Of a stretch of DNA of 64,000 nucleotides, positions 1 through 64,000 are shown one piece after another (within the stretch, counting starts at the first letter, position 1; the number at the start of each line of letters is the position of its first letter). A model generated the notes under the pieces. That model was not told where the DNA came from and made no database searches. It was given only the letters and a program-made list of their open reading frames with translations. Source of the stretch: an uncultured Sulfitobacter sp. (GTDB taxonomy: Bacteria; Pseudomonadota; Alphaproteobacteria; Rhodobacterales; Rhodobacteraceae). The position numbers and the translations under genes were made by a program. Location of the stretch: assembly GCA_905182645.1 (NCBI GenBank), contig CAJJCJ010000008.1, forward strand, positions 1 to 64,000. The letters are read 5' to 3'.

Positions 1-6
1 TGTGAA

Positions 7-999
7 ATGAATTCCGTAGCTTACGCGGCCCGTCTTTCGGTAGCTCCTATGATGGATTGGACGGATCGTCATTGTCGGTATTTCCACCGCCTTATGTCAA
101 AGCAGGCGTTGCTCTATACTGAAATGGTGACGGCGCCGGCTGTGATCCACGGTGATCGTGCCCGTCTTTTGGATTTTAGTGCGGCCGAGCATCCTCTGGC
201 TATTCAGCTGGGGGGCTCTAACCCTGCGCAATTGGCACAAGCCGCGCGTATTGCTGCCGATTGGGGCTACGCAGAGGTGAACCTGAACTGTGGCTGTCCG
301 TCGGACCGAGTGCAATCGGGGTCGTTTGGCGCGGTTTTGATGGAAAATGCCGGTTTGGTTGCCGACTGTGTTGCTGCGATGCGCGCTGTCGTCGATGTGC
401 CTGTAACGGTGAAATGCCGCATTGGTGTTGATGATCAGGTGCCCGCTGCGATCTTGCCAGATTTTCTGGCGCAGGTCAGTGCTGCGGGCTGCGATCGTTT
501 TACCATTCATGCCCGCAAGGCTTGGCTCAAGGGGCTAAGCCCAAAGGAAAACCGCGATATTCCGCCCCTCGACTATGATCTGGTGCATGAGATGAAGGGG
601 TTGTTTCCACATTTGCATGTGTCGGTGAATGGCGGTGTGGCTGATCTGGATGCCGCACGTGGTTTCTTGGACCGTGGTCTTGATGGCGTAATGATTGGGC
701 GAGCGGCCTATCATACCCCCGCCGAGGTTCTGTTGAATGCTGACGCTGAGATTTTTGGCGGTGGGGAATCCCACAGTGCCGAGGACATCGTGCATTTGAT
801 GCTCCCTTATATTGAGGCGCATTTGCAGACCGAAAACGGGCGATTGCAACAGGTCACCCGTCATATGCTGGGCCTGTTTCAAGGCCGCCCAGGTGCGCGT
901 ATGTGGCGCAGGTATTTATCAGAAAATGTGCACCGCGATGGTGCTGATAGCCGCGTGGTTTTGGATGCGCTGGCCTATGTCACGAAGGAATCTGCATGA
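7..999 (+). CDS. dusA: tRNA-dihydrouridine(20/20a) synthase DusA
   Basis: FMN-dependent enzyme that reduces uridine to dihydrouridine in the tRNA D-loop. The 330-residue frame covers a full TIM-barrel Dus protein. SVAPMMDWTDRHCR near the N-terminus is the DusA-type start of the barrel. NLNCGCPSDRVQSG (about residues 92-105) holds the catalytic cysteine, in the GCPS context (C97). NGGV and GVMIGRAAY near residues 210-235 are the flavin phosphate-binding segments. The stop codon overlaps the start of the TauE-like gene (ATGA), so the two are probably cotranscribed. The ATG start lies at the window edge, so upstream context is not visible. Confidence 0.95.
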   Translation: MNSVAYAARLSVAPMMDWTDRHCRYFHRLMSKQALLYTEMVTAPAVIHGDRARLLDFSAAEHPLAIQLGGSNPAQLAQAARIAADWGYAEVNLNCGCPSDRVQSGSFGAVLMENAGLVADCVAAMRAVVDVPVTVKCRIGVDDQVPAAILPDFLAQVSAAGCDRFTIHARKAWLKGLSPKENRDIPPLDYDLVHEMKGLFPHLHVSVNGGVADLDAARGFLDRGLDGVMIGRAAYHTPAEVLLNADAEIFGGGESHSAEDIVHLMLPYIEAHLQTENGRLQQVTRHMLGLFQGRPGARMWRRYLSENVHRDGADSRVVLDALAYVTKESA

Positions 1000-1826
1000 T
1001 GGGCGTTGAAGACGGGCTGAATACGCTGATCACGATGGGTGTGCTTTTGTTGGCGGTTGGTGCTTTTGCCGGCGTGCTTGCCGGACTGTTGGGCGTTGGT
1101 GGCGGCATCATATTGGTGCCTGCGTTTTTCTATGTTTTCCATGCCCTTGGTTATCCCGATTTTCAACTCATGCAGGTTTGTTTGGCCACATCGTTGGCGA
1201 CGATCATTGTCACGTCAATCCGATCGGTCATGGCGCACAATAAAAAGGGTGCGGTTGATTGGGAAATTCTACGAAGTTGGGCACTGGGAATTGTGCTCGG
1301 CGCAGTTGTTGGGTTTTTCATCGCCTCATCGCTGCGGTCTGCGACATTGCAGATGATCTTTGGCGTGCTCGCGATTATCGTTGGGCTTTATATGACGTTT
1401 GGCAAAGCGCATTGGCGTGTTGGTGATGCGATGCCCAAAGGTGTTGCCCGCATCGTGTTGTCGCCCGTGATTGGGTTTTTATCGGTACTGATGGGCATTG
1501 GTGGCGGGTCTTTTGGCGTGCCGACGATGTCGCTTTATAATGTGCCGATCCACCGTGCTGTGGCGACTGCCGCCGGATTTGGTGTGATTATTGCAGTCCC
1601 TTCGGTGATCGGATTTTTGACCGTTGATTTGCAATCTCCGCCACCGTTTACGATTGGTGCGGTCAACCTGCCTGCGTTTATATTGGTGATTGCGATGACG
1701 TTGATTACCGCCCCTTGGGGTGCTGCACTGGCGCACCGGATGGACCCAAAGCCGCTCAAGCGGGTGTTTGGCGTGTTTTTGATGTTGGTGGCGATCAACA
1801 TGCTGCGCAAGGCGGTGGGGTGGTAG
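996..1826 (+). CDS. TauE/SafE (TSUP) family membrane transporter
   Basis: A 276-residue polytopic membrane protein of the sulfite exporter TauE/SafE family, which moves small anions such as sulfite or organosulfonates across the inner membrane. The glycine-rich GVLAGLLGVGGGIILVPAF near residues 24-43 and its second-half counterpart MGIGGGSFGVPTM are the two internal repeats typical of the family. About eight hydrophobic segments are visible. Its ATG overlaps the dusA stop, and its own stop overlaps the next start, giving a tight three-gene unit. The substrate cannot be told from sequence. Confidence 0.9.
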   Translation: MMGVEDGLNTLITMGVLLLAVGAFAGVLAGLLGVGGGIILVPAFFYVFHALGYPDFQLMQVCLATSLATIIVTSIRSVMAHNKKGAVDWEILRSWALGIVLGAVVGFFIASSLRSATLQMIFGVLAIIVGLYMTFGKAHWRVGDAMPKGVARIVLSPVIGFLSVLMGIGGGSFGVPTMSLYNVPIHRAVATAAGFGVIIAVPSVIGFLTVDLQSPPPFTIGAVNLPAFILVIAMTLITAPWGAALAHRMDPKPLKRVFGVFLMLVAINMLRKAVGW

Positions 1827-2524
1827 ATCTTGGCTATGAGGTATTGCCTGTTGATCAGCGCGTAACCGACTGGGCCGAGGCGGCATATGAAACCGCAGGG
1901 AGGCTTGATACCTCCACGCGTCGCCATGGTGGGACGTGGTTTGTTGGTGTTGATGTATTGCCAAATGCGCCGGATGGATCAGTGGGCGGTGTACCGATGC
2001 CGTTTGCCCATATGGCACCCGATTGGCACGCCGCGCAGGTGTCCATAGTTTACGACGGGTATCCGCGCTGCGACGATGATGAAAGTGAGGCGGCGCACCG
2101 GTTTCGTGTGAACCGTGATGCGGCCCATATGGATGGGCTTTTGCACGAAGGCCCCAATAAACGCCGCCATTTACGCGAACCCCACGGGTTTATCATTGGC
2201 ATGGCACTGAATGAGGCAACGGCCAGTCCATTGGTTGTTTGGGAGGGCAGTCACCACGTAATGGGTGCGGCCTTTGCGCGTATATTTGAGGGGATTCATC
2301 CGGCTGATTTCGGCGATCTTGACGTGACGGATGCCTATCAGGTGGCCCGCCGCGAGGTGTTTGAGACTTGCCGCCGTGTGGAGGTGCCAACGGGTGTTGG
2401 CGAAGCTGTGGTTTTGCACCGGCACCTTATCCACGGCGTCGCCCCATGGGCGGGTGATGCACCGAACGAGGGGCGTATCATCGCATATTTCCGCCCCATC
2501 GCTGGCTATGCTGATTGGCTTTGA
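1820..2524 (+). CDS. 2-oxoglutarate/Fe(II) oxygenase-like protein (phytanoyl-CoA dioxygenase-like fold)
   Basis: A 234-residue protein. I chose the GTG at 1820, which overlaps the transporter stop by 7 bases; a longer frame reaches back to 1715 but only shadows the transporter. The residues needed for a 2OG/Fe(II) enzyme are present in the right order: H103 and D105 in AAHMDG, a distal H205 in HLIHGVAPW, and R219 in EGRIIAYFRP to bind the 2-oxoglutarate carboxylate. That fits the phytanoyl-CoA dioxygenase/ectoine hydroxylase superfamily. I do not recognise a specific substrate. The overlap with the TauE-like gene suggests coupled translation. The fold call is an inference from motif order. 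Confidence 0.7.
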   Translation: MVDLGYEVLPVDQRVTDWAEAAYETAGRLDTSTRRHGGTWFVGVDVLPNAPDGSVGGVPMPFAHMAPDWHAAQVSIVYDGYPRCDDDESEAAHRFRVNRDAAHMDGLLHEGPNKRRHLREPHGFIIGMALNEATASPLVVWEGSHHVMGAAFARIFEGIHPADFGDLDVTDAYQVARREVFETCRRVEVPTGVGEAVVLHRHLIHGVAPWAGDAPNEGRIIAYFRPIAGYADWL

Positions 2525-2569
2525 GGTTGCGCCGCCTCCGGCGGGAGTATTTTTAAAAAAAGCGAGGTG

Positions 2570-3223
2570 TTAACGTTTGTGGAAGTCTGCCAATGTTTTA
2601 CCTGCCTCATCCACAAAAAGACTGGGCAAGATACTTAGGGTCTCAATTTGGTCGATCCTGAGTTCTTTAAATCCACGCGCCTTTTCGCACCACACAAGGC
2701 AGGTCCAGAGCCGTCCCCAATAATCAAGTTGCAATGGCCGCACGGTCCTGTCGCCGTCGGGGAACCCAAGCCGGAGCTTTTGGCGGGTCCGAATGGCTTG
2801 CCTGATCATCGGAAGATGTTGGAAACCACGGGCTGCATCAGCAAATGGATAAACGGCGAACCCGTAACCAGTGGGCGCGCGCGCCCGGTCTTCTGGCATC
2901 ACGGCGTCGAGTTTGGCCGATAAGGTGCGGGCCGCTGCCGATAGCTCGGCGTCCCCGTTTTGACCAACGGCTTGCAGGCCGATATGCAGGGCTTCGACTT
3001 CGGTCATTGTCAGGTTGAGCGGGGGCAGGGTGATGGCGGCAGTGACACGGTAGCCTACGCCGCGTTCGCCCTCAATCGGCACGCCGGAAGCCGCGAGCGT
3101 ATCCATGTCGCGGTAGATCGTGCGCAGGGACACATCGGTGGCGCGGGCCAAGTCAGAAGCCTTGTGAAGCGTACCGTCGCGTAGAATTTGGATCAGGGAC
3201 ATAAGGCGGTCGGCGCGGCGCAT
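2570..3223 (-). CDS. YafY-type HTH and WYL-domain transcriptional regulator
   Basis: A 217-residue regulator with an N-terminal DeoR-like winged helix-turn-helix (RRADRLMSLIQILRDG, then DLARATDVSLRTIYRDMDTL) and a C-terminal WYL domain (LQLDYWGRLWTCLVWCEKARGFKELRIDQIE). WYL domains are thought to bind ligands or nucleic acids. I took the ATG at 3223 because an AAGGAA ribosome-binding site precedes it and the family begins with MRRADRL; a longer frame to 3277 exists. It is transcribed divergently from tatA. Nothing in the neighbourhood fixes its target. Confidence 0.85.
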   Translation of the reverse strand: MRRADRLMSLIQILRDGTLHKASDLARATDVSLRTIYRDMDTLAASGVPIEGERGVGYRVTAAITLPPLNLTMTEVEALHIGLQAVGQNGDAELSAAARTLSAKLDAVMPEDRARAPTGYGFAVYPFADAARGFQHLPMIRQAIRTRQKLRLGFPDGDRTVRPLQLDYWGRLWTCLVWCEKARGFKELRIDQIETLSILPSLFVDEAGKTLADFHKR

Positions 3224-3412
3224 GGGTGATTCCTTATTGGGTGCGTGTAGTTTTGCCACTTTTCTGGCAACTGACAATTTTATGACACAACTATCTCTGA
3301 AACGGTGAATTTAAGAGGGGATTGCGGCTTCCATAGGGGATGAAACATCCTTATCTCTAGGTCAAGTGTATGACGCACCCTGCGATTGGGGTGGAAATAG
3401 GAGAATACTCAA

Positions 3413-3625
3413 ATGCTCAATAACATTGGTTTGCCCGGTCTTTTGCTGATCGCCGTTGTCGTGCTCGTCCTTTTTGGACGTGGCAAAATCTCGTCGTTGA
3501 TGGGCGAAGTCGGCAAAGGTATCACGGCGTTCAAAAAGGGCGTGGATGACAGCAAGGCAGAACTTGAAGAAGGTTTGGCTGACGTCAAAGACGTGACCCC
3601 TAAATCTGAAAAAGACGAAGCCTAA
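3413..3625 (+). CDS. tatA: Twin-arginine translocase subunit TatA
   Basis: A 70-residue protein with one N-terminal membrane helix (residues about 4-21), the FGRGK hinge and an amphipathic helix ([18 protein letters not shown]), followed by an acidic/lysine tail. This is the standard TatA plan. TatA oligomerises to form the pathway for folded proteins exported by the Tat system. A good ribosome-binding site (AGGAG) lies just upstream. First gene of tatABC, 21 bases before tatB. Confidence 0.95.
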
Positions 3626-3646
3626 GCCCCAATTAAGGAATAGCGT

Positions 3647-4147
3647 ATGTTTGGCCTTGGCTGGAGCGAAATGGTGCTTGTCGCCATTGTGGCCCTGATC
3701 GTGATCGGCCCCAAGGATCTTCCTGGGATGTTCCGTACGGTGGGTCAATTAACCGGAAAAGCACGCGGCATGGCCCGCGAGTTTAGCCGTGCAATGGAGT
3801 CTGCGGCCGACGATTCTGGCATTAAGGACATCTCGTCGACCTTAAAGGCAGCTGCAAATCCGCAAAAGTTCGGGGTTGATAAAATTCGCGAGGCAACTGG
3901 GATTTCACCGGGCCCTGCCACACGCGAGTTGACCGAACAGCGCGCTGCCAAAAAGGCGCAGATGTCGAATGCTATGGCCAAGGCGGCGACGGATCGCAAA
4001 ACGCGTGAAGCGGCGGCAGCGGAAGCGATTGCACCCGTCACCGAAAAGGCACCTGCTGCGGCGAAAAAAACAGCGGCTAAGAAACCGGCTGCGAAAAAGC
4101 CCGCTGCAAAGAAGAAACCAGCGGCAAAACCAAAGGGTGACGCATGA
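3647..4147 (+). CDS. tatB: Twin-arginine translocase subunit TatB
   Basis: A 166-residue TatB: N-terminal membrane helix beginning [26 protein letters not shown], an amphipathic helix, then a long charged cytoplasmic part. The last 30 or so residues are a Lys/Ala/Pro repeat ([15 protein letters not shown]), low-complexity and common in alphaproteobacterial TatB. TatB and TatC form the receptor for twin-arginine signal peptides. The stop overlaps the tatC start (ATGA), so translation is probably coupled. Confidence 0.95.
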
Positions 4148-5013
4148 CATCTTCTGATAATATGGATGACAGCGCTGCCCCGCTGATGGAACATTTGACC
4201 GAGTTGCGTACAAGGCTGATCCGGTCGGTGATGGCGTTTATTGTGGGCATGATCATCTGCTTCACAGTCTGGAATCCGGTCTTTAACTTTCTTACAGAAC
4301 CCCTGTGCGATGCGTTGGCGACGCGTGGCCAATCATGTGACTTGCAGTTTATTGCGCTTGAAGAAGGCTTCTTTGTTGCGATCTCGATCTCGCTTTTGGG
4401 TGGGCTTGTGATTGGCTTTCCGATCATCAGCTACCAGTTGTGGCGGTTCGTGGCGCCGGGTTTGTATAAGAATGAAAAGGGTGCGTTTTTCCCGTTTCTG
4501 GTTGCGTCCCCGTTCATGTTTTTCGCGGGTGCTGCGTTTGCCTATTACGTGATTACGCCACTGGCTTTTGGATTCTTCCTAGGGTTTCAGCAGGAAAACG
4601 TTGTTGGATCTGGTGCAGGTGCATCAACCGCTGCTGCAGGGATTATTTTTCAGGGATCGGCCAAGGCCTATCTGGCGCTGACAATCAAATTCATCGTCGC
4701 GTTTGGCCTGTGTTTTCAGCTTCCTGTGTTGCTGACGTTGTTGGGCAAGGCGGGCCTTGTGTCTGCGCGCGGTCTGCGTGGCACGCGCAAATATGCGATG
4801 GTTGCGATCTTGATTGTGGCAGCTTTGGCGACCCCGCCGGATGTTATCAGTCAGGTAATCTTGTTCGTAGTTGTGTACGGTCTTTATGAGGTGTCGATCC
4901 AATTGGTTGCCCGCGTGGAACGTAAACGCGAAGCCAAGCTGCGCGCAGACGGTCTTTGGGATGATGATATCCACGGGGATGGTGCGGACGGTGACGACGA
5001 GCCTGATCTGTGA
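4144..5013 (+). CDS. tatC: Twin-arginine translocase subunit TatC
   Basis: A 289-residue polytopic inner-membrane protein. [17 protein letters not shown] is the conserved TatC N-terminus, and six membrane spans follow (first about residues 25-45, last ones around 195-250). [16 protein letters not shown] is the conserved loop after the second span. The C-terminus is an unusually acidic tail ([17 protein letters not shown]). Core receptor of the Tat pathway with TatB. Overlaps the next gene by ATGA-type coupling. Confidence 0.95.
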
Positions 5014-5846
5014 CCGATCTTGCGCGGATTGCCGCAGCACTGGAGCGTATGAACCCAGCGCCTGCATCTGCGCCAGATTTTGATGCAGCGTCCGCGTTTG
5101 TCTGGCACCCTGATCCTGACCGGCTGGTACCAGTTGAACATGTAAACCGCCTGGACGTGTCATTGCTGGTTGGCATTGATCGTGCGCGTGACACGCTGTT
5201 GGTGAATACGGTTCAATTCGCAGAGGGACTACCTGCCAACAACGCGCTTTTGTGGGGCGCGCGTGGCATGGGAAAGTCGAGCCTTGTCAAAGCTGTGCAT
5301 GGCAAAGTGAATGCTGACTACCCCAACCTTAAGGTCGTTGAGGTCCAGCGCGAGGATTTACCAAGCATTGGTCGTTGTTTGAATTTACTACGCGGACGTC
5401 CCGAGCGGTTCATCATGTATTGCGATGATCTGTCGTTTGGAAACGACGACGCGCACTACAAATCACTCAAGGCTGTTCTGGATGGCGGCATTGAGGGGCG
5501 GCCAGACAATGTTGTGCTGTATGCCACGTCCAATCGCCGCCACCTAATGCCGCGTGATATGATCGAAAACGAACAAGCCACGGCAATTAGTGCAGGCGAG
5601 GCTGTTGAGGAAAAAGTGTCTTTGTCAGACCGCTTTGGTCTTTGGTTAGGCTTTCATCCGTGTGATCAAGATGACTACCTGACGATGATCCGCGGTTATT
5701 GCGACGCACACGGTGTGCCTATCGATGACGAAACGCTGCGCGCAGAGGCCATTGAATGGCAGATGACGCGCGGCAGTAGGTCAGGCCGCGTGGCATGGCA
5801 ATATTTCACAGATCTTGCTGGACGCAAAGGCGTGAAGCTAAGCTAA
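5010..5846 (+). CDS. AAA+ ATPase of the DUF815 family
   Basis: A 278-residue ATPase. Walker A is GARGMGKSS (residues about 83-91) and the Walker B region is [10 protein letters not shown]. The [19 protein letters not shown] segment is the sensor-1 area typical of DUF815 ATPases. The family has no assigned function. It overlaps the tatC stop and so probably shares the tatABC transcript, an arrangement that recurs in Rhodobacterales. A role in export is only a guess from position. Confidence 0.85.
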
Positions 5847-5903
5847 TCCGCTTTTTCCGAGCACAAATATGTCCGCCAGAGGCACCGACAAATGCGCGGA
5901 GTG

Positions 5904-7067
5904 TTACGGTAGAAATTCTGCTGGATCAGCTGATGTCAAGCCGCGCCGCACTTCGAAATGTAAGAAACTTGGGTCCCCTGCACGGACTTTTCCGATCACC
6001 TGACCACGGCTGACTGATGCATTTTTAGCCACGGTGAGCCCTTCAAGGTTGGTATAGACCGTCAACAATCCGCCGTCGTGTTTGAGGACCATAATCGCCA
6101 CACCGCTCGTGTCGGTTGTCACGGCGGCCACAGTCCCTGCAGCGGCAGCTTTCACGGATGTCCCTGCTGGAACGCCGATATCAATGCCTTCATTGCGGCC
6201 GGCTGCATAGGCGCGGATAATGTCACCTTGCACCGGATAGGCCAAACGCGCGGCGCTGTCCGCGGGTGTAGTGGCGCCCAAATCGGGGGCGTCTGGCACT
6301 TCTGCTGCGGGCACAGGCACTGACGGTGTTTCATCGGGCAACGGCAATGTAGCGCTTGGCGGAATAGGTGTTTCGCTGCCCGTACCTGGGGCCACCGCTG
6401 GTGTTGTAACTGGTGCCGATTGGCCTGGTTGCGGGATCAATAGGAATTGCCCTTCGCGCACATTTAGGTCGGGACCAAACCCGTTCCATTCGGCGACGGC
6501 CCGCACTGGCACATCGTAAATCCGCGAGATCGAAAATACGGTTTCGCCGCGTTTAACCTTGTGTCGCGTGGGCTCGGTGCGTGTTTGTGCTGTTGGCGCG
6601 GTCATGGGTGTCGTGGCGTCGGGAGTTGCAACTTGTGGGCCCGCCCGATCAAGCGCTGTTGTTGCAATGGCCGTGACATCAACCGATGACGGTTGGATCG
6701 GACCAGTTTGCGCGGCACCAGTTGCTGGCGATGGTTCAGACACGCGGGTTGGCAAGGCGACAAGTTCGCCGCTCCGCAAGGCCACGTCGGGCTCAATTCC
6801 GTTGAACCTAGCGAGATCAGGTGCGCTGAGGCCCAGACGGGCGGCGATGCTGATCATCGTGTCGTTTTTTTGCGCTACAACAACTTGGTAGTTCGGATAA
6901 GAGATCACGCCGCGATCATCGGCGCGGGGCCGTGCGGGCAGATTTTCAACGGATTGGGATGTATCAAAGCCATTGGCCAGATCTCGCAGGTCAAAATCAA
7001 GCGGTTTCTCACATGCGGCCAACAGCCCAACCGCAGCTGTGGTCATCAAAATCCGTGTCATCGTCAT
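5904..7067 (-). CDS. NlpD-type lipoprotein with two LysM domains and a degenerate M23 (LytM) domain
   Basis: The start at 7067 is preceded by AGGAGA and gives a lipoprotein signal with lipobox LLAAC, so the protein is probably anchored in the outer membrane. Two LysM peptidoglycan-binding modules follow (one starting near VVAQKNDTMISIAARLG, a second near HKVKRGETVFSISRIY), then a Pro/Ala-rich linker and a C-terminal M23 fold. The zinc site is damaged: the usual HxxxD is NEGIDI and the usual YAHL is YTNL, while LHFEVR remains. Family knowledge says such LytM proteins do not cleave peptidoglycan but activate amidases, as NlpD and EnvC do. Followed downstream of surE-pcm, a classic neighbourhood for nlpD. 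Confidence 0.85.
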   Translation of the reverse strand: MTMTRILMTTAAVGLLAACEKPLDFDLRDLANGFDTSQSVENLPARPRADDRGVISYPNYQVVVAQKNDTMISIAARLGLSAPDLARFNGIEPDVALRSGELVALPTRVSEPSPATGAAQTGPIQPSSVDVTAIATTALDRAGPQVATPDATTPMTAPTAQTRTEPTRHKVKRGETVFSISRIYDVPVRAVAEWNGFGPDLNVREGQFLLIPQPGQSAPVTTPAVAPGTGSETPIPPSATLPLPDETPSVPVPAAEVPDAPDLGATTPADSAARLAYPVQGDIIRAYAAGRNEGIDIGVPAGTSVKAAAAGTVAAVTTDTSGVAIMVLKHDGGLLTVYTNLEGLTVAKNASVSRGQVIGKVRAGDPSFLHFEVRRGLTSADPAEFLP

Positions 7068-7132
7068 CTGCGTGTCTCCTCGATCGCGGCGCACGTGGTT
7101 ATCCCCGTGTTCTGCCCACATTTGGTGCCTTT

Positions 7133-7774
7133 TTAGTCTGCGCCAAGCCCTTCGAGCAAGGGCACAAAACGCACGGGGCGTAACTCTTCGTAATCAAAAC
7201 CCGTCTCTAGCCTTGTGACGCGGATAAGGCTTTGCACGGTGTCGGACTGACCGACGGGCAAAACCATGATTCCGCCGACGCGTAATTGCGCAAGTAGGGG
7301 CCCTGGTGGGTCCTCGGCGGCGGCGGTCAAAAGGATACGATCAAACGGCGCATGTTCAGCAAAGCCGTGACTGCCATCGCCAGTAAATGTCGTGATGTTG
7401 GTGATGTCTTGCGCGGTGAAAATCGCTTGGGCTTGGATCACCAGTCTGCGGTATCGATCCACAGTATAGACCCGCCGCGCAAGGTGCGACAGGATCGCGG
7501 CCTGATAGCCCGAACCAGTGCCAATTTCCAATACCTTGTCGCGCGGTGACACCTTTAATGCTTGGGTCATTATCCCAACAATTGACGGTTGGCTGATCGT
7601 CTGCCCGCACGAAATGGGCAGCGGCATATCTTCATAGGCGCGCTCTGCAAAGATGCCTTTTACGAATGCCGCACGGTCGACCCGTTCCATTGCCGTTAGC
7701 ACGCATGTGTCGATGACGCCCTTGGATCGCAGCGCAAAAAGGAACTGCATTTTGGTTTCGGCAGAGGCGCTCAC
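7133..7774 (-). CDS. pcm: Protein-L-isoaspartate O-methyltransferase
   Basis: A 213-residue SAM-dependent methyltransferase that starts repair of isoaspartyl residues in damaged proteins. [18 protein letters not shown] is the SAM-binding motif [16 protein letters not shown] is the family-specific segment before it, and [12 protein letters not shown] is a later conserved part. Its ATG overlaps the surE stop (ATGA), matching the widespread surE-pcm-nlpD order. Confidence 0.93.
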
Positions 7775-8556
7775 CCCAATAAACCTTGGAGTTTTTTGAT
7801 CATATCGTGCGCTGTGAGGTCGGCGCGCATTGGCGTGATTGATGTATACCCGTCAAGGTTTGCCTGCGCGTCGGTGCCTGCCGCTGTCTGCACGTGTTGG
7901 TCGCCACCGCGCACCCACATGAACTGTCGCCCCGTTGGTGATGTTTGTGTTTCGACCGAGAAGTTAACGCCTGCGCGCCGCCCTTGGGTTGTGACGGCCA
8001 TGCCTTTGACGTCTGCCGCAGCGCAGGGCGGGAAATTCACGTTATAGAACAGCGTGTAGGCGTCGTTGGTCCAGATGCCTTTGTCCAAAAGAGCGCGCAC
8101 GGTTGCCGCCCCGTGTTGGGCAGCTGCCTCGAACGGGTCATTAAGATCTTTATTGGCAGGACCAAAGAACTGCGACATGGCAATGGCAGGGATGCCTTGC
8201 AGCGCAGCCTCGATCACGGCGCCGATGGTGCCGGAATATAGCGTATTTTCAGCCGCGTTGTTGCCCCGATTGATACCGGATAAAACCAGATTGGGGGGCG
8301 TGTCTTTCATTACTTCATAGAGGCCAGCGAGCACACAATCGGCGGGTGATCCTTCGGCGGCAAACCGCTTGTCGCCCAGCTGTGCAAGCATCGTCGGGTG
8401 CGTGTAGCTAATGCAATGCCCAACACCGGATTGTTCAAACGCAGGTGCGACTGTCCAAACCTCGCCTTGCGGCCCTGCGATGTCTGTCGCGATCGCTTGG
8501 AGCGTTTTGAGGCCCGGCGCGTTGATGCCGTCGTCATTGGTGATCAGAATGCGCAT
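7771..8556 (-). CDS. surE: 5'/3'-nucleotidase SurE
   Basis: A 261-residue SurE nucleotidase, which dephosphorylates nucleoside monophosphates in a metal-dependent way. [15 protein letters not shown] is the diagnostic N-terminus with the metal-binding [28 protein letters not shown] is the second conserved block, and EGSPADCV is present. First gene of the surE-pcm unit, overlapping pcm by four bases. Confidence 0.95.
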
Positions 8557-8629
8557 TTGGTCCGCCTTTTACTAACCCAATAACCCCTAAAGCGGACATG
8601 GGATTGGGGCAAGCACAAGGCTGTGAAAT

Positions 8630-9046
8630 TTAATGGCGGATTAGAAACATATGTGCCTGATCAAGCGTGTCGACCAGACCCGCGTAAAACCCGCCCTTTG
8701 CCACGTCGATAAGCCGAATGTTGCCCGCAGGGATATGCAGTTTAAACGGCAGATTATCTGCGGATTTCAGTTCGCGGTAGCTTGCGCCTGTGCCGTGCTT
8801 GAGGACATTCACCGCCTGCGCGTAGTGATGTACGCTGTCAGCCAAAGTCGTATTCCCGTTTTCGACCAGTAGGGCGCGCAATTTTTTAAAGAACGGACCG
8901 CGTTTGAAGTGATGCTGCAAGCGTGCCTCGAAAGTGGAAATAAGGTCGAAAATCTCGGCTTCGATTTCGGGGATCGGTTTGGTCAGATCAACTGCATTTG
9001 CGCGAGCGGCTGTAAGTAGGTTTGTAATCTCGTCAGGGGTGCTCAT
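8630..9046 (-). CDS. Hypothetical protein, helical, 138 residues
   Basis: I do not recognise this family. The product is soluble, with no signal peptide or membrane segment, and probably helical in its first two thirds (repeated charged/leucine spacing around EIEAEIFDLISTFEARLQ). A likely beta-rich C-terminus follows (LPFKLHIPAGNIRLIDVAKGG). It sits 10 bases downstream of the SDR gene on the same strand, so the two are probably cotranscribed. Confidence 0.7.
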   Translation of the reverse strand: MSTPDEITNLLTAARANAVDLTKPIPEIEAEIFDLISTFEARLQHHFKRGPFFKKLRALLVENGNTTLADSVHHYAQAVNVLKHGTGASYRELKSADNLPFKLHIPAGNIRLIDVAKGGFYAGLVDTLDQAHMFLIRH

Positions 9047-9055
9047 GGCGTTTCC

Positions 9056-9697
9056 TTAAATGGGCAAGCTGCTGATAAGGCGTGCGGCCTCTTCAGTTGG
9101 GCTTGCCAATGGGCTGCGGTCTTCGCCGGGATGAAACCGTGCGCGCGTGGCTGTCGGCATCGGGTTTGGCGTGACGATGTGAACGTGTGGGCCTGTGTTC
9201 TGGCTTTCAGCCGCCCAAGATTTGGCAAGCGCTGTTTGCGCGGTCTTGGTGGCACCGTAGGCCCCAAAGAACTGTTTGCCTGCTTGTGGGTCGTCCATAA
9301 ACACGGCGTGCCCAAACTGACCAAGCAGCGGGCCGACATAGCCGATCAGCCGCGCGGTGGCAGTGATGTTAATGTCGATGGATTTGGACAAATCCTTGGG
9401 GCCGATGTGGCCTGCGGGTGCCAAAGGGGCCGCGTGTACGGCGGTGTGGATCCACAGATCAAGTTTGCCCCAACGATCAAAGATTGAGCGGCAAAGCTGC
9501 TGCATGGCCGCGTCAACAGTGATGTCCATCGGCGCAAGGGTGGCTTGGCCACCAGCGGATTGGATTGCATCGTCGAGTTCTTCTAATGCGCCGGTGGTTT
9601 TGGCCACGGCGATGATGTGGTGCGTGGCGGCCAGTTGGCGCGCCATAGCCGCGCCAAGGCCGCGCGACGCGCCAGTGATCAATACTGTTTTCGTCAT
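9056..9697 (-). CDS. Short-chain dehydrogenase/reductase family protein
   Basis: A 213-residue classical SDR. The Rossmann nucleotide-binding motif GASRGLGAAMA is at residues about 8-18. The catalytic YxxxK appears as YGATK, and the family's proton-relay region precedes it. The NNAG-type motif is replaced by IHTAVHAAPLAP, so it is a divergent member. NAD(P)-dependent oxidoreduction of an unknown alcohol or ketone is expected. It directly abuts the purF stop. Confidence 0.85.
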   Translation of the reverse strand: MTKTVLITGASRGLGAAMARQLAATHHIIAVAKTTGALEELDDAIQSAGGQATLAPMDITVDAAMQQLCRSIFDRWGKLDLWIHTAVHAAPLAPAGHIGPKDLSKSIDINITATARLIGYVGPLLGQFGHAVFMDDPQAGKQFFGAYGATKTAQTALAKSWAAESQNTGPHVHIVTPNPMPTATRARFHPGEDRSPLASPTEEAARLISSLPI

Positions 9698-11170
9698 CTA
9701 TTCAGCCGCAACTTTGGGTTGGAAACCTTTGGCGATCATGTCGGTGGGTTTGACGGGGTATTCACCCGAGAAACACGCGTCACAGAACGCGGGAGACTTA
9801 GCATCGCGTCCGTTTGCTTCGCCAGAGGCGCGGTAAAGCCCGTCGAGCGAGATGAACTTGAGGCTATCGACGCCTAAGTGATCGCGCATCTGGTCCTCGG
9901 TCATGTTGGCGGCCAGCAGTTTGTCACGGTCGGGTGTGTCGACGCCGTAAAAGCAGGGCCATGCGGTTGGTGGCGACGCGATGCGAAAGTGAACTTCGGC
10001 GGCGCCCGCATCAAGGATCATTTCCTTGATTTTGCGGCTGGTTGTGCCGCGCACAACACTGTCGTCGACCAAAATGATGCGTTTGCCTTTGACCAGCGCC
10101 CGATTGACGTTGAGTTTGAGGCGCACACCCATGTTGCGGATTGATTCAGTGGGCTCGATGAAGGTCCTACCCATGTATTGGTTGCGGATGATACCCATCG
10201 CGTAGGGAATGCCGGATTCAAGCGAATAGCCGATCGCTGCAGGGGTGCCGCTGTCTGGCACAGGGCAGACGAGGTCCGCGTCAACGGGGGCCTCTTTGGC
10301 CAATTCGCGGCCGATGTTTTCGCGTGTCTCATAGACTGACCGCCCACCAAGGATGCTGTCGGGTCGCGAAAAGTAGACGTTTTCAAAGATGCAGAACCGC
10401 GATTTTGCGGGGCGGAATGGGAAGTGGCTTTGGACGCCGTGCTTTTCGCTGATCACAACCATTTCGCCGGGTGCAATCTCGCGGACGAATTCAGCGCCGA
10501 TGATGTCAAGTGCGCAGGTTTCGGACGCAAGCGCCCAGCCGTCACCGATTTTACCAAGCACCAACGGGCGCACGCCCAATGGATCACGGCAGCCGATAAT
10601 CTTAGTGCGGGTCATTGCGACGATGGAAAACGCGCCTTCGACTTTGCGCAGGGCTTCTTCCATGCGGTCGGGGATATTTTGGCCCATCGAGCGCGCCATC
10701 AGGTGGATGATGCATTCGCTGTCTGAGGATGATTGAAAGATTGATCCGCGTTCAATCAGTTCGCGGCGCAGCGCATCGGCGTTGGTGATGTTGCCGTTAT
10801 GCGCGATGGCCGCACCGCCCATGGAAAATTCGCCAAAGAACGGCTGCACATCGCGCATCGCCGTTTGGCCCTTGGACCCAGCGGTCGAATAACGGACGTG
10901 GCCGATGCCAATGGGGCCGGGCAGGGAGGCCATCATGTTTGGGGACGTGAAGTTATCACGCACGAGACCCATCCGCCGTTGCTGATTAAAGCCAGTTTCA
11001 AAGTCGTGTGTGACGATGCCGCCTGCTTCTTGGCCGCGGTGCTGAAGGGCGTGTAGGCCGAGCGCTACGAAGTTGGATGCGTCGGCGACGCCAACAACGC
11101 CAAACACGCCACATTCCTCTCGCAGTTTATCATCGTCAAAGGGATGGGCGGGGAGGAATGCGTGGGACAA
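9698..11170 (-). CDS. purF: Amidophosphoribosyltransferase
   Basis: First committed step of purine synthesis: glutamine and PRPP give phosphoribosylamine. The 490-residue protein has a glutamine amidotransferase class II domain whose nucleophile is C20 in REECGVFGVVG, implying removal of a short propeptide. A PRPP-binding phosphoribosyltransferase domain follows (RIILVDDSVVRGTTSRKI). CDACFSGEYP near the C-terminus and the internal RFCIFE cysteine indicate the [4Fe-4S]-containing, propeptide-processed type found in Bacillus and many proteobacteria. Downstream of cvpA on the same strand, but separated by a terminator-like hairpin. Confidence 0.96.
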   Translation of the reverse strand: MSHAFLPAHPFDDDKLREECGVFGVVGVADASNFVALGLHALQHRGQEAGGIVTHDFETGFNQQRRMGLVRDNFTSPNMMASLPGPIGIGHVRYSTAGSKGQTAMRDVQPFFGEFSMGGAAIAHNGNITNADALRRELIERGSIFQSSSDSECIIHLMARSMGQNIPDRMEEALRKVEGAFSIVAMTRTKIIGCRDPLGVRPLVLGKIGDGWALASETCALDIIGAEFVREIAPGEMVVISEKHGVQSHFPFRPAKSRFCIFENVYFSRPDSILGGRSVYETRENIGRELAKEAPVDADLVCPVPDSGTPAAIGYSLESGIPYAMGIIRNQYMGRTFIEPTESIRNMGVRLKLNVNRALVKGKRIILVDDSVVRGTTSRKIKEMILDAGAAEVHFRIASPPTAWPCFYGVDTPDRDKLLAANMTEDQMRDHLGVDSLKFISLDGLYRASGEANGRDAKSPAFCDACFSGEYPVKPTDMIAKGFQPKVAAE

Positions 11171-11260
11171 GGTGAGCTGCTCCGTGTCAAGTTGCGGTTA
11201 TAAAAGTGTCATAGTCGCTTGCGCGGGCCATGTCACGACTGCGTCGTTACGACGGGGTAG

Positions 11261-11297
11261 AAAATAGGCCCCGCGCCAGTGTGGCGGGGGCCTATTT
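11261..11297 (-). terminator. Rho-independent-type terminator between cvpA and purF
   Basis: An inverted repeat pairing AAATAGGCCCC with GGGGCCTATTT around a short loop lies just after the cvpA stop on the minus strand. The A/T ends of the stem give a U-rich tail after transcription from either side. It probably separates the radA-cvpA transcript from purF. Confidence 0.65.
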
Positions 11298-11305
11298 GAT
11301 TTGAT

Positions 11306-11875
11306 TTACTCTGGGGTGCCACAGTTACCAACGAGTTGTTCATATTGGGTGGTGATCCAACCCAGTGCGGCCTCTGGGTCCCGCTCGCCGATTTGACCGG
11401 TCATTTGACTAAATACTTTGGCAGAGCGGCTATTTTCGACCATATCGATTTGCTGCGATGACAGGACCGTTTGGTAGACAAAGAATGCGACGGTTACCAA
11501 AAGGACGCCGCGTGCGACGCCAAATAGAAATCCGAACCCTTGATCGAGACCCCCAAGTGCAGAGCGCTGAATGAGACTGGAAAAGAGCGGCGTAAAGATT
11601 GACACGACAACTAGTGCGACTGCGAATACGGCTGCGAATGACGCGATGATAGATAATTCACAGCTGTCCCCGATGAAATCCCCAACAACTGGAATTTGTC
11701 GGATCAGCGGTTGAACTGTGTCTGCAAAGATGAACGCCAGAATGGTCGCCCCGATCCAGCCTGCAATTGCCATCGCTTCACGCACGAAACCGCGACTGTA
11801 AGCCAACAGCGCTGAAACAACGATTATGACGGCAACGACCCCGTCAATAATTGTGAAACCTTCCATGTCCGACAC
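11306..11875 (-). CDS. cvpA: CvpA family membrane protein
   Basis: A 189-residue protein with four hydrophobic segments; it begins FTIIDGVVAVIIVVSALLAYSRGFVREAM, the CvpA signature of an N-terminal helix followed by YSRGFxREA. CvpA was named for colicin V production and is linked to envelope homeostasis; its molecular function is not settled. It lies 12 bases after radA and ahead of purF, the same cvpA-purF association seen in E. coli. Confidence 0.9.
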   Translation of the reverse strand: MSDMEGFTIIDGVVAVIIVVSALLAYSRGFVREAMAIAGWIGATILAFIFADTVQPLIRQIPVVGDFIGDSCELSIIASFAAVFAVALVVVSIFTPLFSSLIQRSALGGLDQGFGFLFGVARGVLLVTVAFFVYQTVLSSQQIDMVENSRSAKVFSQMTGQIGERDPEAALGWITTQYEQLVGNCGTPE

Positions 11876-11887
11876 CCTTTGCTGTTC

Positions 11888-13261
11888 TTAGACGGGGCCA
11901 CGGTCCCCAAATACTTGCGTAACAAACGTGGCCAGATCGCTGGTTTCCCGCATCTCTAGCCCCGCCACTGCAACCTTCTTAGTCTGTTGCGGTGTGATTG
12001 CAGACGTAAAACCAAGTTTTTGCGCTTCTTTCAATCTATTTTCGGTCTGCACGACCGGACGAAGTGCCCCAGACAGGCTAATTTCGCCAAAAATAACAAC
12101 TTCGGCAGGTAACGGGGCGTCTTCACGGGCAGAAACAAGTGCCGCAGCGATGGCCAAATCGGCGCCGGGATCGGTAATGCGCATGCCGCCAGCGACATTG
12201 AGGTACACATCAAGCCCCGTGAACGGCACGCCGCAGCGCGATTCGAGGACCGCGAGGATCATTCCAAGCCGTCCGCTATCCAATCCGACGACGGATCGTT
12301 TGGCATTGGGCTGTGCTGATGGTGACACGAGCGCTTGGATTTCGCCCAAGATCGGGCGGGACCCTTCGATGCCTGCAAAGACGGCTGATCCGGGGGCGGG
12401 TTTACCGCGATCTGACAGAAACAGGGCAGAGGGATTTTTGACCTCTGCCAGCCCTTTGCCCGTCATTTCAAACACGCCGATTTCATCCGCAGGACCAAAG
12501 CGGTTCTTGACTGAACGCAGGATGCGGAATTGGTGGCCGCGATCGCCTTCAAAATAAAGCACCGTGTCAACCATATGTTCGACCACCCGCGGACCGGCGA
12601 TTGTGCCGTCCTTTGTGACGTGGCCGACCATGATCACGGCCATGTTGCGCTGTTTCGCGAATGTGGTCAGCTCGTGCGCCGACGAGCGGACTTGGGATAC
12701 CGACCCCGGTGCGCTGTCGACATTGTCGGCCCACATGGTTTGAATAGAATCAATGATCGCGAGGTCGGGTTTTTCAGCCTCTAGCGTGGTCAGGATGTCG
12801 CGCAAGTTTGTTTCTGACGCGAGTTTGACGGGGCTTCCGGTGAGGCCCAGCCGTTGTGCCCTCATTTGGACCTGCGACGCAGATTCTTCGCCAGAGATGT
12901 AGATGACCTTCAGCCCGTTGCGCGCAAACCGTGCGGCGGCTTGCAGCATCAGGGTGGATTTACCGATACCGGGATCGCCGCCAACAAGCAGGGCCGACCC
13001 TTGCACAAGGCCGCCGCCAAGCACGCGGTCAAGTTCACCCACGCCAACGAGGGTGCGCGCTGGTGGTGGTTCTTGGCTTGCTAGGTCGGTGAGCGGGATT
13101 TTTTTACCGCGCATACCGCCCAGTGATTTTTTGGCAGGGCCAGAGCCAAGTGGTTTATCCTCGACAATTGTATTCCACGCCTGACAGGCGTCGCATTGCC
13201 CACCCCATTTGGTTTGGGACGCGCCACATTCATTGCAAGTATAGATTGGTTGTTTTGCCAT
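11888..13261 (-). CDS. radA: DNA repair protein RadA (branch-migration helicase)
   Basis: I chose the ATG at 13261 (MAKQPIYTCNECG), the conserved RadA N-terminus, over a longer frame to 13309. Visible parts in order: a C4 zinc finger (CNECG, then CDACQAW), a RecA-like ATPase with Walker A GGDPGIGKST, the RadA-specific VKNRFGPADE motif, and a C-terminal Lon-protease-like domain without the catalytic site. RadA drives branch migration of recombination intermediates. Confidence 0.95.
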   Translation of the reverse strand: MAKQPIYTCNECGASQTKWGGQCDACQAWNTIVEDKPLGSGPAKKSLGGMRGKKIPLTDLASQEPPPARTLVGVGELDRVLGGGLVQGSALLVGGDPGIGKSTLMLQAAARFARNGLKVIYISGEESASQVQMRAQRLGLTGSPVKLASETNLRDILTTLEAEKPDLAIIDSIQTMWADNVDSAPGSVSQVRSSAHELTTFAKQRNMAVIMVGHVTKDGTIAGPRVVEHMVDTVLYFEGDRGHQFRILRSVKNRFGPADEIGVFEMTGKGLAEVKNPSALFLSDRGKPAPGSAVFAGIEGSRPILGEIQALVSPSAQPNAKRSVVGLDSGRLGMILAVLESRCGVPFTGLDVYLNVAGGMRITDPGADLAIAAALVSAREDAPLPAEVVIFGEISLSGALRPVVQTENRLKEAQKLGFTSAITPQQTKKVAVAGLEMRETSDLATFVTQVFGDRGPV

Positions 13262-13330
13262 GTTCCCGTTTTGCCCCATTAACCATGCGCTGTCTATGGG
13301 GCAATTCATAGGTGCCTTCGGTGGACATAT

Positions 13331-13777
13331 TTAGGCTTTGGAAAAGTGGGCTGTCAGGGCCGAGATTAGAATCGACGCAAGAATGCAGGCGGTGAACAGA
13401 TATAAGCCCCACATGGTTTCAATTTTGCCGATACCGACGCCTTTGGTCACCACGATATACAGCGCGATGAGAAATACATCTGCCATGGCGAGTTTGCCGA
13501 TCCAAGTTAGCGCTGGCAGCAGTTTGGGGCTGGCGAGGTTGAAGTGCAGCAAGGCAAGGCTGATGGTTTTGAGGTAGGGCGCAAAAAGCGCGAATGCTGT
13601 GACCAGCAGCGCGAGGGCGACGTCGCTGTCCCAGAGGCTTTGCAATCCGGTGATGACGCTGATTTCGGACAGGCCAAATAACGGCAGAAGACCTGCGCGC
13701 ATCAATGGTGCAAACCATGCGATAGGAAAAAGGATCAGCAGGGCCAGATTGGCCCCGCGCAGGACGTTTTGCATCAT
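13331..13777 (-). CDS. Paraquat-inducible protein A-like membrane protein
   Basis: A 148-residue inner-membrane protein with four predicted spans and the PqiA-like pattern (FAPLMRAGLLPLFGLSEIS, LALLVTAFALFAPYLK, and MADVFLIALYIVVTKG). PqiA proteins accompany MCE lipid-transport systems. Here it is followed 14 bases later by an MlaF/MlaE-type ABC pair, which suggests a common role in moving lipids across the envelope. Two adjacent ATG codons are possible starts. No MCE-domain protein is encoded nearby. Confidence 0.75.
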   Translation of the reverse strand: MMQNVLRGANLALLILFPIAWFAPLMRAGLLPLFGLSEISVITGLQSLWDSDVALALLVTAFALFAPYLKTISLALLHFNLASPKLLPALTWIGKLAMADVFLIALYIVVTKGVGIGKIETMWGLYLFTACILASILISALTAHFSKA

Positions 13778-13791
13778 TGCTCGCCTTTTGA

Positions 13792-14532
13792 TTAACGCAG
13801 GGTTGGAATGGGTCCAGTCGCGCTTCCGGTGATGAATTGCAGCACATGGGCATCGTCTGTCTGATCAAGGGCGCCTATGTTTCCGTGCCATTGCACAACC
13901 CCGTCGTGGATCATGGCAACCTGATCAGCGATGGCGTGCACCGACGACATATCATGTGTGATCGTGATCGCGGTGGCGCCCATTTCTGTCGTAATCTCGC
14001 GGATAAGGTCGTTGATGACGCCCGCCAAAATCGGGTCAAGTCCAGCAGTGGGCTCGTCAAAAAAGATGATTTCAGGGTCAGCCGCGATGGCCCGCGCAAG
14101 GCCCACACGTTTTTGCATGCCGCCCGACAGCTCGGCTGGAAATTTATCAGCGACGTCTGGCCCAAGGCCAACCCGGCGCAGTTTTTCTGCAGCCAAATCC
14201 CGAAGATCGCCGCGAGATTGACCTGACCGCAGCATCCGAAAACACACGTTTTCCCACACCGGCAGGCTGTCAAAAAGTGCGGAGGCTTGGAACAGCATTC
14301 CAAATCTGTGCAGTAGTTTATCGTGCCCGCTGCGGGTCACGTCTTGGCCGTCAATGATGATTTGCCCCGCATCAGGTGTTATCAACCCGATGATGCATTT
14401 GATCAAAACCGATTTACCTGTGCCGGACCCGCCGATCACCACCAGCGATTGCCCTTTGTCCACATGCAGATCAACACCGCGCAATACTGCGTTGTATCCA
14501 AATGTTTTAGTGATGCCTGAAAGTGTGATCAT
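13792..14532 (-). CDS. ABC transporter ATP-binding protein, MlaF-type
   Basis: A 246-residue ATPase: Walker [13 protein letters not shown] signature [14 protein letters not shown], Walker [14 protein letters not shown], followed by an H-loop TITHDM. The [10 protein letters not shown] form of the signature is typical of the Mla/MCE lipid-transport ATPases. It overlaps the permease gene by four bases. Likely powers phospholipid movement between the membranes. Confidence 0.9.
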
Positions 14533-15305
14533 ATTGAAAAGAACGCCTCTGTCAGGATCAGGTTGGCCACAAGGATCAACACTGCCGCTGCAACGACGGC
14601 CCCTTTGGTGGCGGCCCCAACGCCGCTGGCGCCGCGTCCCGCTGCCATGCCATAGTAGCAGCCCATGAGTGCGGCGATGAAGCCAAATACCGCCCCTTTG
14701 ACCAATGACGATATGACGTCGCGCTGTTCTAGAAAATCGACGGTGTTTTGCAGATATGATGCTGCGTTAAAGCCCAGACGCTCGGTTCCAACAATATAGC
14801 CGCCCAAAATGCCGATAATGTCGCCGACACCAACGAGCGCGGGCATGACGAGAGTCGCCGCTAGAACACGCGGCACTGTGAGGTATTTCATGGGGTGGGT
14901 CGATAGGGTGACGAGTGCGTCGATTTGTTCGGTTACCTTCATCGTCGCGATTTCAGCGGCAATGGAGGATGTGACGCGGGCGGCAATCATCAGCCCGACA
15001 AGCACTGGTCCCAGTTCACGCACCATGCCGATAGCGACGATTTGCGGCACCACGGCCTCGGCTGAGAAACGCGCACCACCGGAATAGATTTGCAATGCAA
15101 GAGCGCCGCCGGTGAACAGGGCCGTAAGCCCAACAACTGGCAGCGATAGGAACCCGATTTGGAATAATGCTTGGCCAAACTCGCGCCCGTAAAACGGCTG
15201 CGTGGCCAGATGGCGAAACGTGCTAGCAGTGAACAAGGCGATCCGCCCAACGGTTGTAAATCCGCCAAGGGTCGCAGCCCCGATCATCGCCAGTAGGCGT
15301 TTCAT
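14529..15305 (-). CDS. MlaE-type ABC transporter permease
   Basis: A 258-residue permease with about five membrane spans and the MlaE core ([43 protein letters not shown]). I place the start at 15305 (ATGAAACGC), overlapping the true end of alr by ATGA. A continuous frame of 615 codons extends from here back through the first part of alr, but only because alr carries a one-base insertion; the fusion is almost certainly artificial. Together with the adjacent ATPase it forms a lipid ABC transporter. Confidence 0.9.
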
Positions 15306-16340
15306 CCGCCGCGTGTCCGGCGTGTATAGCGCCCACCAAGTGACGTCAGGATTTCGTAGCCAATTGTGCCGGACGCGTCTGCCAGTTGATCCACTGTTTG
15401 TTGATCCCCAAGCAGGGTCAACGCATGCGGGTCTTCTTTGAGGTCGGTCACATCCACGGTCAGTAAGTCCATCGACACGCGGCCAATAAGTGGCACGGGT
15501 TCGTTGCCGTAAAATAGCGTGGCCTTGTCTGACATCGACCGGATCAAGCCGTCTGCGTAGCCCGCTGATAGGGTCGCGATCTCGGCTTGGGCGCGTGGCC
15601 TGCCAGCTATTGGCGTAGCCCACGACTTCGCCCGCGTCCAAGTGCCGAATTTGCACAACGGGCAGGTCCATTTGCACGACTGGGCGCGCTTTTGTGAATG
15701 GCAGCCCGCCGTAAAGCCCGATACCGGGCCGGCACAGATCAAAGTGATAGTCTTTGCCCAGCAAAATTCCACCCGTGGCCGCGAGCGACCGTGGCACGGT
15801 GATCCCGTCGGTCATTTTATGGAATACATCAAGTTGATAGGCATTCATTGGGTGATCAGGCTCGTCGGCACAAGCCAGATGGGACATCACAACTGTTGGC
15901 CGCTGCGCCAAAGCGATTTCCGCGACCGCTGCCCATTCATCCCATTCCATGCCAAGCCGGTTCATACCCGTATCAAGCTGAATGCCAAACGGATGGCCGG
16001 GCAGGGCGTCAAAATGACGAGTAACTTGTTCAAGCGAATTCAAGATCGGCGTCAGGCCTAAATCACCAATTGTGTCGGTGTCACCGCGCATGTGGCCTGC
16101 AAATACCGAAACCTCTGGGCCGGGACCAACGGCGTTGCGCACAGCACCGCCTTCTTCGGCGACGGCCACAAAGAACCGGCGTGCGCCTGCTTTTGCCAAT
16201 GCCTTGGCCACGGTCGCGGCCCCAAGGCCGTATCCGTCTGCTTTGACAACGGCCGCCGTTTCCACGGAGGTCATTTTATCCAAGGCCCGCCAGTTTGCGA
16301 TAATGGCGTCGAGGTCGATCGTGATATGTCCGGTGCTCAT
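15302..16340 (-). pseudogene. alr: Alanine racemase interrupted by a one-base frameshift
   Basis: PLP enzyme that makes D-alanine for peptidoglycan. From 16340 the frame reads a good Alr: [11 protein letters not shown] holds the PLP-linked lysine, and [18 protein letters not shown] and [13 protein letters not shown] follow. After [14 protein letters not shown] the frame breaks. The missing C-terminal domain ([12 protein letters not shown], then [16 protein letters not shown]) continues in another frame to a TGA at 15302. Removing one base from the CC pair opposite 15584-15585 restores a normal 345-residue enzyme. Sequencing error is the simplest explanation. If real, D-alanine supply would depend on another racemase. 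Confidence 0.88.
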
Positions 16341-16810
16341 GACGATTCTTTTGGCAGCACAGGCGCTTTGCGGCAAGAGGAAGAATAGGGCTGAAACTGC
16401 AAATTTGGCGTTCCAGCCTTAAATTTGCGGATTTTCGCGCAATTGTTCCGTGAGCATTAGACGACACCGACGCGCCTATTACGAAAGGTCATAGGGCAAT
16501 TGGAAATGCCACGTGATCAACGCCCGTTTGGGAGTGGCTGGTTGTCGTTTGCTTCTCGGTCTTTCGCTTGCATGAATGATTGAATTCAACCGCCATCATC
16601 GCGCCAAATGAAGTCTGGCGATCCCAAAAGTAGAACAATACGTCCTCTCAGAGAACTTTGTTGATCACCTTTTGAACCTAAGAAACCCTTTGTCCAACTT
16701 CTCAATTTGTTGAAAATTTGATAGAAAAAGCAATGTTGTACTGAATTTCTTTTATCTGGGTGGAAGTCTTTAGGAAAGTTGCACGATTATTTTAAAGGGA
16801 TATTATTTTT
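16341..16810. other. Noncoding AT-rich stretch between alr and the Hint gene
   Basis: About 470 bases with no supported gene. Base composition turns markedly AT-rich from about 16,560 to the start of the Hint-fold gene, including several runs of A and T. It probably contains the promoters of the divergent genes on either side, but I could not pick a convincing -35/-10 pair. No repeat or tRNA-like structure seen. Confidence 0.5.
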
Positions 16811-17371
16811 ATGTTACAAGAAGAAATTTTCAGCTCCGCCTTGCTGCAAAGTGTTGCAGCAAAATGTAAAACAAATGCAGTTTTGGCAGAAAAACCGTCT
16901 GTCGCAACAAAAAAACACTCCTGGTTTATTCCTGGCTTTGGGGCCGGTGCACGTGTTGCGACTTCGTTTGGTCATGTTCCGGTTGAAGCATTGCGTTGTC
17001 GTGATGAGATTAGGACGCGCGAAGGATGCTTTCTCAGGATTCAACACATTGACACAATTCGGCTTGATCGTCGTTTTCTGCTAACTCACCCTGACGCTCA
17101 GCCAATTGCGATCCCCAAAAATGGGTTGGGACCTGATGTCCCAAACCAAAACATCCTTGTGTCCGGTTCCCAGAAGATTGGATCGCCGAAACGATTCGAT
17201 CAGATTTCCGGTCGTATGGCATCAGAATACGTCGGCCAGACTAACATCATGCGCAAGAACCACGGGTATTTCACCTACTATGTTTTTCATTGCGGCGAAC
17301 CTTGCACTGCAAGTGTCGATGGCCTCTGGGTGGATTTGGACCCTGATGCTCTTGGTAAAATCGAGGAGTGA
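16811..17371 (+). CDS. Divergent Hint-domain (Hedgehog/intein-fold) protein lacking the catalytic cysteine
   Basis: A 186-residue protein. Residues 40-75 (IPGFGAGARVATSF, then HVPVEALRCRDEIRTREG) match the opening of bacterial Hint_2 domains, where CFxxGTxIxT is followed by a VExLxxGDxVxTxDG pattern. The nucleophilic cysteine position is occupied by other residues (HSWFIPGF). The later LVSxQHR-like block is LVSGSQKIG, with the histidine lost. It therefore looks like a Hint fold that cannot self-splice or self-cleave. Start ATG is preceded by AAAGGGA with generous spacing. It sits in an AT-rich, IS-scarred pocket, suggesting acquisition by transfer. Function unknown. Confidence 0.7.
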   Translation: MLQEEIFSSALLQSVAAKCKTNAVLAEKPSVATKKHSWFIPGFGAGARVATSFGHVPVEALRCRDEIRTREGCFLRIQHIDTIRLDRRFLLTHPDAQPIAIPKNGLGPDVPNQNILVSGSQKIGSPKRFDQISGRMASEYVGQTNIMRKNHGYFTYYVFHCGEPCTASVDGLWVDLDPDALGKIEE

Positions 17372-17655
17372 TCACAAGTAATCTGTGGTGGCTTTGCGAT
17401 TTTGGATTGGGCACTAATATGAATTCAGCGTTATCGCGCTGAGGTTGCCTTAGTAATTCGACCAGTTTGCAGCGGGGTGTGGGTGGATCAGGGGTTTGTT
17501 TAGGCTGCTGATCTCAATGGTTCCATGTTTCTGGGAGCGCCGAATTCTTTCAGTTATCCGGATGTCGATCCAACGCCCCATGCCATCAATTACCGGATGG
17601 TGATCTGTAAAATTACTGAGAGGCATGGACATCTGCACGTTCGTATCCTTCAGTG
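17372..17655. other. Noncoding stretch between the Hint gene and the IS remnant
   Basis: About 280 bases with no recognised gene. A short minus-strand open frame (63 codons) lies here but shows no family resemblance. Likely decayed flank of the neighbouring insertion sequence. Confidence 0.4.
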
Positions 17656-17686
17656 GGTAATCCCCTCAATTTTACTGGGGCTCAGC
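17656..17686 (-). repeat. Probable terminal inverted repeat end of an IS3-family element
   Basis: Just past the end of the transposase remnant, the minus strand reads CTGAGCCCCAGTAAAATTG and then GGGGATTACCC. This placement, a few bases after the transposase stop, and the sequence style (CAGTAAAA..GGGGATTACC) match the right end of IS3-family elements common in Rhodobacterales. The matching left end was not found, so the element is incomplete. Confidence 0.55.
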
Positions 17687-17694
17687 TGTAAAAT

Positions 17695-17935
17695 TTACGC
17701 GGCTGTTTTCAGTTTCATTGCGGGTGTTATGCCGCCGATGCCCGCGTCCATTGGGCTTGAACCAATTGCGCCCAAATCACGCTGGGTCTCTTAATGTTGT
17801 AAGTCCAGAGCCATTCTGTCGCCTGGTTTTGGGCCTGCTCAATCGTTTCAAAGATGTATTGGCTCAACCGTTTGCCGCGAAGGGTGCGGTTGTATCGCTC
17901 GATTGAAGTGGTCCGGATTTTTAGGGCAGTATTGT
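17695..17935 (-). pseudogene. Remnant of an IS3-family transposase (OrfB C-terminus)
   Basis: On the minus strand one frame reads TTSIERYNRTLRGKRLSQY, then IFETIEQAQNQATEWLWTYN. A second frame then gives GIGGITPAMKLKTAA and a stop. Together these are the well-known C-terminus of IS3-family OrfB integrase-type transposases (IERYNRT...WTYNxxRPNxGIGGITPAMKL). About 35 unrelated bases and a frame change separate the two parts. The N-terminal two thirds, with the DDE catalytic residues, and OrfA are missing. It is a dead fragment. Confidence 0.8.
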
Positions 17936-18384
17936 CGCTTAACTAAGATTCACCCTGCCTCAGGGTACAGCAACTATTTCAGAGAACAACATTGGCGCTG
18001 TCTGCGACATCGCGGTGAGTGTGCTTGTGATCATCAGACGTCATCAATGTGACCGCCCCATGTTTTTTCAGCCGACGAATATATATCGTGGCGCTGCCAT
18101 TATTCGTGCAGGCGCTCGCCATCCTCGCCGTGACTGATTTCGTGCAATGTTAGATGCCCCGCGCGTTTTGCATGATCCCGTTCTGATGGCAGTTCCGTTC
18201 GATCCATCATTCTAGAGAAAGATGGATTGGCTGTTTGGCACGCACCACTTGCCCTAAATTGAGTGGCCGAAAAATACGGTGTTGTCGTGGATCGTCTTCC
18301 AAAGAGCTATTGGAACCAGTTCAAATACCCGTTTATGAAAAAGAAACGCAAGTCAGCCGTAAAGTAAACGCGGCCTATCGATGT
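17936..18384. other. Unassigned, probably decayed sequence before dnaB
   Basis: About 450 bases with no intact gene. Short open frames occur on both strands. One on the + strand around 18,260-18,345 reads KYGVVVDRLPKSYWNQF, then KYPFMKKKRKSAVK, which looks protein-like but matches no family I know. It may be remains of a further mobile element next to the IS3 fragment. Confidence 0.4.
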
Positions 18385-19878
18385 TTAATATTCTTCGCTG
18401 GCGGTGCCTTGCCATGGTTGTGCAAGGTTACTAAAGCGCGTGAACTGACCTTCAAATTGCAGACCAACGGAACCGATCGGCCCGTGACGCTGTTTGCCGA
18501 TCACGACTTCGGCTTTGCCGCGTAGGTTTTCCATGCGTTCTTGCCAGAGCGCGATCTTTTCCATTTCGTGATCACCGGGCTGTTCGCGTTCAACGTAATA
18601 TTCTTCGCGGTAGACGAACATCACGACGTCCGCATCTTGCTCGATTGAGCCAGATTCACGCAAATCCGACAGTTGCGGGCGTTTGTCTTCGCGGTTTTCA
18701 ACCTGACGCGATAGCTGTGACAGGGCGACGACAGGGATTTGGAGTTCCTTGGCAATCGCCTTGAGGCCCATCGTGATCTCGGTAATCTCGTTCACACGGT
18801 TTTCAGACCGGCCTGTGCCACGCACCAGCTGCAAGTAGTCGACAACCAGCAAATCAAGCCCGTGGGTCCGTTTCAGGCGCCGCGCTCGGGCCGCCAGTTG
18901 CGAAATAGGCAGGGCAGGCGTGTCGTCGATGAACAGCGGGCAGGCTTCTAGGCTTTTGGCAGCATCAACAAAGCGGCGAAATTCGACTTCAGTCATATCG
19001 CCGGACCGGATCTTGTGAGAGTCGATCTCGGAGGCTTCTGAAAGGATACGCGCGGCAAGCTGTTCGGCTGACATCTCGAGGCTATAAAAGCCTACTACGC
19101 CGCCGTTGACTGCGCCCTCTGACCCGTCGGGCAGCGCGCCTTTGCGGTATGCCTTGGCGACGTTGTAGGCGATGTTGGTGGCCAGCGATGTTTTCCCCAT
19201 CGATGGACGACCAGCAAGGATCAACAGGTCGGACTTGTGCAGTCCACCCAGTTTTTTGTCCAAATCGACAAGACCGGTTGAGATGCCCGACAGACCGCCA
19301 TCACGCTGATAGGCGGCGTTGGTCACGTTCACGGCTTCGGTCACGGCTTTCAGGAAGGATTGGAAGCCTGTTTCCGACGAGCCTTGTTCGGCGAGGCGGT
19401 ACAACTCTTGTTCGGCCTCAACGATTTGTTCGCGGGGTTCCGATAGAACATCAACCTTTTTCGCCTTGGCAGCGATGGTTTGACCGACTTGGATCAGCTC
19501 GCGGCGCACAGCCAGATCATAGATCATCTGGGCATAGTCACGCGCGGCAAACGCCGAAATTGCAGATCCCGCAAGACGGGCAAGATAGGCGGGGCCGCCG
19601 AGTTCTTTTAGGCCTTCGTCGTCTTCAAGGAATGTTTTCAGCGTCACAGGGCTGGCTAGCGCATTTTTCGCTATCCGGCTGGCGGCTGTCTCGAAGATCC
19701 GCGCATGTACGGGGTCATAGAAATGCTGCGGGCCGACGACGGACGCAATGCGGTCAAAAATGTCGTTGTTGGTCAGGATAGCACCCAGCAACTGCTGCTC
19801 GGCTTCGATGGAATTGGGCATTGTGTCAAGCTCAGCCTCGGCCACGCCTGTCGCATTAAATTTAGCAACTTCGTTCAT
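18385..19878 (-). CDS. dnaB: Replicative DNA helicase DnaB
   Basis: Hexameric 5'-3' helicase at the replication fork. The start at 19878 (MNEVAKFNATG) has a GGA-type ribosome site; a frame to 19902 is possible. 497 residues: N-terminal domain (PNSIEAEQQLLGAIL), linker, then the RecA-like core with Walker A AGRPSMGKTSLA, Walker B LLVVDYLQLV, and SQLSRQVENR with DLRESGSIEQDADVV. The neighbouring order with alr upstream and pyrE/pyrC nearby is typical of Rhodobacterales. The downstream side is the decayed pocket. Confidence 0.96.
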   Translation of the reverse strand: MNEVAKFNATGVAEAELDTMPNSIEAEQQLLGAILTNNDIFDRIASVVGPQHFYDPVHARIFETAASRIAKNALASPVTLKTFLEDDEGLKELGGPAYLARLAGSAISAFAARDYAQMIYDLAVRRELIQVGQTIAAKAKKVDVLSEPREQIVEAEQELYRLAEQGSSETGFQSFLKAVTEAVNVTNAAYQRDGGLSGISTGLVDLDKKLGGLHKSDLLILAGRPSMGKTSLATNIAYNVAKAYRKGALPDGSEGAVNGGVVGFYSLEMSAEQLAARILSEASEIDSHKIRSGDMTEVEFRRFVDAAKSLEACPLFIDDTPALPISQLAARARRLKRTHGLDLLVVDYLQLVRGTGRSENRVNEITEITMGLKAIAKELQIPVVALSQLSRQVENREDKRPQLSDLRESGSIEQDADVVMFVYREEYYVEREQPGDHEMEKIALWQERMENLRGKAEVVIGKQRHGPIGSVGLQFEGQFTRFSNLAQPWQGTASEEY

Positions 19879-20004
19879 CAGTCCATCCCATCGTCCACAC
19901 ATGCGTCATACAAAGGTCCGCAGGTGGCGGCAAATTGTATGTTTCTGTGGATAAGAGGCTGCATAGCACATGTTGGGGGTATTTGCAGCATATGCACAAT
20001 ATTA

Positions 20005-20031
20005 GCCCGCAGACTGGCTGAGTCTGCGGGC
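20005..20031 (-). terminator. Hairpin downstream of pyrE
   Basis: A perfect 11-bp stem (GCCCGCAGACT with AGTCTGCGGGC) around a 5-base loop lies between the pyrE stop and the dnaB start on the minus strand. The T-rich side is on the plus-strand reading, and only a weak AT stretch follows on the minus strand, so termination efficiency is uncertain. Confidence 0.6.
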
Positions 20032-20052
20032 AAACTTGTAATTTTATTTGGT

Positions 20053-20730
20053 TTAGCCGGCGTGGGCGGCGGACCAGCCTGCGGGGTCGCGCAAATAGGC
20101 CTCTACTGCGTCCAACGTTTCAGAATCGTATGAACCGCGCGCCTTGGCTTCTGCAAGCACGTCCCACCATGTGCAAAGGTGGATCAGTTGCACACCGTGG
20201 TTGGCCAGCGTTTCTTCGACGCCTGCAAAGATTCCATAGTAGAAGATTACTGCAGTGGCGTTGCAGGTAGCACCGGTTTCGCGAATCGCGTCAATGAACG
20301 ACAACTTGGAACCGCCATCGGTGGTCAGGTCTTCGATCAAAAGCACGCGCTGTCCTTCGGTCATCACGCCTTCAATGCGGGCATTTTTACCGTAACCTTT
20401 CGGCTTTTTACGCACATAGGTCATTGGAAGGGCCAGACGTTCGGCCACAAGTGCGCCAAACGGGATGCCTGCGGTTTCACCGCCTGCGATGTTGTCGAAT
20501 GCTTCAAACCCAGCTTCGCGCATCGTTGTCACAGATAAAAAATCCATCAATGTGGACCGGATACGCGGGTAAGAGATCAGCTTGCGGCAATCCACATAGG
20601 TCGGGGCCTTTTTGCCGGATGCGTGGGTGAAAGGTTCGCGCGAATTAAATGTGATCGCGTCGATTTCAAGCAGCATACCTGCGGTCAGGCGGGCGATTTC
20701 GTCTTTGTCGGGAAAGGAGGATGGGATCAT
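20053..20730 (-). CDS. pyrE: Orotate phosphoribosyltransferase
   Basis: Converts orotate and PRPP to OMP in pyrimidine synthesis. The 225-residue protein has the PRPP-binding loop [33 protein letters not shown] and [13 protein letters not shown] are the family's catalytic segments. It follows pyrC by 15 bases on the same strand, so the two form a pyrimidine operon. Confidence 0.95.
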
Positions 20731-20745
20731 TGCTTGCAGCTTTCG

Positions 20746-21801
20746 TTAATTGGAAGTCACGGACCAATGCAGGTCAAAACCGGGGTCAAAGACGGTCACT
20801 GGGCCATCTGGTGTGTCAATGTGTGGCGGGTAGGCGACAGGGTCGCCCTTGGTCAGGGTTATCGTTGCCTCGTTAGGGTCGAGCCCATAGAAACGCGGGC
20901 CGTTGAGCGATGCGAAGGCTTCGAGCTTGCGCAATGCATCAGCAGCGTCAAAAACCTCGGCAAGGCACGACATGGTGTTCGGCGCCGTAAAGATGCCGGC
21001 ACAGCCACAAGCCTGTAATTTCAGCGGATCGGTGTGAGGCGCGCTGTCTGTGCCTAGGAAGAACCTTTTGTCGCCAGATACGGCGGCTTGCACGAGGGCG
21101 ATGCGGTGACCTTCGCGTTTGGCTACGGGCAAGCAATAGAAATGCGGTTTGATCCCGCCCACAAGGATGTGGTTGCGGTTGATGACCAGGTGGTGGGTCG
21201 TGATTGTTGCCGCGAGGTTCTTGGGCGTGTCACGTACATAGTCCACAGCGTCTTGGGTGGTGACATGTTCCATGATGATACGCAGATCAGGCACTTTTTT
21301 GCGCAGGGGACGTAAGACCTTGTCAATGAACACGGCCTCACGGTCAAAAATGTCGATGTCATGGTCGGTGACTTCCCCGTGGATACACAGCGGCATGCCT
21401 AAATCAGCCATACGTTCAAGGACAGGGCGGACTTTTTCAAAATCAGTCACACCGGATGCAGAGTTGGTGGTCGCACCTGCGGGGTACAGCTTTACTGCCG
21501 ACGCAATGCCAGATGAATAGGCGGCGGCCACATCATCGGGATCGGTTTCTTCGGTCAGATACAGCGTCATAAGCGGCTGAAACGTCATGTCGGCAGGCAG
21601 GGCGGCCATAATCCGTTCGCGGTATTGCACTGCTTGAACGGCAGTCACAACCGGCGGCACCAAGTTGGGCATGATGATAGCACGGCCAAAGTGGCGGGCG
21701 GTTTCAGGCAATACGGCCTGCAACATGGCACCGTCGCGCAAGTGCAAATGCCAGTCGTCGGGGCGGCGGATCGTGAGGGACGTCATGTTTTTATCAGTCA
21801 T
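20746..21801 (-). CDS. pyrC: Dihydroorotase (class II)
   Basis: A 351-residue zinc amidohydrolase closing carbamoyl-aspartate to dihydroorotate. [13 protein letters not shown] carries the metal-binding HxH, PNLVPPV follows, and [14 protein letters not shown] and GTDSAPH give the remaining ligands and catalytic Asp. Length matches the E. coli-type class II enzyme. Two in-frame ATGs, at codons 1 and 6, are possible starts. Upstream partner of pyrE. Confidence 0.95.
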
Positions 21802-21919
21802 GTTGCTGGGATTACACGTTTGCAGGGGCGGTGACCAGATGTCGATTGATCGCCCTTGTTAATGACTTAAACCGCAGTGATATAAGGTTCAGACCAATTT
21901 AATGACCGGAGAATACCCC

Positions 21920-22204
21920 ATGCTTGGATTTATCGTAGCTGCAATTGCAGGCTTTATTACCCCGCACCTCGAAGCCCCTGTCGCGCGGCCCTTGGCCCGC
22001 CTTGCAGAAAAGCACATCACGCTAGAAGCAACCGAGACACGCCTGATAGCGTTCATCGTGGCCATGTTGGCTGCAGGCGTCATCGGGTCGTTGTTGAATA
22101 GCGGTTCTGCGTTTTGGATGATTTTGGGCGGTGCACTTGGTTATTTCGCGACGCGTTTGGTTGCAGCAGGCCGTGCGGTTATGGATGCCAGAAAAGACAG
22201 CTAA
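21920..22204 (+). CDS. Small membrane protein of unknown function
   Basis: A 94-residue protein. I chose the ATG at 21920 because GGAG lies 8 bases upstream; a longer frame begins at 21902. Two or three hydrophobic segments are visible: residues about 2-16, 48-66 and a third around 70-85. I do not recognise a family. It is divergent from pyrC and precedes the DUF1127 gene. Confidence 0.7.
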   Translation: MLGFIVAAIAGFITPHLEAPVARPLARLAEKHITLEATETRLIAFIVAMLAAGVIGSLLNSGSAFWMILGGALGYFATRLVAAGRAVMDARKDS

Positions 22205-22312
22205 TCGCCATGCATGTGGTGCAATGCGGCGTTGCAGAGAAATAGGGTTCTGCAGTGCAGCATATGCGTTATGTTCTTTGTAGCAAACGCAATTCCTATA
22301 AGGAGCCCTGCA

Positions 22313-22534
22313 ATGGCCTTTCTATCGACATCCGATTTTTCCGCAGTACGTCCATCGTTTCTGAAAACCGTCTTCGCCGCGACAGGCCGTTGGTTTACCG
22401 CTGTGATGGAAGCAAACAGCCGCCAAGATCAAGTTCAGCGGCTCCAAATAATGTCGGACACGCAGTTGGCAGAATTTGGTGTGCGACGCGAAGACATCGT
22501 ACGTTACGTGTTCCGCGACGTGTATCACCTGTAA
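22313..22534 (+). CDS. DUF1127 domain protein
   Basis: A 73-residue protein beginning MAFLSTSDFS with AGGAG just upstream; an upstream frame start is less likely. The C-terminal part (MSDTQLAEFGVRREDIVRYVFRDVY) fits the DUF1127 pattern LxxMSDxxLxDIGxxRxxI. In alphaproteobacteria such small basic proteins bind RNA or affect phosphate and carbon metabolism; the role of this one is unknown. Ends in a strong hairpin. Confidence 0.8.
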   Translation: MAFLSTSDFSAVRPSFLKTVFAATGRWFTAVMEANSRQDQVQRLQIMSDTQLAEFGVRREDIVRYVFRDVYHL

Positions 22535-22549
22535 GCTGATTATATATTA

Positions 22550-22592
22550 CGAAAAAGGCCGCCCGTTGCTAATGCAGGGGTGGTCTTTTTCG
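22550..22592. terminator. Bidirectional terminator between convergent genes
   Basis: CGAAAAAGGCCGCCC pairs with GGGGTGGTCTTTTTCG around a 12-base loop, giving a GC-rich stem flanked by A and T runs that would serve both the DUF1127 gene (+) and the convergent gene at 22611 (-). Confidence 0.7.
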
Positions 22593-22610
22593 TGAATAGG
22601 GGACTTAAGG

Positions 22611-23570
22611 CTAGGCGGCGGATATGGCCAGTGGCGTGCTTGGCTCATGCCCTTGGGATACCAGCTCTTCCAATTTGCGCGCAAAGAATGTGTCGTCACC
22701 AGACCGCAAAACATAGGCGCAGACGTTTGCTGCCAGCTTCGGGTGTCCCGTTTTGATCATGCTGGAGTACAGGTTGCGCAAGTAAGTTGGGTTGTCGCGC
22801 CGTTTGCGCATCGCATTGTTGAACATATCCAGGTCGAGTGTTTTGAACATGGCACCTTTAATCAGGTCATCGTGGACTTCCATTGCATCAAGCGCGAGGT
22901 CAAGGCGGTTGCCCAAGCCCGTGCAACGCAAAGCCGTCACGTTGGACCGTGTGAACATACCAGCATGCATCGCATCAAAGCGCTGAAGCGGATCAAACAC
23001 GATATATGCGTGGTTCACTGCATCGATCATATCAGGCGCATAGCCAAACCGGTGGGTGAAGTCATGCCGCCGCTGCGCGATATACCGTGTGTCCCAACCC
23101 GCAATGCGTGGATCAAGCGTCGCCTGAGGGCGTAGCGCCAATACAGTGCAACCAGGAGCAGCCACACTATAGGCCGCTGCCGCATAGGCACCGCCATGTG
23201 TGCCGTAGAACAATACGTTGTAAAAGTCTTCAAAGAACCCGTCGTCAATCAATCGGTCAAAATACCGATAGATTGCAGGGTCGCGGAACCAGCTTTCGGA
23301 CTTGGCGATGATCGCAAGGTGTGACCATCCTTCCTGCTGGGCATAGTGAAATCCGCGTGGAGCGGACCCGTTGTTGAATTTGCGAATGTATTCCGCATCT
23401 TCAAACGTGACCAAAAGGTTTGTGCCGGCGTCCAAAAGTGCCGCGACGTGATTTTCGCCCAAACGTTCGAAATAACCATGTTCGCCGCTAATTGCGTCGA
23501 CACGTTCAAACCAGTCGTCTGCGTCTAAGCCGTTTAATTCGGCCTCAAAATCTAGGCGCATATCATTCAT
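22611..23570 (-). CDS. Alpha/beta-hydrolase-like protein with a His at the nucleophile elbow
   Basis: A 319-residue soluble protein. The start at 23570 (MNDMRLDFE) is favoured; an upstream in-frame start at 23600 exists. Residues 119-140 (VLFYGTHGGAYAAAAYSV) resemble the alpha/beta-hydrolase elbow, where GxSxGG is expected; here H125 replaces the serine. The following VAAPGCTVLALRPQATLDPR is a strand-turn typical of that fold. Relatives in Rhodobacterales are, as I recall, often labelled phosphoadenosine phosphosulfate reductase, but no CysH motif is present. Enzymatic role unknown. Confidence 0.6.
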   Translation of the reverse strand: MNDMRLDFEAELNGLDADDWFERVDAISGEHGYFERLGENHVAALLDAGTNLLVTFEDAEYIRKFNNGSAPRGFHYAQQEGWSHLAIIAKSESWFRDPAIYRYFDRLIDDGFFEDFYNVLFYGTHGGAYAAAAYSVAAPGCTVLALRPQATLDPRIAGWDTRYIAQRRHDFTHRFGYAPDMIDAVNHAYIVFDPLQRFDAMHAGMFTRSNVTALRCTGLGNRLDLALDAMEVHDDLIKGAMFKTLDLDMFNNAMRKRRDNPTYLRNLYSSMIKTGHPKLAANVCAYVLRSGDDTFFARKLEELVSQGHEPSTPLAISAA

Positions 23571-23673
23571 TACTGCTCTCTGATTCGGATTTTTCGGCAA
23601 CTCTTTTGCAGTTTATGCCTGTCGTTTGTGTCAAAATTGGGCACTGGATAAGCCCGTTTTGGGTAAATACAGG

Positions 23674-24894
23674 TCAAAAGAACGCTTGAAGGCCTGTTTG
23701 TGCACGGCCCAAGATCAATGCGTGCACGTCATGTGTGCCCTCGTATGTGTTCACTGTCTCTAGGTTAACCATATGGCGCATCACGTGGAAATCCTCGGAA
23801 ATGCCGTTGCCGCCGTGCATGTCACGGGCCATGCGGGCGATATCAAGCGCCTTGCCACAGTTGCTCCGTTTCATCATAGAAATCATCTCTGGGGCGGCTT
23901 TGCCCTGATCCATGAGGCGGCCCACTTGTAGGGACCCTTGCAGACCCAAGGTAATGTTGGTCTGCATATCGGCGAGCTTTTTCTGAAATAGCTGTGTCTG
24001 TGCGAGTGGCTTACCAAACTGCTTGCGATCAAGCCCATAAGAGCGTGCTGCGTGCCAACATGCCTCTGCGGCCCCCATAACACCCCAAGAGATGCCATAG
24101 CGTGCACGGTTCAGGCAGCCAAATGGTCCCTTAAGCCCCTGTACATTCGGCAACAACGCATCATCGCCAACTTGCACATTGTCCATAACAATCTCGCCGG
24201 TGACAGACGCCCGTAGGGACAGCTTGCCACCAATCTTAGGGGCGGACAGGCCCGTCATGCCTTTTTCCAAGATAAAGCCACGGATTTTGCCGCCGTGGTC
24301 TTCGGACTTGGCCCAGATGACAAATACATCCGCGATAGGCGAATTTGAGATCCACATCTTGGAGCCAGTTAGGCTGTACCCAGTGGCGGTTTTGCGCGCC
24401 ACGGTCTTCATGCCTGAAGGGTCAGAGCCCGCATCAGGTTCGGTCAGGCCAAAGCAACCAATAAGGCTACCAGCCGCAAGACCGGGTAAGTATTTGATGC
24501 GCTGCTCCTCGGACCCGTAGGCGTGGATCGGATACATCACGAGGGACGACTGCACGGACATCATAGACCGGTAACCGGAATCGATTCGCTCAACCTCGCG
24601 GGCCACAAGGCCGTAGGTCACATAAGACGCGCCAAGCCCGCCGTATTCTTCGGGGACAGTCAGACCCAGCAGACCAATTTCACCCATCTGGGCGAAAATC
24701 GACGGGTCAACAGTGGCCTCGCGGTTAGCGGCGGTCACGATAGGGGCCAGCTTGTCTTGGGCAAAGGCAGCAGCGGCGTCGCGCAGCATGCGTTCATCCT
24801 CAGATAGCTGATCCTCTAGCCGCATAGGGTCAGCCCAATCAAAAGGACCCAGATCAGGGCCAAAACCGGCATGAATTTCAGAAGTGTTGTTCAT
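23674..24894 (-). CDS. gcdH: Glutaryl-CoA dehydrogenase
   Basis: FAD-dependent acyl-CoA dehydrogenase that oxidises and decarboxylates glutaryl-CoA to crotonyl-CoA in lysine/tryptophan breakdown. The second of two close ATGs (24894, MNNTSEIH) is the better start, since AAAAGG lies 9 bases before it. [20 protein letters not shown] and [16 protein letters not shown] are GCDH-type flavin/substrate blocks. [19 protein letters not shown] carries the catalytic glutamate. 406 residues, as expected. Stands alone. Confidence 0.92.
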
Positions 24895-25052
24895 CTTGGG
24901 CATCCTTTTGTAGGTGTTGGAATAAAGATAGACCGTCGCATAGGGCGGGGCAATGCGTCCTAAAGTGGCAGATGATATAAACCGCATCATTCGGGTCGCC
25001 TGTTGGGTGACCGCTTGGGTAACGTCAGCGGGACATATGAAAGGATATAATC

Positions 25053-25523
25053 ATGCCCGTTATTTTCTTACCCTACGATCAGACGTTTGTGGATGTTCTG
25101 CGCGCGGGTGGACCCGATTCTTACGGGCTTCCTGCCGAACGGGACATATCAAACGGAGAGGGCAACCCATGCAGGTCGTGCCTGTGCGACATTGCGCACG
25201 GGACCACGATGCTAATCTGCGCTGGGCGGCCATTTGTGGCGCTGCAGCCCTATGCGGAAACCGGACCTATCTTTTTGTGCGGTGACGCATGTGCGCCATG
25301 GGAAGGGGCAGGCGTGCCACCGATCCTGCAAAGTTCGCCAGATTACCTGCTCAAGGCATATAGCGCCGATGACCAAATAATTTACGGAACGGGGCAAATA
25401 ACAGCGGCAAAGAAAATCGTCGCGGTGGCATCGGGTTTATTAGAGCGAGGCAACGCGGCCTATGTCGATGTACGGTCGGCGCGGAACAACTGTTTTCAGA
25501 CGCGCATATGGCGTGCGACATAG
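25053..25523 (+). CDS. DUF1203 family protein
   Basis: A 156-residue protein with a clustered cysteine motif, CRSCLCDI near residues 39-46, followed by the DUF1203 core (LICAGRPFVALQPYAETGPIFLC). Members have no known function; the conserved cysteines may bind metal. Convergent with infC, sharing a hairpin between them. Confidence 0.85.
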   Translation: MPVIFLPYDQTFVDVLRAGGPDSYGLPAERDISNGEGNPCRSCLCDIAHGTTMLICAGRPFVALQPYAETGPIFLCGDACAPWEGAGVPPILQSSPDYLLKAYSADDQIIYGTGQITAAKKIVAVASGLLERGNAAYVDVRSARNNCFQTRIWRAT

Positions 25524-25543
25524 CTTGGACGAAGTACTGATAT

Positions 25544-25575
25544 GAAAAAACCCTCAGCAAATCGATGCTGAGGGT
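25544..25575 (-). terminator. Terminator of infC
   Basis: On the minus strand a 9-bp stem (ACCCTCAGC with GCTGAGGGT, loop of 8) is followed directly by six T residues, a classic intrinsic terminator just past the infC stop. It could also serve the convergent DUF1203 gene. Confidence 0.8.
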
Positions 25576-25600
25576 CTGAATATAGTTGTGTTAAATAGCG

Positions 25601-26146
25601 TTACTTAGCCAGTGGCCCAATCAGCATGACCATTTGACGGCCTTCCATTTTCGGGAAGTTCTCGACTTTGCCATGCTCCGTCGTGTCGGCAGCAACGCGT
25701 TCAAGCAGCTGACGGCCCAAATCTTGGTGCGCCATTTCACGGCCACGGAAACGCAGCGTGATTTTCACTTTGTCGCCGTTTTCCAAAAACTTGAAAACAT
25801 TGCGCATTTTGACATCATAGTCGTTGTTATCCGTGTTTGGACGGAACTTAACTTCTTTGATCTCAATAATCTTTTGCTTTTTACGGGCCTCAGCTTCTTT
25901 TTTCTGAGTCTCGTATTTGAACTTACCGTAGTCCATAATTTTGCAAACAGGTGGGCTGGCATTTGGCGAAATTTCAACAAGGTCAAGCCCTGCGATCTCA
26001 GCCAATTCCATGGCGCGTTCTGGTGTTACAACGCCTTCGTTCTCGCCTTCCGCCCCGATGAGGCGAATGTCGGACCCGCGAATGCGTTCGTTAATGCGGG
26101 GTCCGGTGTCACGCTGTGGTGGCGCGTTATGGGGTCTGCGTCCTAT
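25601..26146 (-). CDS. infC: Translation initiation factor IF-3, probably with an ATA start codon
   Basis: IF-3 keeps ribosomal subunits apart and polices start-codon choice. The frame covers [20 protein letters not shown] to [10 protein letters not shown], including [16 protein letters not shown] and the C-terminal [13 protein letters not shown]. There is no ATG where the protein should begin. An ATA at 26146 has AAAGGAT 9 bases upstream and gives the usual short alphaproteobacterial N-terminus. A canonical start exists only far upstream at 26212, adding 22 unusual residues. Non-canonical AUU/AUA-type starts are a hallmark of infC, where IF-3 represses its own synthesis. Start choice is inference. 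Confidence 0.85.
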
Positions 26147-26343
26147 GGTCTTTATCCTTTTGTCGTTTTCGATGTGAAGTCTTAAACTAGACGCGCTGGG
26201 CTGCGGCTTCAACCCGCAAAAAAGCGCCTATCGCCCCGAAATTCCCCGCAAACAGGTTCTTTCCCTTTACAATCAGTTCTGACATAGCACGCGCAGGGCT
26301 CACTGGGGGCCGTCATGAGACTCATTTGAAAAGGACATGATCA

Positions 26344-26772
26344 ATGAGAGCAATTGTTATTTTGATCTCAGCGGCGATTCTCGGATTTTTTGGCTACCAA
26401 TATGCAGCAAACGGCAACACGCCAGTTGCCGCTATTAGTGCTGTGACTGGCGCGACTGCCGCCGCTGAAGAAGCCGCCGCCGCTGCGAACGCTGCTGCAG
26501 AGGAAGCCGCTGCTGCTGCAGCCGCTGCCGCGACTGCTGCTGCCGAAGTTGTTGCTGCTGCTGCTGCCGAAGAAGCTGCTGCCGAAACAGGCATGGCTGA
26601 TTTGCTGACCGCAGACGGTTTTGACGCTGATAAGGTGATCGAGATGATTTCGAACTCTGATCTGTCCGCTGTTCAGCAGACTGTCCTGTCCGGCGCAGTT
26701 AATGCAATCAAAGATAACCCAGCACTGCTGGAAGCCACTTTGACACGTCTTAAAGAAGCACTGGGTCAGTAG
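26344..26772 (+). CDS. Membrane-anchored Ala/Glu-rich protein
   Basis: A 142-residue protein. Residues 3-20 form a hydrophobic N-terminal segment (IVILISAAILGFFGYQY). Residues about 38-82 are almost entirely Ala and Glu, in EEAAAAAN-like units with coiled-coil or elongated helix character. A compact C-terminal part follows, including ADLLTADGFDADKVIEMI. A plausible envelope-associated protein of unknown role; the last part resembles segments I have seen in OmpA-linked roseobacter proteins, from memory only. AAAAGGA lies upstream of the ATG. Confidence 0.75.
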   Translation: MRAIVILISAAILGFFGYQYAANGNTPVAAISAVTGATAAAEEAAAAANAAAEEAAAAAAAAATAAAEVVAAAAAEEAAAETGMADLLTADGFDADKVIEMISNSDLSAVQQTVLSGAVNAIKDNPALLEATLTRLKEALGQ

Positions 26773-26792
26773 CCCGCCGCTTTCAATAAACG

Positions 26793-26832
26793 AAAAAAGG
26801 GGCTGCGTCAGGTGTGATGTGGCCCCTTCTTT
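26793..26832 (+). terminator. Terminator of the Ala-rich gene
   Basis: AAGGGGC pairs with GGCCCCTT across a loop of about 17 bases, with A-rich and T-rich flanks (TTCTTTAT after the second arm). It lies between this gene and the convergent fpr gene and may act on both. Confidence 0.6.
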
Positions 26833-26850
26833 ATGCGTAATTAGAAAGGT

Positions 26851-27699
26851 TTAACCTACAAACGCCTTTTCGATCACAAACTGGCCCGGCTCAGAATTTG
26901 CACCCTCTGTCAGGCCCGCCTTTTCCATCAACGCCTTAATATCAAGGTTGAAGGCAAGGCTGCCGCAGACCATTGCACGGTCTGTTGCCGGATCAAGTGG
27001 CGGAACTCCCAGATCGCTAAACAGTTCGCCATTTTTGATCAACGTGGTGATGCGGCCCATCTTTGGGCTCTGCTCACGGGTGGTGGTTGGATAGTACCGG
27101 ATTTTGGCCAAGTTATCCGCGCCAAGCAGCTCGATCATCATCTCGTCTTGCTTGATATTCGCAATTAGATCACGGCCATACGTCAGCTCTTTAACATCGC
27201 GGCAGGTGTGCGTGATGATGACCTCATCGTATTTATCGTAAGTGTCTGGCTCTCGCAGCAAGGACGCGAAGGGCGCAAAACCTGTGCCCGTCGAAAAGAA
27301 GTACATCCGTTTTCCGGGCAGCAAGGCGTCATGCACCAGGGTGCCAACAGGTTTTGGGCGCAGAATGATCTCGTCGCCGACTTTAATGTGCTGCAAGCGG
27401 GATGTCAGCGGGCCGTCAGCGACCTTGATTGAATAGAACTCTAGTTCCTCGTCCCACGACGGGGATGCAATGGAATAGGCACGCAGCAGCGGCTTTTGCT
27501 TACCGGTCTCTGGATGCGGGTCTCCCATCAGGCCGATCATCACAAACTCACCTGACCGAAACCGCAATGACGCGGGACGGGTCACCCGAAAGCTAAATAA
27601 GCTATCGGTATGATGGGTCACGGATGTGACTGTCTGCGCATCGGGCAGGGTCGGGACGGGCTTTGCGTTGTCAGTGATCACTTTTGTTTGCTCTGTCAT
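26851..27699 (-). CDS. fpr: Ferredoxin/flavodoxin--NADP+ reductase
   Basis: A 282-residue FAD enzyme. LLRAYSIASPSWDEELEFY is the FAD-binding RxYS block, YFFSTGTGFAPFASLLR is the NADP-binding glycine motif, and MVCGSLAFNLDIK sits in the nucleotide-binding end. It ends in VIEKAFVG, the aromatic-containing tail of the Fpr type. Last gene of the sulfate-reduction run. It probably supplies electrons from NADPH to ferredoxin for the sulfite reductase; that link is an inference from position. Confidence 0.9.
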   Translation of the reverse strand: MTEQTKVITDNAKPVPTLPDAQTVTSVTHHTDSLFSFRVTRPASLRFRSGEFVMIGLMGDPHPETGKQKPLLRAYSIASPSWDEELEFYSIKVADGPLTSRLQHIKVGDEIILRPKPVGTLVHDALLPGKRMYFFSTGTGFAPFASLLREPDTYDKYDEVIITHTCRDVKELTYGRDLIANIKQDEMMIELLGADNLAKIRYYPTTTREQSPKMGRITTLIKNGELFSDLGVPPLDPATDRAMVCGSLAFNLDIKALMEKAGLTEGANSEPGQFVIEKAFVG

Positions 27700-27765
27700 G
27701 GGTTAAATTGCAGCCCGTTTGGACCACTCTCCGTTTAGTCGGTGAATATGGGTGGGGTAAAGGGC

Positions 27766-28176
27766 TCAGCCGCGCAGGCGGGCCTGATAGTTGTGCGATT
27801 GCCAATTCGCGCGGGCCAGCCACTGCGGTTCTGGCTGGCGCGCAGCGAGGGCCGCGTCGATTTCAACCTCATCAAAGCCACTGCGGCGCGCCATCCCGTA
27901 TTGGTCAGCCAAAACATGCCCGCGCGCGCGTAAACGACCCGTAAACCCAGCACGGCGCAAAATCTGCGCCAGCGTAAACCCACGACCATCTGCAGATGAC
28001 GGAAAATCGATCCGGATCATTGGGGCATTGGTCAAGCGCGACAGCACATTAGGGGCGGTATCAGACGGCAAATCGATCGCTTGGGGGCTGTCATTTGCAG
28101 GGGCGTCGTCAGCCACGCGAAACCCGCAGTCCCAATCATCCGCGGCAAAGCCCGCATCGGTTATGATTACACTCAT
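27766..28176 (-). CDS. DUF934 family protein (sulfate-assimilation-associated)
   Basis: A 136-residue protein with the DUF934 core DFPSSADGRGFTLAQILR, followed by GFTGRLRARGHVLADQYGMARRSGFDEVEI. DUF934 genes are very often located next to cysI and cysH in proteobacteria. The biochemical function is unknown. It is followed by fpr. Confidence 0.88.
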   Translation of the reverse strand: MSVIITDAGFAADDWDCGFRVADDAPANDSPQAIDLPSDTAPNVLSRLTNAPMIRIDFPSSADGRGFTLAQILRRAGFTGRLRARGHVLADQYGMARRSGFDEVEIDAALAARQPEPQWLARANWQSHNYQARLRG

Positions 28177-28204
28177 CGAATTTGCCTCGCTTTGTTCAAA
28201 ACAC

Positions 28205-28927
28205 TCATTGCCCGCTCACGTCGGCGTGCGCGGCCCCATTGGGGGTGAAATGAATGCCACATTCGGTTTTTGCAGCGTCACGCCAGCGGCCTGAACGCGC
28301 ATTTTCATGGTCACCCACGCGAGTTGTGCAGGGCGTGCAGCCAATGGACGGGTACCCCTTCGCGACCAGCGGGTGGCGCGGCAAATTACGGGTATCCATA
28401 TATGTCGTAATGTCTGCCACCGTCCAAGATGCAAGCGGGTTCACTTTGATCTTGCGAGCGTCCTTTTCAAACAGTGGGATGGCGGCGCGCGCGCCAGATT
28501 GATACCGCTTGCGACCCGTGATCCAGCCACCAAACTCAGCCAACGCATCGTTCAGCGGCTTAACCTTACGCAGATGGCAACATGCGGCTGTGTCGGCCTG
28601 ATGAAGCAGCCCGTCAACGTCATCGATAAACACAGCATCCCGCGTAGGCTTTATGACACGCATGTCGGTCAGACCAAGCAGTGTTGCGACATCACTTTGA
28701 TATTGAAGTGTTTCTTCGAACAACATTTCGGTATCAAGAAAGATCACGGGCGTTGTTTTGTTGATTTCAGACACCATATGCAGCAACACGACGCTTTCTG
28801 CGCCAAAGCTGCTGACAACCGCTACATCGCCGATTTGAACGTCCGATAATGCATGTGCCAGCACCGTCTGGGCGTCCGATTTACGGTGTAGTATATTGCG
28901 GCGCTCGGCCAGTTCTTTAAGCGGCAT
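28205..28927 (-). CDS. cysH: Adenylyl-sulfate (APS) reductase, CysH family
   Basis: The start at 28927 (MPLKELAERR) overlaps the sulfite reductase end; a longer frame to 29170 lies inside that gene and is not used. 240 residues. VVSSFGAESVVLL is the nucleotide-binding loop. C116-C117 (AACCHLRK), C197 and C200 (IGCTPC) form the CC...CxxC set that binds a [4Fe-4S] cluster, which marks the enzyme as an APS reductase rather than an E. coli-type PAPS reductase. C223 in KTECGIH is the catalytic cysteine. Reduces APS to sulfite with thioredoxin. Confidence 0.93.
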   Translation of the reverse strand: MPLKELAERRNILHRKSDAQTVLAHALSDVQIGDVAVVSSFGAESVVLLHMVSEINKTTPVIFLDTEMLFEETLQYQSDVATLLGLTDMRVIKPTRDAVFIDDVDGLLHQADTAACCHLRKVKPLNDALAEFGGWITGRKRYQSGARAAIPLFEKDARKIKVNPLASWTVADITTYMDTRNLPRHPLVAKGYPSIGCTPCTTRVGDHENARSGRWRDAAKTECGIHFTPNGAAHADVSGQ

Positions 28928-30587
28928 TTTTAGCGGCCTTTTCTGGATAAAGGAGTGCAACAAAAGGCTCAGCGCCCAAGCGGCGGTAGGCCGCGAGGAA
29001 CGTCTCGTCCGCGTTTTCGCGCAGGTCGAGATACCCAAGAACCAGCCGCTCAATTGCGGGAACGATGTCATCTGCGCCAAAGCCCGGGCCTGCGCGTTCG
29101 CCGATTGTCGTGGTTTCGGTGCCGTCACCGCCAAGCGTGATCTGGTAGTTTTCGACCCCCGCGCGATCAAGGCCTAAGATGCCGATGTGTCCAACATGAT
29201 GGTGTCCACATGCGTTGATGCAACCCGATATTTTGATCTTTAGCAGCCCAATTTCATGCTCTAGTTTCAGTTCGTCAAAACGTGTTGCTATCTCTTGCGC
29301 GATGGGAATAGATCGCGCCGTCGCAAGCGCGCAGTAATCCATGCCGGGGCAGGCGATGATGTCGCTGATCAACCCGATGTTTGCTGTTGCCAGATCGGCG
29401 ACGCGCAGTTCCGCGTAGATCGCAAGCAAATCGGACTTGTGAACATGCGGCAAGATCACGTTTTGCTCGTGGCTGATGCGCAATTCGTCATGCCCATATT
29501 TGCGCGCAAGGCTTGCCATGACGCGCATCTGGTCGGACGTCGCATCACCAGGTGTGGCACCATGTTTTTTGATCGAAATCGATACAATCGCATAACCGTC
29601 CGCCTTGTGGTCGGACAAGTTTGTATCCGTCCAAGACCGGAAAGCAGGGTTGGCAAGGCGCGCTGCCTCATAGCCGTCAGTCGCATTTGCAACGTAAGTT
29701 GGCGTAGCAAACGATTGTTCGATTTGTGATTGCAGATGACGGTTAAGGCCCGAAAACTGGGGCCGAATTTGTGCGAAACGTGACTCTACAAGCTCTTGAA
29801 TCTTTTCCAAGCCGTTCTCGTGTACAGTGATTTTGATCCGCGCTTTGTACTTATTGTCGCGCCGACCAAGCAGATTGTAGACGCTGACGATCGCTTCACA
29901 GTAGGGCAGCAAATCTGATTTTGGCAGGAATTCGCGCAAGATTTTTCCTACCATCGGAGTGCGCCCAAGACCGCCACCGATGATGACCTCAAAACCCGCT
30001 TCGCCTGTATCATTACGGACCATCCGCAGGCCGATATCGTGGGCGCGGGTGACGGCGCGGTCGGCTTTGGCACCTGTTACGGCAACTTTAAATTTGCGTG
30101 GCAGGAACTGAAATTCAGGGTGATCGGTTGACCATTGGCGCAGCAATTCTGCGGTCGGGCGCGGGTCTTCGATCTCGTCTGCAGCGGCACCTGCAAAATG
30201 GTCTGCAGTCACATTTCTTATAGTGTTTCCAGAGGTTTGGATAGCGTGCATGCCCACATCGGCGAGTTCTGACAGCATGTCGGGCACATCGCGTAACTCG
30301 GGCCAATTGTATTGGATATTTTGGCGCGTAGTGAAGTGGCCATAACCTTTGTCCCAACGGTCTGCAATGTAGGCCAGTTTGTCCATTTGCGCAGAATTCA
30401 ACGTGCCGTAAGGCACCGCCACACGCAGCATATAGGCGTGCAATTGCAGGTAAAGACCGTTCATCAAACGCAGTGGTTTGAATTCGTCTTCGGTGAGTGA
30501 TCCATCAATGCGGCGAGTGACTTGGTCACGGAATTGATCCACGCGGTTGCGGACAAATTGTTCGTCGAAGTCATTGTAAATATACAT
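28917..30587 (-). CDS. Nitrite/sulfite reductase (ferredoxin type, CysI-like)
   Basis: A 556-residue siroheme and [4Fe-4S] reductase. The two duplicated ferredoxin-like halves are followed by cluster ligands: CPGMDYC and, further on, GCINACGHHH. GHFTTRQNIQYNW is the N-terminal substrate/siroheme block. The position between cysG and cysH argues for sulfite reduction to sulfide rather than nitrite reduction. Its stop overlaps the cysH start by 11 bases. Confidence 0.93.
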   Translation of the reverse strand: MYIYNDFDEQFVRNRVDQFRDQVTRRIDGSLTEDEFKPLRLMNGLYLQLHAYMLRVAVPYGTLNSAQMDKLAYIADRWDKGYGHFTTRQNIQYNWPELRDVPDMLSELADVGMHAIQTSGNTIRNVTADHFAGAAADEIEDPRPTAELLRQWSTDHPEFQFLPRKFKVAVTGAKADRAVTRAHDIGLRMVRNDTGEAGFEVIIGGGLGRTPMVGKILREFLPKSDLLPYCEAIVSVYNLLGRRDNKYKARIKITVHENGLEKIQELVESRFAQIRPQFSGLNRHLQSQIEQSFATPTYVANATDGYEAARLANPAFRSWTDTNLSDHKADGYAIVSISIKKHGATPGDATSDQMRVMASLARKYGHDELRISHEQNVILPHVHKSDLLAIYAELRVADLATANIGLISDIIACPGMDYCALATARSIPIAQEIATRFDELKLEHEIGLLKIKISGCINACGHHHVGHIGILGLDRAGVENYQITLGGDGTETTTIGERAGPGFGADDIVPAIERLVLGYLDLRENADETFLAAYRRLGAEPFVALLYPEKAAKNAA

Positions 30588-30592
30588 ATTCT

Positions 30593-30889
30593 TCAGGCCT
30601 CTTGTTTGCCGTGGGCGTAATTGGATGGGCCGCGCGTGCGGAAGGTTTCGCGGAAATGTACCGGTACTGGGCCATTTGGTCCGGCTTTTGCATCGGCCAA
30701 ATAAACACCTGCGACGACTGATTGATCTGCCATGGCTTCGAGCAGGCGAAGGTCGCCGTGGGCTTCGTCGGTTATCAGTTCAGCCTGTGCTATATCGCGG
30801 GTCCATTCGTTGGTTTGCGTGAACCAAATTGCATCGCCTTCGAGTAAGGCATTGGCAGTGACGACTTTGGATGTGAGCGCGCGGGCCAT
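30593..30889 (-). CDS. DUF2849 family protein
   Basis: A 98-residue protein fitting DUF2849: LTSKVVTANALLEGDAIWFT at the start, VAGVYLADA in the middle, and a GPVPVHFRETFRTRGPSNY end. DUF2849 is found between cysG and cysI in many alphaproteobacteria and is presumed to help siroheme-enzyme maturation or sulfite reduction; this is association only. Two bases separate it from cysG. Confidence 0.88.
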   Translation of the reverse strand: MARALTSKVVTANALLEGDAIWFTQTNEWTRDIAQAELITDEAHGDLRLLEAMADQSVVAGVYLADAKAGPNGPVPVHFRETFRTRGPSNYAHGKQEA

Positions 30890-30891
30890 GA

Positions 30892-32307
30892 TCAGAATGC
30901 CTCTTTTTGAGTGTGATTTTCGTATAAGTTTTGCGTAAGTTTTGCATATGCCGCGTCGCGCGGTGCAAGACCAAGCAATGTCAGTGCCGGACCCGTCAGA
31001 TTTGCGTCTGACATTGTCGGTTCTAGCGTGCCAAGCGTGCAGGCAATGATGCGCTGATCGGCGCGGCTGACGTTCTCAATGATCGTGACGGGCGTGTCGG
31101 GTTTGGCCCCGTGCATCAGCAACCGCCCTTGGACAAAACGGGCAGATTTTTTGCCCATGTAAATTGCGACTACCTCGCCGTCTGCTGCAAGCGCTTTCCA
31201 ATCGTGATCGGCGTAGCCTTTTGTGTCGTGACCCGTGATCAGACGCACCTCAGAGTTCCGACCGCGTTTTGTCAGGCTTTGCCCGATGTTTGCGGCTGCC
31301 GCTGATGCGGCGGTGATACCGGGGATAATCTGGTAAGAAATACCAGCGGCAGTGACCGCTTCCATTTCTTCGTCCAGACGGCCAAAAACGGTCGGATCGC
31401 CTGCCTTAAGCCGCACGACGTGCGCACCGTTTAATGCGTGCTCGACGATCAGCGCATCAATGTCGGATTGGGCCATGGAGGTGGCGAATCCTTCTTTACC
31501 TGCGTCGATGATTGTCGCTTCACGGCGGGCGAGTTCCAAAATGTCGGCGGTCACAAGGCGGTCGTGGATGATGACGTCGGCCTTATCGATGGCTTGGCGG
31601 GCTTTCAGGGTCAACAGGTCCGGATCACCGGGGCCAGCGCCGACAAGATCAACATGACCTTCGGTTTGGGCGGTCATCACATGTTTATCCAACAGGGTCT
31701 CTAAGGTCGGGAGAATGCCCTTTTCACCCCGTTGGTTCATCGTGGAGGGGCCCACGTTGAAGTAGTATTCCGACCAGAATGTCCGACGTTTGGCGCCAAA
31801 TGGCAGCACGTCGACGGCGTGGCGGAACGTTTTACCGATACGGGCGAGTGTGCCCAAGGATGCGGGCAGTTTTGCTTCAAGGTCGGCCTTAATCGCGCGG
31901 GCCAGCACGGGGGCGGCCCCTTCGGTGCCAATCGCGATGGTGACAGGATCGCGATCGACGATTGCGGGGGTGATGAATTGGCTGTCCGCAAGATTGTCGA
32001 CGATGTTTACAAGCGCGCCCTCGGACGCGGCGATGGCGGCGGTGCGGGCGTCCTCAGTGGCGTCTTCGTTTGCGCCGTAGAAAAGCACGGCACCAATTGC
32101 ATCGCCGTGGCCCATCGCGTGATTTGTGAGGGTAAGTTTGCCCTGTGCAGCCCAGCGGTGGATTTCAGGGGCGGCGTTTTGCGCCAGAACGGTGATATGT
32201 GCTTCGGTTTTCATCAAAAGCCGCAACTTTGCCATGGCCGCATCGCCGCCGCCTGACACGATGATCCGGCGGCCAGAGACGGATAAGAAGATTGGAAAAT
32301 GTTTCAT
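30892..32307 (-). CDS. cysG: Siroheme synthase CysG (multifunctional)
   Basis: A 471-residue fusion that turns uroporphyrinogen III into siroheme. N-terminal precorrin-2 dehydrogenase/ferrochelatase: HFPIFLSVSGRRIIVSGGGDA is the NAD-binding start, and GTEGAAPVLARAIKADLEA follows. C-terminal SAM uroporphyrinogen-III methyltransferase: DLVGAGPGDPDLLTLKA, VVRLKAGDPTVFGRLDEE, and PGITAASAAAAN. Siroheme is the cofactor of the adjacent sulfite reductase. First gene of the cys operon and divergent from the Lrp-type regulator. Confidence 0.94.
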   Translation of the reverse strand: MKHFPIFLSVSGRRIIVSGGGDAAMAKLRLLMKTEAHITVLAQNAAPEIHRWAAQGKLTLTNHAMGHGDAIGAVLFYGANEDATEDARTAAIAASEGALVNIVDNLADSQFITPAIVDRDPVTIAIGTEGAAPVLARAIKADLEAKLPASLGTLARIGKTFRHAVDVLPFGAKRRTFWSEYYFNVGPSTMNQRGEKGILPTLETLLDKHVMTAQTEGHVDLVGAGPGDPDLLTLKARQAIDKADVIIHDRLVTADILELARREATIIDAGKEGFATSMAQSDIDALIVEHALNGAHVVRLKAGDPTVFGRLDEEMEAVTAAGISYQIIPGITAASAAAANIGQSLTKRGRNSEVRLITGHDTKGYADHDWKALAADGEVVAIYMGKKSARFVQGRLLMHGAKPDTPVTIIENVSRADQRIIACTLGTLEPTMSDANLTGPALTLLGLAPRDAAYAKLTQNLYENHTQKEAF

Positions 32308-32336
32308 GGCATGGCCTATCGGTGAATTCTGATCTC

Positions 32337-32351
32337 CAATATAGAATATTG
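32337..32351. promoter_or_regulatory. Perfect palindrome, candidate operator for the Lrp-type regulator
   Basis: CAATAT-AGA-ATATTG is a perfect 15-bp inverted repeat between the divergent cysG and Lrp-type regulator genes, set in AT-rich DNA just upstream of cysG. Lrp/AsnC proteins bind 13-17 bp AT-rich palindromes of this kind, so it is a good candidate site for regulating the sulfur operon and the regulator itself. Not tested. Confidence 0.6.
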
Positions 32352-32447
32352 TTCTGGAAATTGCCGCCCCTGTGCGTCATGTAAGGACATATGTTCTGCC
32401 TCAGCATGAGGTCGGATGGGTTGTCCTTCAAATACGGAGAATTGAGA

Positions 32448-32909
32448 ATGTCTGTGCGGATCGATGAAATGGATCGGAAGATTTTACGTAGCTTGCAGGC
32501 TGATGCAGCCCAATCTTTGGACGATATTGCCAAATCTGTTGGGTCATCAAAGACGCCTGTGTGGAACCGGATTCGCAAAATGCGCGAGGCGGGGGTAATT
32601 GGGCAACAGACGGTTATATTGGACGCGGAGGCGCTCGGGTTTGAAGCGTGTTTCTTTGTTCTGATCCGCACGTCCGAACATGATGCTGACTGGCAACAGC
32701 GGTTTTTAAAGGCGTTATTGTCGCGCGATGAGGTCCAAGAGGCCCACCGTTTGGCGGGCGATATTGATTATATTTTAAAGGTTCGTGTGCAAAATGCCCA
32801 TGCTTATGACGTGTTTTATCAGGCGCTGATTGCCGAGGTGCGGGTGTTTAATGTGACCGCGCTTTTGTCGATGGAAGAGATTAAATCGACGGTTGCCTTG
32901 CCGCTTTAG
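32448..32909 (+). CDS. Lrp/AsnC family transcriptional regulator
   Basis: A 153-residue protein starting MSVRIDEMDRKIL, with an N-terminal HTH (LQADAAQSLDDIAKSVGSS, then PVWNRIRKMREAG) and a C-terminal RAM/AsnC ligand-binding domain (HRLAGDIDYILKVRV). A longer frame to 32391 lacks a plausible site. It is divergent from the cysG operon, and similar regulators control sulfur assimilation in Rhodobacterales, so that is the likely target. Confidence 0.9.
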   Translation: MSVRIDEMDRKILRSLQADAAQSLDDIAKSVGSSKTPVWNRIRKMREAGVIGQQTVILDAEALGFEACFFVLIRTSEHDADWQQRFLKALLSRDEVQEAHRLAGDIDYILKVRVQNAHAYDVFYQALIAEVRVFNVTALLSMEEIKSTVALPL

Positions 32910-32978
32910 CGGGTGAAGGTGAGCGCGTGATTTGCCACGCCGTCTTGTTGGCGCGGTGCACTGCTGTATGTTGCTGGT

Positions 32979-34700
32979 ATGTCTGTTGTTCGTCGCAAAA
33001 ACCCGTGGGGGATATTGGCCTATCTTGTCACCGTGGCGTTGTTCGTCAGCGGTGTGTGGTGGTACGGCTATGTCGTGGCATTGGGCCAGCTGGAACGCCG
33101 CGCCCAATCGGATTTGACGCTTGCCGCCGATAGTTTGACGGCAGAGTTGCGCCGCTATCGCGAGCTGGCTGTGTTAACCGCCGATCGTCCGCAATTGAGC
33201 GCCGTTCTGGCCGGATCGGGGAGGGTGGAGGCTGTTCGCCCGATTTTGCAGCAAGTCAGTGACAAGACGGGTGCGTTGGATATTGTGCTGCTGGATACGG
33301 CGGGTGTGCCATTGATTGGGACCCAAGATGCGCCTGCGTTCAGTCATGTGGGCCAGTCCTATTTTGAGCGTGCGATGGACGGGGCGTTGGGTGTTGACCA
33401 TCCGGTGCGCGACGGTGTGCGTACGTTTGTTTTTGCGGCCCCTGTGTTTTCGGATGCGGGCCCAGTGATTGGTGCGCTGCTGGTTTATGCGGGCGTCGGA
33501 GGCGTTGAAGATTCATGGCGCGGTGCACGTCCGGTTTTGTTTTTCACCGATGCCGATGGTATTGTTTTTGTGTCCAACAGGTCCGAGTTGGTGCTGCGAT
33601 CGCGTGCGCCTGGTGATTTTCTGAATTACACGGCGCGGGATTTGCGTGGCATGGATGTTTGGTCAGTGTCGGGCAGTCGGTACGTGCCGCGGCGTGCGTT
33701 ACACCGCACCATGGATTTACCGGTGATTGGTATGCACGGTGAAGTATTGCTGGATGTTGCACCCGCCCGTCAGATCGCATTGTTGCAATCGGCTGTGGCT
33801 GGCGCGTTGTGCTTGGCGTTTGGTGCGCTGCTGTTTTTGGCGACGCAGCGCCGCCGTACCTTGGCCGAGGCAAATGCAAAGCTGGAACACCGCGTCCAAG
33901 ATCGCACGGCGCAATTGTCATCTGCTAACCTGAGCCTGCGCCAAGAGGTTGAGGATCGCCGTGCCGCTGAGGTCCAGTTGACCAAAGCCCAAGCTGATTT
34001 GGTGCAGGCTGGTAAGCTGTCGGCATTGGGGCAGATGTCTGCGGGGATTAGCCATGAATTGAACCAACCGTTGATGGCCATTCAGTCGTTTGCGGAAAAC
34101 GGTCAAAGTTTCATGGAGCGTGATCGCCCCGATATGGCGGCCAAAAATTTGGGTAAAATATCAGAATTGGCGCACCGAATGGGCCGGATCATTCGCAATT
34201 TGCGTGCCTTTGCCCGCCAAGAAAGCGAACCCTTGGGGGATGTGGATGTCGGCCGCGTGGTGGATACTGTTTTAGAACTGTTGGGTCCAAAGATCGCAGA
34301 AGCGCAGGTCGATGTGCGCTGGGATGGTGCTGACGGGGTGATCGTGCGCGGTGGTGATGTCCGGTTGCAGCAGGTCGTGTTAAACCTCGCGTCCAACGGC
34401 ATTGACGCGATGGAGCTGTCGGACCCGCGCGTTTTGACGATTACAGTTGCTGCAGATGCGACGCGCGTGACGCTGTCGGTGCGTGACACAGGGCCGGGTA
34501 TTACCGAGCCGGAAAAGATCTTTGATCCGTTTTATTCGACCAAGGCGATCGGTGCCGCTGAGGGCATGGGGCTGGGTTTGAGCATTTCATATGGGTTGGT
34601 CCAAAGCTTTGGTGGTGTGATCCGTGGTCGTAACCATGATGCGGGTGGCGCGATTTTTACGGTTGAACTTATCCCCGCCGCTGCCGACAAAGCGGTATGA
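32979..34700 (+). CDS. dctB: DctB-type sensor histidine kinase
   Basis: Membrane sensor for C4-dicarboxylates. 573 residues: first membrane helix about residues 12-32, a periplasmic sensing domain of about 230 residues, a second helix about 268-288, then a coiled-coil linker (LEHRVQDRTAQLSSANLS) and a kinase core. GISHELNQPLMAIQ carries the phosphorylated histidine near residue 358; DTGPGI and GMGLGLSISYGLV are the ATP-binding G boxes. Overlaps dctD by ATGA, giving the classic dctBD pair upstream of dctPQM. Confidence 0.92.
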   Translation: MSVVRRKNPWGILAYLVTVALFVSGVWWYGYVVALGQLERRAQSDLTLAADSLTAELRRYRELAVLTADRPQLSAVLAGSGRVEAVRPILQQVSDKTGALDIVLLDTAGVPLIGTQDAPAFSHVGQSYFERAMDGALGVDHPVRDGVRTFVFAAPVFSDAGPVIGALLVYAGVGGVEDSWRGARPVLFFTDADGIVFVSNRSELVLRSRAPGDFLNYTARDLRGMDVWSVSGSRYVPRRALHRTMDLPVIGMHGEVLLDVAPARQIALLQSAVAGALCLAFGALLFLATQRRRTLAEANAKLEHRVQDRTAQLSSANLSLRQEVEDRRAAEVQLTKAQADLVQAGKLSALGQMSAGISHELNQPLMAIQSFAENGQSFMERDRPDMAAKNLGKISELAHRMGRIIRNLRAFARQESEPLGDVDVGRVVDTVLELLGPKIAEAQVDVRWDGADGVIVRGGDVRLQQVVLNLASNGIDAMELSDPRVLTITVAADATRVTLSVRDTGPGITEPEKIFDPFYSTKAIGAAEGMGLGLSISYGLVQSFGGVIRGRNHDAGGAIFTVELIPAAADKAV

Positions 34701-35923
34701 CAATGCGTGTACTTTTAGTTGATGACGATCCTGCGATCCGCGAAGCCTTGGGGCAAACGCTGGAGCTTGCGGGGATTGAGCCCGTTTTGGCGGGGTCATT
34801 TTTGGCGGCCAAGGATCATTTGACCCAGAGTTTCGACGGTGTTGTGGTGACGGATATGCGCATGCCGGGTCGCGACGGGTTTCACCTGTTGGATTTTGCC
34901 CGCACGACCGACCCCGATTTGCCGGTGATTTTGTTGACGGGTGAAGGTGACATTCCTATGGCCGTAAAGGCGATAGGAATGGGGGCATACGATTTTTTAG
35001 AAAAGCCATGCGGTCCTGTGCCGTTTATGGCGGTGGTGACCCGCGCGCTAAAGGCGCGTGCACTTGTTTTGGAAAACCGCCGCCTGATTGCTGCGGTGGA
35101 ACAGGGCGATGCGGCGGCGCGAATGTTGCGTGGAACATCTGAAAAATCGCAAGAATTGCGCGCACAGGTTCGCCGGATCGCGCAAATGGACACGGATGCG
35201 CTGATCACTGGTGAACGCGGGTCTGGCACGCCAAAAGTGGCCGAAGTGATCCACCTGCTTTCACCCAATGCGACCCGCCCGTTTGTTAAACAAAACGCAG
35301 GGCTGCTGGATGTGGCGGGACTACGCGCGGCCTTGGATATGGGCGCAGGCGGCACCGTTTTTCTGGATGAAATTAGCCGTCTGTCGGAAGATGTGCAATA
35401 TGCGCTTGTTGATATAATCGAGGCGGGAACCGGTGTGCGGCTGCTTGCAGGGACCACTGTGTCACTGGACGCCGAAGTTGCAGCAGGACGGTTCCAAGAG
35501 GATTTGTTTTATCATTTTGATATACTCCGCGTTCACATCACAAACTTGCGCGAACGCAGTGCGGATATTCCGGTGTTGTTTCAGCACTACGTCGCGCAGG
35601 CTTGCGAACAGGCGAACTTGCCGCTTCCGGATATCAGCGCTGAGGTGATTGCAGGGCTGATGGCCCAAGACTGGCCGGGCAATGCCCGCGCGTTGATGAA
35701 TGCAGCAATGCGGTTTGCGATGCGGTTGGATGACGCAGTTGAAGACCAAGGCCACGGGCTTGCGGCGCAGATGGCACAGGTCGAGCGATCACTGCTGATT
35801 GCCGCGTTGCAGCGTCACGACGGGCGGGCCGGTGATACGGCCGCTGATCTGCAACTGCCGCGCAAGACATTCTATGACAAGCTGGCGCGCCACGGTTTGC
35901 GTTCTGAGGATTACCGAGGGTAG
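34697..35923 (+). CDS. dctD: DctD-type response regulator with a degenerate AAA+ domain (no GAFTGA)
   Basis: A 408-residue regulator. The receiver domain is normal (VLLVDDD, phospho-acceptor D53 in VTDMRMPG, LTGEGD, K in EKPCG). The AAA+ domain keeps its overall shape and Walker B (VFLDEI, about 220-225), but Walker A is GERGSGTPK with the lysine displaced, and the stretch carrying GAFTGA is missing between KQNAGLL and the AAGGTVFLDE-like block. Proteins of this class contact sigma-54 through GAFTGA, so this one probably cannot drive a sigma-54 promoter. The C-terminal Fis-type HTH (DTAADLQLPRKTFYDKLARH) is intact. It likely works as a plain activator or repressor. Confidence 0.9.
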   Translation: MTMRVLLVDDDPAIREALGQTLELAGIEPVLAGSFLAAKDHLTQSFDGVVVTDMRMPGRDGFHLLDFARTTDPDLPVILLTGEGDIPMAVKAIGMGAYDFLEKPCGPVPFMAVVTRALKARALVLENRRLIAAVEQGDAAARMLRGTSEKSQELRAQVRRIAQMDTDALITGERGSGTPKVAEVIHLLSPNATRPFVKQNAGLLDVAGLRAALDMGAGGTVFLDEISRLSEDVQYALVDIIEAGTGVRLLAGTTVSLDAEVAAGRFQEDLFYHFDILRVHITNLRERSADIPVLFQHYVAQACEQANLPLPDISAEVIAGLMAQDWPGNARALMNAAMRFAMRLDDAVEDQGHGLAAQMAQVERSLLIAALQRHDGRAGDTAADLQLPRKTFYDKLARHGLRSEDYRG

Positions 35924-35928
35924 GCACG

Positions 35929-35946
35929 TGTGCGGTTTTCCGCACA
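35929..35946. promoter_or_regulatory. Palindromic site 1 upstream of dctP, candidate DctD operator
   Basis: TGTGCGG-TTTT-CCGCACA is a perfect 7-bp inverted repeat with a 4-base spacer, just after the dctD stop. A related half-conserved copy follows 33 bp downstream. Tandem palindromes upstream of dct transport genes are the usual DctD binding arrangement in rhizobia, so this is the natural candidate. Confidence 0.6.
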
Positions 35947-35961
35947 GTTAGGGCTAACCCA

Positions 35962-35979
35962 TGTGTGAAATTCCGCATT
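35962..35979. promoter_or_regulatory. Palindromic site 2 upstream of dctP, imperfect copy
   Basis: TGTGTGAAATTCCGCATT shares its outer TGTG and inner CCGCA with site 1, and its centre lies 33 bp (three helical turns) from the centre of site 1, so both sites would lie on the same face of the DNA. No sigma-54 type -24/-12 element was seen between here and the dctP start. Confidence 0.5.
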
Positions 35980-36145
35980 CCAATTGGTGGTTCGGCGCGT
36001 CGTTATTTGGGAAACCTATGTATTACAGTTGGTTGAAGGGTTTATTTGGCGTGTTAACAACCTGCTTGTCGTGACCCATCAATCATCATCTGATCAGTGC
36101 AGATGGTCCATTTGGGCCGCAATTGACGTTCTGGGAGGAACCACA

Positions 36146-37162
36146 ATGACATTTTTGAAGAACGCCGCGATGGTCGCGGCTATGTCCGTTGCTGCAAACG
36201 CAGCATTTGCCGATAGCCATGCTGCTGGCTGTGACGACGGTGAAATCGTCGTCAAATTTAGCCACGTGACCAACACTGACCGCCACCCGAAAGGCATCGC
36301 GGCCACGTTGCTGCAGGAACGTGTGAACGTTGAGATGGACGGCGTTATGTGCATGGAAGTGTTCCCGTCTTCGCAGCTGTATAATGATGATCAAGTGCTT
36401 GAGGCGATGCTGCAAGGCGACGTTCAGATGGCCGCGCCGTCGTTGTCAAAGTTTGAGGCATTCACCAAGCAGTTCCGTATTTTCGATCTGCCATTCATGT
36501 TCACAAACATCGACGCTGTTGACGCGTTTCAGACATCTGAAACTGGCCAAGCGATGAAAGACAGCATGCAGCGCCGTGGCCTTCAGGGCTTAGAATTCTG
36601 GCACAATGGCATGAAGCAGTTCTCGGCGAATGTGCCGTTGAACCTGCCAACTGATGCTGCCGGTCTTAAATTCCGTGTTCAAAACTCTGACGTGTTGGTT
36701 GCTCAGATGTCCGCGATCGGCGCATCCCCGCAGCCGATGGCGTTTTCGGAAGTTTACGGTGCCTTGCAGACAGGTGTTGTCGACGGTCAGGAAAACACAT
36801 GGTCGAACATTTACGGCAAGAAATTCTTTGAGGTCCAAGACGGCACTACAGAAACCAACCACGGCATCATCGACTATCTTGTTGTGACGTCCGTTGATTT
36901 TATGGACAGCCTTGATGCGCCAGTGCGTGATCAACTGACCACGATCCTGCGCGAAGTGACTGAAATGCGGAACAGCGAAGCGTTCAAAGTGAACGAGGAA
37001 GCCAAAGAGGCGATCATCGCTGCTGGTGGTGAAGTTCGCATTCTGACAACTGAGCAGCGTGCTGCATGGGTTGGCGCGATGAAGCCAGTTTGGGAACAGT
37101 TTGTAGGCGATGTTGGCCAAGAAAACATCGATGCGGCACAAAAGATCAACATGGGGCTGTAA
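36146..37162 (+). CDS. dctP: C4-dicarboxylate TRAP transporter substrate-binding protein DctP
   Basis: Periplasmic binding protein of about 338 residues. The start at 36146 follows GGGAGGAA and gives a signal peptide (FLKNAAMVAAMSVAANAAFA, then DSH); an upstream in-frame start at 35984 would be noncoding. VVKFSHVTNTDRHPKGIAA is the DctP N-terminal core, and GLKFRVQNSDVLVAQM with MAFSEVYGALQTGVVDGQENTW contains the family's ligand-binding arginine and conserved EVYxALQxGVVDGQEN. Captures malate, succinate or fumarate. First gene of dctPQM. Confidence 0.93.
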   Translation: MTFLKNAAMVAAMSVAANAAFADSHAAGCDDGEIVVKFSHVTNTDRHPKGIAATLLQERVNVEMDGVMCMEVFPSSQLYNDDQVLEAMLQGDVQMAAPSLSKFEAFTKQFRIFDLPFMFTNIDAVDAFQTSETGQAMKDSMQRRGLQGLEFWHNGMKQFSANVPLNLPTDAAGLKFRVQNSDVLVAQMSAIGASPQPMAFSEVYGALQTGVVDGQENTWSNIYGKKFFEVQDGTTETNHGIIDYLVVTSVDFMDSLDAPVRDQLTTILREVTEMRNSEAFKVNEEAKEAIIAAGGEVRILTTEQRAAWVGAMKPVWEQFVGDVGQENIDAAQKINMGL

Positions 37163-37249
37163 GCACCAAGATCTGATCTCACTTGGGGCGGCAATGTGAT
37201 CGCCCCAAGACCACCACAACACATTCAAAATCTGGGGGAGGAGACCGCG

Positions 37250-37936
37250 ATGTCGGGCACCCATGATGCGCCAAGCAGTAAGCTGGGCCAAATGATTTCA
37301 CATATCGAAGAGACGATTATTGCGACCTTGTTGGGGCTGATGGTTTTGGTTACATTCGCCAACGTCGTGTTGCGGTACGGGTTTGGATTGTCCTTGCTAT
37401 GGGGGCTTGAGGTCACGTTGATATTGTTCGCATGGCTGGTGCTGTTCGGTATTTCTTATGGGTTTAAGATCACCGCCCATCTGGGTGTTGATGCGATTTT
37501 AAACATGGCTGGCACGCGGTTGCGCAAGGCAATGGTTATCTTTTCGGCGTTGATGTGCATCGCATATGGCGGTTTGATGATGAAAGGCGCGTGGGATTAT
37601 TGGGCACCTTTCGGCGGATTTCAGCAAACCACTGGCCGCATCATTCCGACAGGATTTGACGAAAACACGCGTGATCAGGGATGGTACGAGACTGATTTTG
37701 TCCCGATCCCGTTCGCCCAAACCTATCTAGAAGACACATTTAACATGGGTGAGGAATATGAAAACTTGCCTCGGTTCATCCCATATTTCATGCTTCCGTT
37801 TGGAATGGCCTTGATGTTGTTGCGCATCGTTCAGGCGACTGTTGCCGTCGCCCGTGGTCAACGCTCAAGCATGATTGTGAGCCACGAAGCAGAAGAGGCG
37901 GTCCAAGAAGTCGCCCACATGAACAAGGACGCGTAA
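37250..37936 (+). CDS. dctQ: TRAP transporter small permease DctQ
   Basis: A 228-residue membrane protein with four spans. The start at 37250 has GGAGGAGA just upstream; a longer frame from 37196 overlaps only noncoding bases. The core EETIIATLLGLMVLVTFANVVLR and WGLEVTLILFAWLVLFGISYG matches DctQ. It is longer than the minimal DctQ because of a polar insert around residues 125-165, typical of the Rhodobacterales dicarboxylate type. Partner of DctM. Confidence 0.9.
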   Translation: MSGTHDAPSSKLGQMISHIEETIIATLLGLMVLVTFANVVLRYGFGLSLLWGLEVTLILFAWLVLFGISYGFKITAHLGVDAILNMAGTRLRKAMVIFSALMCIAYGGLMMKGAWDYWAPFGGFQQTTGRIIPTGFDENTRDQGWYETDFVPIPFAQTYLEDTFNMGEEYENLPRFIPYFMLPFGMALMLLRIVQATVAVARGQRSSMIVSHEAEEAVQEVAHMNKDA

Positions 37937-37940
37937 GATC

Positions 37941-39357
37941 ATGGATGTAGTACTTTTATTTGGCATGATCGTTGGATTGTTATTGATTGGTGTCCCGATT
38001 GCGGTGTCGCTTGGTCTGTCGTCGATCGTCTTTTTGCTGGCGTTTTCTGACACGTCTTTGGCGTCGGTCGCCCAGTCGTTATATCAAGCGATGGCGGGGC
38101 ATTACACGCTGCTGGCGATCCCGTTCTTTGTTTTGGCGTCGACGTTCATGTCCACTGGCGGTGTCGCCAGACGGATCATTCGGTTTTCAATCGCCTGTGT
38201 TGGCCATTTCCAAGGTGGCTTGGCGATTGCAGGTGTGCTGGCATGTATGATGTTTGCGGCTTTGTCCGGCTCGTCGCCAGCAACGGTGGTTGCCATTGGG
38301 TCCATCGTGATCGCGGCGATGCGACAGGTCGGATACACCAAGGAATTCGCTGCTGGCGTGATTTGTAACGCAGGCACGTTGGGTATTTTGATCCCGCCGT
38401 CTATTGTCATGGTGGTCTATGCATCTGCAACGGATGTGTCGGTCGGTAGGATGTTCTTGGCCGGCGTCATTCCAGGTATCTTGGCCGGTACAATGCTGAT
38501 GATCACCATCTATATCATGGCCCGTATCAAGAATATGCCCAAGGGCGAATGGCAGGGCTGGGGCGAGATTTTCGCCAGCTTCCGCGACGCCGCTTGGGGT
38601 CTGTTGCTGATCGTGATCATCATGGGCGGCATTTATGGCCATCCTTGGCTGACGTTTGATGGTTTGGTCTGGAAACCGGGTGCGTTTACCCCGACAGAGG
38701 CCGCTGCTGTCGCTGCTGTCTATGCGTTCATCGTGGCCACGTTTATTTACCGCGACATGGGCCCATTAGCAGGTGTTGATGGTGCGCCGCCCAAGTCGTT
38801 GCTGCAAAATCCGCAGGTTTTGATCACGAGTTGGTTCCACGCGGATACCCGCAATTCCTTGTTTGAAGGTGGTAAATTGACAGTGACGTTGATGTTTATC
38901 ATCGCCAACGCGCTGATCCTAAAGCATGTTTTGACCGATGAGCAGATCCCACAGCATATTGCTGAGGCGATGTTGTCAGCGGGCATGGGCCCGGTCATGT
39001 TCCTGATTGTCGTCAACGTGATTTTGTTGATCGGCGGTCAGTTCATGGAGCCGTCTGGTCTGATCGTGATCGTTGCCCCGCTTGGTGTTTCCGATTGCGA
39101 TATCGCTGGGCATTGATCCGATCCATCTGGGCATCATCATGGTGGTCAACATGGAGATCGGGATGATCACGCCGCCAGTTGGATTGAACTTGTTCGTTAC
39201 CTCTGGCGTGGCAGGCATGCCGATGATGGCTGTTGTCCGCGCCGCGTTGCCGTTCTTGGCTGTGTTGTTCGTGTTCTTGATTTTGATCACGTATATTCCG
39301 TGGCTGTCGACGTATCTGCCAACGAAGTTCATGGGGCCGGAGATCGTTTTGAACTAA
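37941..39357 (+). pseudogene. dctM: TRAP transporter large permease DctM, interrupted by a frameshift
   Basis: Polytopic transporter (about 471 residues if restored) that moves dicarboxylates with sodium. The frame is intact from MDVVLLFGMIVGLLLIGVPI to SGLIVIVAPL, then shifts at 39084-39085, where CTTGGTG should read CTTGTG. The correct end continues in the +1 frame (VFPIAISLGIDPIHLG), runs through NMEIGMITPPVGLNLFV and stops at 39357. The restored part is as conserved as the rest, so a one-base insertion error in the sequence is likely. If real, the last three or so spans would be lost and uptake broken. Confidence 0.9.
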
Positions 39358-39395
39358 AGGGGCGCTGCCGCGCATTGCTTTTTTAAGATGTTGAG

Positions 39396-39429
39396 AGGCG
39401 ACGCATCATATTGGGTGCGTCGCCTTTTT
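39396..39429 (+). terminator. Intrinsic terminator after dctPQM
   Basis: A perfect 10-bp stem AGGCGACGCA / TGCGTCGCCT, loop of 10, followed by a run of five T. Strong + strand terminator between dctM and the convergent tpiA. Confidence 0.85.
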
Positions 39430-39468
39430 GCTGTGATCTAAAGATACATATTTAAGCTCTGAAAAAGA

Positions 39469-40197
39469 TTAGCTTGCCGCCAAGGCCGTGATGATTGGGA
39501 TGAAATCGGCGGCTTTGAGGCTGGCTCCGCCGACAAGTGCGCCGTCGACGTCTGGGATGGCGAAAATTTCCGTGGCGTTGCTGGCTTTTACGGAGCCGCC
39601 GTAGAGGACGCGAAAATCTGCGCCGTCGGTGAACCGTTCGGTCAGGCGCGCGCGGATGTGCGCATGGACTTGTGCGATTTGGTCGTTGGTCGGGACTTTG
39701 CCGGTGCCGATCGCCCAGACGGGCTCGTAGGCGATGACGGTGTTTGCGGCTGTTGCCGTATCGGGAACAGAACCCGCAAGCTGGGTTTCGATGACGGTCA
39801 GGGTTTTGTTGGTTTCGCGCTCTGACAAGGTTTCGCCGATACAGACCACGGCCGTTAGGTTTGCCGCATAGGCCGCGGTCGTTTTGGCGTTGATCATCGC
39901 GTCTGTTTCAGCGTGATCTGTGCGTCGCTCGGAGTGGCCCGTGAGCGTGTAGGTCGCCCCTGTGTCGGCCAGTTGATCGGCGCTGATGTCACCTGTGTGT
40001 GCGCCGCTGGTGTTGGCGTGGCAATCTTGGCCGCCGACAGACATCGGCAGGTTAGCCATTTGAGCCAGCAGCGTGGTGGGCGGGCAGATTAGGACATCGA
40101 CGCCGTTTGCATCATGGGCGGCGATGGCCGCGGCTTGGGTCATTGCGGCGGCAAGTCCATTCATTTTCCAGTTTCCGGCGGCGAGTTTGCGGCGCAT
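39469..40197 (-). CDS. tpiA: Triosephosphate isomerase
   Basis: A 242-residue glycolytic TIM barrel. RRKLAAGNWKMNG holds the N-terminal Asn/Lys, TLTGHSERR the catalytic His, and VIAYEPVWAIGTGKV the catalytic Glu; VLYGGSVKASNATEI and GALVGGASLKAADF form the phosphate-binding end. A single gene, convergent with dctM. Confidence 0.94.
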   Translation of the reverse strand: MRRKLAAGNWKMNGLAAAMTQAAAIAAHDANGVDVLICPPTTLLAQMANLPMSVGGQDCHANTSGAHTGDISADQLADTGATYTLTGHSERRTDHAETDAMINAKTTAAYAANLTAVVCIGETLSERETNKTLTVIETQLAGSVPDTATAANTVIAYEPVWAIGTGKVPTNDQIAQVHAHIRARLTERFTDGADFRVLYGGSVKASNATEIFAIPDVDGALVGGASLKAADFIPIITALAAS

Positions 40198-40307
40198 GAT
40201 CTATCCTTTTTAATTGCAGTTGCTTTGGTAGGTAGCAAGAACCTTGGGGGGTTGCAAAGCGTGTGGGTGTGCCCCATGCGTCCGAACATGTTTCAACGAG
40301 AGCTGCG

Positions 40308-41221
40308 ATGATACCACGTATTGATGCCACTGCACTGTTGGTTGGTGACGCGGACGCGATGAAGTTGGCGGCGCAGGCGGCGACGGGTGTCGGGTTTTTG
40401 ACAGTGTATAACACGCCGCTGTCGGGGCCCTATGTGCAGGCGGTCATTGACGGCTATGGCGCGTTTTTTCGCTCTGCCAGCGTCTGAGAAAGTCAACGTA
40501 TGACATGGCCGCGACGGGATCAAACCGTGGTTGGGGCGGGGCGGGGTCTGAGCAGGTCGATCCGGATGCCAACCCTGACTATAAGCAGGTGTTTGATTGT
40601 GGTTTGACGCTTGTTGAGGATGATCCGATTGCGGATGAAAACCTGTCGTTTTATGCGCCAAACCTGTGGCCTGATAAGCCCGAAGGTTTTGCCGAGAGTT
40701 TGCAGGACTATTACCTGCAAAGCACTGATTTTGCATTAGATTTATTATGTGCGATTGTGGGTTCGGTTGGCGAGGACGGGAGCTTTTTTCGCGATAAGTT
40801 CACCCGTCCGATGGCATTGCTGCGCGGAAATTTTTACCCTGAGCGGCCTGCTTGGGCGACGGATAAGGATTTTGGGATCGCGACCCATACCGACTATGGT
40901 TGTTTGACGTTACTGGCAACGGATGGGTCACCGGGGTTGGAGGTGCGCAAGCTTGGCGGCGGCTGGATACCAGTGTCAGCGCCTCCGGGTGAGTTCGTGA
41001 TTAACTTTGGTGATATGTTGGAGATTTGGACTGGCGGGAAAATCAAGGCGACGCCGCACCGTGTGATCGGTACATCTGCCGAGCGGATTTCAGTGCCGTT
41101 GTTTTTCAATCCCAACCATGATGCCAATGTGGCCCCGATGGGGTCAGCTGGAACGATGCAAGCTTGGGCGCATTTAAAGGCGCGGTATGATGCGACATAT
41201 GTGCATTTGCAGGCGGATTGA
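40308..41221 (+). pseudogene. Isopenicillin-N-synthase-family 2OG-Fe(II) oxygenase with two frameshifts
   Basis: Starts MIPRIDATALLVGDADAMKL and reads well to VIDGYGAFF. The six-T run at 40464-40469 appears one base too long: with five T the frame continues FFALPASEKVNV. Just after, GTATGACATG seems to lack two bases, as GTA TAT GAC ATG would give VYDMAATGSNRGW. Beyond it the gene is intact, with the metal/cofactor residues in order: HTDYG (H..D), TPHRV and RISVPLFF (R..S). Restored length is about 304 residues, normal for the family. Substrate unknown. Both lesions fit sequencing error. Confidence 0.8.
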
Positions 41222-41250
41222 TTGGCAGGGCTAAGTCGCTGAAAAGGCGG

Positions 41251-41613
41251 TTATTTTGCGCCGATTGTCTCGTCGAATTTGATCGACTCGCCGCAGCCGC
41301 AGGCGTCAACGACGTTGGGATTGCGGAACTTAAAACCGGATTCCAGTAGCGATGTTTCATAGTCAATTTCAGTGCCGAACAGGAACATCTGCGCCATTGG
41401 CGCAATCATAACGCGGGCGCCGTCGATCTCCACTACTTCGTCCATGCTGTTGATTTCGCTCACGTATTCCATGGTGTATTCCATGCCTGCACAGCCACCT
41501 TTTTTGACGCCGATGCGCAACCCTTGTGACCCATCTTTGGCCATCAGCTTGGCGATTTGTGCCGCTGCTTTGCCAGTGATTGAGACTGCTTGCTTGCCTG
41601 GGATGCCGAACAT
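41251..41613 (-). CDS. Iron-sulfur cluster assembly accessory protein (SufA/IscA/ErpA type)
   Basis: A 120-residue A-type carrier. The three cluster-binding cysteines are present: GGCAGMEY and, at the C-terminus, ACGCGESIKF. HesB-like core GLRIGVKKGGCAGMEYTM. Delivers Fe-S clusters to target proteins. It follows the DUF59-type assembly gene on the same strand, as at suf loci, though sufBCDS are not here. Confidence 0.9.
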   Translation of the reverse strand: MFGIPGKQAVSITGKAAAQIAKLMAKDGSQGLRIGVKKGGCAGMEYTMEYVSEINSMDEVVEIDGARVMIAPMAQMFLFGTEIDYETSLLESGFKFRNPNVVDACGCGESIKFDETIGAK

Positions 41614-41690
41614 TGGAATTCTCCTTACTTCCTATTAAGATAGGAAGTCTATGCGCATCGCGCAAGGGTGATGGTAGTGCGTTGTAATTA

Positions 41691-42054
41691 CTACATAAAG
41701 CCGAGTTCGAGGCGGGCTTCGTCGGACATCATTTCCATGCCCCATTGTGGTTCGAAGGTCATTTCGACGTCGACGTGTTTGACGCCGGGCAATGGTTCAA
41801 TCGCGTCAGCAACCCAACCGGGCATTTCGCCCGCGACGGGGCATCCGGGTGCGGTGAGCGTCATCGTCACATTTACCGCGTTATCTTCGCCGATGTTGAT
41901 GGTGTAGATCAGCCCAAGATCGTAAATATTCACTGGAATTTCAGGGTCATAGATCGACTGGCACGCTGCCACGATGTCCTCGTAGAGCGGGTGATCGGTG
42001 CTCGAGGGCGCGATCAATGGAGTGCCTTCAACGGGGGGGCTTTGCGTCGGTCAT
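41691..42054 (-). CDS. SUF-type DUF59/MIP18 family Fe-S assembly protein (SufT-like), N-terminus frameshifted
   Basis: From TTG at 42017 the frame reads PLYEDIVAACQSIYDPEIPV, NIYDLGLIYTINI, then TLTAPGCPVAGEMP with the conserved cysteine and EMTFEPQW. This is the MIP18/DUF59 fold used in Fe-S protein maturation. The real start is probably the ATG at 42054 (MTDAKPP): seven C/G bases at 42033-42039 should be six, which joins KPPVEGTPLIAPSS to the rest, giving about 120 residues. Directly upstream of the A-type carrier gene. Confidence 0.8.
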
Positions 42055-42291
42055 GGGATCATCCTGCTATTCCTGAGTATTCATATAGGGATTGCAACGG
42101 GGGCCGTAAAGACCGGTATGTTTCGTATACGTTTTGCATAAGTTTTGCATATGCCGTTTTCATTGCCGCGGTGTAGCCAATTGTGGCTAAGCCGTGTTGG
42201 TAGACGTCAAAATATTGCCAAATAACCGATTTATAAAGATTCGCAGGTTCACAGCTAAATTGTGAACCCCACATCGGACGGGATCGCGTAC

Positions 42292-43353
42292 ATGGCAAGT
42301 CTTAGTTTTTTCGCACGCGGCGATGGATCATCCGCAAATAACGCGGCATTGAATGTCGATAGTAAGTCTCAGCAGGCCACTGTTGAGATTACGTTCGAGA
42401 GCGGTGCGACCGGCGATATTGTCCTTGATGGTAATGGCGGCGACGTTGACCCAGATACAACTGTGACGATCGACGGTGTGTCGTATAATTTCATCCTCGA
42501 GCAAACGGGCGATCTGCCGATTGGAAATGGCAAGGTGCCGGATGTTCTTGAAGGCAGTCAGGTTACTGTGATTTCGTATATCGACCTTGCTGGTAATTAT
42601 CAGCGGTTGTTTTTCATGACCGATGGCAGTGGTACATTTGAATTGATGGACAGTTTTGGAAATGGCGCGGTGGCGCTGACAAATGTTGATCCGGCTCCAA
42701 CTGCGGTTTATATTTGCTTTTGCGGTGGCACCGACGTTTTGACCCCATCTGGTTACCGCAAGGTCGAAACCCTAAAAGTGGGCGATCTAGTTGTTACGGA
42801 TACCGGTGCTGCAGTCCCGATTTTGTGGTGCGGGCATTCGCGCGCATCCGTGGCTGACATGCGCGCCGATCCATCCCGCCGCCCTGTGCGCATTATGGCT
42901 GATGCAATCGCGCCCGGTGTTCCGTTCGCGGATTTGTCGGTTTCAGCGCAGCATCGCGTGGTTATTGAGGGTGTTTGGGCCGAGCTGTATTTTGCTGAAC
43001 CGACTGTCATGGTGCCAGCGAAGTATCTTGTGGGGACGTTGGCGCAGACCGATATGCCAAGCGAAGATGTAGTCTATCATCATATTTTGTTGGAAGAGCA
43101 TGAGGTGCTGATCACAAATGGCCTTATGACAGAGAGTTTTCAGCCGTCGTTGCGATCATACAACGGGATCTCGCCGCAGATGCGCCGATCACTGTCTGAC
43201 ACGGTGTCAAAAGAGCGGTTGCAGTCATTGTTCCGTCGCAAAGATGCAATGATTGCGTTGAAAAAGGCCGACGCACAGGTGCTGGTTGCGAAAATGGTTG
43301 GTGCGATGTGCCAATTAACGGCTGATGATGCTGGATCTTTAGCCGCGGCATAA
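42292..43353 (+). CDS. Hint-domain protein with intact CFCGGT site
   Basis: A 353-residue protein. Start MASLSFFARGDG at 42292; a GTG at 42262 in frame is an alternative. Residues 1-135 are a polar, Asp/Gly-rich, beta-type region without a signal peptide. The Hint_2 domain opens at ICFCGGTDVLTPSG (C142/C144), with VETLKVGDLVVTDTG and then LSVSAQHRVVIEG (H221) as the conserved blocks. Self-processing by thioester chemistry is plausible. Such N-terminal/Hint fusions are common in Rhodobacterales and are thought to be exported; function unproven. Confidence 0.8.
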   Translation: MASLSFFARGDGSSANNAALNVDSKSQQATVEITFESGATGDIVLDGNGGDVDPDTTVTIDGVSYNFILEQTGDLPIGNGKVPDVLEGSQVTVISYIDLAGNYQRLFFMTDGSGTFELMDSFGNGAVALTNVDPAPTAVYICFCGGTDVLTPSGYRKVETLKVGDLVVTDTGAAVPILWCGHSRASVADMRADPSRRPVRIMADAIAPGVPFADLSVSAQHRVVIEGVWAELYFAEPTVMVPAKYLVGTLAQTDMPSEDVVYHHILLEEHEVLITNGLMTESFQPSLRSYNGISPQMRRSLSDTVSKERLQSLFRRKDAMIALKKADAQVLVAKMVGAMCQLTADDAGSLAAA

Positions 43354-43487
43354 TGACGTTTGCGCTTAGGCGCGGCGGCGATGGAGCTACACAAACTGGC
43401 TTGAGAATTTCCGACTATGTTGCGCACCGGAAAGGCTGGGCGCTTGATGTAATCGCTCTTTTACTTTTTTTCAAAATCCGGCACTAG

Positions 43488-44624
<1,137 letters not shown>

Positions 44625-44675
44625 CCTGCGTGGGGTTTGCGGTAGGCTTGCTAAAAAACTAGTGAGGTGCAGGTG

Positions 44676-45469
44676 ATGAAAGTATTTTTCTTGGCAATTG
44701 TCAGGTGAACGCGATGCGCGGGCTTTGCCGCGAGATGTTTCCGGCGATGAAGGCCAGTTTTCAGACGATCACGCCGTATTGGGGAACGTTTGACGAAGAC
44801 GAAACCCGCCGCCAGCTGGCCGAGGCCGACGTCGTTGTTAGTCAGGCGATTGCCAACGATACCACTACGTTTAACGCGAATGATGTCCGCGCGAGCGCGA
44901 CTGGCGACGTCATTTTTGTGCCATATGTTTATATTGACGGGATCGCGTCGCCTGAGATTATTGCGTCCAAGGGCAAGACAGTCATTCGCGGCGCAGACCT
45001 GTTGCTTAAGGGGCAAGAGGGCCGCAAACCGATCCATATTTTCAACGACTACTGCGATGGGGCGATTGATATGCAATGCGAGCAGCGGGTGATTGGGTCG
45101 ATTGACCGTATCCGCGAAAAAGAAGAGGCCGACTGCGATCTGACGATCTCTGATTATTTGACCGATACCTGGCGCAAGCAGCCGACGCTTTATGGCATAA
45201 ACCACCCGACTCAGCCTGTTGTGTTCGAGATGTTCCGCAGGCTGTGCGTAAAAACCGGCTGGGATTATAATCCGGACCATCAAAATGATCCTATTGCTTG
45301 GGGCCGTCGTGCGCTTCCGGCGTCAACGCGCAGTTTTACACCCCATGATGCCGCGTCCATGCAAATTAAATATCCGTGTGACACACATTGGTATGGGTCG
45401 GGTTACAAGCTGTTAAACCTTGCGCTTAAGGCGCAAGAGCGTGAGGCAGCAGAGGCTCAAGCCAGCTAA
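44676..45469 (+). CDS. WcbI-family polysaccharide biosynthesis protein, N-terminus frameshifted
   Basis: The main frame (from ATG 44705, about 254 residues) reads REMFPAMKASFQTITPYWGT, ADVVVSQAIANDTTTF and VIFVPYVYIDGIA, typical of the WcbI fold. The true start is likely ATG 44676 with ribosome site AGGTG: MKVFFLGNCQVNAMRG is restored if the GG at 44693-44694 is GGG. As written, that frame stops after ten codons. WcbI proteins are acetyltransferase-like enzymes of capsule synthesis; no capsule cluster is nearby. Confidence 0.75.
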
Positions 45470-45535
45470 GTTTTTGGTATTGTCCGCTTGCAGGCGGGAA
45501 TTGTCACGTGCAAGATATAGATTAATTGAACGAGA

Positions 45536-45566
45536 GTTGAAAGAGCGGGGTACGCGCCCCATCTTA
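45536..45566 (+). promoter_or_regulatory. Candidate sigma-32 (heat-shock) promoter for lon
   Basis: TTGAAA at 45537-45542 and CCCCATCTTA at 45557-45566, with a 14-base spacer, match the heat-shock consensus CTTGAAA-N13/15-CCCCATnT closely. It lies about 75 bases before the lon start. Lon is under sigma-32 control in many proteobacteria, which supports the reading. Confidence 0.65.
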
Positions 45567-45640
45567 ACAATTCCAAGGGGCTGACATTCGGTTACCGCAA
45601 AGCGGGACTATGTTGGTTTGCCAGTTATAAGGAAAAGAGC

Positions 45641-48049
45641 ATGAAAGAACCATTGAGTTCATCCTACCCCGTCTTGCCGTTGCGCGACATTGTGGTGTTC
45701 CCGCATATGATCGTGCCCTTGTTCGTGGGTCGTGAGAAGTCCGTGCGCGCACTGGAAGAAGTGATGCAGGACGACAAACAGATTTTGCTATCCAGCCAGA
45801 TTGATCCTGGTGAGGACGATCCCGCACAAGACGGGATCTATAAGGCTGGCGTGCTGGCAAATGTATTGCAGTTGCTGAAATTGCCCGATGGCACCGTGAA
45901 GGTGTTGGTGGAAGGCCGCGACCGCGTTCGCATCACCGAATTCATTGAGAATGGCAGCTATTTTGAGGCCTCAGCAGAGTATCTGACTGAGATGCCCGGC
46001 AATGCTGACGAGCTTGAGGCGTTGACACGGTCGGTGTCCGACGAGTTTGAGCGTTATGCCAAGATCAAGAAAAACATCCCCGAAGAGGCGATGGCCGCTG
46101 TTGGTGAAGCAACTGAGCCTGCCAAGCTGGCTGATCTGGTTGCGGGCCATTTGGGCATTGAGGTTAAACAAAAGCAAGAGCTCTTGGAAACGCTATCTGT
46201 GTCCGAGCGGCTGGAAAAAGTGTATGGTTTGATGCAGGGCGAAATGTCTGTGTTGCAGGTTGAGAAAAAGATCAAAACCCGTGTCAAATCCCAGATGGAA
46301 CGCACCCAGCGCGAGTATTATTTGAATGAGCAGATGAAGGCCATTCAAAAGGAGCTGGGCGATGGTGAAGACGGCCAAAACGAGGTCGCTGAACTTGAAG
46401 GTCGGATTATGGAGACCAAGCTGTCCACTGAGGCCCGCGAGAAGGTCGATGCGGAGTTGAAAAAGCTTAAGAACATGTCGCCTATGTCCGCTGAGGCCAC
46501 GGTTGTGCGCAACTATATGGACTGGGTTTTGGGCCTGCCTTGGGGCGTTAAATCGCGCACCAAAAAGGATTTGGGCAAAGCGCAGCAGATTTTGGACGAT
46601 GACCATTATGGTTTGGACAAGGTCAAAGAGCGCATTGTCGAATACCTTGCTGTGCAGCAGCGATCTGCCAAACTGAAAGGCCCGATCATGTGTTTGGTCG
46701 GACCTCCTGGTGTGGGTAAAACGTCGCTTGGGAAATCTGTGGCGCGTGCCACGGGGCGCGAATTTATTCGTATTTCTCTTGGTGGTGTGCGTGATGAGAG
46801 CGAAATTCGCGGTCACCGTCGCACCTATATCGGGTCCATGCCCGGTAAGATCATTCAGGCGCTAAAAAAAGCAAAAACCACGAACCCGTTGATTTTGCTA
46901 GATGAAATTGACAAGATGGGTCAAGATTTCCGTGGTGATCCTGCGTCGGCGATGCTTGAGGTGCTTGATCCTGAACAGAACTCCACATTCGTGGATCACT
47001 ATTTGGAGGTCGAGTATGACCTGTCGAACGTGATGTTCCTGACGACGGCGAACACGTATAACATGCCGAGCCCGTTGTTGGATCGCATGGAGATTATTTC
47101 ATTATCGGGTTATACTGAGGATGAAAAATGCGAGATCGCCAAACAGCATTTGTTGCCGAAAGTGATGAAGAACCATGGTCTAAAAGCCAAAGAATTCAAC
47201 GTTTCTGATGATGCATTGTTGTCGATAGTTCGCGTTTATACCCGCGAAGCTGGCGTGCGTAATCTGGAGCGTGAATTGGCTAAGGTTGCCCGCAAGGCAG
47301 TCACCAAGATCGTTAAGAAGGAGGCCACGTCGATTGCTGTGAATGCCGCCAATCTTGATGAATATTTGGGCGTTGAAAAGCACAAATACGGTCTGGCTGA
47401 AGAGACCGATCAGGTTGGTGTTGTCACGGGTCTTGCCTGGACATCTGTTGGTGGTGAGCTGCTGAATATCGAGGCGCTGCGTTTGCCAGGTAAGGGCCGC
47501 ATGAAGACAACGGGTAAGCTGGGCGATGTGATGAAGGAATCCATCGATGCAGCGTCGTCTTATGTGCGCTCAATTGCGCCGGCGATTGGCGTGAAGCCCA
47601 CCAAGTTTGACGTGATTGATATCCACGTACACGTGCCTGATGGCGCGACCCCAAAGGACGGCCCAAGTGCCGGTCTGGCGATGGTCACGTCGATTGTGTC
47701 GGTCCTGACGGGCATTCCTGTGCGCAAGGATATCGCTATGACGGGCGAGGTGTCGCTGCGCGGCAATGCGATGCCGATCGGTGGTTTGAAGGAAAAACTG
47801 TTGGCTGCATTGCGTGGTGGCATCAAGACTGTGTTGATCCCTGTTGATAACGAAAAGGATCTGCCGGAAATTCCTGACAATGTGAAAGTGGGGCTGACGA
47901 TTATTCCTGTCAAACACGTGTCCGAAGTTTTGGAGCATGCGCTTGTGTCCAAGCCAGAGGCGATTGAGTGGGACGAGGCCGCTGAAGAGGCCGCTGCTGC
48001 TGCTGCCTTGGCGCGCGGCGTCGGTCATATGGGGGCCACCGCGCATTAG
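45641..48049 (+). CDS. lon: ATP-dependent protease La (Lon)
   Basis: An 802-residue cytoplasmic protease for damaged and regulatory proteins. N-terminal LON substrate domain (YPVLPLRDIVVFPHMIVPLF), long coiled linker, AAA+ module with Walker A GPPGVGKTS near residue 354 and Walker B LLDEIDKM. C-terminal protease has the Ser-Lys dyad in KDGPSAGLAM (Ser about 675) and GGLKEKLLAA (Lys about 717). Single gene after a heat-shock-type promoter. Confidence 0.97.
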   Translation: MKEPLSSSYPVLPLRDIVVFPHMIVPLFVGREKSVRALEEVMQDDKQILLSSQIDPGEDDPAQDGIYKAGVLANVLQLLKLPDGTVKVLVEGRDRVRITEFIENGSYFEASAEYLTEMPGNADELEALTRSVSDEFERYAKIKKNIPEEAMAAVGEATEPAKLADLVAGHLGIEVKQKQELLETLSVSERLEKVYGLMQGEMSVLQVEKKIKTRVKSQMERTQREYYLNEQMKAIQKELGDGEDGQNEVAELEGRIMETKLSTEAREKVDAELKKLKNMSPMSAEATVVRNYMDWVLGLPWGVKSRTKKDLGKAQQILDDDHYGLDKVKERIVEYLAVQQRSAKLKGPIMCLVGPPGVGKTSLGKSVARATGREFIRISLGGVRDESEIRGHRRTYIGSMPGKIIQALKKAKTTNPLILLDEIDKMGQDFRGDPASAMLEVLDPEQNSTFVDHYLEVEYDLSNVMFLTTANTYNMPSPLLDRMEIISLSGYTEDEKCEIAKQHLLPKVMKNHGLKAKEFNVSDDALLSIVRVYTREAGVRNLERELAKVARKAVTKIVKKEATSIAVNAANLDEYLGVEKHKYGLAEETDQVGVVTGLAWTSVGGELLNIEALRLPGKGRMKTTGKLGDVMKESIDAASSYVRSIAPAIGVKPTKFDVIDIHVHVPDGATPKDGPSAGLAMVTSIVSVLTGIPVRKDIAMTGEVSLRGNAMPIGGLKEKLLAALRGGIKTVLIPVDNEKDLPEIPDNVKVGLTIIPVKHVSEVLEHALVSKPEAIEWDEAAEEAAAAAALARGVGHMGATAH

Positions 48050-48271
48050 CTTCCGGTTGTTTGAATTTGAATGGTGCGTCGCAAAAGTGGCGCGCCATTT
48101 TTGGTTGTTCTGTTGAACGATTGATCGCTTTGACAGGGTACCGCCTCGCCAAGTTGGCGATGTTGTTTAGGTCGGCGCAACAATAAAGAAATTTCTAAAG
48201 ATGATATGTGGGCAATCGGGCGCGACTAACTTAGCGTTAATGAAAGTTCATATTTGACCGGAGAGTGGCCC

Positions 48272-48682
48272 ATGGCAACGAAACCAAAATCATCATCCAA
48301 GACCGTGAAGCTTGCGACGATTGCACCCGATCCGGTTATTGCGCCATTGGCGGACAAAATTGTGGTGAAAGCAGGGATCGCGTCTCCTGCTGTGCTTGTT
48401 CCTAAGGGTGAAATGATTAAAAAACCCGAATTTATCGACCGTGTGGTGGACCGGATAGACGTTAAAAGACGCGATGCAAAGCCTGCGATTGACGCGGCTT
48501 TGGCTATTTTAGCCGAGGCGTTGGTCAATGGCGAAGAGCTGAACTTGCCACCAATGGGCAAGCTGCGCGTCGTCAAAATGAAGGACGTTGGCGATCGAGT
48601 GAAGGTTCTAACGCTCAAGTTACGCACGATGAAAGACGGCGCAGGCCTTGGCGCGAGCCCATCAGATAACGACGACGATTGA
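48272..48682 (+). CDS. HU-family DNA-binding protein with an N-terminal extension
   Basis: A 136-residue protein; the ATG at 48272 has GGAGAG upstream, better than the in-frame start at 48254. The C-terminal 90 residues follow the HU/IHF plan (IKKPEFIDRVVDRIDVKRRD, AIDAALAILAEALVNGEEL, PMGKLRVVKM). The first 45 residues are an added Lys/Pro/Val-rich segment, and the usual DNA-intercalating beta-arm is short. A nucleoid-associated role is likely but specificity unknown. Confidence 0.8.
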   Translation: MATKPKSSSKTVKLATIAPDPVIAPLADKIVVKAGIASPAVLVPKGEMIKKPEFIDRVVDRIDVKRRDAKPAIDAALAILAEALVNGEELNLPPMGKLRVVKMKDVGDRVKVLTLKLRTMKDGAGLGASPSDNDDD

Positions 48683-48978
48683 TGGGGCGCCCTGCCGCAG
48701 TCGTGGTCCAATTGGTTGATGACCAGTTGGTCCGTGTCACGCGGTTTGAGTTTACGGCAGGCGCAGAAACTGGCTGGCACACGCATGTGATGGACTATGT
48801 CATTACGGCTGTGACGGATTGCCAAATGCAGTTGGAAGATCCAGACGGACAGGTCCGGAATGTGTTGGTGCCCGCAGGGGCGGCGTATCGCCGCGACGCG
48901 GGTGTGCTGCATAACCTCATAAATACAGGCGCTGTCCCTATGGTTTTTGTTGAAGTTGAAATTAGATCACAAGGCTAG
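48682..48978 (+). CDS. Small cupin-domain protein
   Basis: A 98-residue single-domain cupin. WHTHVMDYVITAV holds the first metal-binding His pair, and VLHNLINTGAVPMVFVEVE the second block. Its ATG overlaps the stop of the HU-like gene (TGATG), which suggests coupled translation, and four bases separate it from the phosphatase. Substrate unknown. Confidence 0.75.
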   Translation: MGRPAAVVVQLVDDQLVRVTRFEFTAGAETGWHTHVMDYVITAVTDCQMQLEDPDGQVRNVLVPAGAAYRRDAGVLHNLINTGAVPMVFVEVEIRSQG

Positions 48979-48981
48979 TCG

Positions 48982-49539
48982 ATGTTTCCTGAGTTATATA
49001 TTTTGCGCCACGGCGAAACAGTTTGGAATTTTGAAAACCGGATGCAGGGAGCGTTAAATTCGCCCCTGACTGCCAAGGGCGAGGCCCAAGCTGCCAATCA
49101 GGGGCGAATTTTGCGTGCGCTTGATCTGGGCGGATTTTCTATGATTTCGAGCCCACAAGGCCGCGCTGTTCAAACTGCTGGCATTGCCTTGGGGGATATC
49201 GCCCAAGATATTGTGACTGACAAACGTTTGCGTGAAATTGGTGTTGGCGACTGGTCTGGGCTTTGTCGTGATGACCTGCCTATGGGCGACGGGCCTGATG
49301 CGCTGATTGCGCAATATGAGGCCGCGCCAAACGGTGAGGGCATGGCCGCTGTTGCCGCCCGTGTCGCAGAGTTTCTTGCTGACTTAAAATGTCCTGCGGT
49401 GCTGGTGACACATGGCATAACGGGCCGCATTTTACGCCAGATAATTGCCGGCGATGCCGCTATTTCGGCGAGTTCTATCCACGGCGGGCAGGGCTGTGTA
49501 TATCATTTAAAAGATGGTGTGCAAAAATTGCTTGATTGA
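48982..49539 (+). CDS. Histidine phosphatase family protein
   Basis: A 185-residue phosphoglycerate-mutase-like phosphatase: ILRHGETVWNFENRMQG has the phosphorylated His in RHGE, SSPQGRAVQTA the second motif, and VTHGITGRILRQ the second catalytic His. Acts on a small phosphate ester; substrate not deducible. Last gene of the HU-cupin-phosphatase unit, upstream of the tRNA. Confidence 0.85.
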   Translation: MFPELYILRHGETVWNFENRMQGALNSPLTAKGEAQAANQGRILRALDLGGFSMISSPQGRAVQTAGIALGDIAQDIVTDKRLREIGVGDWSGLCRDDLPMGDGPDALIAQYEAAPNGEGMAAVAARVAEFLADLKCPAVLVTHGITGRILRQIIAGDAAISASSIHGGQGCVYHLKDGVQKLLD

Positions 49540-49580
49540 GGCTTGCGCCCTGCGTCTGGTTGTTCTAAATGACCGTAATC

Positions 49581-49656
49581 GGGTGATTAGCTCAGTTGGT
49601 AGAGCGCTTCCTTTACACGGAAGATGTCGGGAGTTCGAGCCTCTCATCACCCACCA
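49581..49656 (+). tRNA. tRNA-Val (anticodon TAC)
   Basis: A 76-base cloverleaf with the CCA end encoded. The acceptor stem GGGTGAT pairs with ATCACCC. The D-loop is TAGCTCAGTTGGTAGAGC, the anticodon stem CTTCC/GGAAG encloses TTTACAC with anticodon TAC (valine), and the T-arm carries GTTCGAGCC. No other tRNA was seen in the window. Confidence 0.97.
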
Positions 49657-49719
49657 TACCTTCCTGTGAAATTTGACTTAATCCGCCCCAGCGCGGTCGT
49701 ACCTTGGGCTTAGCTAGGC

Positions 49720-49753
49720 AAAGTACGCCGCTGACATCAGCGGCGACTTTTTT
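49720..49753 (+). terminator. Terminator after tRNA-Val
   Basis: CGCCGCTGA pairs perfectly with TCAGCGGCG over a two-base loop and is followed by ACTTTTTT, an intrinsic terminator on the + strand. It abuts the end of the convergent DsbA-like gene and could serve both. Confidence 0.8.
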
Positions 49754-50498
49754 AGCTATCGCTGCGCACTTGCGCGACAATCTGTTCCATTTGCGCAAAC
49801 GGGACGTAGCCGCGCAGCATTTGGTCTTGGACCACAAACGTTGGTGTGCCGGTGATTTGCATCGCTTGCCCCAACAAACGGGTGTCATTGATGATCTGGG
49901 CGACTTCGCTGCCGCCCATTTCAACGCTGATTGCGGCCACATCCAGATCAAGGCTTTCGGCCAACCTGTCGAGGTTGCTTTTCGTCACATCGCCGCGAAA
50001 TTCCATCAGGGTATTGTGCACGTCTTTGTAAGCCTTATCGCCCGCCACGATTTTCACGGCGATTGCGAATTGCGATGCGAGCGTGGACGCTTCGCCCAAG
50101 ATCGGGAATTCTTTCACGATGTGCCGGATGTTGCCATCGCCTGCTATAAGGGCCTCCACTTCGGGGAATGCCTTTTTGCAAAACCCACAGCGGTAGTCCA
50201 TGAATTCCACGATGGTGATGTCCCCGTCGGGGTTGCCGCCTACAAATGAATACCCGTCGTTGAACAACTGGTCTGCAAAGTTTTGTGCAAGTGCGACATC
50301 ATTCCCCACTTTGGCTGCTTGTTCGCGTTGTTCTAATACGCTGATGGCTTCCATCAACACTTCGGGATTTTCTAGCAAATAGCTGCGAATTTCTGTACGG
50401 AATGCTGCACGTTCACTGTCCGTCATTGCGTCAATCTCGAGAGCGGCGGATTGCGTTGCGATCAAAAGACCAAGGGCGAGGGCTGCGAATTTCAGCAT
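49752..50498 (-). CDS. Periplasmic DsbA/ScsC-like thiol oxidoreductase
   Basis: A 248-residue protein with signal peptide MLKFAALALGLLIATQSAAL and an N-terminal helical stretch of about 55 residues (AFRTEIRSYLLENPEVLME). A thioredoxin-fold domain follows with active site FMDYRCGFCKKAF (CGFC) and the cis-proline in TGTPTFVV. The N-terminal helices resemble the trimerisation stalk of ScsC, so it may be a disulfide isomerase rather than a DsbA oxidase. No DsbB or ScsB partner in the window. Confidence 0.85.
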   Translation of the reverse strand: MLKFAALALGLLIATQSAALEIDAMTDSERAAFRTEIRSYLLENPEVLMEAISVLEQREQAAKVGNDVALAQNFADQLFNDGYSFVGGNPDGDITIVEFMDYRCGFCKKAFPEVEALIAGDGNIRHIVKEFPILGEASTLASQFAIAVKIVAGDKAYKDVHNTLMEFRGDVTKSNLDRLAESLDLDVAAISVEMGGSEVAQIINDTRLLGQAMQITGTPTFVVQDQMLRGYVPFAQMEQIVAQVRSDS

Positions 50499-50618
50499 CG
50501 TGTCATTCCTTATATTTCAACAGAGCAAAGATCACATCTGTGCCAGCCTGCCAAGTTGCTATGTTGACGCCCGCTGTTGGTGTGGGCACAACGTTTGGAG
50601 GACCATAAGAGGTGTGCG

Positions 50619-51761
50619 ATGCGACATTCAACCCGAGGCGACGTTGATCCCTTTATTGTGATGGACGTCATGGAGGCCGCCCGCCGCGCCGAGGATGCAG
50701 GCCGTCACGTCATTCACATGGAGGTCGGTCAGCCGGGGACGGGGGCGCCCGAAGCTGCGCGTGCAGTGTTAGCCGCCCAACTGGACGACCCGCTCGGGTA
50801 TACTGTTGGTCTTGGCCTGCCTGCGCTGCGTGCTCGCATCGCGCAGCATTACATGGATGTTTACGGTGTTGCGTTGGGCGCTGAACGCGTGGTGATTACA
50901 GCCGGTGCCTCGGGTGCGTTCCTGCTTGCGTTTTCCGCGTTATTTGACAATGACGCCCGCGTTGGCTTGGGCTTGCCGTGTTACCCGTCGTACCGCCAGA
51001 TTTTAAAGGCTGTTGGATTGAAAGCAGTCGAGATGCCGACGACCCCAGCAGGTCGGTATCAACCGCAGCCTACCGATGTTGCAGATCATGCGCTGGATGG
51101 TTTGATCGTCGCGTCACCTGCGAACCCGACGGGTACGATGTTGGATCGCGTCGAGTTGCAGGCTTTGGCTGATGCCTGTGCTGCCCGAAATACTGCGTTT
51201 ATCTCCGACGAGATTTACCACGGGATTTCGTATGACAAAGATGCCGTAACGGCTTTGCAGGTCACAGATGATGTCTATGTCATCAATTCGTTTTCCAAGT
51301 TTTTTTCCATGACTGGCTGGCGCGTTGGCTGGATGATTGTGCCCGTGGAACATGTTCGCCGCGTGGAGCGTTTGGCCCAGAACATGTTTATCTGTCCGTC
51401 ACAAGCGTCCCAAGTTTTGGCGTTGGCTGCCTTTGATTGCACCGATGAGCTGAACAGTCATTTGGATGTTTATGCCGCCAATCGCGATCTGTTGATGGTC
51501 GGTTTGGTCGCGGCTGGTTTGTCGAAATATGCTCCGCCGGACGGCGCGTTTTATGTCTATGTGGATGTGTCCGATTATACCGACGATGCCCGTGAGTTTG
51601 CTGCGCAGATTTTGGATCAAGCGGGTGTTGCCGTCACGCCAGGTCTAGATTTTGATCCTGTTGAGGGTCATAAATGGCTACGCCTATCGTATGCCCGCGC
51701 AACCGCTGACATTGCCGAGGGTGTCGCCCGTTTGCAGGCGTTTATGAAGGATCGCATTTGA
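50619..51761 (+). CDS. PLP-dependent aminotransferase (class I/II)
   Basis: A 380-residue enzyme, starting at 50619. Conserved parts: VGQPGTGAPEAARAV near the start, VITAGASGAFLLAF, SPANPTGTMLD, DEIYHGISY, and the PLP-lysine in NSFSKFFSMTGWRVGW. Transfers an amino group between an amino acid and a 2-oxo acid; the substrate is not evident. The stop overlaps the start of the amidase gene. Confidence 0.88.
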   Translation: MRHSTRGDVDPFIVMDVMEAARRAEDAGRHVIHMEVGQPGTGAPEAARAVLAAQLDDPLGYTVGLGLPALRARIAQHYMDVYGVALGAERVVITAGASGAFLLAFSALFDNDARVGLGLPCYPSYRQILKAVGLKAVEMPTTPAGRYQPQPTDVADHALDGLIVASPANPTGTMLDRVELQALADACAARNTAFISDEIYHGISYDKDAVTALQVTDDVYVINSFSKFFSMTGWRVGWMIVPVEHVRRVERLAQNMFICPSQASQVLALAAFDCTDELNSHLDVYAANRDLLMVGLVAAGLSKYAPPDGAFYVYVDVSDYTDDAREFAAQILDQAGVAVTPGLDFDPVEGHKWLRLSYARATADIAEGVARLQAFMKDRI

Positions 51762-52969
51762 TGTTTCGATTGATCGCCTTGTGTTTGATGTTGGCGTCGC
51801 CAGCGGTTGCCCAAGAGTTTTTGGCGCTGGCCCGTGTCGACGTGGCACAAAGCCAGTTGCGCGATGACGGTGATGGCTTGGTATTGGATTTGCATCTGAG
51901 CCTTGCTGTGCCGTATCGCGTGTTCACGTTGGATGATCCGCGTCGCGTTGTACTGGATTTTCGCGAGGTTGATTGGCGCGGCGCGAGCCGTGCGGCAATG
52001 CTGAACGCTGACAATGCGTTCGATTTGCGGTTTGGCCCGTTGCGCCCCGGTTGGTCGCGCATGGTGATTGATCTGGCAGCGCCGATGGTCGTGACCGAGG
52101 CGGGTATGCAGGTTGATACCGATACGGGGCTGGCTCTGTTGCATCTGGTATTGGCGCCTGCATTAGCCGCAGAATTCGCGGACCGTGCAGGTGCACCCGT
52201 TGATCAAGGTTGGGCCGATTTGGTGGTCAGTGACCCGACCCAAGCGGCCCCTGTGCAAAAAGATGGACCATTGGTTGTGGCGATTGATGCCGGACACGGT
52301 GGTATTGATCCGGGGGCGTTGCGCGCGGGGGTGCGCGAAGCTGATGTGATGTTGGCACTGGCATTTGATGTCGCCGAGGCGATTAACCGCACAGGCAGTA
52401 TGCGCGCTGTGTTGATCCGTGACGCCGATTTTTTTGTCCCACTTGAAGGCCGAATGACCCATTCACGCCGAGTTGGTGCCGACGCGTTTATATCGCTGCA
52501 TGCAGATGCTTTGGAAGAGGGCGGTGCGCATGGCGCGTCGGTTTATACCTTGGCTGCGGATCCCATAGATGGCGCGTCAACCCGCATGGCCGAGCGCCAT
52601 GAGCGTGGTGATTTGCTTGCAGGGTTGGATTTGACCGGCCAAGACGACCGTATTGCGGGCTTGCTGATGGATCTGGCCCGACTGGAAACCGGACCTTCTG
52701 GGGTCAGATTAGCGGATGCGTTGGTGCGCGAGATGGGGCGCGCAGGTGTGCGTATGAATAGCCGACCACGTCGTGCAGGTAAGCTGGCGGTGCTAAATGC
52801 GCCCGACTTTGCCAGTGTGTTGATCGAGGTTGGATTCCTGTCATCGGATGTTGATCGTGCTGCACTAACGTCGCTTGACGGACGTGCCGCCATAGCTGTC
52901 GGAATTGCTGCTGGATTGACCGCTTGGGCCGATGCGGAGGCCGCGCGTGCGCCTTTGATCAGACAGTAA
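51761..52969 (+). CDS. N-acetylmuramoyl-L-alanine amidase (AmiC-like)
   Basis: A 402-residue periplasmic amidase that splits daughter-cell peptidoglycan. Signal peptide FRLIALCLMLASPAVA, then an AMIN targeting domain (residues about 20-130), a linker, and a catalytic Amidase_3 domain: VAIDAGHGGIDPGA and SLHADALEE are zinc ligands, LIEVGFLSS the catalytic Glu. The degenerate LytM lipoprotein elsewhere in this window is the kind of protein that activates such amidases. The ATG overlaps the aminotransferase stop. Followed by the PBP1A gene. Confidence 0.93.
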   Translation: MFRLIALCLMLASPAVAQEFLALARVDVAQSQLRDDGDGLVLDLHLSLAVPYRVFTLDDPRRVVLDFREVDWRGASRAAMLNADNAFDLRFGPLRPGWSRMVIDLAAPMVVTEAGMQVDTDTGLALLHLVLAPALAAEFADRAGAPVDQGWADLVVSDPTQAAPVQKDGPLVVAIDAGHGGIDPGALRAGVREADVMLALAFDVAEAINRTGSMRAVLIRDADFFVPLEGRMTHSRRVGADAFISLHADALEEGGAHGASVYTLAADPIDGASTRMAERHERGDLLAGLDLTGQDDRIAGLLMDLARLETGPSGVRLADALVREMGRAGVRMNSRPRRAGKLAVLNAPDFASVLIEVGFLSSDVDRAALTSLDGRAAIAVGIAAGLTAWADAEAARAPLIRQ

Positions 52970-53092
52970 CGACTAGTCCGCGCAAATGTGATTGACAGTG
53001 GGCAATAACGCGCCAGAAATGATGCCCTGCGGCTTTGACCATCGGTGACGTTCGGCTTATAAGCGCCACTGTATCTATAGGGGTTCGCAGCA

Positions 53093-55612
53093 TTGCTACG
53101 CTTTATTTTGTCATTCTTTGGCGGCATTTTTTCGATGTTGACGCTTGGCCTCGCGATGATGGCTCTGACCATTGGCGCGGTATTCCATATGTATGGCCGC
53201 GATTTGCCGTCCTACGAGGTGCTGTCGCGCTATACGCCTAAGACCATAAGCCGGATTTATTCGTCTGAGGGCAATATCATTGATGAATTCGCGACCGAGC
53301 GTCGTTTGTTCACGCCTTCCGAGGAAATCCCTGATCTTGTGAAGCAGGCGTTTATTTCTGCGGAAGATAAGAATTTTTACACCCATGATGGATATGATTT
53401 GCGCGGGATGGCTGCGGCGTTTGTTGATGCCGTGCAATCACGCGGCGAGGACTTGCGTGGTGCATCAACGATCACACAGCAGGTCACCAAGAATTTCCTG
53501 TTGGATGGATCGCGCACCGCAGAGCGTAAAATTCGTGAATTGATCCTTGCGCCGCGCCTAGAGGCGTCATTGGGCAAAGAGGGCGTGTTGGAGCTGTATC
53601 TTAACGAGATTGACCTTGGTGTCCGTTCGTTTGGTGTGACGGCTGCGGCGCAAAGTTATTTCAACAAGCCGTTGTCTGATTTGTCCCCAGCCGAGGCCGC
53701 GTTTTTGGCGGTACATCCCAAGGCGCCGTATAGTTATCACCCTGTAAAAAACCGCGATGCTGCGATGGCGCGCCGCGATTTCATTCTGCGTGAGATGTTT
53801 GAAAACGGGTATATTGATCAGGCCGCCTATGATGTGGCCAAAGCCGATACGCTTTTGACGGTGCAGAACGGTGATTTTGAATCGTACCGTACTCAGCGCC
53901 CGTCGCGCGATTATTTCACCGATCAAATCCGACGTCAGTTGAGCGAAGAATTTGGCGAAGACGAGTTCTTTAATGGCGGCTTGTCTATCCGTGCGACGAT
54001 CGACCCTGAAATGCAGGTTGAAGCGGCGCATGCGTTGCAGCAGGCGCTGGAAGATTACGACCGTGGCGTCGGTGAATGGCGCGGGACCGGTAAAACCATT
54101 GAGGTGGCAGCGCTTTCCGATGAGGCCGCTTGGCGTGCCGCTTTGGACGATCTTGTTGTTGCCCGCGACGTGACCTTGGGAAGCCGTTGGTTTCCTGCTG
54201 TCGTTCTAGGCGTTGCTGAGAACCAGCTAAATATTGGCATTGAAGGCGTTGATATCACGGAGGATGAACCTCAGATTATTACACGCGACGATATCAAATG
54301 GATAAGCGGCAATTTCTTTGACAATTTCACCCCCGGTGACGTTGTGCATGTACGCCGCATGACAGCTGATGGCGATGATACGGCTGTTGGTTGGACATTG
54401 CGTCAGGTACCAGAAGTGCAGGGCGGCTTTATGGCGATGGACGTCAACACCGGTCGTGTGATCGCGATGCAGGGCGGGTTTTCGTACCAGAATTCGGTGT
54501 TCAACCGCGCCACTCAGGCCCAGCGACAGCCGGGATCTGCGTTTAAGCCATTCGTCTATGCGGCCGCCTTGGATAGTGGATATTCCCCTGCCACGATCGT
54601 GGTCGATAGCCCGATTGAGATTAACACTCCGCAAGGTATTTGGCGCCCGAAGAACTCGTCCAATCAGTTTTATGGCCCAACCCCGTTGCGCACAGGGATC
54701 GAGCAATCGCGTAACCTGATGACTGTGCGTTTGGCCAAAGAGATTGGGATTGATACTGTTGCGCTCTATGCCGAGAAATTTGGTGTTTATGATAACATGA
54801 ACCGCGTTTTGGCCGCTGCATTGGGGTCCGATGAGACCACGTTGTTTAAGGTTGTGTCCGCCTATGCCATGTTCGCCAATGGTGGGGAGCGCGTGGAGCC
54901 GACGTTGGTTGACCGCGTCCAAGACCGTTACGGCCAGACCGTGTTCCGCCACGATCAACGCACCTGTGATGACTGTGGTGACCTGGATTTGCCTGAGGGC
55001 CAAGCCCCGAGCATTCAGTCAAATCGCCAACGCGTGATGAACAAAATTACGGCCTATCAATTGACGTCGATGATGGAAGGCGTTGTGAAACGCGGATCAG
55101 CAAGTCGGACCGTGAATTTGTCGGTGCCTATCGCGGGTAAAACGGGGACGACCAATGATGCCAAGGACGTTTGGTTTGTTGGTTTTTCGAGCAACATTGT
55201 CGCTGGCTGCTATATCGGTTTTGACAACCCAAGGTCACTTGGGCGTGGCGCGTTTGGCGGCTCGCTTTGTGGTCCGGTTTTCAACACGTTCATGACGCAG
55301 GCCATTCAAAAATACGGTGGCGGTAAGTTCAATGTGCCGGAGGACTGTCAGTTCATTAAGATCGACCGCTTTAGCGGCGCCCGTTTGCCCGACAGTGCCA
55401 GCGGCGACAATATCGTTGCCGAATGTTTCCGTCCCGGTGAAGAGCCAATCTTTGGTATTACCTTTGATGGTGGGTTTGGCATTGCTGATGATTTGCCAAT
55501 ATTTGATGAGGTTCCGCTTGCGTCCCGCGAGGTTACCACGTCGAGCGGCGGCACGGCGAAAGTTGGCCCCAAGGCCACGTTTGGCGCGTTGTCTTCGGGT
55601 GGTCTTTACTAA
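53093..55612 (+). CDS. Penicillin-binding protein 1A, TTG start
   Basis: Bifunctional peptidoglycan synthase, 839 residues. The TTG at 53093 gives the conserved MLRFILSFFGGIFSML membrane anchor; no ATG fits. Glycosyltransferase GT51: AEDKNFYTHDGYD and ASTITQQVTKNFLLD. Transpeptidase: QRQPGSAFKPFVYAAA (active Ser in SxxK), SRN region and IAGKTGTTNDAKD (KTGT). Adjacent to the amidase, with prfB downstream. Confidence 0.95.
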   Translation: MLRFILSFFGGIFSMLTLGLAMMALTIGAVFHMYGRDLPSYEVLSRYTPKTISRIYSSEGNIIDEFATERRLFTPSEEIPDLVKQAFISAEDKNFYTHDGYDLRGMAAAFVDAVQSRGEDLRGASTITQQVTKNFLLDGSRTAERKIRELILAPRLEASLGKEGVLELYLNEIDLGVRSFGVTAAAQSYFNKPLSDLSPAEAAFLAVHPKAPYSYHPVKNRDAAMARRDFILREMFENGYIDQAAYDVAKADTLLTVQNGDFESYRTQRPSRDYFTDQIRRQLSEEFGEDEFFNGGLSIRATIDPEMQVEAAHALQQALEDYDRGVGEWRGTGKTIEVAALSDEAAWRAALDDLVVARDVTLGSRWFPAVVLGVAENQLNIGIEGVDITEDEPQIITRDDIKWISGNFFDNFTPGDVVHVRRMTADGDDTAVGWTLRQVPEVQGGFMAMDVNTGRVIAMQGGFSYQNSVFNRATQAQRQPGSAFKPFVYAAALDSGYSPATIVVDSPIEINTPQGIWRPKNSSNQFYGPTPLRTGIEQSRNLMTVRLAKEIGIDTVALYAEKFGVYDNMNRVLAAALGSDETTLFKVVSAYAMFANGGERVEPTLVDRVQDRYGQTVFRHDQRTCDDCGDLDLPEGQAPSIQSNRQRVMNKITAYQLTSMMEGVVKRGSASRTVNLSVPIAGKTGTTNDAKDVWFVGFSSNIVAGCYIGFDNPRSLGRGAFGGSLCGPVFNTFMTQAIQKYGGGKFNVPEDCQFIKIDRFSGARLPDSASGDNIVAECFRPGEEPIFGITFDGGFGIADDLPIFDEVPLASREVTTSSGGTAKVGPKATFGALSSGGLY

Positions 55613-55657
55613 GCGTGCTTGCTATGACCGCACAAACACATTCCAGATAGGTGCCCG

Positions 55658-56782
55658 ATGCGCGCAGAGACCCAAAACACCGTGGATGCGATTGAAAAAT
55701 CGCTTGGCTTATTGGCCCAGCGTTTGGACTATGAGACGGCTCCTTACCGGTTAGAAGAATTCAATGCCCGCGTTGAGGATCCGACGTTGTGGGATGATCC
55801 TGATGCCGCCCAAAAGCTAATGCGCAATCGTCAGATGTTGGTTGATGCTGTGGCGATTTACGAAGGTATCCGTCAGGATTTGGCAGATAACCTTGAGCTT
55901 ATTGAGATGGGCGAAATGGAAGACGACGCAGAAGTCGTGTCCGAGGCTGAGGCTGCGTTGACGACCCTTGGTGCATTGGCCGCCCAAAAAGAGCTGGAGG
56001 CTTTGCTGGATGGCGAGGCTGATGGCAATGATACATTCCTTGAGATCAACTCTGGCGCCGGTGGCACTGAGTCGTGTGATTGGGCCAATATGCTGGCCCG
56101 CATGTATGTCCGCTGGGCCGAGAAAAAGGGCTATAAGGTTGAATTGCAGTCCGAGACACCAGGCGAAGAGGCTGGGATCAAATCGGCGTCGTATAAGATT
56201 ACAGGCCAGAATGCCTATGGCTGGTTGAAGTCTGAGTCCGGCGTGCACCGTTTGGTCCGCATCAGTCCGTTTGATAGCGCCGCAAAGCGTCACACATCGT
56301 TTACGTCGATTAAGGTCTATCCGGTTGTGGACGATGACATTGATATTCAGGTCGAGGCAAAAGACATCCGTCTTGATACCTACCGGTCATCTGGTGCCGG
56401 TGGTCAGCACGTCAACACGACCGATTCAGCGGTCCGGATTACCCACTTTCCCACAGGCATTGTTGTGACCAGTTCCGAGAAATCCCAACACCAGAACCGC
56501 GATATTGCCATGAAGGCGCTAAAATCGCGGCTTTATCAGATCGAGCTGGATAAGCGGTCGTTGGTCGTCAATGAAGTCCACGAGAATGCAGGCGATGCGG
56601 GCTGGGGCAACCAGATCCGTAGTTACGTTTTGCAGCCCTATCAGATGGTCAAAGACCTGCGCACCAACCACGAGACGTCCGACACGAAGGGTGTGCTGGA
56701 CGGTGATTTGGATGGCTTTATGGCGGCTACGCTTGCGATGGCTGTGTCGGGTAAATCGCGTGCGGATGCCCAAGGCGAATAA
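55658..56782 (+). CDS. prfB: Peptide chain release factor 2 (RF2)
   Basis: Recognises UGA and UAA stops. 374 residues, one uninterrupted frame: unlike E. coli prfB there is no early in-frame UGA requiring programmed +1 frameshifting, as is common in this group. RISPFDSAAKRHTSF carries the SPF stop-recognition motif, and RSSGAGGQHVNTTDSAVR the catalytic GGQ. Confidence 0.95.
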   Translation: MRAETQNTVDAIEKSLGLLAQRLDYETAPYRLEEFNARVEDPTLWDDPDAAQKLMRNRQMLVDAVAIYEGIRQDLADNLELIEMGEMEDDAEVVSEAEAALTTLGALAAQKELEALLDGEADGNDTFLEINSGAGGTESCDWANMLARMYVRWAEKKGYKVELQSETPGEEAGIKSASYKITGQNAYGWLKSESGVHRLVRISPFDSAAKRHTSFTSIKVYPVVDDDIDIQVEAKDIRLDTYRSSGAGGQHVNTTDSAVRITHFPTGIVVTSSEKSQHQNRDIAMKALKSRLYQIELDKRSLVVNEVHENAGDAGWGNQIRSYVLQPYQMVKDLRTNHETSDTKGVLDGDLDGFMAATLAMAVSGKSRADAQGE

Positions 56783-56838
56783 GTGTTCCGGTATGCTTAG
56801 GAATCGCCAAGTTTTTCAAATGGGTAGTTTAACGTAAA

Positions 56839-56869
56839 AAGGGCGGACTAGGTTTCCCTGTCCGCCCTT
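56839..56869. terminator. Bidirectional terminator between prfB and the bactofilin gene
   Basis: AAGGGCGGAC pairs with GTCCGCCCTT around an 11-base loop, with A-rich sequence on one side. It lies between convergent genes and could serve both. Confidence 0.75.
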
Positions 56870-56892
56870 CCAAATACTGTCACCCAAAAGGT

Positions 56893-57381
56893 TTAGGCTT
56901 TTGGCTCTGGCATCTTGGCTTTGCCACCAGTGCCAGTTGTCAGCGGATCGTCTTGACGCTGCACGGAGCCTTCGAAGTGCGCACCGGATTCGATCGCGAT
57001 TGTCTTGTGGATGATGTCACCCTCAACACGCGCGGTTGATGTCAGGCGAACCTTAAGGCCACGTACACGGCCAATAACGCGGCCGTTGACAACAACGTCG
57101 TCGGCCATGACTTCACCCTTAACAGTGGCGCCTTCGCTGACTGTCAGCAGGTGCGCACGAATATCGCCTTCAACCTGACCTTCGATCTGGATGTCACCAG
57201 TCGTTTTCAGGTTGCCTGTGACCAACAGGTCAGAGGACAGCACGGATGGTGCTGGCTTTGCCTTGGGTGCGGCGGCTTTAAAATCAGGCGCAGGTGCGCT
57301 TGTTTTCGCAGGCATCGCAGGTGTGGTTGCTTTTTCACCGGCTTTTGGGCCGGGCTCATTGATTTTTGATTTAGAAAACAT
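56893..57381 (-). CDS. Bactofilin family cytoskeletal protein
   Basis: A 162-residue protein with an unstructured Lys/Pro/Ala-rich N-terminus, a DUF583 beta-helix core (LLVTGNLKTTGDIQIEGQVE, then GEVMADDVVVNGRVIGRVRG), and a proline-rich tail. Bactofilins polymerise without nucleotides and localise wall enzymes. It overlaps the M23 peptidase gene end by 11 bases, the widespread bactofilin-M23 pairing. Confidence 0.93.
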   Translation of the reverse strand: MFSKSKINEPGPKAGEKATTPAMPAKTSAPAPDFKAAAPKAKPAPSVLSSDLLVTGNLKTTGDIQIEGQVEGDIRAHLLTVSEGATVKGEVMADDVVVNGRVIGRVRGLKVRLTSTARVEGDIIHKTIAIESGAHFEGSVQRQDDPLTTGTGGKAKMPEPKA

Positions 57382-58677
57382 CTTGTCCAGCTCTTATGTA
57401 AATCATGGGGTTAACAGGCGCGCCACCGACGCGGACTTCATAATGCAAATGCGATCCTGTGGATCGACCTGAGTTACCCATATCACCAATTCGCTGCCCG
57501 CGCGAGACCCTTTGACCAACTGAAATCTTAATAGAGTTCAGGTGGGCGTATCGTGTCTCGATGCCGAATTCGTGTTGGATTTTGATTAGGCGGCCATAAC
57601 CGGACGACCAGCCAGCTTTCACAACAACACCGTCAGCGGTCGCGTAAATTGGGGTCCCGATTGGGGCGGCAAAGTCGGTTCCGGCGTGCAGGCGACCCCA
57701 GCGTGGGCCAAAACCAGAGGTAAACGGAAGCTGGCTTTCACGGGGGTATCAAATGGCGCGCGTTCTGCTGCAATCCGGTAAAGGTTAATCCGGTCCATAC
57801 GGTCAAGGATACCGTTTGCGCGGGCTGTATCAGGATCAGGTGCGCCGCCTTTGGTCGAAAACGACATTGGTGCCAGCGGGCCACCTGTGCCGGAATAACC
57901 ACGGCGCACGGCAGACAATAGGCTATCTGGGTTCAGGCCTGCTTGGCGGAACATTTTATCAAGCGGTTCTACAGAGACGAGCATCGCTTCTTCGAGTTGG
58001 CGGAATATATCGTCGTTCTTTTCTTCTAATAATCTGAGGCGCAGTTCCATTTCGGCGGCTTGGTCCAGCGCGAAAACGGCGTCTGCGGCGATCATGTCCC
58101 GTTCGGCAGCGGTATCTGCCAAGGCGCTGGCAAGCAGATCAACTGTGCCGCTGGCCTCTTGGGACAGGGCGGTCGCGGCGGCATCTGCGCCATCGGCGGA
58201 CAGTGCAGCGACCTGATCGCGCGCTGCTTCGCGGTCTTTCATGGTGTTGCGTAACGTGGCCTGCACGACTTCGAGCCCTGTTTCCAGTTCGCGACGCTTG
58301 TCTTCTGTCGATAAAAGTTCTGTCTGCATGATCGAGATTTGATCGAGCGCTGAGGTGAACCGACGCTGCGCTGCAACGGCCTCTTCTGCGCGAATGTCGC
58401 GTTCGATTGACAGAGAATTCAGTCGTTCTTCGTAAATCATTTGGTCACGCGCGGCTTGCGCGCGGAAGTTTCCGGCCCCGATGCTGTCCATCAACAAGAT
58501 AGCCGTCGCGATGATCGTCCAGCCGACAACGATGATGCCGCCGGTCCACGCCACAAGCTGCGTTTCTGATGTAAGCCGGATGAACCGTGTCTCGGCGTCC
58601 GAGCGAAGAAAAAGCCGTTTCTCGGGGAAACGGCCTTCTAGCCAAGCGTGAACGCGTGCTGTCAATCGTGATCGCAA
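57371..58677 (-). pseudogene. DUF5930-type M23 peptidoglycan endopeptidase, interrupted by a frameshift
   Basis: The first 1 kb encodes a membrane anchor (around VAWTGGIIVVGWTIIATAIL) and a long coiled coil, ending at DTPVKASFR. There a run of three T/A bases (57722-57724) should be four: with the extra base the frame continues FTSGFGPRWG, then HAGTDFAAPIG, YAHLNSIKI and HLHYEVRVGG, giving an intact zinc site (HxxxD, HxH). Restored length is about 435 residues. I use the TTG at 58677, with AGGA 8 bases upstream. Its end overlaps the bactofilin start. Confidence 0.85.
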
Positions 58678-58843
58678 AAGTGCCGTCCTTGTCTCGTCCC
58701 GTTTCGCGGTTGGTTCCCACACCAATGAACCCGCCCAACAGTGTTAGACAGCCTGAGCCAATCTCGCAAGATTTATGAACGAATGATTCGTTGTTTTTTG
58801 ATGAATAGCCGTTACTTAGGCGCGTTTATGCCGATGGTTGTGG

Positions 58844-59662
58844 TCAATTTTCGGGTTTGCCGCCAGCCAATGGCCAGTAGAAGTCGGGCGGTATCCCTGC
58901 CTCGGCCCGCTTTTCTTCGTTAAACGGTGGTTTCAGGTTGGCATGAAAGTAGGTTCTTACAAGGTCATGGAACACGCCTGTCGGGTCCAAGTCATGCCGT
59001 CCACACAAGAAATGGAACCATTTTGAGCCGTAGGCCACATGGTGCACTTCTTCGGCGTAGATCACATTGAGTGCCTCAATCGCTTGGGTATCTTTTGCTT
59101 GCTGGAAAATCTTGATCATGCCGGGCGTTACATCAAGCCCGCGTGCCTCGAGAACCATCGGCACCACCGCAAGCCGCCCCATGAAATCTGTGGCCGTGTC
59201 AGAGGCGGCGCGCCACATGCCAGCATGCGCATCAAGCGCGCCGTAGTGGCTGCCATGTGCTTCAAGACAGTCGCACATCAGATTAAAATGTTTTGATTCT
59301 TCGTCTGCGGCCTTGACCCAGTCGTCGAAGAACCCGATGGGCATTGGCGTGTCTGTGAACCGTGCGATGATGTCCCAATGCAAGTCAACGGCGTTTAGTT
59401 CGATATGCGCGACCGCATGTAATAGTGCGATCCGCCCCTGCGGCGATCCGGGTTTGCGGCGCGGGACATCGCGTGGGTTTAAAAGCGCCGGTTTGTCTGG
59501 GCGTGCGGGCGTATCGGGTGGGGTCGCTTGGCCGATTTCGGGTGTTTCACCTGCGTCGCGGGCTGCTTTCCATTGGGCCGCATAGGCGCGCGACAATGTA
59601 GTTTTTGCTCGCCCGTCTGCCGTGTTCAGCACATCAATCGCCATTTCGGCCAGTGGTTTCAT
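58844..59662 (-). CDS. DUF455 family ferritin-like protein
   Basis: A 272-residue helical protein starting MKPLAEMAIDVL. Carboxylate/His pairs typical of a ferritin-like di-iron site are visible: AHIELNAVDLHWD, then AADEESKHF, LEARGLDVTP and AEEVHHVAYG. Function of DUF455 is unknown. Its ATG overlaps the bcp stop by four bases, so the two are cotranscribed. Confidence 0.88.
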   Translation of the reverse strand: MKPLAEMAIDVLNTADGRAKTTLSRAYAAQWKAARDAGETPEIGQATPPDTPARPDKPALLNPRDVPRRKPGSPQGRIALLHAVAHIELNAVDLHWDIIARFTDTPMPIGFFDDWVKAADEESKHFNLMCDCLEAHGSHYGALDAHAGMWRAASDTATDFMGRLAVVPMVLEARGLDVTPGMIKIFQQAKDTQAIEALNVIYAEEVHHVAYGSKWFHFLCGRHDLDPTGVFHDLVRTYFHANLKPPFNEEKRAEAGIPPDFYWPLAGGKPEN

Positions 59663-60135
59663 GTAGCGGTCGTTTCTTTTACGGCCGCAAGCACTGCATT
59701 GACGTGACCGGGGACTTTTACTTTGCGCCAAATGTGGCTGATCGTTCCGTCCGCGCCGATCAAAAATGTCGCCCGCTCGATCCCCATGTAGGTCTTTCCG
59801 TACATCGATTTTTCGCCCCACGTGCCATAGCGTTCGCAAACATCGCCGTCTTCGTCCGACAAAAGGGCGATGCCAAGCTCGTATTTCGCGACGAATTTAT
59901 CATGCTTTTTGACTGGATCTTTGGACACACCCAGCACGACAGCGCCAGCGGCAGCAAATACAGTCGCCATTTCGGTAAAGCCGATGGCTTCGGTAGTGCA
60001 GCCGGGTGTGTCGTCTTTTGGGTAGAAGTAGAGCACTACCTTTTGGCCTGCAAAATCGGACAGAGACACGGAGGTTCCGCCGTCGCGGGGCAACGTAATT
60101 TCGGGGGCTTTGCCGCCTGGGGCCAAATCGGTCAT
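59659..60135 (-). CDS. bcp: Thioredoxin-dependent peroxiredoxin (Bcp type)
   Basis: A 158-residue peroxiredoxin that reduces hydroperoxides. FYPKDDTPGCTTEAIGF contains the peroxidatic cysteine in TPGCTxEA. The downstream FVAKYELGIALLSDEDGDVC has a candidate resolving cysteine. Followed by the DUF455 gene. Confidence 0.93.
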   Translation of the reverse strand: MTDLAPGGKAPEITLPRDGGTSVSLSDFAGQKVVLYFYPKDDTPGCTTEAIGFTEMATVFAAAGAVVLGVSKDPVKKHDKFVAKYELGIALLSDEDGDVCERYGTWGEKSMYGKTYMGIERATFLIGADGTISHIWRKVKVPGHVNAVLAAVKETTAT

Positions 60136-60215
60136 GGAAATTCTCCTGATTGCACTGCATTGGTGGTTTCGTTTTAGCTCAACACGGGCAAAGATAAAGG
60201 CCCAAGCAAATTAGA

Positions 60216-63200
60216 GTGATGATGCAAGAAGAAGTACCGCCAGAAACGAGCCGCCGCCGCCGTCCTTGGATGGTGCTGCGCGTTGTTGCGTTATTGCTAG
60301 CGTTGCCCATCGTGTTTGCAATCGTTGCCAGTGTGTTGCTGATCAACACCGATGTGCATGCCCCTGGATGGATGAAATTACGTATTGAGACTCGCGCTGC
60401 CGCCTTGATTCAGGGCGCCACATTGGAATTTGGTCAGATTTTTGTGACCATCGGCAAGGATCTGCATCCCCGCGTTCGCTTGTTTGATACGCGGATCAGC
60501 GATGCCAATGGCATTCAGATTGCACGTATTCCATCGGTGACAGGCCTTATGTCCCCCCGTGGCCTGCTGTTTCAGCGGGATGTGTTGATGCAGGACGTCG
60601 CGCTGCATGGTGCCCAGATTAACTTGCGTCGCGCTGCCGATGGGTCCGTGTCTTTGGCTTTTGCCGGCGGCGGTGGTTTTGACAGCGCGCCGTCGATGGT
60701 TGCCTTGTTGGACCAAGTTGATCAGTTTTTGGATCGCCCTGCCTTTGCTGCGCTGGAGCAGATTTCGGCCTCTGGTCTGATTGTCAATTACACCGATGTC
60801 CGCGCGGGTCGTGCGTGGACTGTTGACGGTGGTGAGTTGAAATTAGATTTACGTGATGATCAGACGACATTGTTCGGTGACTTTTCCCTGCTGTCGGGCG
60901 GCGCTGATGTGACCCGATTGCAGTTGAACTATGACAGTCCTCGCGGGTCACATGAGGCTCAGGTGAGCCTGTCGGTCACCGATGCACGCGCTAGTGATAT
61001 GGCCACCCAAACCCCCGCGTTGTCGTGGCTTTCTGGCGTTGATGCCGCGATTACCGCGTCGTTGCGCAGCAGCTTGGACGCAGACGGCGCGCTTGGTCCG
61101 TTGAGTGCCACGCTTGATTTGGGTGCAGGCGCGTTGCAGCCAAATGCGGCCACCGATCCGGTCGCTTTTGAGGGTGCTAAGGCCTACCTGACATATGATC
61201 CGGCGACGGATTTGATCAGCTTTGACCAGATTGAGGTGGATGCCGCTGCAGGCCAAATTAACGCCTCTGGTCGTGCCTATTTGCGTGACAAAGTGGACGG
61301 CATTCCGCAGGCGCTAGTGGCGCAACTCGCGTTTCCAGACATCACTTTGGCGCAAGGTGACTGGTATCCTGATGGTCTTGTGGTGCCGCCGTTGTCTGTC
61401 GATATGCGATTGCGGTTTGATCCGTTTGCCGTTGAGTTGGGGCAGGTGGCTTTGGTTGAGGGCGACACGCATGTCAATGGGTCAGGTCAAATCAGCGCGA
61501 CGCAGGATGGATGGCGCGCTGCGATTGATTTGCATGCAGATCAGATGGCGTCTGAGCGGTTTACGGCTTTTTGGCCGAAGACCCTGAAAAAGCGCAGTCG
61601 CGATTGGCTGGACCGCAATGTCGTTGGTGGCATGTTGCGTGATGCCGCTGTTGGCATTCGTGCGGTGCAAGGCGAAAGGCCAGTGATGGCGGCCCGCTTT
61701 GATTTTGAAGAAGCTGACATCACATTCATGCGCAAAATGCCCCCAATATCAGGCGCGCGCGGCGTCGGGCACATGCAAGATGGTCAGTTGATAATGTCGC
61801 TTGATCGTGGGTTTGTCACTGCCCAGCAGGGTGGCCGCGCTGAACTGGCTGGTACAACATTCAAGGTTTTGGACACCCGTAGACCTGGTGGTGAAGCGGA
61901 GCTTAATCTAGTTCTAAACAGCACGATAACGGCCGCCTTGTCGCTGCTTGACCGAGAGCCGTTCGCGTTTATCACCAAGGCCAACCAATCAGTCACAATG
62001 GCGCAGGGCAATGCGTCGGTCACCGGACAAATCCGGTTTCCGCTGGTTAAGGGCGTCCCGCGGGACCAAATTTCGTATGAGATTGCCGCGGATTTGCGTG
62101 ACTTTCGCAGCGACACAATCATTAAGGGCCGCGAATTGCGGGCAAACCGGATGCGGCTAACCGCAGACAATGGGGGCATGCAGATTGCAGGACCGGTCAA
62201 TTTGGACGGTGTCGCAGCAGATGCCATTTGGGATAATCGGTTTGGTGGCGCGAATGCTGGCAAGAGCCAGATGCGCGCCACGGTCGCTTTATCTCCAAGG
62301 TTTTTGGATACGTTTAACATTGCGTTGCCCGATGGCGCTGTCACCGGATCGGGGCAGGGTGATCTGATTGTTGATCTGGCCGCAGGCAGCCCACCCGCGT
62401 TTAGTCTGATGTCAGACCTACGCGGGATTGCGATGGCTTTACCGGCTGTTGGTTGGCGCAAAGCACCGTCTGAAGATGGTGAATTGCTTGTGACAGGCAC
62501 GCTTGGTGATGTGCCGCAGATTACCACCTTGGAGATCAGCGGTGGTGGCTTGCAGGCCAAGGGTGCCGTCGCCTTAAATGGAAATGGCACGCTGGATGAA
62601 GCCCGATTTGCGCAGGTGCAGATCGGCAATTGGTTGGATGCGCGGGTCACGTTGCTTGGGCGCGGAAAAGGCCGCCCTGTTGGTGTGTCCATTGGACAGG
62701 GACGCGTTGATTTACGCGGTGCAGCGTTTGGCGCAGGGAGCAGCGACGCCGGCCCGCTTGCGTTGCGGTTGGACCGATTGCAAATCACCGAAGGTATCGC
62801 GCTGCACGATTTCATTGGTGATTTTGACGGGTTGGGTGGTTTTTCGGGGGCCTTTACAGGACGTGTGAACGGCGGACCGCAGGTGTTGGGAACCGTTATT
62901 CCACAAAACGGACGGTCCGCTATACGCCTTCAGTCTGATGATGCTGGCGGTGTTGTTGGCGCGGCTGGGTTCATGGAAAACGGCCTAGGCGGGTCGCTTG
63001 ATCTGACTTTACGCCCTGCGAGGGACGCGGGTACGTTTGACGGTGATCTTTTAGTGCGTGATCTGCGGGTCCGAGATGCCCCCGCGATAGCCGCTTTGCT
63101 AGATTCGATTAGCGTGGTCGGTTTGCTTCGGCAGTTGGACGGGCAGGGGCTGGCGTTCGACGAGGTGGATGCCTCGTTCCGCCTAACCCCGTCGCAAGTG

Positions 63201-63488
63201 ATTTTGACCCAGTCAAGCGCGGTTGGACCGGGGCTTGGCATTTCGCTCGATGGGATTTACACGCTCGCCAGTAAACAGATTGATTTCCAAGGGGTTGTGT
63301 CGCCGTTTTATCTGCTCAATGGTATTGGTGCGTTTTTGACCCGCAAGGGTGAAGGGCTGATCGGGTTTAACTTTAACCTGACAGGTGCCGCCGCTGCGCC
63401 TGTTGTGTCGGTGAACCCATTGTCCGCATTCACGCCCGGTATGTTCCGAGAGATATTCCGCCGCGCCCCACCAGAGGTGACCCAATGA
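60216..63488 (+). CDS. Large AsmA-like/DUF3971 membrane-anchored envelope protein (YhdP-like)
   Basis: A 1,090-residue protein: one N-terminal membrane helix (residues about 21-45), then a long repetitive beta-rich periplasmic region ending in the AsmA-like C-terminal region (SGLGISLDGIYTLASKQIDF, then GVVSPFYLLNGIG). The last part resembles YhdP, which helps lipid movement to the outer membrane. GTG at 60216 and two following ATGs are alternative starts. The stop overlaps queA by ATGA. Confidence 0.82.
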   Translation: MMMQEEVPPETSRRRRPWMVLRVVALLLALPIVFAIVASVLLINTDVHAPGWMKLRIETRAAALIQGATLEFGQIFVTIGKDLHPRVRLFDTRISDANGIQIARIPSVTGLMSPRGLLFQRDVLMQDVALHGAQINLRRAADGSVSLAFAGGGGFDSAPSMVALLDQVDQFLDRPAFAALEQISASGLIVNYTDVRAGRAWTVDGGELKLDLRDDQTTLFGDFSLLSGGADVTRLQLNYDSPRGSHEAQVSLSVTDARASDMATQTPALSWLSGVDAAITASLRSSLDADGALGPLSATLDLGAGALQPNAATDPVAFEGAKAYLTYDPATDLISFDQIEVDAAAGQINASGRAYLRDKVDGIPQALVAQLAFPDITLAQGDWYPDGLVVPPLSVDMRLRFDPFAVELGQVALVEGDTHVNGSGQISATQDGWRAAIDLHADQMASERFTAFWPKTLKKRSRDWLDRNVVGGMLRDAAVGIRAVQGERPVMAARFDFEEADITFMRKMPPISGARGVGHMQDGQLIMSLDRGFVTAQQGGRAELAGTTFKVLDTRRPGGEAELNLVLNSTITAALSLLDREPFAFITKANQSVTMAQGNASVTGQIRFPLVKGVPRDQISYEIAADLRDFRSDTIIKGRELRANRMRLTADNGGMQIAGPVNLDGVAADAIWDNRFGGANAGKSQMRATVALSPRFLDTFNIALPDGAVTGSGQGDLIVDLAAGSPPAFSLMSDLRGIAMALPAVGWRKAPSEDGELLVTGTLGDVPQITTLEISGGGLQAKGAVALNGNGTLDEARFAQVQIGNWLDARVTLLGRGKGRPVGVSIGQGRVDLRGAAFGAGSSDAGPLALRLDRLQITEGIALHDFIGDFDGLGGFSGAFTGRVNGGPQVLGTVIPQNGRSAIRLQSDDAGGVVGAAGFMENGLGGSLDLTLRPARDAGTFDGDLLVRDLRVRDAPAIAALLDSISVVGLLRQLDGQGLAFDEVDASFRLTPSQVILTQSSAVGPGLGISLDGIYTLASKQIDFQGVVSPFYLLNGIGAFLTRKGEGLIGFNFNLTGAAAAPVVSVNPLSAFTPGMFREIFRRAPPEVTQ

Positions 63489-64000
63489 AGCTGTCCGATT
63501 TTGATTTTGAGCTGCCGGAGCGGTTGATTGCGGTGCGCCCTGCGAAACCACGTAGCTCGGCGCGGTTGCTGGTTGCTCGTGGCGATCAAATAGCTGATTC
63601 TACGGTTGCCGATTTGGGCGATGTTTTACGCAGTGGTGATGTGTTGGTGTTGAACGACACCAAGGTTATCCCTGCACGGCTTTTTGGATTGCGCCACCGC
63701 AACGGCGAGCTTGGCATGACGGCGTCTAAGATGGACGTTACCTTGCTGGACCCGCGCGCTGACGGCACTTGGGGTGCATTGGTCAAGCCGCTGAGAAAAA
63801 TCCGTGATGGCGAGGTGATTGTGTTCTCGGACACATTGCAGGCCGAGGTCGTGGGCCGCGCTGACGGGCAGGCGGCGTTGCGGTTTAATATCAAGGGCGA
63901 TGACTTTGATGCTGCATTGAACGCGGTTGGTGCGATGCCGCTGCCACCGTATATTGCGGCCAAGCGCCCTGCGGATGATGCCGATAAGACGGATTATCAG
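63485..64000 (+). CDS. queA: S-adenosylmethionine:tRNA ribosyltransferase-isomerase QueA (partial, cut by window end)
   Basis: Only the N-terminal half is in the window. MKLSDFDFELPERLIAVRPA opens the protein; SADLGDVLRSGDVLVLNDTK-type sequence (seen as VADLGDVLRSGDVLVLNDTK) and KVIPARLFG follow; PLPPYIAAKRPADDADKTDYQ is the conserved PPYI block. Makes epoxyqueuosine on tRNA, downstream of Tgt. Confidence 0.93.
   Translation, partial: MKLSDFDFELPERLIAVRPAKPRSSARLLVARGDQIADSTVADLGDVLRSGDVLVLNDTKVIPARLFGLRHRNGELGMTASKMDVTLLDPRADGTWGALVKPLRKIRDGEVIVFSDTLQAEVVGRADGQAALRFNIKGDDFDAALNAVGAMPLPPYIAAKRPADDADKTDYQ

Follow-up and report, generated by a model that had tools for sequence, protein, structure and literature searches.

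Six conserved genes within the opening 64 kb of contig C8, from an uncultured Sulfitobacter genome (this 64,000-nt stretch is hereafter the window), are interrupted by small frameshifts, which raises the question of whether the genes are broken in the organism or only in its assembly. The genome, G000, is a draft of 2,674,666 bases in 15 contigs, with a completeness of 84.08 and a contamination of 0.22. Seven breaks had been predicted in these six genes, and alignment with relatives placed every one of them in the deposited sequence, within about 10 nt of its predicted position. The affected genes, and the evidence by which each break was located, are as follows.

15302..16382, minus strand: alr (alanine racemase), broken near 15582-15586 (DNA alignments, relatives' proteins, Pfam).
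37941..39357, plus strand: dctM (TRAP transporter large permease), broken near 39080-39085 (alignments, proteins, Pfam).
40269..41221, plus strand: IPNS-like 2OG-Fe(II) oxygenase gene, broken twice, near 40464-40469 and near 40489-40493 (alignments, proteins, Pfam).
41691..42054, minus strand: sufT-like Fe-S assembly gene, broken near 42033-42039 (DNA alignments).
44676..45469, plus strand: wcbI-like gene, broken near 44684-44694 (DNA alignments).
57371..58725, minus strand: DUF5930/M23 peptidase gene, broken near 57722-57729 (alignments, proteins, Pfam).
14529..16376, minus strand: open frame of 615 aa joining the alr N domain to the adjacent MlaE permease gene, a by-product of the alr break (Pfam).

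At the alr, dctM, IPNS-like and M23 breaks, the match between the window and relatives' proteins switches from one frame to another. The sufT-like break lies some 20 nt into the gene (the copy in relative G027 is a TIGR02945 member) and the wcbI-like break only a few codons past the start; because both are too close to the gene start for a two-frame protein test, they rest on DNA alignments. Pfam searches showed what the other breaks do to the products. Ala_racemase_N and Ala_racemase_C fall in separate frames of alr, and the 615-aa frame carries Ala_racemase_N at residues 20-226 and MlaE at 402-609, such that an annotator could mistake it for an alanine racemase-MlaE fusion protein. In the dctM piece the match to the DctM profile stops at position 339 of 413, an oxygenase piece retains only half of DIOX_N, and the break in the M23 gene removes the M23 domain and leaves DUF5930 without it. 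One detail of the original prediction needed correction: the two-base change proposed at a single site of the oxygenase gene is instead, relative to G035 and G027, a pair of single-base changes of frame separated by about 29 nt.

The window also contains, at 30928-30950 and 42120-42153, a dispersed repeat of about 43 bp made of 11-bp units near GTTTTGCATAA. With positions 37941-45469 as the query, it gave about 19 short matches in G000, about 30 in G035 and fewer in G027. In C8, C1 and part of C5, 10 of 13 overlapping matches were intergenic by simple ORF calls, and the repeat is possibly a binding site.

Comparison with close relatives had been proposed as a check on the breaks. Among named records, with the best 80 loci retained from a longer list, the lon gene has its best matches in marine Rhodobacteraceae. 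By lon, for which a match was found in 55 of the 56 same-genus genomes examined (G000 counted in), the nearest to G000 are G035 (93%) and G027 (88%). Contig C59 of G027 is collinear with C8 across its first 143 kb, of which about 134 kb aligns. None of the seven window breaks is shared: the frame is kept throughout in both G035 and G027, and the other aligning relatives, among the matches listed (at most eight per site), are also frame-intact. We then compared the proteins of other relatives, under identical strict rules, with C8 and with the collinear C59. The 115,607 nt of C8 yielded 11 places (20 rows), and the 123,166 nt of C59 yielded 2 (2 rows). Setting aside disagreements over the 5' ends of ORF calls (at C8 13791, 45647 and 50516, and at the two places on C59) left 8 places in C8 and 0 in C59; a looser version of the test gave 34 rows against 13. 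The strict test found no events in the stretches of C1, C2 and C5 sampled first (42,407 nt under G027 proteins and 52,390 nt under G035 proteins), and the relatives themselves yielded one event apiece, G035 over 51,015 nt and G027 over 51,620 nt. The relatives are therefore not wholly free of breaks, and G000 is affected non-uniformly.

Along the remainder of C8, alignment with G027 revealed further breaks: in lpd at 69.07 kb, in a holin-associated muramidase gene at 97.29 kb (a longer deletion), in a competence-protein homologue at 104.85 kb, in a DAO-family gene at 134.4 and 134.7 kb (with weak support from a third genome) and in a Na/H exchanger gene at 138.4 kb. Furthermore, tyrS, encoding tyrosyl-tRNA synthetase, is broken twice, at 140.5 and 141.25 kb. 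The cell needs this gene. It is present as one copy each in G027, G035, G030 and G038, and in G000 we found pieces of a single locus in different frames, which the G030 protein also matches. The sole Ala_racemase_C match in G000 is the broken alr; either alr or tyrS may have a second copy that this incomplete assembly lacks.

Breaks were found on several contigs, with several relatives as the reference for C8 and C5 and G027 alone as the reference for C1. Wider sampling of C1 and C5 uncovered a dense patch on C5, where ten private single-base insertions and no deletions fall within 625 nt of one gene (C5:83747-84371). This gene is open over 348-350 aa in G035, G027, G014, G038 and G028 and over at most 132 aa in G000; across 1054 aligned columns it has 61 private substitutions in G000 and 42 in G035. 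In this wider comparison, which took in C8 as well, we relied on 24 of the 32 interior rows of G000 (11 on C8, 10 on C5 and 3 on C1), leaving out eight that are close to an ORF start or fall in ORFs whose coding signal is weak or variable. G027 had eight interior rows, four of which mirror events in G000 and four of which lie less than 300 nt from an ORF start (three with a weak coding signal). Three large PF00133-domain genes are open in G000 over 870, 1011 and 1037 aa, which tells against a high uniform error rate.

Real decay would be expected to relax constraint. The original prediction held that protein-level conservation is equally good on both sides of each break. In the differences from G027, third-position bias persists to either side of the breaks; two stretches, of 21 and 24 nt, were too short for a verdict. 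For branch counts we used a three-way set of 83 genes from C8, C1, C2 and C5 in G000, G035 and G027. The broken window genes carried 16 nonsynonymous and 149 synonymous private changes (five of the six genes, wcbI not being in the table), compared with 286 and 2133 for the G000 branch over the whole set. Neither N/S in these five genes nor third-position bias gave any sign of relaxed selection in the broken window genes. Elsewhere in the window, a fast-changing gene at 48226-48912 has 12 nonsynonymous and 9 synonymous private G000 changes in 140 codons; a search for its Pfam family found none.

The window also holds a gene that has truly decayed.

16473..18364, plus strand: relic of a gene for a fatty-acid hydroxylase, in which stops, lost segments and an interruption of about 1.5 kb are seen.

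Its counterpart in G035 is open over 383 aa and matches FA_hydroxylase. The interruption contains an open frame of 186 aa with a Hint_2 domain (16811-17371). The relic illustrates the expectation that true decay brings other lesions, since its stops, lost stretches and interruption are unlike anything at the seven breaks.

That G000 does hold real decay lends something to the idea that the seven breaks are very recent genuine loss-of-function mutations in the strain, too young to have gathered other lesions. The N/S ratio on the G000 branch (286/2133, 0.134) is also slightly above that of G035 (192/1864, 0.103), yet it is below that of G027 (507/3473, 0.146). Recent loss would have to accommodate the two breaks in tyrS, for which no second copy was detected, and the constraint retained by the broken window genes. 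Furthermore, neutral decay would not be expected to produce ten insertions and no deletions in 625 nt while adding few substitutions. We therefore regard recent loss as very unlikely.

We consider it highly probable, from comparison of the deposited sequences, that the breaks are single- and two-base indel errors in the draft consensus, dense in patches, and that in the living cells the genes are very probably intact. We favor artefact over decay because the breaks are private to G000, recur on other contigs, strike the only detected tyrS and come with no relaxed selection. The preference for artefact in the original prediction is thus strongly supported, above all by the privacy of the breaks, the constraint kept around them and the twofold breakage of the sole tyrS detected. 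The breaks are ordinary and not a biological feature. Gene losses, fusions such as the alr-MlaE frame, and pathway gaps in the G000 assembly are consequently not to be trusted at face value, and indel errors may depress its 84% completeness score.

As to the kind of error, the original prediction placed the breaks mostly at short homopolymers and blamed a sequencing platform prone to homopolymer errors. The first part is weakly borne out: runs of at least 5 lie within 3 nt of three of the seven window sites (background 3.6%, P = 0.0015), whereas runs of at least 3 were found at only five of the seven, against a background of 42% (P = 0.12). The runs at the three sites are of 5 to 7 identical bases. 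None of the seven further C8 sites has a run of at least 5 within 3 nt, and three of 14 exceeds chance (P = 0.013). Homopolymers thus contribute, but a platform with homopolymer errors is not well supported as the specific cause: 11 of the 14 small C8 breaks lie away from runs of at least 5, insertions are in excess and the breaks are clustered. Changes in homopolymer length thus do not make up most of the indels at the 14 C8 sites.

The excess of insertions is 22 to 6 deletions among small frame-breaking events (P = 0.004), in a tally compiled by hand that leaves out the longer deletion at C8 97.29 kb. For the C1 events and the one at C5 98.08 kb in this tally, G027 was the sole reference, and two near C8 134 kb are weakly supported by a third genome. 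Without the C5 burst gene the counts are 12 and 6, which is not significant (P = 0.24). The clustering is seen in the spacing of the 14 C8 sites, with seven gaps of less than 3 kb where 3.3 were expected (P = 0.013). A uniform error rate is contradicted by this clustering and by the absence of strict events in the first C1, C2 and C5 stretches. Errors at methylation motifs were also rejected: no GANTC lies within about 12 nt of any of the 14 breaks, and GATC lies near three of them, against a background of 13%.

The homopolymers of 5 to 7 bases at three sites might also suggest that programmed frameshifting or some other recoding reads through the breaks. However, the frameshift sites are not conserved, none of the relatives among the matches listed having a break, the sequence context varies from site to site and the genes struck are unrelated housekeeping genes, so that we think recoding exceedingly improbable. 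The same holds for its boldest extension, in which the breaks would be real, the lineage would undergo bursts of single-base insertion (as in the ten in 625 nt) that recoding tolerates, and tyrS would work despite its two breaks; we can hardly credit it.

A different sort of artefact would arise if the consensus combined co-occurring strains, the assembler stitching variants together and breaking frames at the joins. Such a mixture would be in keeping with the patchiness of the breaks and with the confinement of the C5 burst to one stretch. Coding variants would, however, mostly preserve the frame and add substitutions, and within 25 nt of the 14 C8 breaks G000-private substitutions occupied 31 of 554 positions (0.056, against a background of 0.051), which is not a clear excess. 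A set of five window breaks leaned higher, with 23 of 300 positions within 30 nt against 0.045. Mixed strains therefore seem to us a slender prospect. On the same figures (0.056 and 0.051), substitution errors around the breaks, which we had entertained as an accompaniment, were without clear support. The C5 gene departs from the usual balance, with ten insertions to 61 private substitutions: across the three-way set, private substitutions and isolated 1-2-nt indels stood at 3486:15 in G000, 2987:7 in G035 and 6039:18 in G027, that is, more than 200 substitutions per indel in all three genomes.

To return to indel errors in the consensus, their type looks more like that of a locally poor consensus. 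Sequencing, assembly or polishing would be their source, and the reads involved were probably long ones with thin coverage or poor polishing in places. What would fit the observations best is a long-read consensus of low depth or with its polishing left incomplete.

Errors of this general kind have been described before. In the part of Arumugam et al. 2019 (PMC6469205) that we draw on here, erroneous frame-shifts in long-read metagenome contigs are reported to harm completeness scores and annotation, at 6 per kb before polishing and 1.2 per kb once short reads had been used to polish the contigs. C8 resembles those contigs in its scattered frame-breaking indels and differs in their frequency, with 8 strict breaks in 115,607 nt (about 0.07 per kb), and in its dense patches. 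The portion of the Kastor report (PMC12007338) used here describes mostly homopolymer deletions in one long-read bacterial assembly; the likeness lies in single-base indels that split conserved genes and can be detected against relatives, whereas G000 has an excess of insertions and most C8 sites lie away from runs of at least 5. Homopolymer-associated deletions are likewise described for nanopore data in the part of PMC6478738 used here, and the homopolymer-deletion pattern of these last two sources, as given there, is not the main pattern in G000. Pseudogenes formed by recent frameshifts share with the seven breaks an interrupted reading frame; here, in contrast, constraint is intact on both sides, the sole detected copies of housekeeping genes are struck and no further lesions accompany the breaks.
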